Origin: Liolophura sinensis
Taxonomy: Eukaryota; Mollusca; Polyplacophora; Chitonida; Chitonidae
Length of the DNA stretch: 64,000 nt
Reading direction: 5' to 3'
Assembly (NCBI RefSeq): GCF_032854445.1
Contig: NC_088295.1
Coordinates: 28,571,385 to 28,635,384 of the forward strand
A program made the translations under genes and the position numbers. Under the pieces are notes generated by a model. It was given only the letters and a program-made list of their open reading frames with translations, did not search any database and was not told the origin of the DNA. Shown here piece after piece: positions 1-64,000 of this stretch; position 1 is the stretch's first letter; each line of letters begins with the position of its first letter.

Positions 1-910
1 GGTCTTCAGTGAACATAACACTGTGTAAAACCTCTCATTTTCACCATGGCCCCTAAGAACAGTTGAGTGGGAGAATGTACGTAATCCCTGTCCAAGGCTG
101 GGATTGAACTCTCACCTGGAGTGCCTTTTGCTTTTTTGTCTTATTCTTCTAGCCACGTTGTGCTCCCTCTGATAGGATTTAGCCACCATTAGTTTACACA
201 GACTATTCCAGAGAATGATCGTACATTTTTGGTTTAAGCCATTCAAACTGAATTTTCTATATATTCCCTATAATAGTTGATTTAAGCACTTTTAGACAGT
301 ATCTAGTGCTCCTGGCATCATGCAATTCACTTTTTTTAATTCAATAATTAATTTTTTTAGTAGTTGGCAGTTTGGCCCGAATTACAAAAGTTGATGTATG
401 CATGAAAATGTATGAACAATACATGTTGTATGTTGGCGTATCTTGTAGCTGACGTCATATGTGCCTGCTTGTGAAATCGGTAGTTACATTAGTGAAGCGA
501 TCCACTTATACATCCATCTTTTGCACTGAATTTATATGTTTTTGGCGGGATAAATTTGTCACATGGTTACTCTGTGATAAGATGCCTCACTCAAAATGAG
601 GGCGTTTTCTGTCACTGAGTAACCATGTAAGTAATAGCACGAAATTAATTTTATCTGTAGGTGTTGGTGATATCAGAAGTTTGTCAGGCTGTTACATTGA
701 CTACTTGAAAATATTTCAGTTCTGCAAAAGTAGTCGTATTATTGGTTAGAGGTATCCCGTATGAGGTTTTCAACAGTGTTTCATTTACAAAAGCATTGCA
801 ATGAAAAGTTGTCGAATATAGGTAAAGAACATCCAGTTCAATATGTACACATGTAAAGCCGTGAGATTGATATAAAGTTTGAAGGTTTTTACTTTTTCCT
901 TTCTTTGTAG
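1..910. other. Non-coding, probably intronic sequence upstream of exon 911-977
   Basis: No open frame with exon-like borders is visible here. The plus-strand gene whose exons follow must extend left of the window, so this is most likely part of one of its introns. The text around 90-120 faintly resembles a tRNA-type B-box but is too degraded to assign to a SINE. Confidence 0.4.
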
Positions 911-977
911 ACAAGCATCTGTTTACAAACCCGTTTCAACTACTCCAGCCAACGTCATTGAAATAGATGCATCTAAG
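911..977 (+). CDS. Penultimate coding exon of an unrecognised gene
   Basis: A 67-nt exon lies between a pyrimidine-rich acceptor ending TTTGTAG at 910 and a donor GTAATT at 978. It starts with one base completing a split codon and then reads QASVYKPVSTTPANVIEIDASK, ending on a whole codon. The next exon at 3671 begins in phase 0, so the two join in frame. The peptide is low in hydrophobics and rich in Ser, Thr and Pro, as in a disordered C-terminal region. I do not recognise the protein; upstream exons lie outside the window. Confidence rests on splice sites, phase match and the natural stop in the next exon. Confidence 0.55.
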
Positions 978-1202
978 GTAATTTTGTAAACAATGATGAC
1001 TTCAGTACAAATTCTGTTTTAACCCCAGTTTGAAATCTACACTCTTGGTATTTACCATGCAATGTATGGTAACAAAGACGGAAGAATGGAAGCCTTATAG
1101 ATAAAGCCCTCTCATTGATATGGCTGCATAACACTATTCATGACATGCTCAGCGATGTGACCTATTAATCAGGTCCCACCATATATCCTGTCTTCTATAT
1201 CT

Positions 1203-1312
1203 GGTCGCTGTGAGTCGTAAGTCGGCAGGTCTGCCAGAAACCTGTGGGTGGTCGGGAGATTCCCCCCAGCTCTCCCTGGCTTCCTCTCTCCATGATGTAG
1301 CATACTCATCGT
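1203..1312 (+). mobile_element. SINE-1 fragment next to the minisatellite
   Basis: The stretch containing GGTCGCTGTGAGTC, AGGTCTGCCAG and CCTGGCTTCCTC matches the middle of the SINE seen complete at 23085-23313. It lacks both head and A-rich tail, and its right end runs straight into the first unit of the 38-bp array. Confidence 0.55.
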
Positions 1313-1313
1313 G

Positions 1314-3345
1314 ATGATGCTTAATGCTGGTGCTGTAATGTACTCATTATGGTGACGGTTAGTGCTGGTAAGGTAATATGCTCATCGTGGTCACGGTTAG
1401 TGCTGGTAAGGTAATATGCTCATCGTGGTGATGTTTAGTGCTGGTACCATAATATACTCATCGTGATGACGGTTAGTGCTGGTACAGTAATATACTCATC
1501 GTGATCACGCTTAGTGCTGGTACTGTAATATACTCATCATGATGACGGTTAGTGCTGGTACCATAATATACTCATCATGATGACGGTTAGTGCTGGTACT
1601 GTAATATACTCATCACGATGACGGTTAGTGCTGGTACAGTAATATACTCATTGTGATGACGGTTAGTGCTGGTACTGTAATATACTCATCGTGATGACGG
1701 TTAGTGCTGGTACAGTAATATACTCATCGTGATCACGCTTAGTGCTGGTACTGTAATATACTCATCATGATGACGGTTAGTGCTGGTACTGTAATATACT
1801 CATCGTGATGATGGTTAGTGCTGGTACTGTAATGTACTCATCGTGACGATGGTTAGTGCTGGTACTGTAATATACTCATCATGATGACGGTTAGTGCTGG
1901 TACCATAATATACTCATCATGATGACGGTTAGTGCTGGTACTGTAATATACTCATCACGATGACGGTTAGTGCTGGTACTGTAATATACTCATTGTGATC
2001 ACGCTTAGTGCTGGTACTGTAATATACTCATCATGATGACGGTTAGTGCTGGTACCATAATATACTCATCACGATGACGGTTAGTGCTGGTACTGTAATA
2101 TACTCATCATGACGACGGTTAGTGCTGGTACTGTAATATACTCATCATGATGACAGTTAGTGCTGGTACTGTAATATACTCATCGTGATGACGGTTAGTG
2201 CTGGTACTGTAATATACTCATCGTGACGACGGTTAGTGCTGGTACTGCAATATACTCATCATGATGACAGTTAGTGCTGGTACTGTAATATACTCATCGT
2301 GATGACGGTTAGTTCTGGTACTGTAATATACTCATCGTGATGATGGTTAGTGCTGGTACTGTAATATACTCATCGTGATGACGGTTAGTGCTGGTACTGT
2401 GATATACTCATCACGATGACGGTTACTGTAATATACTCATCACGATGACGGTTAGTGCTGGTACAGTAATATACTCATCATGATGAAGGTTAGTGCTGTA
2501 CTGTAATATACTCATGGTGATCACGCTTAGTGCTGGCACTGTAATATACTCATCATGATGACGGTTAGTGCTGGTACTGTAATATACTCATCGTGATGAC
2601 GGTTAGTGCTGGTACTGTAATATACTCATTGTGATGACGGTTAGTGCGGGTACTGTAATATACTCATCACGATGACGGTTAGTGCTGGTACTGTAATATG
2701 GTCATCATGATGACGGTTAGTGCTGGTACTGTAATATACTCATCATGATGACAGTTAGTGCTGGTACTGTAATATACTCATGATGACGGTTAGTGCTGGT
2801 ACTGTAATATACTCATCATGATGACGGCTAGTGCTGTACTGTAATATACTCATCATGATGACGGTTAGTGCTGGTACTGTAATATACTCATCATGATGAC
2901 GGTTAGTGCTGGTACTGTAATATACTCATTGTGATGACGGTTAGTGCTGGTACTGTAATATACTCATCGTGATGACGGTTAGTGCTGGTACTGTAATATA
3001 CTCATCATGATGACGGTTAGTGCTGGTACTGTAATATACTCATTGTGATGACGGTTAGTGCTGGTACTGTAATATACTCATTGTGATGACGGTTAGTGCT
3101 GGTACTGTAATATACTCATCGTGATGACGTTTAATGCTGGTACTGTATTATACTCATGATGACGGTTAGTGCTGGTACTGTAATATACTCATCGTGATGA
3201 CAGTTAGTGCTGGTACTGTAATATACTCATCGTGATGATGGTTAGTGCTGGTACTGTATTATACTCATCATGATGACGGTTAGTGCTGGTACTGTAATAT
3301 ACTCATCATGATGACAGTTAATACTGGTAATGTAGTAGACTCATT
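1314..3345. repeat. 38-bp minisatellite, about 53 copies
   Basis: The unit is 38 bp: ACTCATCATGATGACGG followed by TTAGTGCTGGTACTGTAATAT. It repeats head to tail over about 2.03 kb inside the intron between exons 911-977 and 3671-3775. Each unit centres on a palindromic dodecamer (TCATCATGATGA) or the variants TCATCGTGATGA and CGTGATCACG. Copies differ by a few substitutions, with occasional short deletions, for example near 2425 and 2780. Edge units at 1314-1400 and 3310-3345 are the most diverged, as expected for arrays homogenised from the middle. Confidence 0.95.
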
Positions 3346-3670
3346 CATTGCCAGAAAACAATGCTCTAGTCAACTTGGAACTTGGAATTGCCATTGCATG
3401 AGAAGTGGTACACCATTATTGGAGATGGAATTTTACGTCAGGCTACAGAGAAGTTTATGACGTTTTACTCCCTGAATGTGTCTCCATGCATATGAACTAT
3501 TTTTCCTTCACTTTTTAGCACATTGTCAAACTTGTACACTATTTAACATGTTTATTTTTTGAATATTTGCAGATACCAAGTATTTTTTTATAAAGTGTAC
3601 ACTTGCTAAGAATTTATGGTACAGTGATCATTTACAAAGGAAATGCACCTCAAAGTGTTCTAATTTTCAG

Positions 3671-3775
3671 AGAGGGAAGAATGCGGAGCTGAGTCGTATA
3701 ATGGGAGAACTTTCGGTAGAAGGAGATGGTAGTCATGACGACACAGACTTGTTAGACCTCATGGACAGTGCATAG
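3671..3775 (+). CDS. Last coding exon of the same unrecognised gene (acidic C-terminus)
   Basis: The acceptor TAATTTTCAG ends at 3670 and the frame then gives 34 residues and a TAG stop at 3773-3775. The peptide starts RGKNAELSRIMGEL and ends in an acidic, leucine-containing motif DDTDLLDLMDSA. Such D-L-L-D-L tails can be adaptor- or clathrin-binding short linear motifs, but that is inference only. Family unknown. The intron between this exon and 911-977 carries the large 38-bp minisatellite. Confidence 0.55.
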   Translation, partial: RGKNAELSRIMGELSVEGDGSHDDTDLLDLMDSA

Positions 3776-4313
3776 CAGAGGGAGGATTTCCAGTCATGTG
3801 ACTTTCTTCATGGTGACATTCAAGTACTGATGTACTAGCTATGCTGGGAAGCAGAGCTGCAAATGTTGCCTAACAGAAGATTTATGGATAAATTATTGAT
3901 CCATGTGAAGATCTACACTCAAGTTAAATTTTCGAGTCACATTTTTGTAGGATACTTTACATAGTACCAACCAGAGCAATCTCACTGAAGACAGATCTAG
4001 TACATACTCCACATACTGACTAGAACAAGGCCTAACTCCGACACAATTAATGCTCTCACAATTAATGGGGCCTTGGTGATAATAGATGAGTGATGGCACT
4101 TTCTGGCCATTGGCACAGTTTAATGCGCATTGACGACCAATTATTTTCCATGAATATGGTGTCTGTATCTGTATGCCTACATAGTTTTCAAGAGGTGAAA
4201 AATTTTTAAGTATGGCGTTGAACAACATTGAAATAAATACATACATGTACTCTCAGCATGTCAGCACATCCAATACATGTACTGGCTTCTGTATGTTGGG
4301 CAGTAAACTCAGT

Positions 4314-4556
4314 CGGGGCCTCTGTGGCCTCATGGTTATCATGCTTATCGTGACAGTGACCCAGAGTTCAAATCCAGCTCTTGCTGGTTTCCTCTCCAGT
4401 TGTATGTGGAGAGGTCTGGCATCAACCTGCAGATGGTTACAGATTTTCCTTGGGCTCTGCCTGGTTTCTTCCAAACCAAAATTGTAGCAGCCATCGTATA
4501 AATGAAATATTCTTGAGTATGGTGTAAATCTCCAATCAAATAAAGTAAATAAATAG
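4314..4556 (+). mobile_element. SINE-1, near full length
   Basis: A tRNA-like head with a B-box-like GAGTTCAAATCC is followed by the family body (GGAGAGGTCTGGC, CCTGCAGATGGTTACAG, CTGCCTGGTTTC, GAAATATTCTTGAGTATGG) and the tail CAATCAAATAAAGTAAATAAA. It sits 0.5 kb past the stop of the left-hand gene, so it may lie in that gene's 3' UTR. Confidence 0.8.
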
Positions 4557-6071
4557 TGAAGTCTGCCATTTGTATATTGAAATAATTCTTTTCATGGCTT
4601 TGACTTCTTCAAGTAGAAGGCTCATCAGATGAGAGCAGGTGATATGTCCGGTTCTCATCTAGTTAGGGTAAGAACAGTATAGGGAGTGTCTGTTATAAAT
4701 AGATCTGGTTCTAGTGAGATTGTTTGGCCGAGTCACATGTAACTGTGTGTGAATGTTTGTAAAACTTATGGTACATGTTCACGTGACATCTTTGTTATTA
4801 TTATTATTATCATTTGCCGAGATAGGGCTGGCCAGTCATCCATAAGGAAAAGAAATCCTCTAATTGAGGGGCCATGCAGGTCCCTCTACCTGCATGTACA
4901 TGAAGAAGAATACATGGTTATTTCAGTGATGGTTTACTAAGTGATCATGAATAATTATAGCTAGTATTTACAATGCAAGTATGTCATGTAGGTAGAGGGA
5001 ACTTTTGTTCCATCAGTGACCAGATTGCCTTCCCTTTGCAGAGGGCTGGTGAGCCCTACTGTTGTCTGAAGTGTGATATGAGAAATCCAATCAGCTCCTA
5101 GTCCTTCTTTTTGTAAATTATACCTATACATGTAGTATCACTTCAAAGGTATCAATGATTGTTTAAATCCATTTTTTTTTCATTGTTGAGGCATAATTCT
5201 TTCACTGGTACTTAATAAAGGATTGTGTCACTAATTGGCTGGTGTTTGAGATGATACACTGTAAGTATGTCCTCGGGCATGGCTTATTTATCCGAGCTTG
5301 GCCAAAGCTAGAAACCTTCACCTGACAACCCTGTGTCACAACACTGTGTCTGTGGTCGAATTTGTAGAGGATTTTATAATAGGGTAATTTAAATGAGAAT
5401 GTACAGACAACATGTTGTTGTTATATTCTTAGAAACTACAAATACTCATGGTGCCTAATTTAGGAAATTCTGCTTGACCATAACCAATACTGTAGACACA
5501 TGGGTGGCCCTTGTAGTTATACACTTTAGAAATTGGGTTTCAGGACAGTTAGAATACCTGTATACATGTGGGTAACAAGATATACATGTATGTGACATAT
5601 TCAATGTGGTCATGTTTTTCTGTTTATAGCTCCCTGAAAAAGGTTACCTTGAGTAATGAATAGAATGATTTTCTCATTCCATCCACGGCTTCATTGCATG
5701 GATGTGTTCATTACAAAGTTACTTACAAAGAAGAGTATCTATGTTAGATGTTGTACTGTGATAGTGCTGAAAAGAAGTGCCTTGTCTGTTGTAGCTGTTT
5801 GAACATCTTGATAACTGCTCACAGTGAGTGACATTTTAAGTAAAGATCCTAAAAAAACAAATTCATGACTACCTGTTTGTTTTTTTAACAATGAAATATA
5901 TTTTTCTTGTTTTGGAGGCTTTCAGCTTTTAACATTTAGTAACACATACTAACTTGAAGAGGTTTTGTAACAGGTTTCCTCTAACTTTTGAACATCACAC
6001 TGAAAATTGTGGTTTCATATAATTTTGGTTGAAGTTTGGTCAGGATGCAGTTGTAAATCATACTGGAATGA
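4557..6071. other. Intergenic or 3' UTR sequence between the left gene and MECR
   Basis: No coding exon found. It contains short AT-rich runs and the only good plus-strand AATAAA after the left-hand stop (5214-5219). The remainder shows no repeat that I can relate to others in the window. Confidence 0.4.
5214..5219 (+). terminator. Candidate poly(A) signal AATAAA
   Basis: A canonical AATAAA lies 1.44 kb after the left gene's stop and is followed by a GT-rich stretch about 10-35 bases later (GGATTGTGTC, GGCTGGTGTTTG). An earlier AATAAA within the SINE tail near 4530-4556 is an alternative. No transcript evidence. Confidence 0.3.
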
Positions 6072-6112
6072 CTGAAATAGAATTCTATTTCAGAATTCAA
6101 TAGAATTCTATT
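6072..6112. repeat. Perfect 22-bp palindrome with a second overlapping copy
   Basis: Positions 6072-6093 are a perfect inverted repeat centred on GAATTC, with arms CTGAAATA and TATTTCAG. Positions 6099-6112 repeat the core as a second palindrome, AATAGAATTCTATT. Both lie about 200 bp beyond the MECR stop, in its probable 3' UTR or flank. Possible roles are a hairpin in the 3' end of the transcript or a MITE remnant; neither is shown. Confidence 0.7.
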
Positions 6113-6302
6113 TCAGTGTTTCATACAACATCAAAGGTTAAGCTACAACTCCTAATCAGGCTCAGTATTAATATCGATTTGGAAAAGTACTATGCATTAC
6201 TCCATTTAGGAGATTCCCCAAATTCTAATGTATAATTTTCCGCATATCTGTCTTTGCAAATGCACACATACAACTGTACTACAACACGGAAGAGACTATG
6301 AA

Positions 6303-7472
6303 TCAGTCTGCTGAAATACAATTCATTTGCAGAAGCTGTTTTCTTCCTGAAAATTTCTCGGCACTTTGAGCTATAGCAGACTGAAAATTCCTCAAGGGTG
6401 TCAGCTGACATGGGGGTGGAACCATTCGACAGTCTCGAATAAGATCACAGAGGTCATCAAACATTTTATCTCTCAATGGACTGCCTTTATTGCGATTGGT
6501 CCATTCTGTCATCCAATAACCAACCAGTTTAATCTCCTTGAAAATCATGACACCAGTAGGCACAGTGATTGGTTGCTTAGACATGCCTCCGTATGTAACC
6601 ATGACGCCCTGATTGGCCAGAAGTCTCATTAACTCTGTCGAACTCTTTCCACCTACACAGTTCAAGGCCAACCGAGGTGTAGGGATGGATTTTAAAAGTT
6701 CCTTCATTGCTGGGGTACGACAAAATTCCTCTGTGACAACGTGGGTAGCTCCTAAATCCTTCAGCTGTGTCTTAAGGTTTTCTATTTCGGGTCTGTTTCT
6801 CACGATGTTTATTGTATTAATCTTTCTTGCAGCTGCGATCTGTATGACAGCCTGACCCGCTGCGCTATTTGCGCCATTCTGGACAACTGTGTCGCCCTGC
6901 TGCAAATCTACGAAGTCTGTTAGCATCCTGTAAGCTGTGCATGGGTTGACAGAAAGCATTGCTGCACTAGCCACAGGTATATCATTGGGAATTTTACGGA
7001 ACTCCTTGGCTGGGCTGATGGCGTACTCCCGCCATGTCCCCCAGCCCGGTGTGTCTGGTAACACCCAGTCACCCTGCCTTAACGTCGTCACACTGGCGCC
7101 GACCTCTAAGACTTCTCCAACTCCTTCGTTACCGACGATAGTGGGTAGTACAGGTTTTACAGGGTACGTGCCCTCTATCATGTTGATATCGGCCGGATTG
7201 ACAGGGGCGGATAAGAGCCTTATGAAAACTTCCTCCGGCCCAACTGTGTCCGGCAGCGGTAAGATTTTCCCCTCCAACACTTTCCCAGGTTCACCGTGCT
7301 CCGTGTACATCACAGCAAAGGTCTCTTTCGCTGCCGAATAATTACGCTGGCCCGGTCCACGTCGTAAAAGAGGTGTCCGAAAAACTTGCTCATTAAACAA
7401 CGACTTAATCAAATGCTGACAAGCTCTGAATGTTTTCATTTTTGACATTGTCGACATGTGAATACAGTACAT
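6303..7472 (-). CDS. MECR: Mitochondrial trans-2-enoyl-CoA/ACP reductase (MECR), single exon
   Basis: The 389-aa product is a zinc-free MDR-superfamily 2-enoyl thioester reductase. In mitochondria the family reduces trans-2-enoyl-ACP/CoA with NADPH, the last step of type II fatty acid synthesis (octanoate for lipoate). Visible features: a basic N-terminus poor in acidic residues, about residues 1-46, fitting a targeting presequence; NPADINMIEGTYP at 92-104, where Y103 aligns with the catalytic Tyr of the family; GNEGVGEV at 114-121; NPCTAYRML at 176-184; the nucleotide-binding stretch QNGANSAAGQAVIQIA at 198-213; and NCVGGKSSTELMR plus VTYGGMSKQP towards the C-terminus. Length fits the usual ~370-390 aa. 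Four in-frame ATGs (7472, 7457, 7448, 7439) precede the presequence; the first has A at -3. No intron interrupts the frame, although vertebrate MECR genes have many. Confidence 0.95.
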   Translation of the reverse strand: MYCIHMSTMSKMKTFRACQHLIKSLFNEQVFRTPLLRRGPGQRNYSAAKETFAVMYTEHGEPGKVLEGKILPLPDTVGPEEVFIRLLSAPVNPADINMIEGTYPVKPVLPTIVGNEGVGEVLEVGASVTTLRQGDWVLPDTPGWGTWREYAISPAKEFRKIPNDIPVASAAMLSVNPCTAYRMLTDFVDLQQGDTVVQNGANSAAGQAVIQIAAARKINTINIVRNRPEIENLKTQLKDLGATHVVTEEFCRTPAMKELLKSIPTPRLALNCVGGKSSTELMRLLANQGVMVTYGGMSKQPITVPTGVMIFKEIKLVGYWMTEWTNRNKGSPLRDKMFDDLCDLIRDCRMVPPPCQLTPLRNFQSAIAQSAEKFSGRKQLLQMNCISAD

Positions 7473-7582
7473 TTGTTTCTGTTATTCGTTCAACTCGTTC
7501 ACGGCTATTTGGCTCGCATGTAGTGGCGCAACATGGCAAGTGACCCTCAACATTAGGACTAGACACAGGTTTGAAACAACGG

Positions 7583-7590
7583 ACTTCCTG
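7583..7590 (-). promoter_or_regulatory. Possible ETS-type site upstream of MECR
   Basis: CAGGAAGT on the minus strand lies about 110 bp upstream of the first MECR ATG. ETS/GABP sites of this form are common in promoters of nuclear genes for mitochondrial proteins. A short motif match only; no TATA box or mapped start. Confidence 0.2.
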
Positions 7591-8285
7591 GACCAGGGGA
7601 GGTAATTTCGTACAATAAAAAGCGTGTGACCATTTTACATGTTGGACAACAGTTAGTACATTGCTTGAGGCAACCAGCTGTCAGCGAAGTGTACGTTGCC
7701 GGTCAATAATCGCAAGGCCAATTCCCAAAACAAGGTTCTACACAACGTCCACAGTTTCAACAATGACAGAAAGATGCAAGGACCATTGGTAATACATATT
7801 GTTGATATATGATTTCGACCAATTTCGCACCGATGTTATTAATAAGAAATTCAAGCAAATCGACGAACAACGAGATATCCCATAAATAGTAAGTTAACCC
7901 TTCTACGTAGCTGAACTACAGACTTTGTTTTCCTTGGCGTTAATGTAGCGGTGACCAGTTTTATTGAACATCAAAACAATTGGTGATTGAATTCTGTCAA
8001 TTAAGTCTTTGTGAGGAATGGAGGTATAGAGTAAAGGAATCCCAAGTGGAAATGTCGTAGTTCAATGAGACGTTCTGAGTTTTTTTTACTTATCCAGATA
8101 CTAACAGTTGACGCCTGAATTTTTTGAAATGGTAGTATTTTGAGCTTGTAATGCCTTTGTTAAGGGAGTAGATACAGGTTCTGTGGCGCATGTTCTTGAC
8201 GATAAAGCTAGCTTTTTATGGGGGATTTATGCATTTTTGAAATCCAGTAAATTTACGCCGTACTTAAGAATGTTTCTCTTATACG
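7591..8285. other. Intergenic upstream region of MECR
   Basis: No exon or recognisable repeat. The first 200 bp are the likely MECR promoter; nothing more specific can be seen. Confidence 0.35.
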
Positions 8286-8400
8286 AAGGCAGCCAGCACT
8301 ATGTTGGAAGTAAACCGGGTAAGCCCGGAGGAACCCCACGATCAGGTGACTGCCCCCCCCCACCCCCACCTCCCTCATACACACACACTGGTGAGCTCAG
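8286..8400 (-). mobile_element. SINE-1 fragment
   Basis: GGCAGCCAGCACTATG, then TAAGCCCGGAGGAA and CCCACGATCAGGTG, is the reverse complement of the SINE-1 3' half, followed by a C-rich stretch (CCCCCCCCCACCCCCACC). Short ORFs here are shadows of the repeat. Confidence 0.55.
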
Positions 8401-9341
8401 TTGAGGCAGTCCTTCCCCCCAAGGTCATTATAGAATACGTTGATGTTGTTTCAGTTGTTGAAGGAACAGTTAACTTCTCTACAAGAATTTGATAGTTATA
8501 TAATTCTTGCAGACAAATATAATTTTTTTTTACCTTTGTTCGCAGGAACAATCTCATATTTTCTTTGAAGGTCATCATGAAAGTACCTTTGGCACGGTAG
8601 TTCCATCGGAACTTGTTTGACTGTTGCATGGTCATTGGTATTGATATGGTAGATTGCATACATCCCTTTTCTTTATTAGCCCAGGCCAAGTGTGAATTAA
8701 GGACTGAACATTCCACCTTGTCTCGTTTGAACATGCTGTAGAACGAGGAAATCTACGATAGTGGACAAATAGATATGGTAGGAAGACTCTCCGAGAACTC
8801 GTCCAGTGACCGGGACTCCTTTTACGTCCTCTGTAACAACATTATACTGAGTCGAACGTCTATAGACTATGAACGAGCTCGCTTGTAGCCATGCAGGGAT
8901 AGAAGAGACATACAGCCGAGAAATCTTCGCTGTGACGATTTTGATAAATGGATGATAGTGGTCAGTAAACAAACAGCAATCCATAGTCAGGTTGTTTGGG
9001 CTAGAGACGCATGAAGGCATTGTACTGTTATATGTTGTTACACATATAACTGCTCGCTGAGAAAGCATTTCATGTATCCTTTAAGCTTTACAGATATGCA
9101 AGTATAACATTGACCTTAACTAGTATTCTAATACCCATTTTGTCATGAATTTTGGAATTTACGGTAAATAATATACCCATAAATTGCATCAGCGATGGCG
9201 CATCAAGCCCGTGCATGTTCTGTCTTACATGTTTTTGAAACCTGAGCTCAACGCATGCAGTAATTTTTAATGTACAATCCTTAACATTAAACTTTACGTT
9301 GATTCTATAATACACAACACTGGAACATCGTGTTATTGCGC
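8401..9341. other. Intergenic; two overlapping minus-strand ORFs of doubtful status
   Basis: Minus-strand frames of 119 codons (8375-8734) and 123 codons (8697-9068) overlap in different frames. They could be one decayed coding sequence with a frameshift near 8700-8734, but I recognise no domain and see no convincing splice sites. Not called as a gene. Confidence 0.25.
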
Positions 9342-9460
9342 TTTGATTTATTTACTTGATCGGTGTTTTACGCCGACAAGAATTTCACGGCGGCAGCCAG
9401 CATTTTCGCGAGTGGAGATCGGGCTCGGGGAAACCCACGACCAACTGCAGGTTTGGATTC
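9342..9460 (-). mobile_element. SINE-1 fragment (3' half)
   Basis: TTTATTTACTTGATCGGTGTTTTACGCC is the reverse complement of the family tail, followed by the degraded AAGAATTTCACGGCGGCAGCCAGCATT and GAAACCCACGACC body. The tRNA-like head is missing. Confidence 0.65.
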
Positions 9461-10179
9461 TAATACACTAAATCACGAGTTTTGTTATTGACGATAATTA
9501 TACAGGCACACATGCTGGGCATCAACCCCACATCGTGTTATTGTGCTTTACTTTATAATGTCCATCACATTATAAAATAATCACATTACAGTCAAATAAG
9601 CTGGCCTTTTTGGTTGTAAAACATCAGTTGTTTATTGTGCGTACACAATGCCTGTGTGCACACACTGCTCTGAGACCACAGAGTGTGACGTAATGACCTG
9701 ATTTTACAGTTATATGCGCTACATTACCTGTATCCTTTTCTTTAGATTAAAACTCCCTTGTATAAACATGAATGGGTGTGTGTCCTTAATGCCCGGGAGT
9801 GTGTGTAAACAACCATCTATGAACATAACATCACCTGAACAAATTGAAAGTATCTTCAATAAAGTTAATAAATCTCATAGTATCTTCAGTAAATCTCAAT
9901 AAAGTGTTCGTTTGGAACCAAATCCAGAACTGAAATATTCACAGTGCTCATGCCAAACTGCCTTAACGTATTTAGAATAGATTCGAATAATCAAGAAATC
10001 TGATAGAAGTCAATATTATGCTTGACTGAGGAAATCCAAAGAAATAGAAATCTTTGTGGTGTAATGTAATGCAAAATAACATTGGTGAGGATAGGTTCAA
10101 CATTTTGTTAACTTGAATAAATTGTCATTTTAAATAGCAAGAGCTTTAACTTTAACAGTGTCTTTAAGACAGATGTAGT

Positions 10180-10400
10180 TTTCTGATGACAGTGCGGACA
10201 CGAGGCCCTGGAAACGGGCTGGAAGTCCGGGTTTCAGGCGCGATGGAAATTTGTTACTAACAGCTGGACTTCTGTTGGATTCTCTGCTATGTGTATCAGA
10301 ATAATGTTCTTGGTTTGACGGAGGAATGTCAAGGTCAGCTTCCTCTTCCTCTTCAAGAGTTGGACTCTTCAGCAGTGACGGGTTTGAAGAGTGAAGTGTT
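10180..10400 (-). pseudogene. Retrotransposon pol C-terminal tail
   Basis: A roughly 70-codon open frame on the minus strand has an acidic run (LEEEEEADLD) followed by a basic/proline end, KPGLPARFQGLV. This resembles the end of gypsy integrases. It sits just downstream of the integrase fragment in the element's orientation. Assignment is by position and composition. Confidence 0.4.
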
Positions 10401-10515
10401 GCAGGTTACTGATGTTGTTGTTAGCACACTGCCTTATCGCCCTACGGCGGTGTAGGGATTAGGGTCAAACGATGGAGACAGTTTGTTTCTACGGTGTTGT
10501 TTCGCGAGCAAGGTA

Positions 10516-10800
10516 TCACCAATGCACATTTTGCTGTAACAGGTGTGACGGTATTGGTTTAGCGTACGATTTGATTTTGGTTTTCTTCACGGTATCATGT
10601 TTGGCAATACAGCTATTAATGTCGAATTTGTCAGACTTACGCGACTCCATCTGAGGCAGAACCGTTCTCATCTGACGACCAGTAAGGGATTCGAAAAGAG
10701 AAACTTTCGCTGAAGAGTGTGACGTGGCACGATAGTATCTCAGACATTTGTGCAACACCTGCTTCCAGTTGCGACAAGTTCAGAGATCCAGGGATATCCT
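10516..10800 (-). pseudogene. Ty3/gypsy integrase C-terminal fragment
   Basis: The minus-strand frame reads NWKQVLHKCLRYYRAT, then LFESLTGRQMRTVLPQ and a lysine-rich segment. In gypsy integrases this pattern (LR.YRATPH, then ELLFGR.MRT.LP) follows the catalytic core. The core itself is absent; the fragment joins directly to RT sequence around 10790-10810. A stop ends the frame at 10516. Non-functional. Confidence 0.7.
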
Positions 10801-11330
10801 GTGGCAATTCCGAGATTGCATTTTGAAACATCTCTGAGGCTGCATGAACACCGAGTAGCAAACACTTGTAGCGTCTCAGCCCAACATGGGTGGTAAATAC
10901 AGTAATATTGCGGCTTGAAACATCAAGCTTTAATTGGTGACAGGCGGCGATCATATCAATCTTGCTAAACACGACAAAGGAGTTTAAGTCAGCAATTAAA
11001 TCGTCAATTGTCGGCATCGGACGTTCCTCGCGCGTTATGGCCGTATTTGCCCCTTGCATATCAATGCAGATTCGGACACCACCGGAGTTGTTCAGCACCA
11101 CTACGACGGTGCTTACGGCACCGGTGCACTAACTTTCTCTATATTGTCCATAGACTCGAGACCATGAAGTTCAGCTTCAACATCTCTATGCACTGGAACG
11201 GTATACGTCGCTGGGCCTGTTGCTTGTGTTGAATGCTGTGGTCGAAATGTAAATGAGCTTGTTTGCCCTTAAACTTGCCAATACCGCCAAGCAGCGTGGG
11301 GAGTTCCTGCTTTATTTTGAACATAGACAA
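10790..11330 (-). pseudogene. Ty3/gypsy reverse transcriptase, 5' part only
   Basis: Starting near 11330 the minus strand reads a pre-RT segment (IGKFKGKQAHLHFD, then RRIPF). After a frame break it reads RICIDMQGANTAI, RPMPTIDDLIADLN, VFSKIDM and the THVGLRRYKCLLLGV region up to SEMFQNAISE. These are RT motifs from the finger/palm of Ty3/gypsy elements. The catalytic YxDD block and everything downstream are deleted, and frame breaks lie between 11100 and 11232. Confidence 0.85.
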
Positions 11331-11342
11331 AAGCTTGTTTTT

Positions 11343-11710
11343 TCATTGCTTAACTGTATTGACACCTGGACTGTACAGTAACTTTAGTTTCTCTGCTGTT
11401 TGACAACTAAGAAGATTTCCAGTGTTATCTCTTACAACAAAAAATTTTTCTGACATCGTAGTTTGGTATCTCAGTGTAGTTACATCCACTGTTCCGATCA
11501 CCGGCAGCGGGTTATTTGAAACATGTGGAAACAATCGCGCTTTGGAGACTGAAGGTTGAGATTATGATTGTTCCATTGTAGTTTATGGAATGTTGTATTA
11601 TCAAGTATATTGACCAATGAGCCTGAATGGATCATCATGGGGACTGATATATCATTGGTAAGTATTTCACGCATCGGTAAACTACCACGACCCCTGACGT
11701 GACCAGTCAC
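11343..11710 (-). pseudogene. Retrotransposon aspartic protease and linker, broken
   Basis: Minus-strand frames at 11498-11710 and 11343-11534 give SGSLVNILDNTTFHKL and then a linker ending NLLSCQTAEKL before RT. The protease catalytic triad normally reads D-[ST]-G; here the residue before SG is His, so the catalytic Asp is lost. The segment is split between two frames. Confidence 0.65.
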
Positions 11711-11790
11711 GATTTGGATGGATTTAACGCCATATCGTTGTTATCAGGAGTTGACCAGAACTCAACCTTTATGTTTCTCACCTGTTGTTT

Positions 11791-12559
11791 CTAAAAATGA
11801 TTAGATTTTCCGCTGTAGTTACAAGTCTTTCCTTTTGCTGGACAGGACTTGGCATGAGGAAGTTTGTAACCGCAGTAACGACAAAGCGATTCACCTTCAA
11901 CTTTACTAGTTGACAATCCACGAGTGAGAGATTTTGAACGATTACGATTTGTACACTTGCTACGGGCGACGATTTGAATTATCATCATTCGACGGATTGT
12001 GGACAGCATTCACAGGGTTTGCAGGGGCATTAGTGGCTCCTTCCAACTGCACGCCCTGTAGCTCACTGAGGTCGACCAGCATCCAGTAGGTCTTTCAGGG
12101 CCAGCAGGTTTTCACGTAGGGCGCGACGTCTTAGTCGTTGTGGCGTACATGGAAGGACAATTTGTGACGTTATCTCCTTGTCGAGGTCTGTGAAATCACA
12201 GCCTTTTTGACAGTTGTCTCAAACGAGTGTGGTGTCAATGGATTCTGTGTCACCCTGTTTCGATTGGTGAAAATTATGAATTTCATACCCAGTGTTCATA
12301 TGAGGGGTGAAATACTTACTTAATTTCTCAGCCACAGTGTTATAATCAGTGCGTCACCTGTGTCTGTCAGTGTGTGCAATATTTCATCTACATCCAGGCC
12401 AGCGTAATGTAGAAGTAATACACGTTTATGTGACGGATTATCAATGTGGAGGGCTACCGTCAACCGTTCAAAACGTGAGAGCCATTTCGTCCAACGAGGA
12501 CCAATATTCCCGTCTGCATGGACGTCCAAACGTGAGAAAATCGGGAGACTCGTAGCCAT
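11791..12559 (-). pseudogene. Retrotransposon gag with degenerate zinc knuckle
   Basis: The capsid-like part starts at an ATG at 12559 (MATSLPIFSRLDVHADG, then WTKWLSRFE and LLLHYAGLDVDEILHTL) and loses frame near 12350. A second piece at 11791-12009 carries a knuckle, CRYCGYKLPHAKSCPAKGK, followed by CNYSGKSNHF, in which an expected Cys is Ser. The order and motifs are those of gypsy-type gag proteins. Confidence 0.7.
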
Positions 12560-12937
12560 AGTCATTAAAGTTGATCGGTGGCCACTGTTACATACATTTA
12601 ACATCCATGTAGACTGTGACAGGGTTGGCAAAGCTCAGCAGACGACAAAATATTGCAGGTTACAGCATCATGCGGTGCTCGGTTGTCGTTATTGATGACA
12701 GACAATTCTACCTCTACCTCTCGATGATCGAACGGCAGTAGCTGGAAAAACACTCACAAAATATACGTCTTGTGGCATGTGTTTATCCTCGTCGCCAGAA
12801 TATAATTCTACTCTGTCAAACAAGCTGGTTGTTCTGGTTGTGAACCATAGGCTGGTTTATTATATGTATATTTATAACAGTCGTGTTTCTTTTTATTTGA
12901 ACAACATTGATAGACAGGGCTTAATTGTTGAGGAAGG

Positions 12938-12943
12938 TTTATT
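12938..12943 (-). terminator. Candidate poly(A) signal for gene A
   Basis: AATAAA on the minus strand is about 170 nt downstream of the gene A stop at 13111. A second AATAAA at 12856-12861 lies in the probable LTR of the retrotransposon, so the transposon may supply the 3' end. Confidence 0.35.
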
Positions 12944-13110
12944 TTACTATGTTGTAATGAATCGTGACCGTGACAAAGCCAAAAATTTAGGCCAGTACAC
13001 GCCTACTACCCATGACTGGTCAACTTTCAGGAAGGCTGGTCCTGGAGATTAGGCTGCCACAGTGTGGTTGATACCAGAAATATTGTGGCCTACGTATAAC
13101 AATGGTTATA

Positions 13111-13346
13111 TCATATAGGATGCAGATAACTTGTCCTTATGGTCTCATACTCAGGCTGCGGTTGGAGATTGTCGCTTTTCCTTATTGTGGTTCGTAGCTG
13201 TCGGAGTTTCCTGATGGTCAATCCCAGAATAACTGCCAGAATGAGAACAATTACGACTAGAACTCCTGAAATAACCCAAGGAGCGATGATGTTGCCATTA
13301 CTGCTGGGGGTTAAGTCCAAACCTCCATCATTTGGGAAAACGCCAT
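13111..13346 (-). CDS. Gene A exon 7: transmembrane helix and cytoplasmic tail
   Basis: 236 nt. Acceptor TTCATTGCAG, the phase-1 split codon gives Asp, and a stop ends at 13111. It encodes a short stalk (GVFPNDGGLDLTPSSNG), helix IIAPWVISGVLVVIVLILAV and onwards, basic RKLRQLR, and the tail. It aligns with gene B exon 7, whose stalk is 12 residues longer. Confidence 0.88.
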
Positions 13347-16300
13347 CTGCAATGAAATAGAATTAGGCTGGGTGTAGTTTGAGGTTTAATAGAAAAAATG
13401 AAGGAAAGTTACCTTATAGCTAATTTAGAGATAAAATGAATATAAAGGTGAATTAATTACATTGCCCGATGAAAATTAATATTCCCCAACACTGTTGAGA
13501 AGGCTGAGTTTCAAAAGCCGTTTCAAACAAATTATTCTGATTGAAATTGTTTAGTTGTTTGAAAGAAAACTTGGCGAGACGAATTATGGAAAAAAATGCC
13601 AAAGCATATTGCCACACGCTGATTACAAACGGTACTTCACCAGGAGTAAGTTATGCACTGCAAAGCGTTTCTCAATGGAAACTAAAGGCAAGTAATTTTG
13701 TCAGCCATTTTGATTTACTCGTAACTTAGTTCAAACACTGTTTGTTTACCTTCGTTGATGTATGTGAACGATTGAGACTTTTGTCCCTGTGTCCTGTTCG
13801 ACTCCGCTGTCACTGTAATAAAATAGTCGTTCTCGTCTTTCAACCCATCGATATCAGCTGAGTATCTTCCCGCAGAGGTTACGTGGTTATCTCCCCTGAT
13901 CACGTGCTTCTTCCCGTTGACTGTCACGAGGAAAATGTCGGCTATGCCTGTTGACAGCATCCATGTTACACGAAGACTGCCGTTAGACAAACGATGAGCT
14001 TGTTCTATGACCGGAGCAGATGGAGCTGAAAGAATCAAGTGTGTAGTTGTATTGTATTATTATTTTTTTTCAAATTTGAAATATTAGATATTTTTAATTT
14101 ATTAACCTGTGCCGTGACTGTTGATTTGTTTTATGTCACCAGATATTCTTACATATCGGCGTTCTGATGCACTAAATTTTGTACGTGGGTGGTACAAAAA
14201 TGAGCTGGAAAATCAGCTTACAAATGTCAGAGAAAGACGGACAATGTCAAATCAACTGTGGTTTGTTATTTAGCACAGCAACAGCCTCACGAACTAAAAG
14301 GCACTCTCACTATTTTGGGACCTTGGTGGTAATACGCGGCTTACAATGCTCGTTTGGTTTTTTGCGTTGTTCTTTGAAGTCCATTTGATTTCCACGAACA
14401 CAGTGATAGATACATTAGGATTTATGGGGCCTTTCCTACGGTACATGGATGTTGGTGGATGGAGAGACACGGAGTGAACGCTTACGAGTGAGTGAGTGCT
14501 TGGGGTTTAACGTCATACTTAACAATTTTTCAGTCATATGACGACGAAGGAATCCTGAGGGTGTATGTAATGTGCCTCCTTGTTGCAGGACGGATTTCCA
14601 CCGCTCTTTTATCCAGTGCTGCTTCACTGAAGGTAAGTAGTCCTCCCCGCCAGAACCACTGATAGGGCCTACGGATGAACCAGTCGTTGAACTATCTCCT
14701 TCATGCTGAACGCCAAGTGAGGAAGTTACAACTTCCTGTTTTAAAGTCTTAAGTGTGACTCGACCCAGGGTTGATTCTGGATCTACCGCTCCCGAAGCGG
14801 ACAATCTACTGATTGTGCTATCCGGACCGGTGAATGCTTACGAATTGGGCGGGTAACTAAGCAGGCTAAACATTACAGAGAAAAAGTAAGAGCATTCAGT
14901 CCCAGGATGGCGCATGCCCGTTAATTCTGAAATGAAGGGCCCTATGGACAATTTCTTTGGAATAAATTGCCATGTCGTGAACTTGGGTCTGGTGAGCCAT
15001 TACTGAGTGTAATATAGGCCTAGGTGGGGAGTTGCGTGTGCAGGTGAGCTGAGAAGGAAGTAAGGCGAAGGCAGCCATATTTGACGCCCGTTGTGGACTG
15101 CAGGCATCATTTTGAAAGAGCTTGTCGGACAATGCGCGAAGAAATGTAGGGTTCACCACTGGTTGCCACTGTGACTACGATGCTCCGCCATCACGTCGTA
15201 AAGAGAAGTTGAAATGGCTTCCTGGGGCTAAAGTACCATACATGTTTGCACAGGAGCTTGTCTCTGTGTCTGAGATATCTCGTATAGGCCTATATATGCA
15301 TAGGGGATACAACATGTTTGGGTAAATTTATGCTTCATTTGTACGATAGAATTTCTAAGAAACACTTAGCGACTTAGCGTACATTGCTCAACAAACAGTG
15401 ATTATGGATATAACGACATTGGCCAAACCATGCTTGTACTTTTACTCTTCCCAGCTGGAATGTCCGTATTGGTTGACGGCTGGTGTTCGAATGACTGTTT
15501 TGACGCATAGATTCAGAGATATACATTCAGATCTGTACTTTTCAACCCATTAAACCAGGAACTCCGTTTTTTTTTTCGACGACGTACGCTAAAAAAACAT
15601 TGCTTCTCTAATCCTGACTTCATATAATCTAGTTATTTGTGAAGCATAAATACCATAATAAGGAATTATCACAAATGTAGGCCATACCTGGCACATCGGC
15701 AGCAAGCCAAATTTCGCTAAAAGCCGTTTTCAATTAATTGGATTTGGACGCGCTCGGCATCGTCCGGGAACAGATAAACTCGTGAAATGATTAAACTGAA
15801 ACCAGTGAGAAGCAAACCAGGTCGACGGACTAATTGTTTGGGAGTCATCACTAATTTGTTTGTTATTTAAAAATATATATATATATAGTCAACTATTGTG
15901 AAACAATGAAATGATCCTAATTTTAGGAAGAGGAAATGAGTGAATAGTAGGAATGGAGTCACCTGATTAGGAAATGGGCTAATTGCGATGTTATGGTCTT
16001 TATTATTAAAATGATTACATTTCGGACGTTTTAGGGAATCGGTGGATAGGGTTCGAGCCGGTTTTTTTTAGTGAAATTGTCCACGTGGAAGTCTATATGA
16101 CCGAAGCTGGGCATTACGGTAGGAACGTCCACCTTAGCTTTGGGCTAATACTAGGCTGACATTTATTTCATTGGCAAAAGAGTGAGTGAATGCTTGAGGT
16201 TTAACGTCGTACTTAACAATTTTTCAGACATATGATGACGAAGGAATCATTAGAATGCATGTAATGTGCCTCCTTGTTGCAGGACGGATTTTCACCGCTC

Positions 16301-19300
16301 TTTTATCTAGTGCTGCTTCATTGAGACGCCCCGCCCGAGCCATTATACTGATATGGGTCAACCAGTCGTTGCACTAACCCTTTCATGCTGATCGCCAAGC
16401 GAGGAAGGTACAACTTCCTCTTTTAAGGTCTTAAGGGTGACTCGACCCAGGATTGACCCTGGATCTAAAGCTCCCGAAGCGGACGCTCTACCAACTGTGC
16501 TTCTTGGGCAAGAGATAGCTGTGTCTTGACTACAGTATATAAACCACCAGTCATACAAAAATAAAGATACATGTACATGTAGGTGAGTTTAACCTCAAAG
16601 CACGTGGCACTTACCGATTGTTCTGTAGTTACTTGTGGTGAGGGTTGACGAGCGTCGCTCCCAAGAATAAAAGGCGAGAACCAACCTGTACGTCTCACCA
16701 GGGACTAGGCCGAACGGCAAACTGGTGTCTACCCACACCTCAGACTCAGTCAAAATCGGACGATCCAGAGGATATGGTCCGAAAGTCCCAACTAATTTTT
16801 TATCTGGCCTCTGAAAAAACAAACAAGGAAGATCATGCTTTGCAATCATTTTACGTATAGGGCAAGAAATAAAGATATCCATCCTCAAAGATATGATTAA
16901 GTGCTGCACATTTTGGCAAACATTTGGTTACCGCGCCCCGACATGATGTACTTACTTTCCACACAACGGAAATACAGTCGGAAAATGCACTGTGTCAGTT
17001 GTAAAATATGTTCTCCAACAGTTATACACGTACAAAGACAAGCGGTCCAAGGCAAGTAGTCGTATATAGGTGGGGGTAGGCCCCTGAAGCTCTGAGATTC
17101 CCGACGTACGGAGACGGGTTCTAAATGCCCTTTTGAACAATAAAAGCATATATAAACAAATGAACAGAGATTTTAATTATAAATTGTGATCATCTGAGAA
17201 GTACGTATAAACCCCAGGTAAACTTGATATTCTAACGCTCTTTGTACGAGAAAACATGCAGGCATGGCTTCAAAAACAATTGCTTACTTGTTTTATTGCC
17301 TTGATGATTATATGTCATGAAATAGGGCAAATACTGCATTAAATTTTGCTGGAGAATAATTTTGACATGTAAGCGACGGAGATCGTTTGACTAGGTACTT
17401 CGAGGCCTTTATTAGGTATAGACGTGCATGTTTTTCACTTCGTGTGTATGGTGAACTACATAGCACGAATCTGTTAATCACGAATCACAATTTGCCATAT
17501 TTCACATATCAATTTTCAATAACGACATGAGCGCTTTTCCCAGGTTTTTAAGTTGAAAGTGGCATCAGGCACCGATTGCCCTCCCCCTTTCCTCCTCTAC
17601 TGCGTGAGGTTGAAAACATGACAGTACTTTCCAAAAACATTAGTAATATAAGGAAGAAAACATTTAACCTTGTATTATCTTGTTTGAAACTATTAATGAA
17701 AATGGAATAGACATAAACCTGAAATCTAAAGTGAGATGAGAATAATACGTATATATATATATGAGATCACTTGCCTTCCACTAACATGAAGTATGTCTCA
17801 GGTATTAGGGTTCGTTTTGGTTTACTCCAGTCATGACGGTTTCAACACCTTCAGTGAATACAGATTCTTGAGTTATAAAACAAACAAATTAATGTATATG
17901 ACAGGGATTTTTTTCTTAGAACCAACATATAATAAGTGATTACCTCAAACTGCCCAAAATATGCGTCAATTCTGGTGTTGTCAAATGTTGCCGCCACTGC
18001 CTTGGTTCCCGTCGCCTCAAGGTTATTAAGGTTAACAGTCTTCGGCCCAAATGGTACTGAAATTCACAACCATGAACATTCAAAGCCGTGCTGTGCGTAG
18101 ATGAGGAAGAACTAGACGAAACTGACAGAGAATTGCTTATTAACAGAGTCACAGTTTTGATTCTTTCAGCCGAAAATAATGTTTGACCTACCATTATGGC
18201 CAAACTCTACCCACAGTGCACAATAAAGTTGGATGTGAGATGGGAGGCTGGTTGAGAACACGTGGCAATGTGACCCGCGGCCATCGTTTTGGGTTGAATA
18301 TTTTGGAAGCCATCACTGTCACATCCAAGTATTAATTTACCAATTTTAACAGGAATTCTGTTGTTTGAGTGATGGTAGAATGTATTTTGTAATTATTATA
18401 ACACAACAGTCTGTCATATTCAACATAATACCCTGTTAGTCTAATAAAATCTGTATGTTGAATTAATAGAACGGGCTAATGTGTGTTATATTTAACAGAA
18501 CAATCTGATGCAATAACATTATACATTCAAGAATCAATCAGACAACAGGCTTTCTGTTAAAATTATTAAAACAGATTAATTATTTTGTGCGCACAATGCT
18601 CAGCAAACAGTTCATTGCCTCCCAACAATTAAAAATGTACGTAGGCCTGCAGAAATAAGAATCAACATTTGCATCGTGTGAAATCTGAATTTCTGGAGTG
18701 AGGAAAATCGTGTAGAACACCAACGAGATTGCAACCGGAGTATACACGGTGCCCTGAGCAGTTTGTAAGGGATTCCCCTTTGTTCTGCAACAGCTCTTTT
18801 TTGTAGTTAAACGAATGGTGCATAGGCCTATCTATAAGCTTCATAACAGCTTTGGTGTGATCTTTTCATACAGCTAAATATTGCTAATAAAACCTGGTTC
18901 CTCAAACAGTAACTGTGATCTGTTTTGTGTCCTTATTGGAGTAAACAGCCGAAGAAAACGTGGATAGTTGTGGGAACTCCCGTATCTTGCCACTTTTGAG
19001 GACAGTGAAGCTGATCATGCCGAGATGTCCATCATGGTTTAACTAGTTGTTTTCACCCCTCACTCCGCAGTCATTGTGCTGCCACAAAATTGCATTTAGG
19101 GCAGGCGTTGGAGTGATCAGTCCTGGGACATTGTCAGGGTAGGTGGTCATTGGGTTTTACATCTTTGTAATTTTAGCGAAGTGGGACGGGTTGTTTTGTG
19201 TTGCCAGTTAAGATCTGCACAGTGTGTGTAATGGTGCGTGACAGGGAAGTTTCCGTATCCAGAGCCTTCAAATTTATTTTAATCGTTTGTACTCTAACTA

Positions 19301-22300
19301 TTAAATGATTAAGGATTTATTTCGTACGGTCTGATTAGGTGCTAGAAGTGGACGTACTTTATTACAGTAAATCAGGAATAAAAATGACACAGTCAATGAC
19401 GCAGAGAAGTTTCAAGCTGAACCCCCTGTATTGAAGCTTCCAGTTCCCTACATCATTTGAGCCCTACCCGAGTGAGGAGCGTGGAGGGGAGGTCTCTGTA
19501 ACTGACTTCATGTTACATAAATTATTTGACAGTTACTATGTAGGTCTTCTGTTTGTAATTTCCGCATTGACAAATTGTATGGCTCAAATAATCCATTGCA
19601 TGCTTCACCATAAAAGTTGTGTTAGAATAGTATGAGATTTTATTAGTACCTGTTGTGACTAGTTATTTGTGGCTACAATACATGTTTGTGCTGAGTGAAA
19701 TCTCCATGGACGTAGGAACGGTGTGAACGGTTCGTACGTAGTGTGATTAGTGGTCTCTACACAACAACCTCAGTATTAGTTATACAGTATTTGTTTACCG
19801 TGTACATGCATTTAGGATGATCTGCTATCTAATGAGAACAGTATGCTTCGTAAGACTTGTGATGTGTACGGAAACTGTGACACAAAGTAATGTTTTTGGG
19901 AAATGCTGTAGCCCCAGTGTATACAGGTTTGTATAAATGTCTTTAATCTGAACTACCTGTAAGATGTATATGTCGAAATACACAGGTATATGACTGGATA
20001 AGCAGTTGGTAATGTCAGTACATATCAGTAACATTAAATGAGTAGAGACTTTTACTAAGAAGTTACAAGTTCAATTTGTAACTTGTAACTTCAAACTAGA
20101 GTAGGTAAACTAATTCTGGATTGAAATTACACGTTACAAGTTACAGGCCTCAATTGCGCTACCGCTTCGGGAGCGGTTGATCCACGATCAGTCCTAGGTG
20201 GTTGACCCGTTACAGTATAATAGCTCTGCAGGGGCGGCTTACTTGCCTTCGGTAAGTCGTCTTAGTGAAACAGCACTAGATAAAAGATCAGTGGAAATCC
20301 GCCCTGCAACAAGGAGGCACATTACATACACCCTAAATATTCCTTCGTCGTCATATGACTGAAAAATTGTTGAGTAAGACGTTAAACCCCAAGCACAAAC
20401 TCGCTCATTCATTTGTGCTATTACCTACGGGATGGCAATGTCTAATCTTCTGTTTTATTTTTCTTTCTTTTATAAATTTTTTCTTTGTTCTATTCAATCT
20501 TCGTCAAATTTTTATTAACAGGTAACTTTCAAACTGGACCTGTGACAAATGAATAAATATTCAGAAGTCAAGAGGGGATACATGGAGTTACTTTGTCACA
20601 AATTTGACGCGCAGGGTTGCCGGGATGGCGTAAAGCAGGTCTTGATATTTGAATGGATCCTCTGTGTGTTGGTGTTTCCTGGGTAGTTACGAAGAAAACT
20701 GGGGGCGAATGTGACAAGGTGATATCTATGGGCTGTCTACCTCCCTACTAGAGGGAGTTTTTCTTTAGTATACTGGTAGAGGCGTGGCCTCCAAAGCCTC
20801 GTTGGTTCAAATCCTCAGCTAGTAACCCCCGTCACACTGACCCACAGATTTTATACACAGCCCTGAATGAAAAAAGATATTGTCAAGTGCTTGTCAGGTT
20901 AAACTTTTGTACTATGCACAACACATCCAATTTTTTTTATCCATTTTTACCCCCATTTCAAACCACATAGTAACTTTTCCTTTCGTTTCCACCTCGGTGA
21001 AATAATTCTCTCTGGGGTGAAAATGGTTATCACATGGGTGGGAATAATTATCACCTGGGTGAAAATAGTTATCACGTGGGTGAAAATAGTTGTCACGTGG
21101 GTGAAAATATTTATCACCTGGGTGGAGACAACGGAAACAATGGAAATGGGACGTGATACAAGAAGCTCTCTTCTCGTTTCCGAACCTATGGACTGAAAAT
21201 GGCAAAGATATTGCTACCAAACGTATACGTATTAACTAGGGGCAAAATACAAACGGCTGGATCGCATGGGTATGAAATATCTGTTGTGACAAGACTTATA
21301 CAATCAGGTGAAAACTGTTGCCACTTGAGTGAAAACGTTTACACTTCTTTTGGAAACCAAAGAAAAAGTTATAACACTTTAAAGAAACTAAAAGTCGTAA
21401 ATAGGCCACCGTAGAAAACAGTGTGTCTGGGCTCACCTGTCGTGACGTCAACTGTTGACACCATATTCTTTATTCCAGACATCAAAGTTACATTAGCACG
21501 GTAAGCCTCTCCATGCACAACATTTAGGTCCCTCCCAAACCTTGTGGCGTTCGTAGGACTAGAACTGACTGAATGGTTAAAGGAAAGTTGTGATAAGGGA
21601 TGCCAAACTACATCCCTCGTGTCGGACAACCGTTTGACAAACAAGTCAACGGAGACCAATTTCGTCTCTGTAACCCCATCTACTGTCCATGACAGCATTG
21701 CCAGAGTGAATGATACATCGCGGAAACTAACGTCTGAAACAAAAGAAAAGTCAAAGAATAAGGCATCGACATTTAGTACACAGGCTGGGCATGAATAGTC
21801 GGTGAATTTATGCCTGTATGGTTTTAAACATAGTGCTCGTTCCTCCTTACTTAACAAATAAGACGATGATCGTCATGCTCAAATCACCTATACATAACGC
21901 ACAGCAGAACTATATCATACCTATATATAAAAGTGAAACCCACGTCCTATATACATGTAGATAAACAAGTATTTGATATCTGTTCAGGTTAGATTCTCGT
22001 GCTTGCGGATTATTTTAAATTATTTTTATATGGGGTCCCCTGTTGGGGAAACCCTTAACTACTACAGGACTGAATGACAAGTAATATGACCTATACTCTA
22101 TAATATGACACTAAGCGTTGAATCTAATGGCTAACCTTTTATAGGATGGCCGTGTTTGCCAAAAGGCCGTATTTGACAAACGCCGTATTTGCCAAGCGGC
22201 TGTGTTTAACAAGAAGCCGCATTTGACAGGAGGCCATATTTCATCTGTTACCGTTGAGCATTTACCAACTGTCATCACACTGTCGTCACTGCTCTGGTTT

Positions 22301-25174
22301 TACTATCTATTCTGTAAGACTTTTATTATGTTCTGTATAAGTCACCACTGTAAAACGTACAGATTCAACACGCACTGTCCTGTTCTATTCGAAATCTCAA
22401 ATGCCCAGAGTTGTCTGCACTTTGCATGCATTCCTTACCCATACACCTGACCGTTTTAAGGGAGTCATACGGCATAAAAATTATACCACAGAGTTTCGTG
22501 ATTGATAACTGTCAATAGTGTTGAATTATTTATATTTTGCATGTGAATACGTCCTTAACCACATGCAAGTAAGAAAAGGGGTTAAACCAAGTGGGAAATA
22601 CACACTATTAGTATTATTACTTCAGTATACTTTAGACTACATATTGCTCTGAACATATACATGCTTTCAATTCACATATTTATATGGTACATGTTATATA
22701 TATGCTTTATATCTACCGAAGTAATGGCCCAATTCACGGTACGGTATGTCGGCCATTTAACAACCGTGCCACCTTGTCACGGTTTTTAAACTGCATAATA
22801 TCGAGCTCGGTTGAAACAACAGACCGACCTTACACAATTCGAAGCTAATGCATCATCCAGGAAATTAAACTGCATGGCTTGGTAATCCCTATTTATATAT
22901 ATTTTATGCAGGAAATATTCACAGAGCTGTCAGTTTTAGAAAAAAAGCGCGTATCTCGACGTCACAACCCGGATCTTCTGTTATAGCGAAATAATACCGT
23001 TCGCGTTTTACTGACGCGGTGGCTAAATCTCCCAGGCCCCAAGATGGACTGTTTTCATGAAACAATATAAGTCGCTATCGCAGCGTAATGGCCTAGAAGC
23101 CTCTCACCAATGCGGTCGCTGTGAGTTCAAGTCCAACTCATGCTGGCCTCCTCTCCGTCCGTACGTGAGAAGGTCTGTCAGCAACCTGCAGATGGTCGTA
23201 GGTTTCCCCAGGCTGTGCCTGGTTTCCTCCCACCATAAAGCTGGCCACTGTCGTATAAGTGAAATATTCTTGAGTACGGCGTAAAACACCAATTAAATAA
23301 ATAAATGAAGAAATCTAATGAAATAATAAGTGTTTAAGATTTTTAGGAAAAATACACAAATTCCCGCTAAGAAAATCCATGTGACTACTTCCATATACAA
23401 GTTGGACTGTTTAGGTAAGCTTCAAGGACATGTCTTAAAAGTCTCCACGGGGGATTTCCATTGGTTACATACCTCTTAGAGTAGGCTCTGTGTATAGCCC
23501 GTGACTTGGGACTTTCTCCTGTAAAATAAACATATTAATTGAATGTTTATTTATTTATTTTCTTTCTTTCTTTATTTATTTATTTGATTCAAATTTACAG
23601 TTCTGCTACAGTCTTCTATATTAAGTGTGGTCAGGTTGAGAGTGGAGGAAACCGGACTGAATGTCTGAATGACACCACCGCCCTTCACTAGGTGCCTGGA
23701 AACCCCCCCCCCCCCCCCCCCGACACAAAGCACAGCAGAACCTGAAGAGCTGGATTCGAACATGCGATCATATATTATTGTCCTTCAGCTGCGTCGAAAA
23801 CCACTCTTGTTCACAGAATGATTATTGACAGTCCATATATATATGATTTATATATATGATATCATATATATATGATTTATTTATTGATTTGATTGGTGTT
23901 TTACGCGGTAGTCAAGAATAGACATACTTATGAGGTTATAGAGCTCTTTACGCAGAAGGTCATATAGCAACTGTGGTTCGTAATGAAATAATCTAGAATA
24001 TCGCGTCAAATATCGTATGGGCCAGTTGAATTAATACAGCAAGATTATGATTTGAGATTATAATTTGAGGTTAAGGTATCGTCTAATTGGCGTGATGTTC
24101 TCGATTTCATTTTCATTTGATAGCAGATTTCTTACAAATATTAAGTGTTTATTTTCCGCTTGCATCTGTATTTGTGATAACAAATTTTGCAGTGTATTTG
24201 TTACAATATTTTCATCAAATGACGGCTACATGGTTTGCACTCCACAGAAGGCTGGTAACAGAAGAAATAGCTATATATATATATATATACTACTATATCA
24301 TGTCTTTCAATATTTCGGACACACGAGGCGCGGTTCAATCCCGGTCACGAATGTAGGAAATTTGTAGACTCCCCTGATCTCTGTGTGTTATTATAATAGA
24401 GAGGTTAACATATTCGTGAATGACGTACAAGTAACGTTTGACGTAATCGTTAACTAAGTATGATGTCACGCTTAGCAAATCAAGGTTTGTTTGTTTGTTT
24501 GATTGGTGTTTTCCGCCGTACTCAAGAATATTTCACTAATACGACGGCGGCCAGCATTATGGCGTATGGAGATTGGACAAATAGCCGACAGACCCAAATG
24601 TAGGTCATACCGTCTACTCGTTTTTTACGAGCTGAGTATTTGTAATGCATTTCCGAGTCAGTATTTGAGGGTTTTAACTGTTTGGATGTAAAACAAAACT
24701 GAAAACGATTTACTCATGATCGAATCGTTAGTCCATCGGAAATATCTATTTTTGTTTGCAAAAAAGTAGAAATTGAGCCGTGAAAACATACTGTGTTTAC
24801 TTGGCGTGGGAGAGCTCATTAGTAACTTGCCAAAGGTAAGTGATTTGTCCCGTACACTCCGGTTTCCTCCACGCATAAAGTTAATCACCGTCATCGTGTT
24901 GCAAATATATTAAAGCAGCATTTGCTTAACTGACTCTAAGTGTATTAGTATGTTGAAGAATGACTACAGATTGAATGAAAACATAGAAAGCATAGATATA
25001 TAATGTAACACGTACATAAATATAAAGTGATATATCTGTTTTCGAGGTATATATGCGGTAAATTCTCACCGATTGTAGAGCATCCCAGTGTAAAGAATTC
25101 CCCAGGACGATTTCCAATAGAATTACAGAGACCACATGTATAATCCTGTGTCGTATAGAAAGAAACTTTCTCAT
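13111..25174 (-). CDS. Gene A: three-FN3 single-pass receptor-like protein, 7 exons
   Basis: CDS = 25174-25070, 23518-23473, 21733-21437, 18056-17944, 16810-16615, 14025-13750, 13346-13111: 1269 nt, 422 aa. All introns are GT-AG and all phases agree (0,1,1,0,1,1). The layout is a signal peptide (about 1-25) and a linker, then FN3-like 1 (51-149, W66), FN3-like 2 (151-252, with the hallmark GLVPGETYRL around Y228) and FN3 3 (253-344), then a transmembrane helix (about 364-389) with a basic stop-transfer (RKLRQLR). The tail is about 33 residues, with Y411 and Y418 in EYETIRTSYLHPI. NxS/T sites suggest glycosylation. It should be a type I plasma-membrane protein; ligand and signalling are unknown. 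I know no named homologue. Gene B at 29854-39521 is a tandem paralogue whose matching exon borders support this model. Confidence 0.82.
13750..14025 (-). CDS. Gene A exon 6: membrane-proximal FN3 domain
   Basis: 276 nt, phase 1 at both ends, the usual arrangement for a shufflable FN3 module. It starts APSAPVI, then has LRVTWML (the conserved FN3 Trp) and YFITVTAESN (strand F/G pattern). About 77% identical by my hand count to gene B exon 6. Donor GTAAAC at 13749. Confidence 0.9.
14486..14830 (-). mobile_element. SINE-2, near full length, in gene A intron 5
   Basis: The reverse complement reads from a tRNA-like head (GTAGATCCAGAATCAACCC) through GAAGTTGTAACTTCCTC, CAACGACTGGTTC, AGCAGCACTGGATAAAAGAGC, GGAGGCACATTACAT and CGTCGTCATATGACTG to a CACTCACTCACTC tail. 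It lies between exons 5 and 6, antisense-neutral (same strand as the gene). Confidence 0.85.
14831..16179. other. Intron 5 sequence without further features
   Basis: No exon found. Two copies of the octamer TAGGCCTA (15015-15022 and 15285-15292) and a short TA run near 15870 are the only patterns. Confidence 0.4.
16180..16508 (-). mobile_element. SINE-2 copy in gene A intron 5
   Basis: Same family and orientation as 14486-14830. The tail side begins GAGTGAGTGAATGCTTG, the body includes CAGACATATGATGACG and TTGTTGCAGGACGG, and the head ends at CCCGAAGCGGACGCTCTACC. Confidence 0.85.
16615..16810 (-). CDS. Gene A exon 5: C-terminal part of FN3 domain 2
   Basis: 196 nt between acceptor TTTTTTCAG and a strong donor GTAAGT. 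It starts in phase 0 (RPDKKLVG) and ends phase 1 after YRTI. It carries GLVPGETYRLVLAF, the typical FN3 E-F loop and Tyr. The gene B counterpart has exactly the same length but a poor donor. Confidence 0.85.
16811..17943. other. Gene A intron 4
   Basis: No repeats of the window's families and no exon were found here; one short TATATATATA run lies near 17750. Confidence 0.4.
17944..18056 (-). CDS. Gene A exon 4: N-terminal part of FN3 domain 2
   Basis: 113 nt, acceptor ATTTCAG, donor GTAATC. Reads PFGPKTVNLNNLEATG and on to TRIDAYFGQFE. Least conserved exon against gene B (about 53% identity), though RIDAYFG is kept. Confidence 0.82.
18057..20050. other. Gene A intron 3, left part
   Basis: No exon. 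AT-rich stretch 18350-18560 has loosely repeated AACAGANNAATCTG-like words, too degenerate to call. One TAGGCCTA at 18823-18830. Confidence 0.35.
20060..20091. repeat. Perfect 12-bp hairpin
   Basis: AAGTTACAAGTT (20060-20071) and AACTTGTAACTT (20080-20091) are perfect inverted repeats with an 8-nt loop. A further GTTACAAGTTACAG lies at about 20132-20146, just before the SINE-2 copy. Could be the insertion-site remnant of a small inverted-repeat element. Confidence 0.6.
20155..20415 (+). mobile_element. SINE-2, internally deleted copy
   Basis: The head (CTACCGCTTCGGGAGCGG) is followed closely by GGTTGACCCGTTACAGTATAATAG, so the middle of the head-proximal body is missing. It then continues to CGTCGTCATATGACTG and a degraded CTCGCTCATTC tail. 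Inserted antisense in gene A intron 3. Confidence 0.8.
20765..20840 (+). mobile_element. tRNA-like sequence, probably a SINE head or tRNA pseudogene
   Basis: TAGTATACTGGTAGAGGC resembles an A-box and GGTTCAAATCC a B-box, spaced as in a tRNA. The anticodon loop would read CCA. The acceptor stem does not pair and the T-stem is poor, so a working tRNA is unlikely. Confidence 0.35.
21016..21120. repeat. Five 21-bp tandem units, each with an E-box
   Basis: Five exact-length units of 21 bp start GGTGAAAATAGTTATCAC and end in CACATG, CACCTG, CACGTG, CACGTG and CACCTG. Degenerate units flank both sides (20991-21015, about 21305-21345). They lie in gene A intron 3, about 320 bp from exon 3. The minus-strand reading HPRDNYF repeated is a by-product of 21 being a multiple of three. 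Confidence 0.85.
21437..21733 (-). CDS. Gene A exon 3: FN3-like domain 1
   Basis: 297 nt, phase 1 at both ends, acceptor TTGTTTCAG, donor GTGAGC. Encodes DVSFRDVSFTLAMLSWTVDG, then LNVVHGEAYRANVTLMSG and VDVTT: an Ig/FN3-like beta-sandwich pattern with a core Trp and YRANVTL as strand F. About 75% identical to gene B exon 3. Confidence 0.88.
22105..22340 (+). repeat. Interspersed element 'P' copy with internal 17-bp repeats
   Basis: At 22141-22240 a word of about 17 bp (GGCCGTATTTGACAAAC and variants) is repeated six times. The unrepeated body follows: GAGCATTTACCAACTG, CACTGTCGTCACTGCTCTGG, TTTTACTATCTATTCTGTAAGAC. The same body occurs at 35140-35750, 42187-42860 and 63590-64000. No coding capacity seen. 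Confidence 0.7.
23085..23313 (+). mobile_element. SINE-1, full length (reference copy in this window)
   Basis: Structure from 5' to 3': tRNA-like head with B-box GAGTTCAAGTCC, conserved body (AAGGTCTGTCAGCAACC, GGTCGTAGGTTTCC, TGCCTGGTTTCCTCCCACC, GTCGTATAAGTG, AAATATTCTTGAGTACGGCG) and tail CAATTAAATAAATAAATG. Typical Pol III-transcribed, LINE-dependent SINE layout. Antisense in gene A intron 2. Confidence 0.9.
23473..23518 (-). CDS. Gene A exon 2: 46-nt linker exon
   Basis: Acceptor ATTTTACAG, donor GTATGT. Reads EKVPSHGLYTEPTLR plus one base. Too short to notice by ORF length; found by its match to gene B exon 2 at 35788-35833 (EAVPSHGLYTEPTLK), same length and borders. Confidence 0.8.
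23703..23721. repeat. Poly-C tract (19 C)
   Basis: Uninterrupted run of cytosines in gene A intron 1; likely length-variable and a possible assembly weak point. Confidence 0.9.
23832..23883. repeat. AT-rich palindromic microsatellite
   Basis: CATATATATATGATTTATA and its inverse surround GATATC, forming nested inverted repeats of ATATAT. Runs directly into a SINE-1 tail remnant. Confidence 0.7.
23884..23940 (-). mobile_element. SINE-1 tail remnant
   Basis: TTGATTTGATTGGTGTTTTACGCGGTAGTCAAGAATA is the reverse complement of the last 45 bp or so of SINE-1. Confidence 0.6.
24489..24600 (-). mobile_element. SINE-1 fragment (3' half)
   Basis: TTTGATTGGTGTTTTCCGCCGTACTCAAGAATATTTCAC, then ACGACGGCGGCCAGCATTATGG. 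Truncated before the tRNA-like head. In gene A intron 1. Confidence 0.75.
24822..24912 (+). mobile_element. SINE-3 fragment
   Basis: AACTTGCCAAAGGTAAGTGATTTGTCCCGTACACTCCGG and following match the middle and 3' parts of the element at 28240-28490 and the fragment at 39105-39245. Confidence 0.5.
25070..25174 (-). CDS. Gene A exon 1: start codon and signal peptide
   Basis: ATG at 25174, then 35 whole codons to donor GTGAGA. MRKFLSIRHR is a basic n-region, IIHVVSVILLEIVLG a hydrophobic core. Exact same length as gene B exon 1, whose codon 30 (TGG here) is TAG. The in-frame sequence upstream of the ATG has no closer start. Confidence 0.82.
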
Positions 25175-25550
25175 CTTGACAAAACTTATCACTGCTGCAT
25201 GTTCTCCGCGAAAGTGTTGTTAAGATAGTTGAAATTAACCACCTGTGCTTAAATGCGCAGTCATCTGTGAGACGTTAGAATCCGCATTTGACTGGCTGTA
25301 AGAGCCTGGAGTTTGGGGGCGTCCTATACACCGACATAAATAGAGCGTGAAATGAGTCAGTGTTCTGTGATATGTATGTAGACAAATAGTTATTAATTGT
25401 GAGTCTAGATACACGAGTAAATATGACAATATGATGTACTTTGTGTCATCAGGTGTTATTAGATGGCCTGTATTAATTACTTCACTGTACACTGTGTGTC
25501 ATATTCCCTCTACTACGTCAGTTTGATCATAATTTTGCCTCATAATTTGG

Positions 25551-25935
25551 CACTAGAATCTATGCTATATTCAGAAAGTGTAATCTCTAATAACGATAAT
25601 ACTGATACTTAAAATCCACTTTCAGAATGACATCTAAAACAGTCTGCTAAATTCAGTCAAGGGAGCAGTGTCATTTCTGATCATCAGAGGGGTAATGCAT
25701 GTTCACCGTAAAATCTACCGGTGAACAACCCCCTATTTTGCGGGAGGCCTGTTGGTCGAGTGGTATAGACGGTTGACGTGTATTTCTGGCGAAATGGTGC
25801 CCGATTCGAAACCCGTAGTGGTCTCAGCCAATTTTCAACACTAGAATCTGCGCTAGATTCAGAAAATATAATTCTGAATAACGATAATACTGTTACGTAA
25901 AATCTACTTTTCACATGACATCTATACCAGTCTGA
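25551..25935. repeat. Duplicated ~95-bp module flanking a tRNA-like sequence
   Basis: CACTAGAATCTATGCTATATTCAG and on (25551-25645) recurs at 25840-25935 with about 80% similarity, 289 bp apart. Between them lies a tRNA-like stretch, about 25745-25820, with GGTCGAGTGGTATAGACGG (A-box-like) and GATTCGAAACCC (B-box-like). It looks like one and a third units of a tRNA-headed SINE or tandem element upstream of gene A. Confidence 0.6.
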
Positions 25936-26099
25936 AGCCTTGTTAACTTGTTAATTATATAGTTTACTCAACGTCGCATAATTGAAAAAAGCTAGAGAGC
26001 GGCATTGAACACCAGTCAAATAAATAAATAGGCCTACTTATGAATATTTGGACATTTTGACGTAATAACTAGATGAATAAGTGATCAACAAAGTTAGTC

Positions 26100-26745
26100 A
26101 TTAACAGGGAATTGAACATTTTATAAAGAGTTAGTATGTCCCGATTTAGCAAGTCATGAACTTCATCGAAGAGTTAACTCCGTATACAAATCGGGGGAGA
26201 CATTTGTATGGTGATTTAGGCGAATATCCGGATCTATAGTCATGCAAACGGATGTGTACTACTTGTTCAGCGAACAACCGGATGTGAGCTTGTGGCCAAC
26301 CGGAAATCTCCTTGTACATGTATGGTCGCCTAATTAAACTTTCAATCTCACTTCGTTTGTGATTTTTTTGTGTGTTTTTTTTGTAAAGCTTTGTTGCAAT
26401 CCATATGACTCAGTCCTGATAAGTATTTATAGAGAATTATCTACCGACTTGCAATGTACGAGATTTTTCGCTTATTCCCCTGTTCTGATTAATGGAGTTC
26501 TACAAATAAAGGTCAGTATTTTCGAAAACTGGAAAATATTGAGAGGACTTTGATAATTGCCTTTGAACATACTCCATATTCCATATAAGGATGATCAGTA
26601 TCTGGTAAAGCTATAAAGATTCACAGAAGTTTAAGAATTGTACGATTTCTGATTTAGTTTTAACTAATGCTACTTTTTATTTGACAACAGTTAACAGAGT
26701 ATTTACCAAGGAGTCAGGGTTTATATTTATTGCAAACCCCTGACA
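26100..26745 (-). promoter_or_regulatory. Upstream region of gene A shared with gene B
   Basis: Blocks such as CATTAACAGGGA, GTTAACTCCGTATACAAA, GCGAATATCCGGAT, AAGTATTTATAGAGAAT and GGAGTTCTACAAATAAA recur in the same order at 40405-40960 upstream of gene B. They lie 0.9-1.6 kb 5' of each exon 1. This marks the extent of the duplication and gives candidate promoter or enhancer sequence; function not shown. Confidence 0.45.
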
Positions 26746-27139
26746 CTATGGTAAAAATGTCAAAGAGCCGTATTTCATTTGATATGTTAGATTAGATATC
26801 AATGGGCACACTGTCGTTGCGGCGCTGCTTAATTGATTAAGCGATCAGGTAGCGATCAGGTGGATGGTGGAATGCAGCATTTCAGGTGTAAGTGTTAAAA
26901 ATGTGGTTATAATCGCATGAAATCCACTAGTGTCCAGTGTGAAGATTTCTGTAATTGCTGAAGCCTTATAAGCTGGCTCGTTATAACGCAGTGCAAAACA
27001 CTGATTTACAAAAAAAATCACAAGTCCAGCTCCAACAGTTCGAAATGTCACTGAGAAGAATGTCAAAATCGGTTTCCAGTGCTCACGTGCGAAATGAGTG
27101 TGACGACATGATGGACACTAGTCCACGCTAAGCCTTTCC

Positions 27140-27479
27140 ATGCTAGCTGACCGGTAGATCCAGGATCAATCCTTGATCGAGTCACACCTAAGACTTTAAA
27201 AGAGGAAATTGTAACTTCCTCGCTTGGCGTTCAGCATGAAGGGGATAGTGCAACGACTGGTTGACCCGTATCAGTATAATGGCTTACTTGGGGCGGCTTA
27301 CTTGCCTTCGGTAAGTCGTCTCAGAGAAGCAGCACTAAATAAAAGAGCGGTGGAAATCCGTCTGCAACAAGGAGGCACATTACACGTACATGCACCCTAA
27401 GAGATTCCTTCGTCGTCATATGACTGAAAAATTATTGAGTACGACGTTAAACCCCAAGCACTCACTCACTCACTCACTC
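27140..27479 (+). mobile_element. SINE-2, near full length
   Basis: Head CTAGCTGACCGGTAGATCCAGG, body including GTCACACCTAAGACTTTAAAAG, GTGCAACGACTGG, CAGTATAATGGC and GGAGGCACATTACACG, tail CACTCACTCACTCACTC. Lies between genes A and B. Confidence 0.9.
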
Positions 27480-28239
27480 CAAGCTAGCTGGGATGGCCAG
27501 ATAACGAGTTTACCTGGCACATCACATGGGCCGCTACCTATTGCCATGAATCACTCAGGCTGCCTTTGTCAGTATTGCTTTGTCATTTAGACTCGAGAGA
27601 AACAGGCCTGCAGATGAATAAAGGAGGAGGGAACATGGCGGAATGTGATGTGTTACATGTCTTTTCAGGGTTGGTTTGGTTGTTTCTGGAAACATGAAAC
27701 AATAAGACACTGGATAAATTGTGATGTAACACCTCGTCCAGTTTAACGGCAGAACCATTTATTTAAAATTACTAACTAAATAGCAACATGTCAGATGCAA
27801 CACACCATGAAATAAAGGACATGAGCTTTACAATAACGTGTTGTGTTTCACAGTATAGCTCGGTTTGTTATTTATTTCTTACAGTGTAGTCAACTGTTTA
27901 ACATTAACACATAGGAGTGTCTTATTCTGGTATATATGTCGAAATGCTGCATAAAACAGTTACATTAATGCCTACATGTGTAATAAACTATTATATAGCG
28001 AAGCTATAGCATCAGAGTTACATTAAACATTACGGCCTCACAGATGCACCTGATATTTTGGCAATGTTTTGCGAGCTTTTGAACACACATCTTTGTGACA
28101 TTTTGTGGCATATGAAGACACACCATACTAATATTTTGATGAGTATAAATTTCAATTCAAAATGATTATGTTCTCCAAAATTTTACGGTTTAATTGGGCA
28201 AATTTATTGTTTGTTTGTAGCGCGCGTATTTGTCGTGAA

Positions 28240-28490
28240 GGGTCCTTGCTGGCTCAGATGCTTGAGACGCTAGCTCGGAGCGCCTATCCGGCACTTGGTC
28301 ACCTAGGTCGCGTGCTCGAATCCAGTTTACCCTAGCTCTTTCGTCTGCGAATTTTAAGTCATGAGGTTTGTCAATTACCTAACAAAGGTCAGTGATTTAC
28401 TCACGGCATTCCAGTATCGTCCACCCCTAAACCTAATGGTCGCCTTTAAAGTCAAAGGTTCGTGAGTACAGCGTTAATTACCATAAGTTA
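28240..28490 (+). mobile_element. SINE-3, tRNA-headed
   Basis: TTGCTGGCTCAGATGCTTGAGACGC resembles an A-box and CGCGTGCTCGAATCC a B-box. The body differs from SINE-1 (CAATTACCTAACAAAGGTCAGTG, then a CTCACGGCATTCC region) but ends in a related GTGAGTACAGCGTTAATTACC. Confidence 0.65.
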
Positions 28491-28974
28491 TACTGTGTCG
28501 GGATACTCGACGGAACGGCCCATGTCTTTAGCATGAGGAAAAATGTGGTTAAAATAATCAAATGTGATGACCTACGATGTAGAGGATATAAAAAAAATAT
28601 AGAATTTCATAGTTTCTTGTTGCAGGAAAAACCAGAACTAAGCTGAATCATGTGGGCTATTGTAGCATGTACGCAGAAATAGCCAGGTGCTCTTGATAAG
28701 TTCTGCGCATGCTCTACGAACTGATGCGAGCTTGAATCCGCCATCATGGACTAACAGAATAAGTTATGGGAGTTTTACAAAATTATGCATTATTTAACGA
28801 AACATATCTGTCATTAGGTGTTTTCTTTGGGTTTTCCATACAGAGGGAAAAAAATAAACAATAACTGGGTATATAGCATTGTGCAAGAAAAATTTATTTG
28901 AATATTTATATTCGACATCTTCAGAACTTAAAGAAGCAGCAATACATATTTATAATGGCTGATTAGGTCATGTT
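28491..28974. other. Intergenic sequence between genes A and B, no feature
   Basis: No exon, repeat family or motif could be assigned. Confidence 0.35.
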
Positions 28975-29265
28975 ATATATCAATATATATTTAATGATTT
29001 ATTACTTTTCCTCCCCTATACTTCGGAAAGTTTTTACGAGCTTGTCAATATACACATCATATGTCTTTTTACTTAGTGTTTAACACCATTCTTGGGAGTT
29101 TGTACGCGTACTATATCATTTAATACACGTTGAATGACTTCTTATTTGGTGTTTTAACAACATTCTTAGTAATTTTTACACGTACTATGTCAATTAATAC
29201 ACACTGAATGATTTATTCCGTGGTGTTTAAGACAGCACTGTAGGATTTTTCACTTAAGCGATGCC
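28975..29265. repeat. ~72-bp degenerate tandem repeat, 3-4 copies
   Basis: GTGTTTAACACCATTCTT (near 29078), GGTGTTTTAACAACATTCTT (near 29150) and GGTGTTTAAGACAGCACTG (near 29222) are spaced about 72 bp apart. Each is followed by a TACACGTACTAT-like and AATACACNNTGAATGA segment. Confidence 0.65.
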
Positions 29266-29853
29266 CACAGATATTGCATTAGATCCCAACCATAGGTAGT
29301 TCGATGCTTAAGCTTGAGATCTGCATATTGGACATAGAAAATGATGGCCACCTCAATGAAAGCACTAAAATATGGACACGGAGAAAGGTCATTGTTTTTC
29401 AAGCAACGAATTATTAGAAGCCGGTCTATAAAACTTTCTGTATCGCAGCACCTAAGGGCAGGTCATCCCTGAACCTCGCCTGCTGACTTGTGATAGATGG
29501 ATCCCAACCCAGAACTGCCCTTTGCTTGAGAAATTGAGCTAAGCCGGTTTCGGTGAACTGGAATGAGCCCATTTTCACATCTTTGTTCATTAATTTTCTC
29601 GTATAACGTGGGTCTTGGCAAATTGTTATTTATGTAACAATTGAATTTGTCATGTTTTTCAAGGAATGTTGGATTTATATGATGTTTTCTAAAATCTGGA
29701 AAGTGAAACTGATCGCAAAGGTGAATGTAGGCCCATACTCATGTAAACCTATACTAGAAATGAATGGATGCCTGAAAACGTCGACACATTTGGGATGTTT
29801 GATACCAAACTGCTAGTGCATTTGGAAATACTGCCAGAATAACAATTGCTATA

Positions 29854-30125
29854 TCAAATAGGATGCAGGTAACTAGTCCTTATGGTATCATAGTTATTCT
29901 GGGTTTGAAAATAGTCACTTTCCTCTGTTAGGTATCGTGACTGTCTGAATTTCCTGATGGTTATTCCTAGAACAACTGCAAGGCTGAGAACAATCACGAA
30001 TAGAATTCCTGAAATAACCCAAGGAGCGATGACGTTGCCATTAATGCCACGAACGTCATGAGATGGGGGCTTGGTACCACTGGCAGTGGTTGTGTCCCGC
30101 TCTCCAGCATTTGGGAAAACGCCAT
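29854..30125 (-). CDS. Gene B exon 7: transmembrane helix and tail
   Basis: 272 nt with acceptor TTCATTGCAG identical to gene A. It has a longer stalk (GERDTTTASGTKPPSHDVRG), then helix NVIAPWVISGILFVIVLSLA and onwards, basic RKFRQSR, tail SDYFQTQNNYDTIRTSYLHPI and a TGA stop. The open frame is intact. Confidence 0.82.
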
Positions 30126-30437
30126 CTGCAATGAAATAGAAGGCTCTAGTTTAAAAATAATTAAGTGAAATGAATGCAAGTATAATCTTCATTTCACCCA
30201 GTTATCTCCCTTACGCTTGAGTGCGCTTAACATCGGAAGATTTGTTAAGTACCGGTGACTGAAAGAGATGATTGTGTTAGATGTCGATTTTGAGAGTAAA
30301 ACTTCATGGGATCTAGACAAATAATTTGTGGAATTATTTGTCAACACATATAGCATTATACGCTGACTAATAATGGTATTCCACCAGTAGGACAATGTTG
30401 GCGCAAACAGTTTTACCAAAAAATTAATGAATGAATT

Positions 30438-30439
30438 AA

Positions 30440-30494
<55 letters not shown>

Positions 30495-30497
30495 AAA
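30438..30497. repeat. (AATA)n microsatellite
   Basis: About 14 copies of AAAT/AATA in gene B intron 6, about 50 bp from the exon 6 donor. Confidence 0.95.
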
Positions 30498-30546
30498 ACA
30501 GATGGGAATATAAAATAAAAAGTGAGTTCTAGCACTGTGTATTTAC

Positions 30547-30816
30547 CTGTGTTATTGAATGTGAAGGACCCCAATCCCTTTGTCCTGTTCGACTCCGCAG
30601 TCACTTGAATAATATAACTGGGCTCGTTTTTCAACCCATTGATATCAGCAGAGTATCTTCCCGCAGAGGTTACGTGGCTACTTTCCCTGATCACGTGTTT
30701 TTTCCCGTTGACTGTCACCAGGAAAATATCGGCTATGCCTGTTGACAGCATCCATGTTACACGAAGACTGCCGTTAGACAAACGTTGAACTTGATCTATG
30801 ACCGGAACAGAAGGAG
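30547..30816 (-). CDS. Gene B exon 6: membrane-proximal FN3 domain
   Basis: 270 nt, phase 1 both ends, acceptor CTTTCAG, donor GTAAAT. APSVPVIDQ, LRVTWMLSTGIADIFLVTV and YIIQVTAESN match gene A; two codons shorter near the 3' end. Confidence 0.85.
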
Positions 30817-30829
30817 CTGAAAGAATCAA

Positions 30830-32577
30830 GTGTGTAGTTGAGTTACTGTTGAATTCAATGCTCAGTGAACATTAGCACAATGCTATAGTTCATTTACAAA
30901 ATTTATAAAAATCATCCCCTGGCGTCACGGGAGGTTAAGTGTGCGAATTATAAAAAGTATTTCAAAAAACGTCATTTAAATGATACATGAATATAAGGGG
31001 AGTCAAAAACGAAAATTATAAGGGAAATAAGTTATGCCAAAAGCATGAAAAAAAGCTTTTTTTTTGGCCTCATGAGGCCTCATATGAAGACAAATGTTAA
31101 CTAAAACGAAACTTTGATAGCACGTAGAAATACACACACGAAAGTTTCTGTAAAGATAGTCTACTGGTTAACGTTGAAAAATACTGCAAAATTAAAAACA
31201 GAATGCCTCGTTTGAACGAAGAATTGGCATTTTTGATCGAGTGTGCATTATTATTAATTGTTGTTACTAAGTAACCATTTTTTTTTCTGGCCATATAACT
31301 TTTATGGGTGCTTCGACCAACATTTATACTTCTGATTTGGAAATTAACAGAATTGTGCTGGGATTTTGAAATTTGCATTTTCTTATCGTACCTCTCTATG
31401 GCCGATTCTCCGCCTTACCGTACCAGGTCCTTTCCGGAAATGGTGTCATCGATGCACTTATAATGAACGCGGGATAAGCTTAACACCCCCTCCACCCACC
31501 TGTTCGCACAATTTCCCCGACAGAAGGTTTTTTTGACAGCTATCATATTTGGCATCACGACTGCAGGCTATTCTTAATTTCTAGTTCCAATTTTCGGGGA
31601 ACTAAAATTACAGCACGTATAGTTATAAGACAAAAACTAACAGCATGCTGTAGTTCTCGTCAGAAGATGCTCCATTTAGAATGATTAAGAGTTTCCAAAC
31701 AAAGTTGCTAACGCCATATTACCATCTCATCCTTCTGGTTTTGGCTGGCTACACATCACAATTGTTGCTACTGGGTCGGGAACATAATCCCCTGCTATTT
31801 TTAGATATAGTTTCTATTGCTCCTTTAGGCTGCCTATTTTTTTATTTTTGATTTTTTCTGCTGATTAAGTGTTATAATTTTATAGTAGAGACTTCAAAGT
31901 TTTATTCTAGGTATAAAGTTTGTTGTGTTTAGGAAGTTAGGAAATGGAGGCGGATGCCCAGTAGATAAAGGCATTGAAAAGTCCTGTTTCATCAGCCTCT
32001 GACTCGGGAAGTTTGACCTCTATCAGCTGTTTGACAAAAAAATCCTCCGTCAATTCCTATGCTTATACCAGGGAAGGATGATTATCAGGGCAGGAGCTTC
32101 CATCGGTGCTCCGAGATTTAGGGACTGAGGTGTGAACAGAAACGTTAACATGCCAGTACATGGAAAATTAATTGTGGACTGTTAGCCACGGTTAGCATTT
32201 TGCCTGGGAAAATATTTTGAACAATATTTTGACGAACAAAAGACCTTGATATCTCTTCTTCATTCACGCTTTCATGTTTACCTGCGTACGTGCCAATGTT
32301 TGCGCACGAACTGTTTCGGCCTGCATCACGCGCCGTGCACATGGAAACTTAAACTCGGGTTTGTTCGACTAGGCTATGGGGCATTAGGAAAACTTTTGTT
32401 GAAATCCAATTTTACGCACCAAGAAGAAAGGTGAGAAGCTTTTCTGTACTTTCATGTCTTAGAAAACGTCATTACGTGCAAACTAAGACATAAAAACCTA
32501 AAATTTCATGCGTCCTTCAAATACATACATGTGGTAAGCAGAACCACAAAACACAAAATTAAGTGTGTGACGCAAAC
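30830..32577. other. Gene B intron 5
   Basis: 1.76 kb (30817-32577) with no exon and none of the window's repeat families. A poly-T run near 31055 and short random ORFs only. Confidence 0.4.
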
Positions 32578-32773
32578 CGACGGTTTTGTAGTTACTTCCG
32601 GTGAGGGTTGTCGAGCGCCGTCCCCAGGAATTGAAGCCGATAACCACCCTGTACGTCTGCCCGGGAACTAGGTGGAACGGTAAATTGATGTCTATGCTCA
32701 CTGCAGAGTTAGTAAAAAGGGGACTATCCAGAGGAACTGGTCCAAAAAACAATGCTAATTTTGTATCTGGCTG
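32578..32773 (-). CDS. Gene B exon 5: FN3 domain 2, C-terminal part, weak donor
   Basis: 196 nt as in gene A. QPDTKLALFFGP, HLVPGQTYRVVIGF and SNYKTV align with gene A residues. The donor reads TCG|GTTTGC, keeping GT but losing the A-A-G-T consensus. Unspliced, the frame runs on into the intron and stops at 32498. Confidence 0.75.
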
Positions 32774-32930
32774 CTGAAAAAAAAATAGATCAATATGTTT
32801 GGTTCTTTGCACCGTACACATATTATTTGTACGCAACATGTGTGGACGGTTGACACTACGCTCTTTGAACATATGGAAAATCAAGGGGAGTAACTAAGAT
32901 TCTACCAGTGTGAATTGTAGCCCGAAACTC

Positions 32931-33311
32931 CACTGACGTTAGGTTTTACAAACGTTTTATTCGACCAAGGTTAACCCCAGACCAACGTCACAGCATGCTC
33001 CATTTAAAAACCTGATGCAATTGCCTTGGCAGTTCGTCACTGGACAATAATTACAAAGCCAATGCGTCTCCACGACGTGATGTTTGCAGACACTTATATA
33101 GGCCTTATCTCTTTGTGTGTCGATTTATCGCAAGCACAACGTCGTTCGGTTATTTCCAAGGCCGCTCAGAGGTGATGTTCAAAGCGATTGGCTGTGTTTA
33201 CAGCCTTGATATATTTAACAAGGACAGGTAACTGCATCAGGCTTTTAAATGGAGCGCTCTGTTGTCTGGCCATCCCTGGCCGTACAAAATTTTTGACAAA
33301 GCAAACGTCAG
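32931..33311. mobile_element. Fold-back (MITE-like) element with ~100-bp inverted arms
   Basis: The left arm ACTGACGTTAGGTTTTACAA and on (from 32931) through GCTCCATTTAAAA and CCTGATGCAATTGCC is imperfectly inverted in the right arm. The right arm ends AAACGTCAGT at 33311 and contains GGTAACTGCATCAGG and TTTTAAATGGAGC. No coding capacity. It lies in gene B intron 4. Target-site duplication not clear. Confidence 0.6.
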
Positions 33312-33765
33312 TACAATCTCTGACTCGCGAACTGTCACCCTTGAAAACTCGCTGAGACAACTACGCCGTCAGCGGCAAATTGTACGTACCTGTGACTGGT
33401 TGTAAATAAGTTAGTTTCGCGTCTTTACCAGCAAAACTTGATTGTAAGTAGCATTACATTGTTACCTTTTGGTCTGTGCAGTTTTTCTTAAAAGACAAGG
33501 CCTTATTTGTTCAATTTATCAGTTCTACATCGATGTCAAATAATACCACACATGATGTATACATCATGTCAATATTTCAGAGTAAGTCTATGCTAACTAT
33601 ATTACCGGTATGAAAGCGGACAGTCTTAATTTTTGGGTACGAACTTTAGGTTCAGCAGAGACATAGCATGGTTTTACATTGCACGTGTATAAGTTATCTA
33701 ACCCATACTAATAATAGGTGGGGGGAGAGTGGGGTGGAGAAGCGGGGTGGTGGTGGATGCAGATC

Positions 33766-33945
33766 TGTTGGCCGAGGTGGTTAACGCACCTGCGTGGAGC
33801 AATGACGTGGGAAGGTCTTGTAGCAACCTGCGGATTGGTCGTGGATTTCTTCCAGGCTCTCCCAGTTTCCTCCCATCATAATGCTGGCCGCCGTCGTACA
33901 AGTGAAATATTCTTATGTACGGCGTAGATTAGCAATCAAAAGAAT
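33766..33945 (+). mobile_element. SINE-1, near full length
   Basis: Head TTGGCCGAGGTGGTTAACGC (A-box-like), then body GGGAAGGTCTTGTAGCAACC, TTTCCTCCCATCATAATGC and GCCGTCGTACAAGTG, ending GTACGGCGTAGATTAGCAATC. Antisense in gene B intron 4. Confidence 0.8.
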
Positions 33946-34003
33946 TCCACAAGTATCAGTCAATATCACAATGACTTTTTAAGTGCTACTAGTAATTAAT
34001 TAC

Positions 34004-34116
34004 CTCGAATTCTCCAAAATATGCGTCAATCCGATTGTAACCAAAATTTGCCCTCAATTCCTTAAAATGTGATCTGTCTAGACTGTCAAGATGAACAATC
34101 TTTGGGCCATATGGTA
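34004..34116 (-). CDS. Gene B exon 4: FN3 domain 2, N-terminal part
   Basis: 113 nt, acceptor GATTACAG, donor GTAATT. PYGPKIVHLDSLDRSHFKE and on to NRIDAYFGEFE. Intron 3 has shrunk to about 200 bp here against 3.4 kb in gene A. Confidence 0.8.
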
Positions 34117-34319
34117 CTGTAATCCATAAACATCAACATTAATAGTGAGTCAAACGAAGAATCCAATCTCCATCTCCAGTGTCAAACGAATTAGACCATT
34201 TCTGAAATGAAATTTTGTGTGTCATCCTGAAAATGTCAGTATGAATTTTTTCATCATTAAAAACTTATTTAAAAATTTAACTGGACGGAAGTGGATGAAT
34301 AAAGAACATCCGGGCGTAC

Positions 34320-34619
34320 CTGTCGTGACGTCAACTGTTGACGTCATATTTTTTATTCCAGAGTACAGCGTTACGTTAGCACGGTAAGCCTGTCCAGGAT
34401 AACCCACATTTAGGTCCCTCTGAAACCTTATAGCGTGCGTAGAATTACCAGTGACTGGGTGGTTAAAGGAAAGTTGCAATAAAGACTCCCAAAGCACATC
34501 CCCTGTTTTAAACAATTTTTTAACAAACATCTCAACGGAGACCAATTTCGCCTCTGTAACCCCATCTACTGTCCATGACAGCATTGCCAGAGTGGATGAT
34601 ACATCGCGGAAACTAACGT
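34320..34619 (-). CDS. Gene B exon 3: FN3-like domain 1
   Basis: 300 nt, phase 1 both ends, acceptor TTGTTTCAG, donor GTACGC. DVSFRDVSSTLAMLSWTVDG and YRANVTLYSGIKNM match gene A; one codon longer. Confidence 0.85.
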
Positions 34620-35139
34620 CTGAAACAAAAGAAAAGTCACAGAATACGGTATGCACACCTAGTACACAGACTGGACATGAATGGTCGGTGAATTTATGTC
34701 TGTATGGTTTTAAACATCTATGTGTCGTTTCTCCTTACTTAACAAATCAGACGATGATTGCCATGCTCAAATCACCAAATCACCATGTGAGACATGGACA
34801 CGGGCACACAGGTTGGTGGTCTATAGCGAATCTTATATCTGAGATCTGTTTAATTCTTCCAAGCTTAACTGTCAGAAATACAGACCTGTATTCACTAAAC
34901 ATCAATTCACTATGCAGCAACATACATTGTTTCACCTTACTTGTGTGGTTTGTGTCTCAGCCAGGATTCAAAATGATCTGTTGTTATTACAATAATTACA
35001 TAATTACAATAATAATTTTGACGATAAATAATATTTCATATTGGAAGGCTCTACGACTACTTCCTAAGTTTCTTTATGTAACTTATGTAACTAATAAATT
35101 GTAGTTAACATCCCAGCATTATTTTCACTATTATTGTTG

Positions 35140-35760
35140 CTGTAATATGAGGCCGTATTTCACCGGTTACGTTTAACCATTTTCCAGCTACGGTACCTGT
35201 CGTCGCTGGCGTGGTTTTTCTCTCTGTGCTGTGCGTCTTTTAGGGTACTGTATTCCTGCATGAGTCTTGATTCTGCTGGTGGACTAAGTATTCAGAGGCC
35301 TGGTCCCTTTGCAATGTTTTTATGTTATTGTGTATTAAATGTGATGACCACACAGCATATTTAGTAATTCTAGACCAGTGACGTCTATAAAATTGCGGTT
35401 AACATCGCTGAATTTTTACCAAATTCTGCTGAAGCCATTGTGCTAGGGGGCGTGTAATTTGCTACTACTTAGAATAAAACCCTTGCTGAGGTAAACTGAC
35501 GACGCCGTATTTCACCAGTTACCTGTGACAATTAGCTAGCTATCACATTTTCGCTCTATGCTGTACATCTTAATTATATCTCAATTTACATTTATGTTGA
35601 ACAGTTAGAACAAAATTCTATAACTGAGATAAATTGACGAGCCTGGATTTTACGGGGTACATGTGTGAGCATTTGCCAACTGTTGTCGCTATCGTCGCTG
35701 CTCTGGTTTTGTTCTCCACGCTGTAGCCTTTTACACTACAGACGTATTGTAGTTCTCATG
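35140..35760 (+). repeat. Interspersed element 'P', one full and two partial units
   Basis: GAGGCCGTATTTCACCGGTTACG starts a ~340-bp unit that includes CTGCTGGTGGACTAAG, TAATTCTAGACCAGTGACG and CCCTTGCTGAGGTAAACTG. It restarts at about 35510 (GCCGTATTTCACCAGTTACC) and again at about 35635. Antisense in gene B intron 2; gene A has another copy at 22105-22340 in the equivalent intron. Confidence 0.7.
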
Positions 35761-35787
35761 TGACATGTTTCGAAGGTGTCCACATAC

Positions 35788-35833
35788 CTTTTAAAGTAGG
35801 CTCTGTGTACAGTCCGTGGCTTGGGACGGCCTC
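35788..35833 (-). CDS. Gene B exon 2: 46-nt linker exon
   Basis: Acceptor GCTTTACAG, donor GTATGT. EAVPSHGLYTEPTLK plus one base; 13 of 15 residues identical to gene A exon 2. Confidence 0.8.
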
Positions 35834-36764
35834 CTGTAAAGCGAACATAAAGATTAACTTACAGATTATACACTGATTAGGGTTTAGCGTGATAATCTCA
35901 AGAATATTTCACTCCCATAACCGAGTTCACGTTAATTGTTGACGACCGACTTTACTAAGAACCTGATTAACGTCCTAGCTCAAGTCACCAGCGAATAGCG
36001 TCAAACGTCATATGAAACAACTGCAGATACTGCAGTCACTACGACGCGATTCAAGGCAGCCACCTAATCTTTACGAAGATCATTCGGCCAACAAAAAGCT
36101 CGTTCGGCCCCAGACAGAGGCAGTGTTGAGGTATGACATCGATATTTTGGATGATCCCATCCAAGCTGTGTACTGCAGTGACTTCGTTCCTTCCCTGTAC
36201 CACCCACTGGTCTCAACACAGCTCAGGTCAGTGATGCAATGAGGAACAAATTCGTTTGATTCTAAATGCCCATCAACTGGACGTAGGCCGCTTTTGTCCA
36301 TTTGTATAGCGAATTTTACGGAGAGATTGACGACGCTTGACTAATCACAAATGTGAGATCTAATTTCTTCGTCGTGGAGCCTGTTAGCGTTAGATTTTTT
36401 TAGTGTCCGCTGTGATATATTGCCGTGGTTGAGTACTGTGAAGGAACGTTGACTATATTCACTGCTCCCCAGGGTATCCAAAACCATAACTTTGGCAATG
36501 ACTATAGCTGTGTCACTCCTGGCAGGGCAAAATAGGTTTGCTTGACTAACTTTGTAAAAGGTCCGATTTAATTTTGTTCTGGTAACAGCTTTATTTCATT
36601 TGTAATATTGTTGCTTTTTGGGAAGTTGTGGTATATGTAACTAATGTTGTGGTGTATTCAGAGCTTTCCTCATATACGACTGTTTCTCCATAATCGTCCA
36701 GAGGAAACATTTACAAGTTCTACTAACTTTACTGACCGATGTAGGGTATATTTTACCCAAAGCG

Positions 36765-36860
36765 CGATCCCTTGGGTTCTGCCCGTTTTCCTCCCACCAT
36801 AATGCTGGCCGCCGTCATATAAGTGAAATATTCTTGAAAACTACGATCAAATGAACAATT
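36765..36860 (+). mobile_element. SINE-1 3' fragment
   Basis: TTTCCTCCCACCATAATGCTGG, then CCGCCGTCATATAAGTG and AAATATTCTTGAAAAC; lacks the head. In gene B intron 1. Confidence 0.7.
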
Positions 36861-37693
36861 AAATACTTGAGACATGCGATAGAAAAGGTTTTAAATTGCT
36901 GATTTCTTTCGCTTACTTGTCTTTGCAGGGTTCTTGAATCTGGATTAGAACCCATGATTTCATTGGTGAAGGGTCACTTGGAAGCAGTAGAGCGTGGTTA
37001 TTTATGACAAATCGTGTACTAGTATCAATGTGACGAGGGGAATAATTCCGTATCTGTCGGGATGGGGCTAGAGAAAGCTTTAACCGTGTCAGCCATTGTC
37101 ATGTGAATTGAGTTCTTTCTCATCATTGTACACATCGAGATGTGTTGCCTACTGAACAGGCAGTACACGTTGTTTCTACTGCTGTTCCTTGATAAGAACA
37201 TGTTCGAATCGGCAGTCGGAATACAAAGATGTAGAAAACTAAGAAAGGCTCACTAGTTTTCATTTTCCCCACATCAGAAACTATCACTATTTTATATCGA
37301 TACATTTAGATGTATATATACATGTATATACAGCCTGAAGTAATTGAACAAAGATGTTCAAAATTTGTGACCATATTTCTGAAAAACTTCCAGGTGTTTT
37401 GCATTGGGGTTTAACGTCACATTTAAACGTTGTTTCTTGTGTCTTTCTGCGCAATCGCGTTCTTAGTATCGAGATATTTCCACTTCTGCCTGCCTAGAAT
37501 GCCATTCTGAAGATACCAGAGACCAGACATAGCACACCAAACCAACCAGTTACAGTATGCGGGCACCGGACAGACCAGAAACCAGACATGACCAGCCATT
37601 CAAACACCACTCAATTACTGTGGGAGGACACCTGGCTAAGCATGTAGACAACAGACACACCAGGTCGACCAAGCGCCGGCAATGATGACACTT

Positions 37694-38960
37694 AGCTGAC
37701 CAATCGCCAAAAATGGCACGCCACCCTGTCACAGTATGCTGACATGTAGCTAAGCAAACGCAAAACATGGCGCGCCAACCTGTCACAGCATTCTGATATG
37801 TAGCTAAGCAAACGCCAAACATGGCACACCACCCTGTCACAGCACGCTGACATGTAGCGAAGCAGACGCCAAACATGGCACCCCTATCCTGTCACAGCAT
37901 GCTGACATGTAGCTAAGCAAACGCCAAACATGGCAAGCCATCCTGTCACAGCATTCTGACATGTACCTAAGCAAACGCCAAACATGGCTCGCCACCCTGT
38001 CACAGCATGCTGACATTTAGCTAAACAAACGCCAAACATGGCACGCCAACCTGTCACAGCATGCTGACATGTAGCTAAGCAAACGCCAAACATGGCACGC
38101 CAACCTGTCACGGCATGCTGACGTACCTAAGCAAACGCCAAACATGGCTCGCCAACCTGTCACAGCATGCTGACACGTACCTAAGCAAATGCCAAACATG
38201 GCTCGCCAACCTGTCACGGCATGCTGACGTACCTAAGCAAACGCCAAACATGGCTCGCCAACCAGTCACGGTATGCTGACTTGTAGCTAAGCAAACGCCA
38301 AACATGGCACGCCAACCTGTCACAGCATGCTGACATGTAGCTAAGCAAACGCCAAACATGGCACGCCAACCTGTCACGGCATGTTGACATTTAGCTAAGC
38401 AAACGCCAAACATGGCACGGCACCCTTTCATAACAGGCTGACATGTAACTAATCAAACACCAAACATGTATTGATAATGTACTGACATCGGGTGGACCAA
38501 ACATGGCGCGCCACCCGGTTACAGAATGTTCACACCGAGCTGACAAGAAAACTAGTCATAACACATCACCGGAAACACACCGGCATGCGGATACCGGGCT
38601 GATCAAACACCAGAAATAACCACTACTCAGTCATAATATGCTTGCACCCAACAGACCAAACATGACGCAGCACCTGGCAACAGTATGCCTATACCGGACT
38701 GATCAAACACCAGAAATGACACCCAGTCACAGTATTCTGACACCGAGCTGACCAGACACCTGAAATGACACGCCACTCCATCATAATATACTGACACCAG
38801 ACTGAACAAACACCAGAAGCGCCACCTGGTCACAGTATGCTGACACCGAACTGACCAGACACCGGTCATGACACACCACTCGGTCACGGTATTTGAACAC
38901 CGGGCTGATAAAACATCAAAAATGACCCGCTACCCAATCACAGTATACTGACACTGATGT
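37694..38960. repeat. 54-bp minisatellite, ~14 clear copies plus degenerate units
   Basis: Unit GCTAAGCAAACGCCAAACATGG, then CACGCCAACCTGTCACAG and CATGCTGACATGTA, 54 bp. Clear copies run to about 38470. From 38471 to 38960 a related but diverged unit continues (ACACCGGNCTGANCAAACACCAGAAATGAC). Some units lost about 4 bp. Because 54 is a multiple of three, the minus strand shows repeated VTGWRAMFGVCLATCQHA frames; these are not taken as protein. In gene B intron 1. Confidence 0.93.
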
Positions 38961-39104
38961 AACCCAAGTTTGCTTTTGGTTATTACAAATCTCGCATTCC
39001 AGTTTCAAATGGTGAAATGATAACGCTTATTATATATATCGACGAACATACATCATTTACTTAACTCACATGTAGAGCAATCGTATCAGTATTCTGAACT
39101 CTCA

Positions 39105-39245
39105 TAACAGGAGCCACACGTGGGAAAATTTCCAACGGTCAGTGGTTTATCCCGGGCACTCTCGTCTAGTCCAAACACAAAGCTGGGCGCCGTAGTGTGT
39201 ATGAGTGAAAAATTCTTCAATACGTATGATGCCCTGCAGCAATCA
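39105..39245 (+). mobile_element. SINE-3 fragment
   Basis: GGTCAGTGGTTTATCCCGGGCACTC, then AAAGCTGGGCGCCGTAGTG and AAAATTCTTCAATACG; matches 28240-28490 and 24822-24912. Confidence 0.5.
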
Positions 39246-39416
39246 TACTATATATGATTTGAAAAGACCTAAAGAAAATAGAGACCATATACGAATCTCA
39301 TACCTATGTATAGGCCTATCTAATCAGTGTATAGAGATGCCTATGGCAACGATATATTCCATACGTATATAGGAATACACCTGTATCTGTTTTCGGCCTA
39401 TAAGCTAAATTCTCAC

Positions 39417-39521
39417 TAATTGTAGATCTTTCTAAGACAGGGATTTCACAAGGATGGTTTCCAGGAGAATTAAAAATACCACAGCTATAATCCTATTTCG
39501 TAGAGACAGAAAGAAATTCAT
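39417..39521 (-). pseudogene. Gene B exon 1: signal-peptide exon with in-frame TAG at codon 30
   Basis: The ATG at 39521 begins MNFFLSLRNRIIAVVFLILLETILVKSLS, then TAG (39434-39432), then KDLQL and donor GTGAGA. Length 105 nt, as in gene A exon 1. The stop corresponds to Trp30 of gene A and is one G-to-A change from TGG. Confidence 0.75.
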
Positions 39522-39834
39522 CCTGTAAACTCTTGTGACGGTTACACGTTGTCTGCTGGGCTGGGATACGTGTTGTGGAACGTCTTTGCACTATATGAGA
39601 TCAGCAGGTTGGATATCGGAGTCATCGGTACTGTATAGCCAGTCCATACAAACATGGGCTTTGTATGGCCAAATCCTGGTTATGGCAGTCAGTTGGTACA
39701 TACTGTACTATCCAGTTAAACAAACATGTATGTTCATATGGTTTGATAACGATGTAAGAACCTACATCGAAACGTCACCAACACAATAAATCCAGGAGTT
39801 GTTATCCATAAGTAATGCTTCTGTCAATCTACGC

Positions 39835-39895
39835 CTTAGTACAAGTGAAATATTCTTGAGCATGGCGTAAATCGCCAGTTAAATAAATAAATCAA
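39835..39895 (+). mobile_element. SINE-1 tail fragment
   Basis: TTAGTACAAGTGAAATATTCTTGAGCATGGCGTAAATCGCCAGTTAAATAAATAAAT, just upstream of gene B exon 1. Confidence 0.75.
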
Positions 39896-40404
39896 ATGTA
39901 TCAGGTGTGCTTTATGCCGTTTGGCCGCACATTTCGTTATTTCCTGTATACCATGCTAACCAGTTCGTCGATGGTCCATTGCCGTAATTGGCAATATCCA
40001 ATCACGACGTACGGAAATGAACTAACCGAATTAAAAAAACATGTACATTTATACTTTCTGGAAAAATTCGAACGGAATATTCCTTCATATTGTGAGACCA
40101 TTGGACAGAATTTTGTCACAGAGTAAAGGGTTGTTGGTTGTTATTCTTACACGCAGTATAAACTGACGTCAAAGGAAACTGAGTAAACATTATGTTATCA
40201 GTAGTGTACAAGTTTTGGACATTCCTTCTAGAAATCTCCCTCTCTGTTTATACGACTGGTTCACTTTATCGTCTGTTTCATCACGAAAATTTTGACTTTT
40301 TGACTTTACTGATACTCACGGATATTTGAATATTCTAATTATATACATGGGTATATTAAGGTAGAAGCTAGCAACAGCAGTGAAAAATTTGATCAGTAAA
40401 GTTT

Positions 40405-40960
40405 GCCATTAACAGGACATCGTATAGAATCAACAAGTTATGAAGTGATCTGCATTCAACACTTCAGTCAAGCGTTAACTCCGCACACAAAGAGAATGTG
40501 AGGCTCTATTGTCGTTTTCGCGAATACCCGGACGTGTTCCTTTTAGATTCACGGATAAGGCATTCCCAAGACATGAATAGATCACAGAGCTGTATGATAA
40601 AGCACTTGTATATAACACATTTTTACAACCCACACGACTTTGTCACACAAGGTATTTATAGAGAATGATGAATCTGATCGGTGTGCGACTTTTCTCTCAT
40701 TTCCTTATTCTGAGTTCTACAAGTAAACCCATAAATCCAGGACATCGCAAACCGGAAATTATCTAAAAGGCTTACTCAGTGGAACCAAACATATATGGCT
40801 CTGACAGACGTTCCGTACGGACTGACCGCAACTAGTACTGTTCTCAAGATTCGCCACATTTTCAGAATTGTCGGACCTATACAGTGTTAAATAATACTGT
40901 TGTATTTGACAAAATTAGCAGCGTGCCCATCAAGGAGTCTGGATTTATATTCATGTCATA
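40405..40960 (-). promoter_or_regulatory. Upstream region of gene B shared with gene A
   Basis: Collinear with 26100-26745: shared words include CATTAACAGG, GCGTTAACTCCGCACACAAA, CGAATACCCGGACG, GGTATTTATAGAGAATGATG and GAGTTCTACAAGTAAA. Similarity fades beyond about 40960, taken as the outer edge of the duplication. Confidence 0.45.
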
Positions 40961-41021
40961 CCGCACATGTCACCTGACATGTTTTGAGCATATACATGTC
41001 TACGCTGATAATATGACCAGA

Positions 41022-41395
41022 CCGCTTCGGTGGCCAAGTGGTTAGAGCGTTCGACTCGAAGTCGGATTGTCTAGAAGTGGACCTGTCAAGATCAAATCAA
41101 ATACTTTAAAATGGTACTTGTTACTACCTCACTTGGCGCTGAGCGTCGAGAGGTTAGAGCAAGGAAACAGGACGGGTTGGCCGGTGTCAATAAAGTATGA
41201 CTTTTATCTCACTGGGTGAGATATCATGTCTAGTGTCTTCGGCATACCGCAGTGACGTCAGCAGTCACGTCAGTCGATAGAATCGCCCTCACACAAAGAC
41301 ACAGGGTTTACACACGCACCTAATGGCTCCTCATCGTCATATGACTGACAATTTGCTTAACATAACGTAAAAACCCAATCATACATATATACGTA
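41022..41395 (+). mobile_element. SINE-2-like element with tRNA-Ser-like head
   Basis: GGTGGCCAAGTGGTTAGAGCG, CGACTCGAAGTCGG is a clear A-box plus anticodon arm. Then CTTTAAAATGGTACTTGTTAC, GCGAGCGTCGAG-type body, TCGTCATATGACTGACAA and AACGTAAAAACCC. Same plan as SINE-2, but clearly diverged and with a poor tail. Confidence 0.65.
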
Positions 41396-41811
41396 ATTTC
41401 AGCCGAGTTTTCTGGTCATACTTTTGTCGATCACCCGCCTACTTGCGAAATTCACCGCGATATGGTATTTACAAGGTACATCAATCAATGAAACTCGATT
41501 ACCTTGACAGTAACATCCGCCTCTGACTAAATTCCTAGTCACACACAGCTGGAAACCATGCACTGAGAGTAAGATTATCCACAGCTGACTGGTACGGATA
41601 CTGTAAGAACGATATACCCTTCCAATGTTTCCGACGAACTGGTTGATAGCACTTGTTTTTGTCCTGGCTTAAGTTGAGATACTTGAGATAATTTCAAGCA
41701 TGGCAACAATCCAATGTCAGTCAGCACGCAGACAAGCCTGTCCGTTTTCAATGCTACCGTATTTACCAGTTTCAGTTCACTAATGCTGAAGCCCGATAAA
41801 GGAGCGACCAC

Positions 41812-42186
41812 AATGTGATAATTTGGTATCTAGCGAAGGCCGATGAAGTAGCTATCATAGTGTGACAACTGGCATCATTGAAAGCCGATAAAGTGTCGAC
41901 CTAACTGTGACAATTGGTACCTGGTGAATGCCGATGAAGTGTCGAGCACAGTGTGACAGCTGGTACCTGGTGAATGCCAATGAAGTGTCGACCACAGTGT
42001 CACAAATGGTACCTGGTGAATGCCGATGAGGTGTCGACCACAGTGTGACAGTTGGTAGCTGATGAAGGGTGAATAAGTGTCGACCACGGTGAAACAATTT
42101 TTATCTGTTGAAGACCGATAAAGTACCGACCAAATCAGTGTGATAAATGGTGTCTGCAAAAGACTGATGAAATGTCGATAACTGTG
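41812..42186. repeat. 46-bp minisatellite, ~8 copies (array 1)
   Basis: Unit GTCGACCACAGTGTGACAATTGG, then TACCTGGTGAATGCCGATGAA. It abuts element 'P' at 42187. The same unit family forms array 2 at 43275-43835. Confidence 0.9.
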
Positions 42187-42505
42187 TGACAATTTGGTTT
42201 AATATAATAAAAGACTTATAGCTTAGATAGTTAAACCAGAACAACGACGGCAGTGTGATGTTTGACAAATGGTTACACCTAACCCGTGGAATACGGCCTC
42301 CAGTCAAGTTACCTCAGTTAGGTTTGTTTTCTAACTGTTCGTGTAAATACTTTACTAATAGGTAAAAACGTGCAGTGATGTTAATTGCAATTTATAGGAC
42401 GTCACTGGTCTAGAAGTGCTAAGTTGTGATCACATATAACATACAATAACACTGCAAACGGACCGGACCTCTGGGATGCATAGTCCACCAGCAGAATCCT
42501 GATTT
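42187..42505 (-). repeat. Interspersed element 'P', minus-strand copy 1
   Basis: The reverse complement reads CTTCTAGACCAGTGACGTCC, CCTAACTGAGGTAACTTGAC, GGAGGCCGTATTCCACGGG, GTCGTTGTTCTGGTTTAACTATC and AAGTCTTTTATTATATT, then runs into the 46-bp array. Good collinearity with 35140-35480. Confidence 0.75.
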
Positions 42506-42519
42506 ATGCAGGAATGCTA

Positions 42520-42868
42520 TATAATCAAAGACTTACAGCATAGAAAGTAAAACCAGAACAGTGACGAGTGCTAGATAATTGGCATATAGTCACACGTAAC
42601 CGGTGAAATACGGCCTCTTGTCAATTAATCTCAGATAGGGTTTTAGGTTATCCGCTCATGTACCGCGCTTGGCGCTCAGCACTGAGAAGTTAAAGCAAGG
42701 AAACATAACTGGTTGGCCAGGTGTCTGTATGATGTGACTGGGTGGGGCATCATTAAATAAGCCAGTTACAAGCCTCCTGACACCATGGCTTAAGTAATAT
42801 GAAGTAAAAAAAAATGCAGTGATGTTAATTGCAAATTATTAGACGTCAATGGTCTAGAATTAATCGAC
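42520..42868 (-). repeat. Interspersed element 'P', minus-strand copy 2, interrupted
   Basis: The 42520-42650 part matches the CGGTATTTCACCGG-type end, and 42795-42868 matches the GGTCTAGAA / GACGTC part. Between them, at about 42660-42795, lies a SINE-2-like fragment (CGCTTGGCGCTCAGCACTGAG). Confidence 0.6.
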
Positions 42869-43233
42869 CGGCCCGGATAGCACAGTCGGTAGAGCGTCCG
42901 CTTCGGGACCGGTAGATCAAGGACCAATTCCTTGATCGAGTCACACCTAAGACTTTAAAAGAGAAAGTTGTAACTTCCTCGCTTGGCGTTTAGCATGAAG
43001 AGGATAGTGCAACGACTGGTTGACCCGTATCAGTATAATGGCCCTTCGGGGCGGCTTGCTTGCCTTCGGTAAGTCGTCTCAGTGAGGCAGCACTAAATAA
43101 AAGAGCGGTGGAAATCCGTCCTGCAACAAGGAGGCACATTACACGTACATGCACCCTAATGATTCCTTCGTCGTCATATGACTGAAAAATTGTTGAGAAC
43201 GACGTTAAACCCCAAGCACTCATTCACTCACTC
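42869..43233 (+). mobile_element. SINE-2, complete reference copy
   Basis: Head CCCGGATAGCACAGTCGG, TAGAGCGTCCGCTTCGG (A-box) and GACCAATTCC (weak B-box). Body GTCACACCTAAGACTTTAAAAG, GTAACTTCCTCGCTTGGCG, GTGCAACGACTGGTTGACCC, CTTCGGGGCGGCTTGCTTG, GGAGGCACATTACACG and CGTCGTCATATGACTG. Tail CACTCATTCACTCACTC. Flanked by TCTAGAATTAATC on both sides (42852-42864 and 43232-43244), a likely target-site duplication. Confidence 0.92.
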
Positions 43234-43274
43234 TAGAATTAATCAATCATACAATAACAATAAAAACATGAAAT

Positions 43275-43835
43275 AGCGACCTCGATGTGACAACTTACCA
43301 TCTGTTGATGGCCGATGAAGTAGCGACCTCAGTAGGACAACTTGCTATCTGCTGAAGGCCAATGGAGTAGCGACCTCAATGTGACAACTTACTATCTGCG
43401 GAAGGCCGGTGAAGTAGCGACCTCAGCAAGACAACTTGCTATCTGTTGAAGGCCAATGAAGTAGCGACTTCAGTTTGGCAACTTGGTATCTGGTGTAGAC
43501 CTCTTTATGACAACTTGCTATCTACTGAAGGCCGATGAAGTAGCGACCTCAGCACGAGAACTTAATATCTGCTGAAGACCGATAAAATAGCGACCACAAT
43601 GCGAAACTTTTATGTTTTTAAGGCCGATAGAGTAGCGACAAAAGTTTTAAGGCTGATGAAGCAGTGTGACAATTTGGGGTGAAGTAGCGGATACAGTATG
43701 GCAACTGGTATCTGGTGATTGACGAGGAAGTAGAGACCTCTTTGTCCCATTTGGTATGTGGTGAAAGCCGATGAAGTAGCGACTACAGTGTGATAACTGG
43801 TATCTGGTGACCACAACGTCACCACAGCGTTACAA
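43275..43835. repeat. 46-47-bp minisatellite, ~12 copies (array 2)
   Basis: Unit GTAGCGACCTCAGTGTGACAAC, then TTGCTATCTGCTGAAGGCCGATGAA. Clearly related to array 1 but forming its own subtype with GTAGCGACC in place of GTCGACC. Units degrade after 43600. Confidence 0.85.
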
Positions 43836-45433
43836 CCTAACACTTTTGATTTGCGTAAGAATTGTTTTCTAATTGTTTATCGCAATGCTTGAATTACTAG
43901 TATAATACTCAGTAGTCCCTTCGTTGCATGTGAGGTTGATGAACACATTCAGGGGAGAACAATTTTGACTGCTGCTGGACGCTGACTAAACTTGTAGTTA
44001 TCTCCCCTGTATAGGCGTTAGCATGCCATATTGCTTGTATGCTCGTGACGCCAGTGCAATTGCTGACACTGTCATTGTTACAGCTAATACAACAGTGCCT
44101 TACGTTTACGGTACGATGTATTATAGTTCAATGTCTTTTCCAGTTTTGGGATGACATTTGTACACAACTAAACCACCGATAAAGTTCTAATCTGGTCCGT
44201 TTTCAACAAGACAGCTATGCCACTGCCACAGACTGAATGGACCAGTTTAACAACGCCACACACACCAACACCCTCCCCTCCCTCAAAATATTCTTTAACA
44301 TTCAGAAAAACCAAGTTCATTTTAAACTTTAAACTGAAAATATATTTCTGGATATTTCTAAGGGCATAATTTTATCGGAAAAGAAAAAAAAGAGTTCACT
44401 GTTTACTTAGTTCCCAGCCGTATGTAATCAGGAAAGTAGATTCAAGAACTACATGTAGCTGTGGACTTTTTTGTTATTTATGGTGAATGCGTGCTCAAGC
44501 GATACATACTGACATTTACAAGCCTTTCCTGTCGGTTTTCTGTAAAAAGCCAACCAGAGCATTAAAATTTGGTTACAAGGTTTGTTTTGAAAACACACAA
44601 AGAACGGGTTTGCGGATACCTGGAATCTTATCATGCCAATGCACTGGGTTATTAGCTCCAAGTTTTTAGATGAAAGATCTCATTAGAAACAAGGGTTATA
44701 CGACATTTGTGTTTAAGGTTTTTTTTTTCTGACCGACAAATGACCAGTTAAGACCCAGCCTCAAGGCACAACAACACCTGTGGTAGGGAAAAGACTTGCA
44801 GTGTCTTGTCAATCAATGGGCATCTAACTTATGGCGGCATATCAAAGAGGTATGGAACAGAGAAACACGGAGCGATTATCTCCGGCCAACCTTCCCCTTT
44901 CAGCCTAAATCCATTTAAGTCCACTCCTAATTTTCCACTAGGTAACTGTCGCGAAAAGGCCAGAAGCAGAAGGGCCGGTTAAAGCGTTTGGTACTCGGCA
45001 ACACGGTTTTGAGAGCTAGTTAGTCAAGTTAGAGTCGCTAAGGTGCCTACTGACATTGTCTTCACGCCGTTTTATGTCATTAAGCTCAGTTCGACCTGAG
45101 GAGGATCATTTAGACCCTCCCTCCCAGACAATGGCCTTCTCATCGGTGCGTAACGTGTCCATAAAGCTCAAACACCTGAACCTACTTAATACAGGTAGAC
45201 TGAGTAAGGCGTGGTAATCGCCACTCTCCGTGCACTCGGTTCTGGGCCAGGGATTTATTCCAGAAAGGCGTGTTTGACTTAAATATCAGAATTTAGAAAC
45301 AAAACTAACAGGTGTAGGTGGACGGCTAAACGACGGTTTGATATAAATGAAATTTAGTTTTAAATTCTGTTGCCAAATCTGAGCATCATATTGAAGGTTA
45401 TTCTGTCAAGCTAACTTTCATTTTCGGCATCTT
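43836..45433. other. Non-coding, no repeats recognised
   Basis: No gene supported. 44720-45260 is less AT-rich and free of repeats, which may mean unique or conserved non-coding sequence, but nothing specific is visible. Confidence 0.35.
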
Positions 45434-45615
45434 CTTTCTTTCTTTATTTATTTATTCGATTGGTGTTTTACGCCATACACAAGAATATTTCACTTATACG
45501 ACGGCGGCCAGCATTATGGTGGGAGGAATTAGGGCAGAGCCCGGAGGAAACCCACGACCATCCGTAAGTTGTTGGCAGACCTTCCCACTTACGGCCGGAG
45601 AGGAACACACCTTCT
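45434..45615 (-). mobile_element. SINE-1, 5'-truncated
   Basis: TTTATTTATTTATTCGATTGGTGTTTTACGCC tail, then ACGACGGCGGCCAGCATTATGG, GAGCCCGGAGGAAACCCACG and CCTTCCCACTTACGGCCGG. Preceded by a CTTT run. Confidence 0.85.
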
Positions 45616-48600
45616 TTAGTCTGTCTGAAACAAAGCCGTACTGCAATTCACACATGACCTATCATTTGTTTTTCTTTGCAACTGCTATTCTCTAAAATAG
45701 AGTCTATGTCCATTTTACTGGGAAAATGACGCCAGCACTGTTAAGTAATAAGTGGTGGTGAAGATTTCATTAGGATTATCTCAAACAATTTCCTCATGCT
45801 TTGTTCTTTGAATCGCCTTAAATCCTACGAACGTGCCAAAAATCGGATTGATAAAAGAAACGAAACAGACTTTCTAGCAGAAGAAGATTTATCCGGTCTA
45901 GAGGGAACGATGGCGGAGTAGGAATGAAATAGCATCCATTGGGGTTAAGGCAATTGCTGACAAATCTTTTGACGAGATAAATAAATCCGATTGAGCGTAT
46001 TAAAGGCCTTTATAACTCCACACGCCTATACGATTGGCAAATGCGGATTAATGTGGTAGTTTCCTACCCCGAGAACGATTTATATTGTTGTGGATCATGT
46101 TTGGACTCCTGTATTCTCAGCACACGATATCCTGGTCGTGACAAACATGAGCTTTTCCATTTACAAGACAATCAGTATTTGCTGTAACCAATAACCCCAG
46201 TTGACCTTGAACACTGTAGTCTTTTATTATAGAACGAAACTGAAGTGTCCTCGTCAACATGTTCAATAATTTCTCGATTAACTTGACGCTTGAATTTCAC
46301 ATTTTATTTTTAGCCTTAACCTTATCTTCTCCATGTAGTTAGTGTAACCTTTGAACATCCATGTTCATCACCATATATCCCATGTATACGGAACGTCCAT
46401 AACACGACGTAAATTCATGTTCAGGGGAGGATTTCGTAGAAACCTATTTTTGAAGATTTTGAGTTTGAAGATTTGAAAGAGTATTTCTTTGTTTCAAATA
46501 TCAAGAGTAGCAATAATTCAGGCAGATACTCGATTTGTGAATTAAACATGAAAGGGCAGCCGTGATAACAGTTTTTAAACCAGACAAACATATAATGTAG
46601 CTTCGGAACTTCTCGGTCAAAATGAAAAAGAACACAAAACACACACAATAACAAACGTGAACACGACAAACATTTAACACGTGTCTTATTGTCTTCTATA
46701 TTCATTGTGTGCGATACATCAGCATACATTTCCCTGAATTAATGCAAGATTGTTTCAATTTTTACATTATTGTGTCTGAACAATGTGATCAGAATTTCAA
46801 TGTAGTTACCTCCCTTTGGGCGCGGCTTACCCTTCATCTACCATATGGATATCGTGTGCGCATGTAAGGTTGGGGTTTTACGCTGTATTTAATAATTTTT
46901 CAGCCAAATGTATATTTGTATAGCGTATGCATACACTGTGTATTCTTGTGGCACCGTCTTTGCTGCTAAAGTGCGGCCGTCACGGAAGTATCATGTTGAG
47001 AATGTCCGGGTTCCTCAAGAAAAAACATATTAAGAAGTAAGCGTTCATTTGGGAGATAACGAGATAGTCCACATTCAAATAAGAATAAAGAAATAAGAAA
47101 TCAAGTGGGGAAAATAAATAAATAAGGCATCAATTAAGAATTTAGACAATTGGATTTTAACTTAGTTACGCATTCTGGGGTCTTTGCAAGAAAACAATCT
47201 GTAATTTTGCACCTATAATTCTTCAAGTAATACTTTGAATAATAATTCTACAGATTTTAGTAATGAGAAAGCACTTTCAGTATATGCACAACATAGTTTT
47301 CCAAAATGTTTACTGTAATTAACCACAGTTATTAACTATGAAATGGCGTGCACGGTTAGAATTAAGCTTAAATTTTGGTTGGCGCATGCAGTCCTCAACT
47401 GTGATGGCTCTGTGCCAGAAAGAGTTTCTAATTTCTCGTTCATAATTTGCGCTTTAAACTGGGGATTTTTTTCGTGGAGTGAATTATCCACTAAAAGTGA
47501 GTGGGACTTATTTGCAAAACTTGCCAAACCGACTTAGACGTGTGGCAAGCACAACGTCGGAAAAAAAAACAACAAAAAAAAAGCAAAAAAAAAAACAAAA
47601 AAAGAAACAAGACGACGTGAAGCTGTTCTGACAACTCAATGAATGCAATAATAATCTAGTAAAATCTTATTGTTTTCTGGAGTTACTCCCCTTGAGCACT
47701 ATAAATTTTCTCAGATGGACAAGAAGAATGCACCAGTACAAAACCTTAGCCATAGGTAACGACACAACTGACTGTCTGCGCTGTTCGCTTCATGACGCTG
47801 CCAGAGGTCGACGGAGTAAAGCAGTTTTGAGGTCATATGTCGTGCTCGCTAATTAGAGTATATCAACTACATTTGTTAACAACAAAAACCGAAGACAAAA
47901 CTTTATGCAAAGTTAACAACAGTTGTGCTGACTCTCCTCTTTCCTCTGATAGTCGGTTGGAGTGTATTAAATCCACGGGTGTGTGGGAAAATCCATGTCT
48001 GAGAGGGGGTAAAGTCATTACAGCAAGCAGCTAGCGGGTGACGAGGGGTGAAAAGGTGTTCCCTTAAGAAGGGCATTTTGCCCTAAGCATTGTTCTTCTT
48101 TATATCTACCTGGCTCAGTTAGCGCACTACAACAGCGATATATAATCAATCCGTTGAATGGCCAACCAGACGCTGGTTGAGTGTACGACGTGCTCTAGCT
48201 CTTAACCTCTTGTGAGTCTAAACAGCAAGCCCCGACAATCTTCCTCCGGGCGTTCACACAACGGTGGTCTTCAGGGCTGGGAACTGAAAAATGAGAAGAA
48301 GTTAAAGGACAGGTGGTTCGAATGTCAGATATGACAGCCTACCTTGTTCCTGGTTCAGAAATTAGGTGACTGTTGCCCTGTATACGAATGTTACCATACA
48401 ATAATTAAAAGGTTAAACCTGATGCATGTACATGTGAAAAAAACTGATTTCACTCTCTCGATTGGTGCTCATGAGATTTTATCTGCGATTAATTGTGTCT
48501 TGCAGCAATTTATACACGCGGCCAGTCTTCCCACGATAACTTGCCTTGCCTTTTGTCCGTTCAATTAGATTTGTCAAGTTCAGTCATCTAAAAAAAGTAA

Positions 48601-49308
48601 TCTTTAAGCTAATATTTGTACATGTAACCATTATTCTGATATCTCCTTACCAGCCAGCCCACAAAATAAAGTCTGTAGATGCTACACTATATTGATGTCA
48701 ACTTACATATTTTGAACTGACATACTTCGTCGAGATACGGAGGCTGCTTTTGACATTACTTTGAGCATAAATAGACCAACTCAACAATTGCTTTTTCATT
48801 ACATATTCTGAATGAGACTTTGGAAAATTCACGTAAAGATAAATTATTAAAACCGGCGTTGGGCCTCGAGAAAGAGATATGCACTGCATTAGCCCGCGTT
48901 ACCTGTTTGTTATATCAGAATATCTTGCTATGAATGACTCAGTTTTGTAATTTAATACTCGTTAAAGTAAAGACGCCGCGCATCTAGGTCGTACAGATGT
49001 TGTAATCCGAACAGTTAGATTTTCCTGTGGTATAGAGATGCTGAGTTTCTGTCTTCCTCTTGTAGAAAGGATGGGAAATAAATGATTGCACTTTCTTCCC
49101 GTTAAACAGATTACAACGCCAATACCATGAAAGTCTGATGTTTTATGTAAATTTTGCTTTGCAAGACCTATCAAGCCAATGTCACTTAATGCTAAAATTG
49201 GTCTGATGCAAAGCATAAAATTTTTTTACCATTTTCAGAAAGCTTTTCTGAGTCAAAGTTCAGAAGTTCAATACATTTCAGTATACAATCATTTAATTGT
49301 GTACCATA
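45616..49308. other. Non-coding stretch
   Basis: No gene supported. Contains a SINE-2 3' remnant (minus) at about 46866-46910 (TTGGGGTTTTACGCTGTATT, AATAATTTTTCAGCC) and an A-rich tract at 47560-47612. Short ORFs are at chance length. Confidence 0.4.
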
Positions 49309-50095
49309 CCATCGTAGCAGCGCATTGTATCACGGGATATTGTACTATTGTCACGTACCATTCCACGACACTATCCTAATCAAACCATCGTAGCATCGCA
49401 TTGTATCACGGGATATTGTACTATTGTAACGTACCATTCCACGACACTATCCTAATCAAACCATCGTAGCATCACATTGTATCACGGGATGTTGTACTAT
49501 TGTAACGTACCATTCCACGACACTATCCTAATCAAACCATCGTAGCATCACATTGTATCACGGGATATTGTACTATTGTAACGTACCATTCCACGACACT
49601 ATCCTAATCAAACCATCGTAGCATCGCATTGTATCACGGGATATTGTACTATTGTAACGTACCATTCCACGACACTATCCTAATCAAACCATCGTAGCAT
49701 CACATTGTATCACGGGATATTGTACTATTGTAACGTACCATTCCACGACACTATCCTAATCAAACCATCGTAGCATCGCATTGTATCACGGGATATTGTA
49801 CTATTGTAATGTACCATTCCATGACACTATCCTAATCAAACCATCGTAGCATCGCATTGTATCACTGAGATATTGTACTATTGTAACGTACCATTCCACG
49901 ATGCAATCCTCATCAAACCATTACGTCATCGCATTGTATCAAGGGGATGTTGTACTATTGTAACGTACATTTCCATCATACCATCATTATCAAACCATCG
50001 TGGCATCGCATTGTATCACGGTGATATTGTATTACGGTAACGTATCATTCCACTACACTATTCTTATCATACCATCGCAGCACCGCACACTGACA
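49309..50095. repeat. 76-bp satellite, ~10 copies
   Basis: Unit CCATCGTAGCATCGCATTG, TATCACGGGATATTGTACTA, TTGTAACGTACCATTCCACG, ACACTATCCTAATCAAA (76 bp). Spacing is exactly 76 bp between starts at 49309, 49385, 49461 and 49537. The first seven copies differ at only a few positions; the last three diverge. Relics occur at about 50490-50570 (ATCATTGCAGCATCC, TGACATTGTACTATTAC). Confidence 0.95.
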
Positions 50096-51894
50096 TTGTC
50101 CTATTACGTAATACAATTGCATTATGGAGACATTGCCCAATTACATTATGCCATTATACAAATGTTGTAAGCTGTTGGATTGGATATCAGGATGGGACAA
50201 TGAAACAACATGAGCTATATGATACCGAAAAATGTGTACCTGCTCAATAGTTTGTACTTTACATCGCTAAACTTGTATGCGGAGGGCGAAGCAAGCCATC
50301 GTTCAATTGGATACAAAAAAAGCAAATAGCACACAAAGGGAAATAACTGCAGAAAATAAACACACAAAATAGTTGGATAGTGCTTCCTGAACGTGGTATA
50401 TTACTTTGTGAGCGTCATGTGGCTTTGCTAATGAGCGCATTGTCTTGTACATCTTGTTTTGTGGAATACCATGTGGAACCAAGAATCACTATATTAGATA
50501 TTACATTATATCCTATCATTGCAGCATCCTATTGTACTGTGGTGACATTGTACTATTACAGTATTTCAAATCCTGTTTAATGTTATAGTACTGATAGAGA
50601 TCACAATGCCCGTAGCAACTTCAAAGAAACTAAACTATCCATAGCTCGCGCCGTTCATCATGCAAATGGTATAATGAGACACACCGAAAATAACATGTAT
50701 AATAAAACTCGGCGATGCTCAAAGATATACACATATATGTATGATAATTGACTAATTTTTAAAATATATTTGAACACTGGAGACAGCGGGGATAATTTGA
50801 GTACGATTATTCGTCTCTAGTTGTAAATTTTCACATAAAATCGGTGCATGACTGAAATAAAGCAACTGGAAAAGGTGTAAACTGGAACCCCAAAGTTCGA
50901 CAACAAAAACCTGTTATTTCAGAAGCGCAGTTTAAGAAATCGAATATTTTAGTGTAAAATAGGATGACAATAAGAATTAAGTGAGTAGAAAAAATTACCT
51001 CGAAAATAAGTGACCGTATTGAATATAGGCTACAGCTGTCTCTTTCGAAATTCCTTCCGGTGTTTAATGTAGTATTGATCCCCTGGAATGTTTAGACTAC
51101 CAGGACGGCTTTACAGGGGTGCGAGGTTCATAAGGCACTTCTCAGCAAGTATCATTAAGGCCAAATCCCGTGAAGTGACCAGACCCTGAGCTTACAGCTA
51201 AAGTTACTCTGATCTAAGCATATGTTACACGATACTTTAGAATGACCCTGTTGTCTACCATACGTGAAGAGATCGCCGTCTAATACGGCTATAGCATATC
51301 AGGAATCTCGGCCACGTGAGGATTTGTCCATCGTCTGGATTAAGGACATAGACTTTGTGGTATCTTTGGGCTGGTCAGGGCGAAGTGTTCTAACAAAGAT
51401 CACAGTTTAGTTGGGAAATTACTGTTTGATTTCTGGCGCTGTTTACAACAGCACATAAAGCACATATAGAAGACTTTGGTCGACTTTGTGATCTTCGGTC
51501 GAATTACTTAAATCCAGAATGCGTGCTAATGCATAATCCGACACAAACGAACACCTATATGTGTATGTCTACCTGGAGAACTCTTGATCAAACAACTCAC
51601 CTAAGTTAAGCACGTGGTACACGGCAAATATTTATCTTAATCGTCCCATATATAAGATGACATACCCGACAACTTGACCATCACTTGGTTATCCCCCTTG
51701 GTTTCCCTCTCCATACTTTGTCACTGGTCACATACCGTTTAGTTGTGATACATACCGTAAACTTCATTTGTCTCGTCACTCGCAGAACTACCACTGTCCT
51801 ACTTGAATGTCATTGATGCTCTCAGAGAATCCAGAGAGGGTAGGGGTCATGCCTTGGACTATTGATATACCCGCGTTGCTACAAACATAAACTC
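50096..51894. other. Non-coding; outer relics of the 76-bp satellite
   Basis: CATTGTACTATTACG-type words persist to about 50575. Beyond that no repeat or exon could be identified. Confidence 0.35.
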
Positions 51895-52045
51895 TCACCA
51901 ATGCTGGCTTCCTCCCCGGCCCTCCGTGGGAAGGTCTGTGGGATTCCCCTTCTTCCTCCAAGCATAATTCTGACCCCCGTCGAAAAAGTGAAATATTTTT
52001 GAATACGGCGTAAAATACCAATCAAATGAATAAATAAATAAACTG
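51895..52045 (+). mobile_element. SINE-1, 5'-truncated
   Basis: ACCAATGCTGGCTTCCTCC, GGGAAGGTCTGTGGGATTCCC, then GAAATATTTTTGAATACGGCG and CAATCAAATGAATAAATAAAT. Confidence 0.8.
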
Positions 52046-55000
52046 ACAAAACTTTCATCCTAAAATTTCTACAGATTGCATTTCGATTTTTGCCACAAGT
52101 GTCCAATAACTGTGCTTAAATCGTGGAATGAGATTAAGCCCTTTGGGACAGCATAAAAAGCATGAACTAAACCCTAAAGAAATCAGTAAGTGAAATAATA
52201 TGGTAAGAATGACCTTAATGTAACATTTGTGTGGAAGAGGTCATTAACCTGTATAAGAAACAAAATAAAAATCCAAAGAAAAAGTTTATTATCAGAACGT
52301 TTATAATCTTACACGTTGTTAAACGTTGCATTGTTCAGTACACCGCGATGTTATTTAACATCTTCCCAAAAGTTAGATTCTTGTTAGTTTTTCTCGATTT
52401 TGTTTTCAGAAAACATAATCATTCGTAAATATTACGACTGACGATGTGGAATCGCTCCTTGGTTTCGAACAGGCGATATCACCGGTCAAGGATTTGCCGT
52501 ATTCAGCACAAGACTGGTAACGAAACTATTAGATGTATATATGGGAGTCTTATAAATAATTTAACACTTGACATGAGGTTATAGCTATAATCACCGGTGC
52601 AAAAGGCACGCTCTGGTACTATTTCTAATAAGAATATGACATAATAGCACCATGTCTGAATGTGATCAATCACAATGCTTGATTAATTTATGCTTTCTTC
52701 AGAGTTTTCAAAAGGCCCGATACGCATCCATTCGGTCTTGGTATCGAAGGCGACCTTCACATTGGCAATTTACACACTGGTCTGAAAATGTCTTGCTGGA
52801 TAATCTTAGAAATATACGATTACTTATCTCAGAAAGGCCTGTCCAAACTTTAAGGTTTCTGTCACTGTCCGTAATCCGAACAGGCTAAAAGTAACGGGAT
52901 CTTGCTTAAGGTGCATACACGCCACTTCACACTCGTATTCCTCAAGTTTCAGTTTGTTAGCATTGTAACTGATCGATCAAAAGTCAACGGCGTTTCGAAC
53001 AGCAATGAGACTAGGGCATCGATTACTATGAGCAAACGTTTTAATCTGAAGAGCCAATTTGCTATATGGGGATTTAAATCCCCTTCACACGTCCTCGGTT
53101 AATCTCCGACCTGGTTATGGGCACACGAAGTCCATGTCATCGCCTCTGTTTTAGGTGTCAACCACGCGTCTCATTACTGAAGGCATAACCCATTGCATAA
53201 TGCATTTCTCTACTTTTTGCACACTCCAGTCAACGTCTCTTTTCTTAGCACACTTACAAGCAGTTCATATTAACATATAGTTTATTGCAAACCCTCTTCG
53301 AAATTGGGTAATTGATTGAATTATTTTGTATTGTGTGTGATTCTAAAACTCATACACCTCTAATTAAATCACCTGTTGGAACTGGTAGCTTTGCTGACAA
53401 ATTTAGAGGTTACGTAATATCGGTTATCGGTATAGTCGGTTTTTACGTGAAATTCCGTTGGTTAAGTGCTGAATGTTTATACTTAACCGTTTATGCATCC
53501 ACCGGTCGATTGAGAATTGACCTTTTGCTATCTTCTTGCTTGATTGTTGACGTGATTGTATTAACTCAAACCTTGCCTTTGTTCGTGACTTGTCTTTGTT
53601 TGTTTTTCTCAAGCTGTCCGTCTTCAGGTTTCTGACTAGGATGAGATTATATTAACATTAGCTGCAGCTAAGAGAAGGCCAAACTCAAATCCAGCCTAAA
53701 ACTTGTGCTCTCTTCGCCTCTTGTCACAATGAACCATTGTGCTCTAATTGGTATAGACTAAATGACCGTTAATGAAGATATATGTAAAGGAACAACATTG
53801 CATTCTACGCAAATGAATTTTAATAAATGAAACTATGTTTCTTGAGAAATGAAATGGATCTGGAAAACGTGATGTTCACTTGAAACTTTGGCACTGTTTG
53901 GGCCTTTAACAACACATCGTGCTTTAATGGATGTGTTCCAGTTTGACTGCACGGAGGAAATGGCTATAAAATGATGGTGATTTGTAAAGCCGGGTTCTGA
54001 TGTGAATGGCTTGAAATATTAGTTATGCTGTGGTATTTGCCCCCACCTCTTCTGTAGAAAGAATGGGGACACAGTTTTCTTGTGTTTATTCGCGCTATAT
54101 TAGCCGCCAAAAGCAATGTTTGAGCCGAGATTTTTTATTTGTATGTTTGTATAAAATTTGACAGACGCCACGACGTACTGTTAATCCAATATTTCTTTAT
54201 AAAACAAACAACTGATATTTAAATGAAGACAGTGTTTGGAAATATTAACATCAACGAAAAACGATCATTCTGCCAACTGCCGAAGTTTGCTCTCACCACT
54301 ATGACGACCCTGAATTTGTGCCACTGTTTAACAATGTCAAACGCAAAACAAACTCATGGGCTTATTCAACCCAGGGCAATATTTAAGCTTCGCCTAATGT
54401 ATAAAATAGAGAAGTGGTCATTTTGTTAGATTTCGAACATAATTTATTTTGAAACAGAGGATGGTCATTAGGTTGTGTGTTTTCTTCCGCCAAATAAACG
54501 AGGACAAAAGCTACTCCCCAATGTTGTGGGATGATATAACAAATCAAGAAAATCACATTTTCCCACCCTGCAGTTAAATGATTTTGTCTCGGGACAGACA
54601 CTGAATTTGAGCAGCATGTGGCTTGTTGCTTATGGGAACTACGAGTGACAAATCGTGCATGTCTTTGTTCTGTATTAGGTCAGTAGTAATAGTGACTTCA
54701 TTAAATCATGTTATTACCGTTGAAATTTTAATTGGTCTCGTATTTTATGAAGTTCTTGTTTTGTCTTTTTATTAATCTGGTTGGTGTATGACGATGAATC
54801 TTTCAGGTAGATGAAACCGGTGCAGCCGGAGTAAACCACCGACAGTCGGCAGCTATCTAACAAATCATCTAACTTAAATAAGCTTTTGAAATGCAGAGTC
54901 TGAGTTCTTGTCAGTTCATCCCTGACGGTAAAACAGTCAGTATAACATCTGGATTAGTGTCGTGTACACGGTGACCTTCTGTTCTGTGACCTCCTTACGG

Positions 55001-58000
55001 GCTCCGGAACCATAAAGCTTCAACAATATTTTGACGAATGTTTGCTTAACATTGAGTAGATTAAAATACGTCCATGCAGGTGTCAGGAAGCGCTCGAAAG
55101 ATAGTCCTAATCATCTTTTCTTGACACCTGTACAAAACTCAGGTTTAGTCATAATCCGTATTGTAAAGGTGCTTGGCAAAAAGGTAGAAGGAGGGTTGAC
55201 GCAAATTTCACATTTGTTATGAACAAGTATTTTACATTATTAAGTCACTCATCCGCAACTCCAATGTTATGTTAACCGAGAGTCTATGGGCGCGATGAAC
55301 GGCTAATCCTATGGCGGACAGGTTAGGAAAACAAAATGCCGTTTGGTGAAATGTCCTTACTCTATCCAGTTCACGACTTGTTATGAATAGACCGGAAATA
55401 GTTGCAATCTGACTAAATAATTCCCTCTTTGGAAGCGGTGCCTGTCAGCTCGCGATCAGCAACAGGTAGCTAATCGCGTATTGTGTCCGGGCCTTTGTGC
55501 GGCGTCGAAACGCTCAGACAACTGATCACCGTCACCCATAGACAATAACGTCTGGTTCAAAGGTCAGCCTGACCCAAAGAGACTTTTCGATTTATGGTAT
55601 GTCAACATCATCACCAGCTGTCAACAGGCCTCTTCCGCAGTAAACCGACATGAAAACAATAACAACAGTGGAAGGGCAATTTTCATCCTGATATGACAGG
55701 CTTGAGCCGTTTTCTCACAAGCCCATCGTCAAACATGGCGACCACCCTAAGACACGAGACCTGTACAAGCCGTGACAAATTTAAGCCTTTGCCCTGGGGG
55801 GTGTGGGGATGTGGGTGTCTTAACCCATCATTAACAGGACACCGCCTTGAGGGTTCCGTCTTGCCCCCTGAATAGATACATACATCCCTGAGATCCTCTT
55901 ATCTAGCTGTACTTATACCGATAATAATATGACTTGAACACAGACTGGAGACGAATGTCAAAGTAGCCGTCAACAACATTCCTCAAACTGTTTTCGTATT
56001 ACTGATCATATCGAAAGTATTTGTCACATACAAGAAGGTGTTTTGTTTACATTTAATGCTTTATCAATTATACTGATTAATACTCCAGACGATGATTGTA
56101 AATATCTTCCATTGTGATTTATACAGTTTGTTAATAGGCACAGTTTATTATGGCAGTGTATGAATGTGTCCTTATTGACGGGAGTTTTTGTTAATATCAA
56201 CAGATCCTAAATATGGGGAGTATTAAAATGGGAACTGAGCAAAGGTTACGAAGCGGAAGAACCGTGTAGACATTCAACATCTCCAGAGGGAGATTATTTG
56301 CTTCAAATGCAATGTTCGGTTTGAAGTGAAATACTGGATTTATAGCCCCCCGCCCCCTCTATTGCACCAGTATACGAGAGATAAGGGCAAAAGGTCCCAC
56401 AATGTCATGTTAGCTTCATAAAATTATATATAAAAGAGTGTGCTCATTGACGTGGCTTTCAGAGAGGTCGGAGCTTGGCATGTTTTTGTAACGAGCAAGT
56501 CGTTGACACTTAACCCGAGGCCGAAGAGATAAAAGATTAACCTGCACAATACAGATTACCGGGATACGTTACAAGAGCAAAAATGTCAAAAAGCGTCTTA
56601 TTTTTCTTTTTTCGCTTTTGGCTGTTTAAATTGTATTCGTTGACTCAGTGAAGTGTGAACGGATGCTTGTAATTGGCGCCTTAAGCTCTTCCCTGTAGTC
56701 GAACCATCTGCTTTTGATGTCTCGGACAATGACTAGTCCGTGATAATGGCCACCGTCGCTATTCACGGCCGTTGTCCAGTTGACCTGCCGACAAATTAGT
56801 GGCATCTCTTTATTAATTTACCTCCAACTTCAAACTGCTATTTTCTCCATTACGTTTGTATTTTGATATCAAAGTGAGCAATGAACCGATGCGTAGTGGA
56901 GACCCTTATATGTTACCGCTTGTTAACTGGTTAATGTCAGCATTTGGACGGGAGGTAACCGTATGCTACAGGTTCTCTGTTCATGACCGCAAGCAAACAA
57001 AAGCCTATTACACAAAACGGTAAGAAGACGAGCATCTGGTTAGTGATTGTGAGGTATTTAGCGTGCATAGTACAGATGATGGGAGGGGATAGTTGGAACT
57101 GACAAAGGGGATGAATGCCATGGCAGATTCTCAGAGAATGCCAAAGTCCATAGATACTTCAGATACAGCACAGAGACATGAATTTCAGCTGACTTGCCAT
57201 GTCGATAGTGACCTGGGTAACATGAGTGGGTATTGATACTGACACTGACGGCGGTTGTACTGGCATCATAGGCGTACTCTTTGTATGCTTAAACAGCCTT
57301 ACACAATTCTCCGGACTCTTCGTGAAGTTGAATGGGGAGGGGTTAAAGACGCAGTGAGGTTGAGCTAAACATGCAGTAAGGGGCGGGCAAGGTGTTCATA
57401 TAGGCATGCAATCAAACAAATGATACTCAATGATTGATTGATTTTTTTGCTATTATTTAATATTTCAACTTTTATTTAAAACATATGCTATAGTATTCTA
57501 TTTATATTATAAAAAGTAATGATGATTATGAAGTATAACTACATATCTTAGGTATATATTATTTACCTGGATATGATCAGGCAATGAACTATATGCGACT
57601 ATTAAGAAAAAGGTTGTTTCTTTCACGAGAACCTACATCGATTTAATTAAATTAAACGGCTTCGAATACAATTAATACACATCCCGATAAATTGTATCAG
57701 CTGTGTTTGTTCACCTTCGATGGCTGAACAATCTGTCAAGTCACTCTTTTTTGATGCTTCCGTTTTTCAAATAAATGTAATTGTAGAATAATCTGTTCAA
57801 CTTTCAAAGATTTTCCACATTAAAGATTTTATGTCAGAAATTGGATGTGAGCTAAGTGGGTTCATTCAAGTTTTCTCTCGGAATTATGATACTATTGCAG
57901 TTTTGAACAAGCAAAGGATCAGCTTTAGATCTCAGGCACGGGTGTAGAATTCCACCTAAAGGCGCAAGTCCTCCAAAAGTGATGGACAAAAATGTTGATC

Positions 58001-58760
58001 TTGTCATTTCTTGACAGCTCTTCCCTTACCTATGTTTATTTGAAAGTATTCTAACACGGAATGATTCACGGGAAACAATGTTACACATAGTATCAGTGTC
58101 GGTTTTACCATGATGGACACTGTATATATTTGCACAGGTAAGGCTTTTCTCAGAGCCAGGTGTGTTTCCAGGTCAACGGGATCTCGCCACGTTACGTGAG
58201 CAGACTTGATAATACAGACATATACATTACACATAAAGAAAACCCTTATTACTTGTTGATGTTGTATTCGACATTCGTTAATGAGTCATCAATCATGTGG
58301 CGTTTAACCGACATTCCGGTTCGTTATTCGCAAGAGGAATTTTTATTTTATGTATTGATTTAGTTACCTGATTGTTGTTTAACCCTTGTATATACAAAAA
58401 TTGTGCACATATGCGAGTTTTGAAGTTTTATGAGTGAAGGAGACTCCGAGTATAAACCACGGAATTTTTGCAAAAAAGGTCTTCTAGCAAAATATCTTAC
58501 ATGTAACATTCGTCATACTGGTGGGAAACAAGTGGTTTTAATCAGCGAACTTCACGCAAGATCACTCCGCCGATCGCTTATATCGCCAACAAGGCTCCGA
58601 TAACTGTTCGGTTTTTAACAGCAGCCATCTACACACGTGTAGAAATTCGCGTGGGATATTATGAAAGCCCTAATTAGCAGTAATATGCAATTTTTTTTCT
58701 TTGGATCCTCAGCAATACAACCGAAGTGTGAAATCGATCGGATGAACGGTTGTGGAGAAA
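52046..58760. other. 6.7 kb without genes or recognised transposons
   Basis: No exon with usable splice sites and frame, no SINE-1/2/3 copy and no minisatellite seen. ORFs of 60-107 codons (for example 53312-53635) are unremarkable in composition and unmatched to any family I know. Low repeat content compared with 1-45 kb. Confidence 0.4.
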
Positions 58761-58842
58761 ATACATACATACATACATACATACATACATACATACATAC
58801 ATACATACATACATACATACATACATACATACATACATACAT
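58761..58842. repeat. (ATAC)n microsatellite, ~20 copies
   Basis: Uninterrupted ATAC/CATA repeat of 82 bp. The MYVC and THIY peptide repeats on the two strands are artefacts of it. Confidence 0.98.
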
Positions 58843-61800
58843 CCTATCGTCTGAACGACTTTACTGGCTATGTCGTCTAAAGCATCGGTCTCGATGCAAA
58901 CTATGGGCTTTCATGTTAACACTCGTCAACACAAACACACCGAAGTGAAACAAAAACGTGCAGTATGTGGTTCGATGTATTAATATCTAAACTGTTTTGT
59001 GTTTGTTACAGTAATTTTTAACATATTCCATCCATTTTGACTGGTTCACACAAATTTTTCAAGACCCGCTGGAATGTAATTCTACCCATGGACTGTCTTC
59101 TGCAAAAAAACGGTGGCAATTTACGTTTTATTGTCACAGCCATAAAAAAAACGTTACGTAGCTTATCCTGATTTAATTCTTTCAAATCAGTCCACAGTGC
59201 ATTTTTAATATGATTTTATCGAATACATACGAAAAGTAATCTTTGACTTTAAGATGGAAACAAAATGTATTTATCTAATGTGTTCTGAATAATCTATTCA
59301 ATGGCCAACCATATGCGAGTGAGAACCAGTCCTTTAGACGAAGTGTAAACCTATCCACTCTGATAAACATTCCGTGGCCTGAAATCATCCTGTGAAGACA
59401 TTTCTCACTGGAATAAAAGTGTGGACACGTGCGAAGACAGTGAAGACAACAATATGAATTTGCACTATTTCATCCAAAGATAACGTTATGTGTATGTTTC
59501 AAGCAATAGGCATAATACATTGCATGCTTACACATTCGGAAATTTGCATAAAACACGCGGTGTATTGAATTGTCAGTGCATACCTCTATATACGAATTTT
59601 TGAAAAATAGTTCAACAACATGATTGGATGGTTCACAAAGCTCTCTGGTAGTTTAAAGTTATTCGTGGTCTTTTGGTACAAGTTATAGGCAGAATAAAAG
59701 TGTCTGAAGTGTTCAGATTGCTTGGATATGTGACACTACACACAGTCACATTTATTAACAAAGTCAATTATTTCACTTTGCCGGAGTATACGCCAGTGCA
59801 GTGGGTCAAGTTACATTTGGGCTTAGTGCACTTATGGACCACCCCAGATTTGTGACTTTTCTCTTTAAAAAAAAATAACAACAAACAGTAACAACAGTCT
59901 ATCTGGACCTGACAACTCGGCTCCGGCTTGGGTTTGAATGCAGATCAAGGGGTGTGTGGGGACTAAAGAGGATCGGTAGAAGAACCTTGCAGAATCAAGC
60001 GTCAGGGGTTGGGTGATTATCTACCCCGGTCACTTCGCCGTGTTTGGCTGGAGCTCAAGAGCACACACAAACTTCGCAATTTGTCCGGGCGTATCTTTTG
60101 CTGGATCCGTCCAGGTGTGGTGGCTGGGTAGAGGAGACTGAGGAGAGCATGACCGACGGACAATTAGACCATCGTGCCAGTGTAACAGTAGATTCGTATT
60201 AAAAAGGAGAGACATGCCAAGGAACAATTCAAGCTCCATTCCGAGTCGAGGGAATCTTTGTGGACGCAGGATTAAAACACGCGTGCTCTTTCCGCCACAC
60301 ACATTACCCCGAGAAAGTCAAGAAATCGCTGAAATTCACGCCAGTGTCCTATTTCATTCTCCTTGTTGACAATGTTTACCCACCATCGGCAAAAGTAAGA
60401 AAAGACTAGGGTTTGGTCCTCCTATGGCTTTTTAATTTGACAGTAAAATTGTAATATCTTCGAGAGGTTGTGTCACGTATTTTGCCCCCAGAAGGCTTGA
60501 ATGAAACACTGAAAAGAAGCGATTCTTAAATGCAGAGCGGATAAAGATTTCCTCTCCACGCATACGGTATCAGGCGCATTTGAATGTAGGGACTATGGTC
60601 ACTTTTTTCTCTGCACCATTATTACTAGTAAATGTTTAACACAGTGTGTGATTTTGTTGAACTATGCTGCCTTACTATAGGCGATATAAGTTTTACAAAG
60701 CATACATACTGGCCAATATTTCGATCATCTCTTTGATGCCTTTTTGTTATGTAAGTATTAAGGAATGAGCATTGTCGAAAATCACTGCCTTACAAACCAA
60801 ACGTCAAGTAGGCGGCAGATAGCTTCGAACACGAGGCCTTACTGAAGGTTAGTAAAGACGAGAGACAACCGGATGGTACAGTTTTCTTCCAGCGGGTCTG
60901 CCAAGTACTTCATGGCACTTGAAGGAAAACAGAACAGAATTCTGATATAATCTGTTGAAACTTTCTATAGAAACATTATTTGAGACCATAGCTTTATGTG
61001 CCAAATCCCTTGTATGTCAGAAGAAAAAACTGACGACTGACGAGCCTATCTCACTCAAACTTGCAGGCCGTCATTATATACATATAGCCAAACGATGACG
61101 TCATGTTTTCTTGGCTCTAGCTTAAGGGGTTGACCTCTGCACGCTTAGCACTCCTGCCTTTAGTCAAACACTCATGCCTATCAGTTATGACGGCATGATG
61201 TCCTATTGTTGTGATTTTAATCAGTTCTTGTTTTAACAAATCAAGGGAAATTTTGTCTTTCAGAGTCTTATACTCAAGTAGGCCTATAACTTTTTTAATT
61301 ACGCTTTTCAATCTTGGTGTCTGGAACTCGCCCTTACTGAGCTGCTGAGACTATTTAGATGTTATAATAGGTCTGAGACTATTTAGATGTTATAATAGGT
61401 AGCAATGTTTGGATCCAAAGAGTGCAGGTTCACCGTGACTTTTCAACTCAGAGGAGTGGGACGTGATTTTAGTAGGGAGATGGTGATGAAGAAACTACGG
61501 GACAGGCTTATCATCATCTAGGCTTCACGCCTAACATGTTATTGTTAATAAAAATAACTGGTTGTAGATGAATAGGAGTGTTTTCTCCCTGGTCCAGCTA
61601 CTGAAGCTAGACGAGCTTTTCTTGACTGGTTGGGTTCCCGCTTAATGAACAGTCAACTCGCCCTGTAATCACATTTAAGCTTGACTGTGAGCTAACGTCT
61701 AACACCTGACGTAAATTAAACTAAATTACAGGTGTGAAAAACAGACAGTGGCTTGTTTGCGGAATGTGACGCACACCCCAATCTGACGGCCGAGTTTGAA

Positions 61801-62299
61801 TTCAGCACAAAGAATGTGACAAGCACCTTCCGCTTTTTCATTGGTTCGACACACAGGTCAATATTTTGCCAACACCCAGCTCAACCCCAGCTTCATCCGG
61901 GCGATGTGTGAACTTGTATACATATTGTATAGTTCACAGCTACTGTTTGAAGGTTCTTCTCAAATCTGCGAAAGGGTATTGAAGCTGTCTAATTTTCTGG
62001 GGACGTTTGGAGACTCGTAAACAAAGCGACATTGGATAAATAGAACAGCAATCTGGACGAATTTAGATTCATTAACTTGTATGAAGAGAGTTTTTCCGAA
62101 CCTAAAGCATCAAACTTTGTGCACCCATAGCTGCTAGGACTGGAAATCTAAGGGCAACGAACCAAGACAGCTTTTGCCATGCTGACAAAAAAAAAAAAAT
62201 AAAATAAAGAATAAAAAATAAGAAATAAAACCAAAAATAATTTGCTTGTTTTAAAAAAGGTAATTGAACATTACTGGTGAAATACTAGTATTCATGAGT
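58843..62299. other. Non-coding stretch
   Basis: No gene supported. A 28-bp direct duplication (CTGAGACTATTTAGATG, TTATAATAGGT) lies at 61345-61400 and an A-rich tract at 62187-62235. Confidence 0.4.
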
Positions 62300-62340
62300 A
62301 GGCCTACAGCGTAAAACGCCAATCAAATTAATAAATGAGT
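62300..62340 (+). mobile_element. SINE-1 tail remnant
   Basis: GGCCTACAGCGTAAAACGCCAATCAAATTAATAAATG matches only the final 40 bp of the family. Confidence 0.5.
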
Positions 62341-63589
62341 CAAAATCCATTGCGTTAAGGGTAAACATGATTTTTAAATAACGGATGACATTGGCATGAT
62401 GGTGATGTAAAAAAATATTGAATCAGGGATATATGGATTCGGAGTTAGAGAATTGTAGATTTATAAACGACCAATCTAACATGACATGGTACACCAATTC
62501 GTGGTAAGAGTCTTAACTGACAGTCTACGCTTACCAATATGCATGGTGTTGTACTGTAAGTTGAGAATTGGCACTCAAAAAACCCATGATGCTGATCAAC
62601 AGCTATAGCCTTAGCTGACAATGAACACTTGCAAACATGCATGGTAGGCGTCTGAATAGGAGTTTTGTAATCAGCCATAGCAGAAAATTGGTTCTCAAGA
62701 ACACCCAGTTAACCCGAACTGAAAATCGACACTTATAACAAATAGCATCTGTGAATCTGACTGTTTCAAAAATTCATAGATGTGTTTGTCTCATCAGAGA
62801 TAACCCATATTTGTTTATCATATTTTTTATTATAACGAGCTATATTAAAGTTTATTGCTGTATGTCGTTCAAACTACGAAGCTTTCTCAATTACTCTGAG
62901 AGAATATATGCTGCACTATATGTTCATCATTGTTGCTCTGATCGGTGACTGGGATGGTGGCTGAGTTCCACTAGCACTTGTACCTCTCTAGTAGATTACC
63001 AGGTGGCCCTCCCCTAGAATCACGAAGCTGCCCTAGCCTTCAGTCAGACTTAGCCTTACCTTGTGACAAGATTCCTGAGCGTACATTTGAACTTAAATCC
63101 TAATTATCATTAAGGTCTAAGACAACTCCTAGAGTCATTAAAGTGAGTCATAATGTAAGCGGGGTAAACTATTTTAAAGTTAAAACTGAGCCTGATTGAA
63201 TTGAAAGACAACTCCATGATCCTGGGAACAGATATAGTACGCGTTGTAGCCACTTGCTCCTTCCCACCATCAGGACCCTATGAACACCCACGAAATGTGG
63301 TCACCCGCACCTTATCACCATCAGGACCCTATGAACACCCACGAACTGCAAGCGTTAATGCTCCGTTGAAATGGAACGAGGCTGACGGAGATTTCTAACA
63401 ATTTACCGTGCGGTTTTAATCCACGATGGCAAAACGGTCAGAGGCACGTTTAGAAAATGTCAAAATGAAGAGTGTCAACAGTAAACAGGTTTTCACTCTG
63501 ACTTTTGCAACTTGATCGATTGAGGTTTTTTCTTTTCAGCTAGACTAAGGACGTCTAATAAATTGAATATAGCATCAGCACATGTTTTT
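62341..63589. other. Non-coding; short 51-bp duplication
   Basis: ACCATCAGGACCCTATGAAC and CACCCACGAA recur at about 63266 and 63317, 51 bp apart. Nothing else recognisable. Confidence 0.4.
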
Positions 63590-64000
63590 TTTTTACCTAA
63601 TTCTACTTAAGCCATGGTGCTATAGGGATGTCTAACTTGTTGCTTTTAAACATTTACGTGAATAGTTATAGAATAAAAACCTCACTTAGGTAACTTGACA
63701 GGCGCCCGGATTCCACCGCTGATGTGTGGCCGTTTGCCCACTACACACTGTTGTCATTCTACTGGTTTTACTCCCCACACTGTCGTCATTCTATTGGTTT
63801 TACTCCCACACTGTCGTCATTCTACTAGTTCTACTCCCCATACTGCCGTCACTCTTCTGGTTTTACTCCCATCACCGTCGTCACTCTTCTGGTTTTACAC
63901 CTCTCACTGTCGTCACTCTTCTGGATTTACTCCCCACACTGTCGTCACTCTTCTGGTTTTACTCCTCTCACTGTCGTCACTCTTCTGGTTTTACTTCCCA
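63590..64000 (+). repeat. Interspersed element 'P' copy with 31-34-bp tandem expansion, open at window end
   Basis: TTTTACCTAATTCTACTTAAGCC, GTGCTATAGGGATGTCTAAC and CTTAGGTAACTTGACAGGCG align with 35410-35500. From 63743 the CACTGTCGTCACTCTTCTGG, TTTTACTCCC word is repeated about eight times and continues past the edge. Confidence 0.75.

What the first reader, a model, noticed from the sequence alone, without database searches (positions are those of the whole stretch)
13111..39521. Tandem pair of seven-exon FN3 receptor-like genes of unknown family
Two same-strand genes, about 16.7 kb apart at their 3' ends, share seven exons, all intron phases (0,1,1,0,1,1) and four identical exon lengths. 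The full gene A model (422 aa) has a signal peptide, three FN3-like domains, one transmembrane helix and a roughly 33-residue tail. I know of no named family with this ectodomain plus a tail ending YxTIRTSYLHPI. It may be a lineage-restricted surface receptor family in molluscs, possibly with more copies outside the window.
Basis: partly seen in the sequence, partly recalled or inferred. Interest (0 to 1): 0.75.

Follow-up and report, generated by a model that had tools for sequence, protein, structure and literature searches.

The report
Tandem chiton receptor-like gene pair
In a chiton genome, two neighbouring genes descend from one duplication and look like a cell-surface receptor with a short inner tail; one copy reads intact, the other carries likely damage, and what they bind is unknown.

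Summary
The pair is real. Gene A (minus strand, 25174-13111) joins seven GT-AG exons into 422 aa: signal-like start, three modules, one TM helix, 33-residue tail. Gene B (39521-29854) repeats the seven exons with phases 0,1,1,0,1,1 and four equal lengths; proteins 70% identical. Corrections: B has an in-frame TAG in exon 1 and a weak exon-5 donor. Only module 3 tests as FN3; module 2 is marginal, module 1 unsupported. Searches of the assembly showed no third copy. Assembly figures match the chiton Liolophura sinensis, first published as L. japonica. Module 3 is nearest to FN3 domains of an array 4 Mb away that includes kinase-like exons. Selection is weak but detectable (omega 0.60); divergence is patchy, as gene conversion would leave it. 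Best reading: a fast-evolving single-pass recognition receptor without enzyme domain. Closest known analogue: snail grctm/PTC TM1 proteins, whose tail-length criterion it fails. No transcripts and no other mollusc genome could be examined.

The parts
25070..25174 (-). Gene A exon 1, 105 nt: start codon and signal-peptide-like segment (hydrophobic core VVSVILLEIVLG), leaves phase 0
   Evidence: frame, GTGAGA donor; hydrophobicity
23473..23518 (-). Gene A exon 2, 46 nt (EKVPSHGLYTEPTLR)
21437..21733 (-). Gene A exon 3, 297 nt: module 1, FN3-like only by pattern
17944..18056 (-). Gene A exon 4, 113 nt: first part of module 2
16615..16810 (-). Gene A exon 5, 196 nt: second part of module 2 (LVPGETYRL)
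13750..14025 (-). Gene A exon 6, 276 nt: module 3, an FN3 domain
13111..13346 (-). Gene A exon 7, 236 nt: stalk, TM helix, 33-aa tail ending EYETIRTSYLHPI, stop
39417..39521 (-). Gene B exon 1, 105 nt: start and signal-like segment, in-frame TAG at codon 30
35788..35833 (-). Gene B exon 2, 46 nt
34320..34619 (-). Gene B exon 3, 300 nt: module 1
34004..34116 (-). Gene B exon 4, 113 nt: first part of module 2
32578..32773 (-). Gene B exon 5, 196 nt: second part of module 2; weak donor TCG|GTTTGC
30547..30816 (-). Gene B exon 6, 270 nt: module 3 (FN3)
29854..30125 (-). Gene B exon 7, 272 nt: stalk (12 residues longer), TM helix, tail ending NYDTIRTSYLHPI, stop
21734..21888 (-). Intronic block before gene A exon 3, matching gene B 34620-34776; stops in the exon-3 frame in both copies, so not coding there

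Best explanation
Two tandem copies of one gene encode a type I membrane glycoprotein of the chiton: signal peptide, three stacked modules (module 3 an FN3 fold, the other two probably divergent beta-sandwiches), a short variable stalk, one TM helix and a 33-residue tail without an enzyme domain. Most likely it acts as a cell-surface recognition or adhesion receptor: the modules bind a ligand or a partner on another cell, and the tail either docks SH2 proteins when the tyrosine of YETI/YDTI is phosphorylated or serves as a YxxI internalisation signal. Shown by sequence: exon structure, duplication, FN3 in module 3, a hydrophobic TM segment, no detected enzyme domain, constraint on the tail end. 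Inferred: signal peptide, surface location, ligand binding, use of the tyrosine. Copy A is probably functional; copy B either lost its normal exon 1 or uses other splice sites, and may be a recent pseudogene.
For: Complete 1,269-nt frame with six GT-AG introns in A. Every exon lies in a conserved block between the copies, while most 60-nt flanks are much less alike (exception: the 5' flank of exon 3, 85%). dN 0.21, dS 0.35, omega 0.60; the last ten codons have three synonymous and no nonsynonymous difference. One stop against 7.5 expected without selection if all changes sit on one copy. Pfam fn3 over cut-off for module 3 in both proteins; a confident model of exon 6 whose best solved match is FN3 domain 1 of Ihog, E 3.1e-3, TM-score 0.69 by query length. 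Best hydrophobic 19-mer 3.28 (Kyte-Doolittle), five N-glycosylation motifs and no cysteine in A.
Against: No transcript or protein evidence. Constraint is weak: codon-position differences are nearly even, omega is 0.83 for exon 5 and 1.6 for the stalk on few sites. B carries a stop and a weak donor. Modules 1 and 2 have no Pfam match at E up to 10. Foldseek has no match at E 0.001 or below, and its second hit is an archaeal pilus. The tyrosine motif is not a strict ITIM (position -2 is P in A, N in B; consensus recalled).
Confidence: 0.55

Rival explanations
1. An enzyme-less offshoot of an FN3 receptor kinase or phosphatase of this genome: part of an ectodomain kept on a TM anchor, acting as decoy or co-receptor for the parent receptor's ligand.
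For: Beyond the window, the only places matched by whole A or whole B at E up to 10 are three FN3 places at C1:32.66-32.74 Mb, all by module 3. Downstream of the 32.66 Mb domains lie a TM exon and kinase-like exons (PF07714 E 1.2e-12 on three frames joined). Module 3 scores 35.8 (A) and 36.9 (B) bits with a five-member profile of such domains; 0 of 489 and 0 of 493 scored shuffles reach it; hhalign probability 96%.
Against: The genome matches are weak (E 0.16 at best). Two of the five profile members are hits of A itself, so the ranking is partly circular. Modules 1 and 2 do not convincingly match the array's other FN3 type. FN3s in phosphatase neighbourhoods (C1:51.31 and C7:14.30 Mb) rank next, so this FN3 class is not special to one receptor type.
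Confidence: 0.2
2. A chiton counterpart of the snail polymorphic TM1 loci (GRC/PTC1, PTC2): a hyperdiverse immune or parasite-recognition receptor whose copies are reshuffled by gene conversion.
For: Same outline: neighbouring single-pass genes with FN3 and a large extracellular part (PMC4361660 and PMC10875847, passages). High dN relative to dS. Synonymous divergence is uneven among exons (chi-square p = 4e-4; so is nonsynonymous divergence, p = 0.005) and a 56-nt identical run in exon 6 is unexpected (shuffle P 0.0006), as after gene conversion.
Against: The tail is 33 residues, while the seven GRC TM1 proteins have more than 50 on either side of the TM helix. Only two copies found here. No polymorphism data. 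No sequence comparison with grctm proteins was made.
Confidence: 0.12
3. Decaying genes: B is a pseudogene and A is under little constraint, with no present receptor role.
For: B exon-1 TAG and weak exon-5 donor; omega 0.60 and even codon-position differences.
Against: No frameshift in either model, length differences all in frame, fewer stops than expected, tail end invariant despite synonymous changes. Other donors in the right phase exist for B (39450, score 58.9; 39480, 63.6; 32596, 69.9).
Confidence: 0.13

Closest known systems
Snail GRC/PTC1 TM1 proteins grctm2-grctm5 (Biomphalaria)
   Same: Single-pass membrane proteins with a large beta-rich extracellular part holding FN3, duplicated copies, fast evolution (PMC4361660, PMC10875847; passages seen)
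   Different: The seven snail GRC TM1 proteins have more than 50 residues on both sides of the TM helix and some of their B. sudanica orthologues carry TMEM154; here the tail is 33 residues, two copies were found, and no TMEM154 match appeared
FN3 array with TM and kinase-like exons around C1:32.65 Mb of the same genome
   Same: Module 3 is related to one of its FN3 types
   Different: Many FN3 domains and kinase-like exons; A and B end in a stop after a 33-aa tail
Receptor-type tyrosine phosphatases with FN3 ectodomains
   Same: FN3 domains on a TM anchor (architecture recalled); by z-score among 33 FN3s, domains in phosphatase neighbourhoods at C1:51.31 and C7:14.30 Mb rank third and fourth
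   Different: No phosphatase domain in A or B
FNDC4/FNDC5 (FN3-TM-short tail)
   Same: FN3 on a TM anchor with short tail (architecture recalled); the FNDC5 chain 4lsd is a weak match to module 3, E 0.2
   Different: FNDC5 has one FN3 (recalled); here three modules; the match is not significant

Membership tests
FN3-domain proteins | At least one domain over Pfam's curated fn3 cut-off | tested here: met
   PF00041, 30.9 bits (A) and 30.6 bits (B) against 25; module 3 only
FN3-domain proteins | Modules 1 and 2 are FN3 too | tested here: inconclusive
   No Pfam family at E up to 10. Scored shuffles reaching the observed score, A then B: chiton FN3 profile, module 1 49 of 478 and 0 of 469, module 2 122 of 422 and 12 of 375; Y profile, module 1 74 of 471 and 46 of 478, module 2 6 of 403 and 0 of 355; X profile, module 1 118 of 500 and 40 of 498, module 2 16 of 458 and 5 of 444. 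Observed scores are all 5 bits or less
GRC/PTC TM1 class | One TM helix with more than 50 residues on either side | tested here: not met
   Tail of 33 residues; criterion in PMC4361660
GRC/PTC TM1 class | Hyperdiverse alleles | not testable with these tools
   One assembly only
Receptor tyrosine kinases / phosphatases | Cytoplasmic kinase or phosphatase domain | tested here: not met
   No such Pfam match at E up to 10; exon 7 ends in a stop in both copies
Class I/II cytokine receptors | Disulfide-forming cysteines (recalled) | tested here: not met
   No cysteine in the A or B models
ITIM receptors | (S/I/V/L)xYxx(I/V/L) in the tail (recalled) | tested here: not met
   PEYETI in A and NNYDTI in B: position -2 is P or N; checked by eye

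The most novel reading that the evidence does not exclude
A previously undescribed chiton recognition receptor, analogous to but independent of the snail PTC loci, in which tandem copies exchange exons (3 and 6 above all) by gene conversion while stalk and module 2 diverge, keeping a fixed signalling tail end.
Probability: 0.1. Interest if true: 0.6.

Novelty: new member of a known kind. Interest (0 to 1): 0.3.

Why it matters
If expressed, it adds an uncharacterised receptor-like gene to a class, single-pass FN3 proteins in gene clusters, that has been tied to parasite resistance in snails. In chitons it would give a small, testable case of how such receptors arise, exchange exons and decay. 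As it stands it is one gene plus a possibly broken twin, without expression data, so the wider importance is modest.

Tried and rejected
More copies: searches of the assembly with whole A, whole B, exon 7, module 1 and module 2 gave only the two loci, weak module-3 hits at C1:32.66-32.74 Mb and one weak hit with stops at C4:9.26 Mb (E 0.37). The tool scores only its best candidates and the genome has N stretches, so absence is not proven.

Phosphatase origin: my first guess for the C1:32.66 Mb FN3s was a receptor phosphatase. The exons just downstream encode a TM segment and kinase-like pieces instead. Phosphatase exons do lie on the same strand at C1:32.56, 32.78 and 32.96 Mb, so a phosphatase receptor is not excluded for the other FN3 places of that region.

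Two-domain unit X-Y of the array as the source of modules 2-3: module 3 fits Y; module 2 does not convincingly fit X (16 of 458 and 5 of 444 scored shuffles reach it; hhalign probability 10%).

Internal repeats: modules 1 and 2, and 1 and 3, do not resemble each other (118 and 171 of 300 shuffles reach the score); 2 and 3 do weakly (7 of 300).

Coding extension of exon 3 into the conserved intronic block: rejected, stops in frame in both copies.

Cytokine receptor: rejected, no cysteine. Solved relatives by sequence: none for modules 1 and 2 at E up to 10; for module 3 none below E 0.04. Literature (open-licence library only): 'Liolophura' with 'fibronectin type III' lists one paper, on a pearl oyster microRNA (listing); the four terms fibronectin type III, receptor tyrosine kinase, expansion, chiton give no paper. 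A broader search led to the snail papers (listings).

Full report
Where it is. The window is G000:C1:28571385-28635384; contig C1 has 96,433,062 bases and the genome 609,464,459 bases in 632 contigs. A paper on the chiton assembly GCA_032854445.1 gives a longest scaffold of 96,433,062 bases, 632 scaffolds and 609,495,693 bases (PMC11068029, passages seen). The totals differ by 31,234 bases, but the longest contig and the count agree. The authors later corrected the species from Liolophura japonica to L. sinensis (PMC12441733, whole text).

Gene models. On the minus strand, gene A has exons 25174-25070, 23518-23473, 21733-21437, 18056-17944, 16810-16615, 14025-13750 and 13346-13111; the joined frame is 1,269 nt, 422 aa plus stop, with GT-AG introns in phases 0,1,1,0,1,1. 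Gene B has 39521-39417, 35833-35788, 34619-34320, 34116-34004, 32773-32578, 30816-30547 and 30125-29854 in the same phases. Exons 1, 2, 4 and 5 are equal in length; exons 3, 6 and 7 differ by 3, 6 and 36 nt. The proteins are 70% identical (B from the residue after its stop).

Is it coding? A blastn comparison of the two loci has a conserved block on every exon; the other blocks are dispersed repeats, plus a stretch running 155 nt upstream of exon 3. NG86 on 419 codons gives dN 0.210, dS 0.348, omega 0.602. The synonymous/nonsynonymous contrast has Fisher p = 5e-4, but differences by codon position are 89, 74 and 98, not significantly uneven. If the 261 differences were unselected and all on one copy, 7.5 stops would be expected; one is seen (P of one or fewer 0.0046; with half the differences 4.0 expected, P 0.088). 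The last ten codons hold three synonymous and no nonsynonymous change. I conclude that the pair has been under weak to moderate purifying selection.

Copy B. Read like A, B's exon 1 has TAG at codon 30. Donor scores by a generic matrix written from memory: A exons 1-6 81, 86, 95, 78, 87, 81; B exons 1-6 68, 88, 84, 83, 64, 86; of 4,138 GT sites on that strand the median is 53.8 and the 75th percentile 62.2. Donors in the right phase 33 and 63 nt upstream of the exon-1 end (58.9 and 63.6) would leave the stop out, and one at 32596 (69.9) could replace the weak exon-5 donor. Whether B is alive cannot be decided here.

Domains. Pfam finds fn3 once in each protein, 30.9 and 30.6 bits against a cut-off of 25; modules 1 and 2 give nothing at E up to 10. 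AlphaFold on the two-row exon-6 alignment gives pLDDT 83.8. Foldseek ranks an FN3 domain of Ihog first at E 3.1e-3 and an archaeal pilus second, with many FN3 domains and monobodies among the 50 rows shown and none at 0.001 or below. Exon 3 gives pLDDT 39.6 and says nothing. With a profile of 31 of the 148 listed FN3 matches of this genome, module 3 scores 25.2 (A) and 18.7 (B) bits, reached by 0 of 489 and 0 of 483 scored shuffles; module 1 is reached by 49 of 478 and 0 of 469, module 2 by 122 of 422 and 12 of 375. By eye all three modules carry a tyrosine near the F-strand position (GEAYRANV, GETYRLVL, NDYFITV), so three FN3-like modules remain plausible, but only one is shown.

Relatives. 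Searches of the assembly with A, B, exon 7, module 1 and module 2 found no third copy; the search is limited and N stretches exist, so absence is not proven. The weak hits of module 3 (E 0.16 to 5) lie at C1:32.66-32.74 Mb. Downstream of the first of them are a TM exon and kinase-like exons (PF07714, E 1.2e-12 on three joined frames); phosphatase exons lie further off at C1:32.56, 32.78 and 32.96 Mb. A five-member profile (three domains of that type, one from C1:32.91 Mb, one from C1:51.31 Mb) scores 35.8 and 36.9 bits on module 3; two members were hits of A itself. Among 33 FN3 domains compared pairwise, those two ranked first and second for both copies by z-score; two from phosphatase neighbourhoods came next. 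Module 3 therefore probably shares ancestry with FN3s of receptor enzymes; the rest of the protein has no identified source.

Patchwork. Synonymous divergence differs among exons (chi-square p = 4e-4), from 0.20-0.25 in exons 6 and 3 to above 1 in exon 4; nonsynonymous divergence differs too (p = 0.005). Exon 6 has a 56-nt identical run (shuffle P 0.0006). Gene conversion is the simplest reading; local constraint is a rival.

Mechanism. The anatomy is that of a type I membrane protein without enzyme domain. The tail's YETI/YDTI resembles pYExI SH2 sites and YxxI sorting signals (both recalled), so signalling by docking or internalisation is inferred, not shown.

Known kinds. Snail grctm2-5 combine FN3 with a single TM helix in a fast-evolving cluster linked to schistosome resistance (PMC4361660 and PMC10875847, passages; PMC7494358, passages). 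They differ by tail length and cluster size; sequence relation was not tested. I rate the find a new member of a known kind, of modest interest unless expression and diversity data raise it.

Noticed in passing
window 6306-7481, minus strand: A 392-codon uninterrupted frame with ADH_N and ADH_zinc_N domains, resembling mitochondrial trans-2-enoyl-CoA reductase (name recalled); the only match in the assembly at E 0.001 or below (four candidates scored), so this enzyme seems to be encoded without introns.
   Followed up: partly
G000:C1:32594500-32751000 (L001, L002, L011, L012, L014-L017): Array of one FN3 type: 19 of 27 matches are 64-100% identical to the query and lie within 160 kb; near 32.65 Mb it adjoins TM and kinase-like exons. 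A long, recently expanded FN3 receptor or several.
   Followed up: partly
window 21734-21888 and 34620-34776: Noncoding intronic block before exon 3, about as conserved as the exon and starting abruptly; conversion tract, regulatory element or old insertion.
   Followed up: partly
window 37682-38468: 54-nt tandem repeat, 14.6 copies, in gene B's first intron.
   Followed up: no
G000 contigs C3, C7, C15 and others: Many similar-scoring tyrosine-phosphatase exons at regular spacing (151 matches; 150 of 397 candidates scored): phosphatase genes may be strongly expanded in this chiton.
   Followed up: no
window 1302-3344: 38-nt tandem repeat with 54 copies.
   Followed up: no
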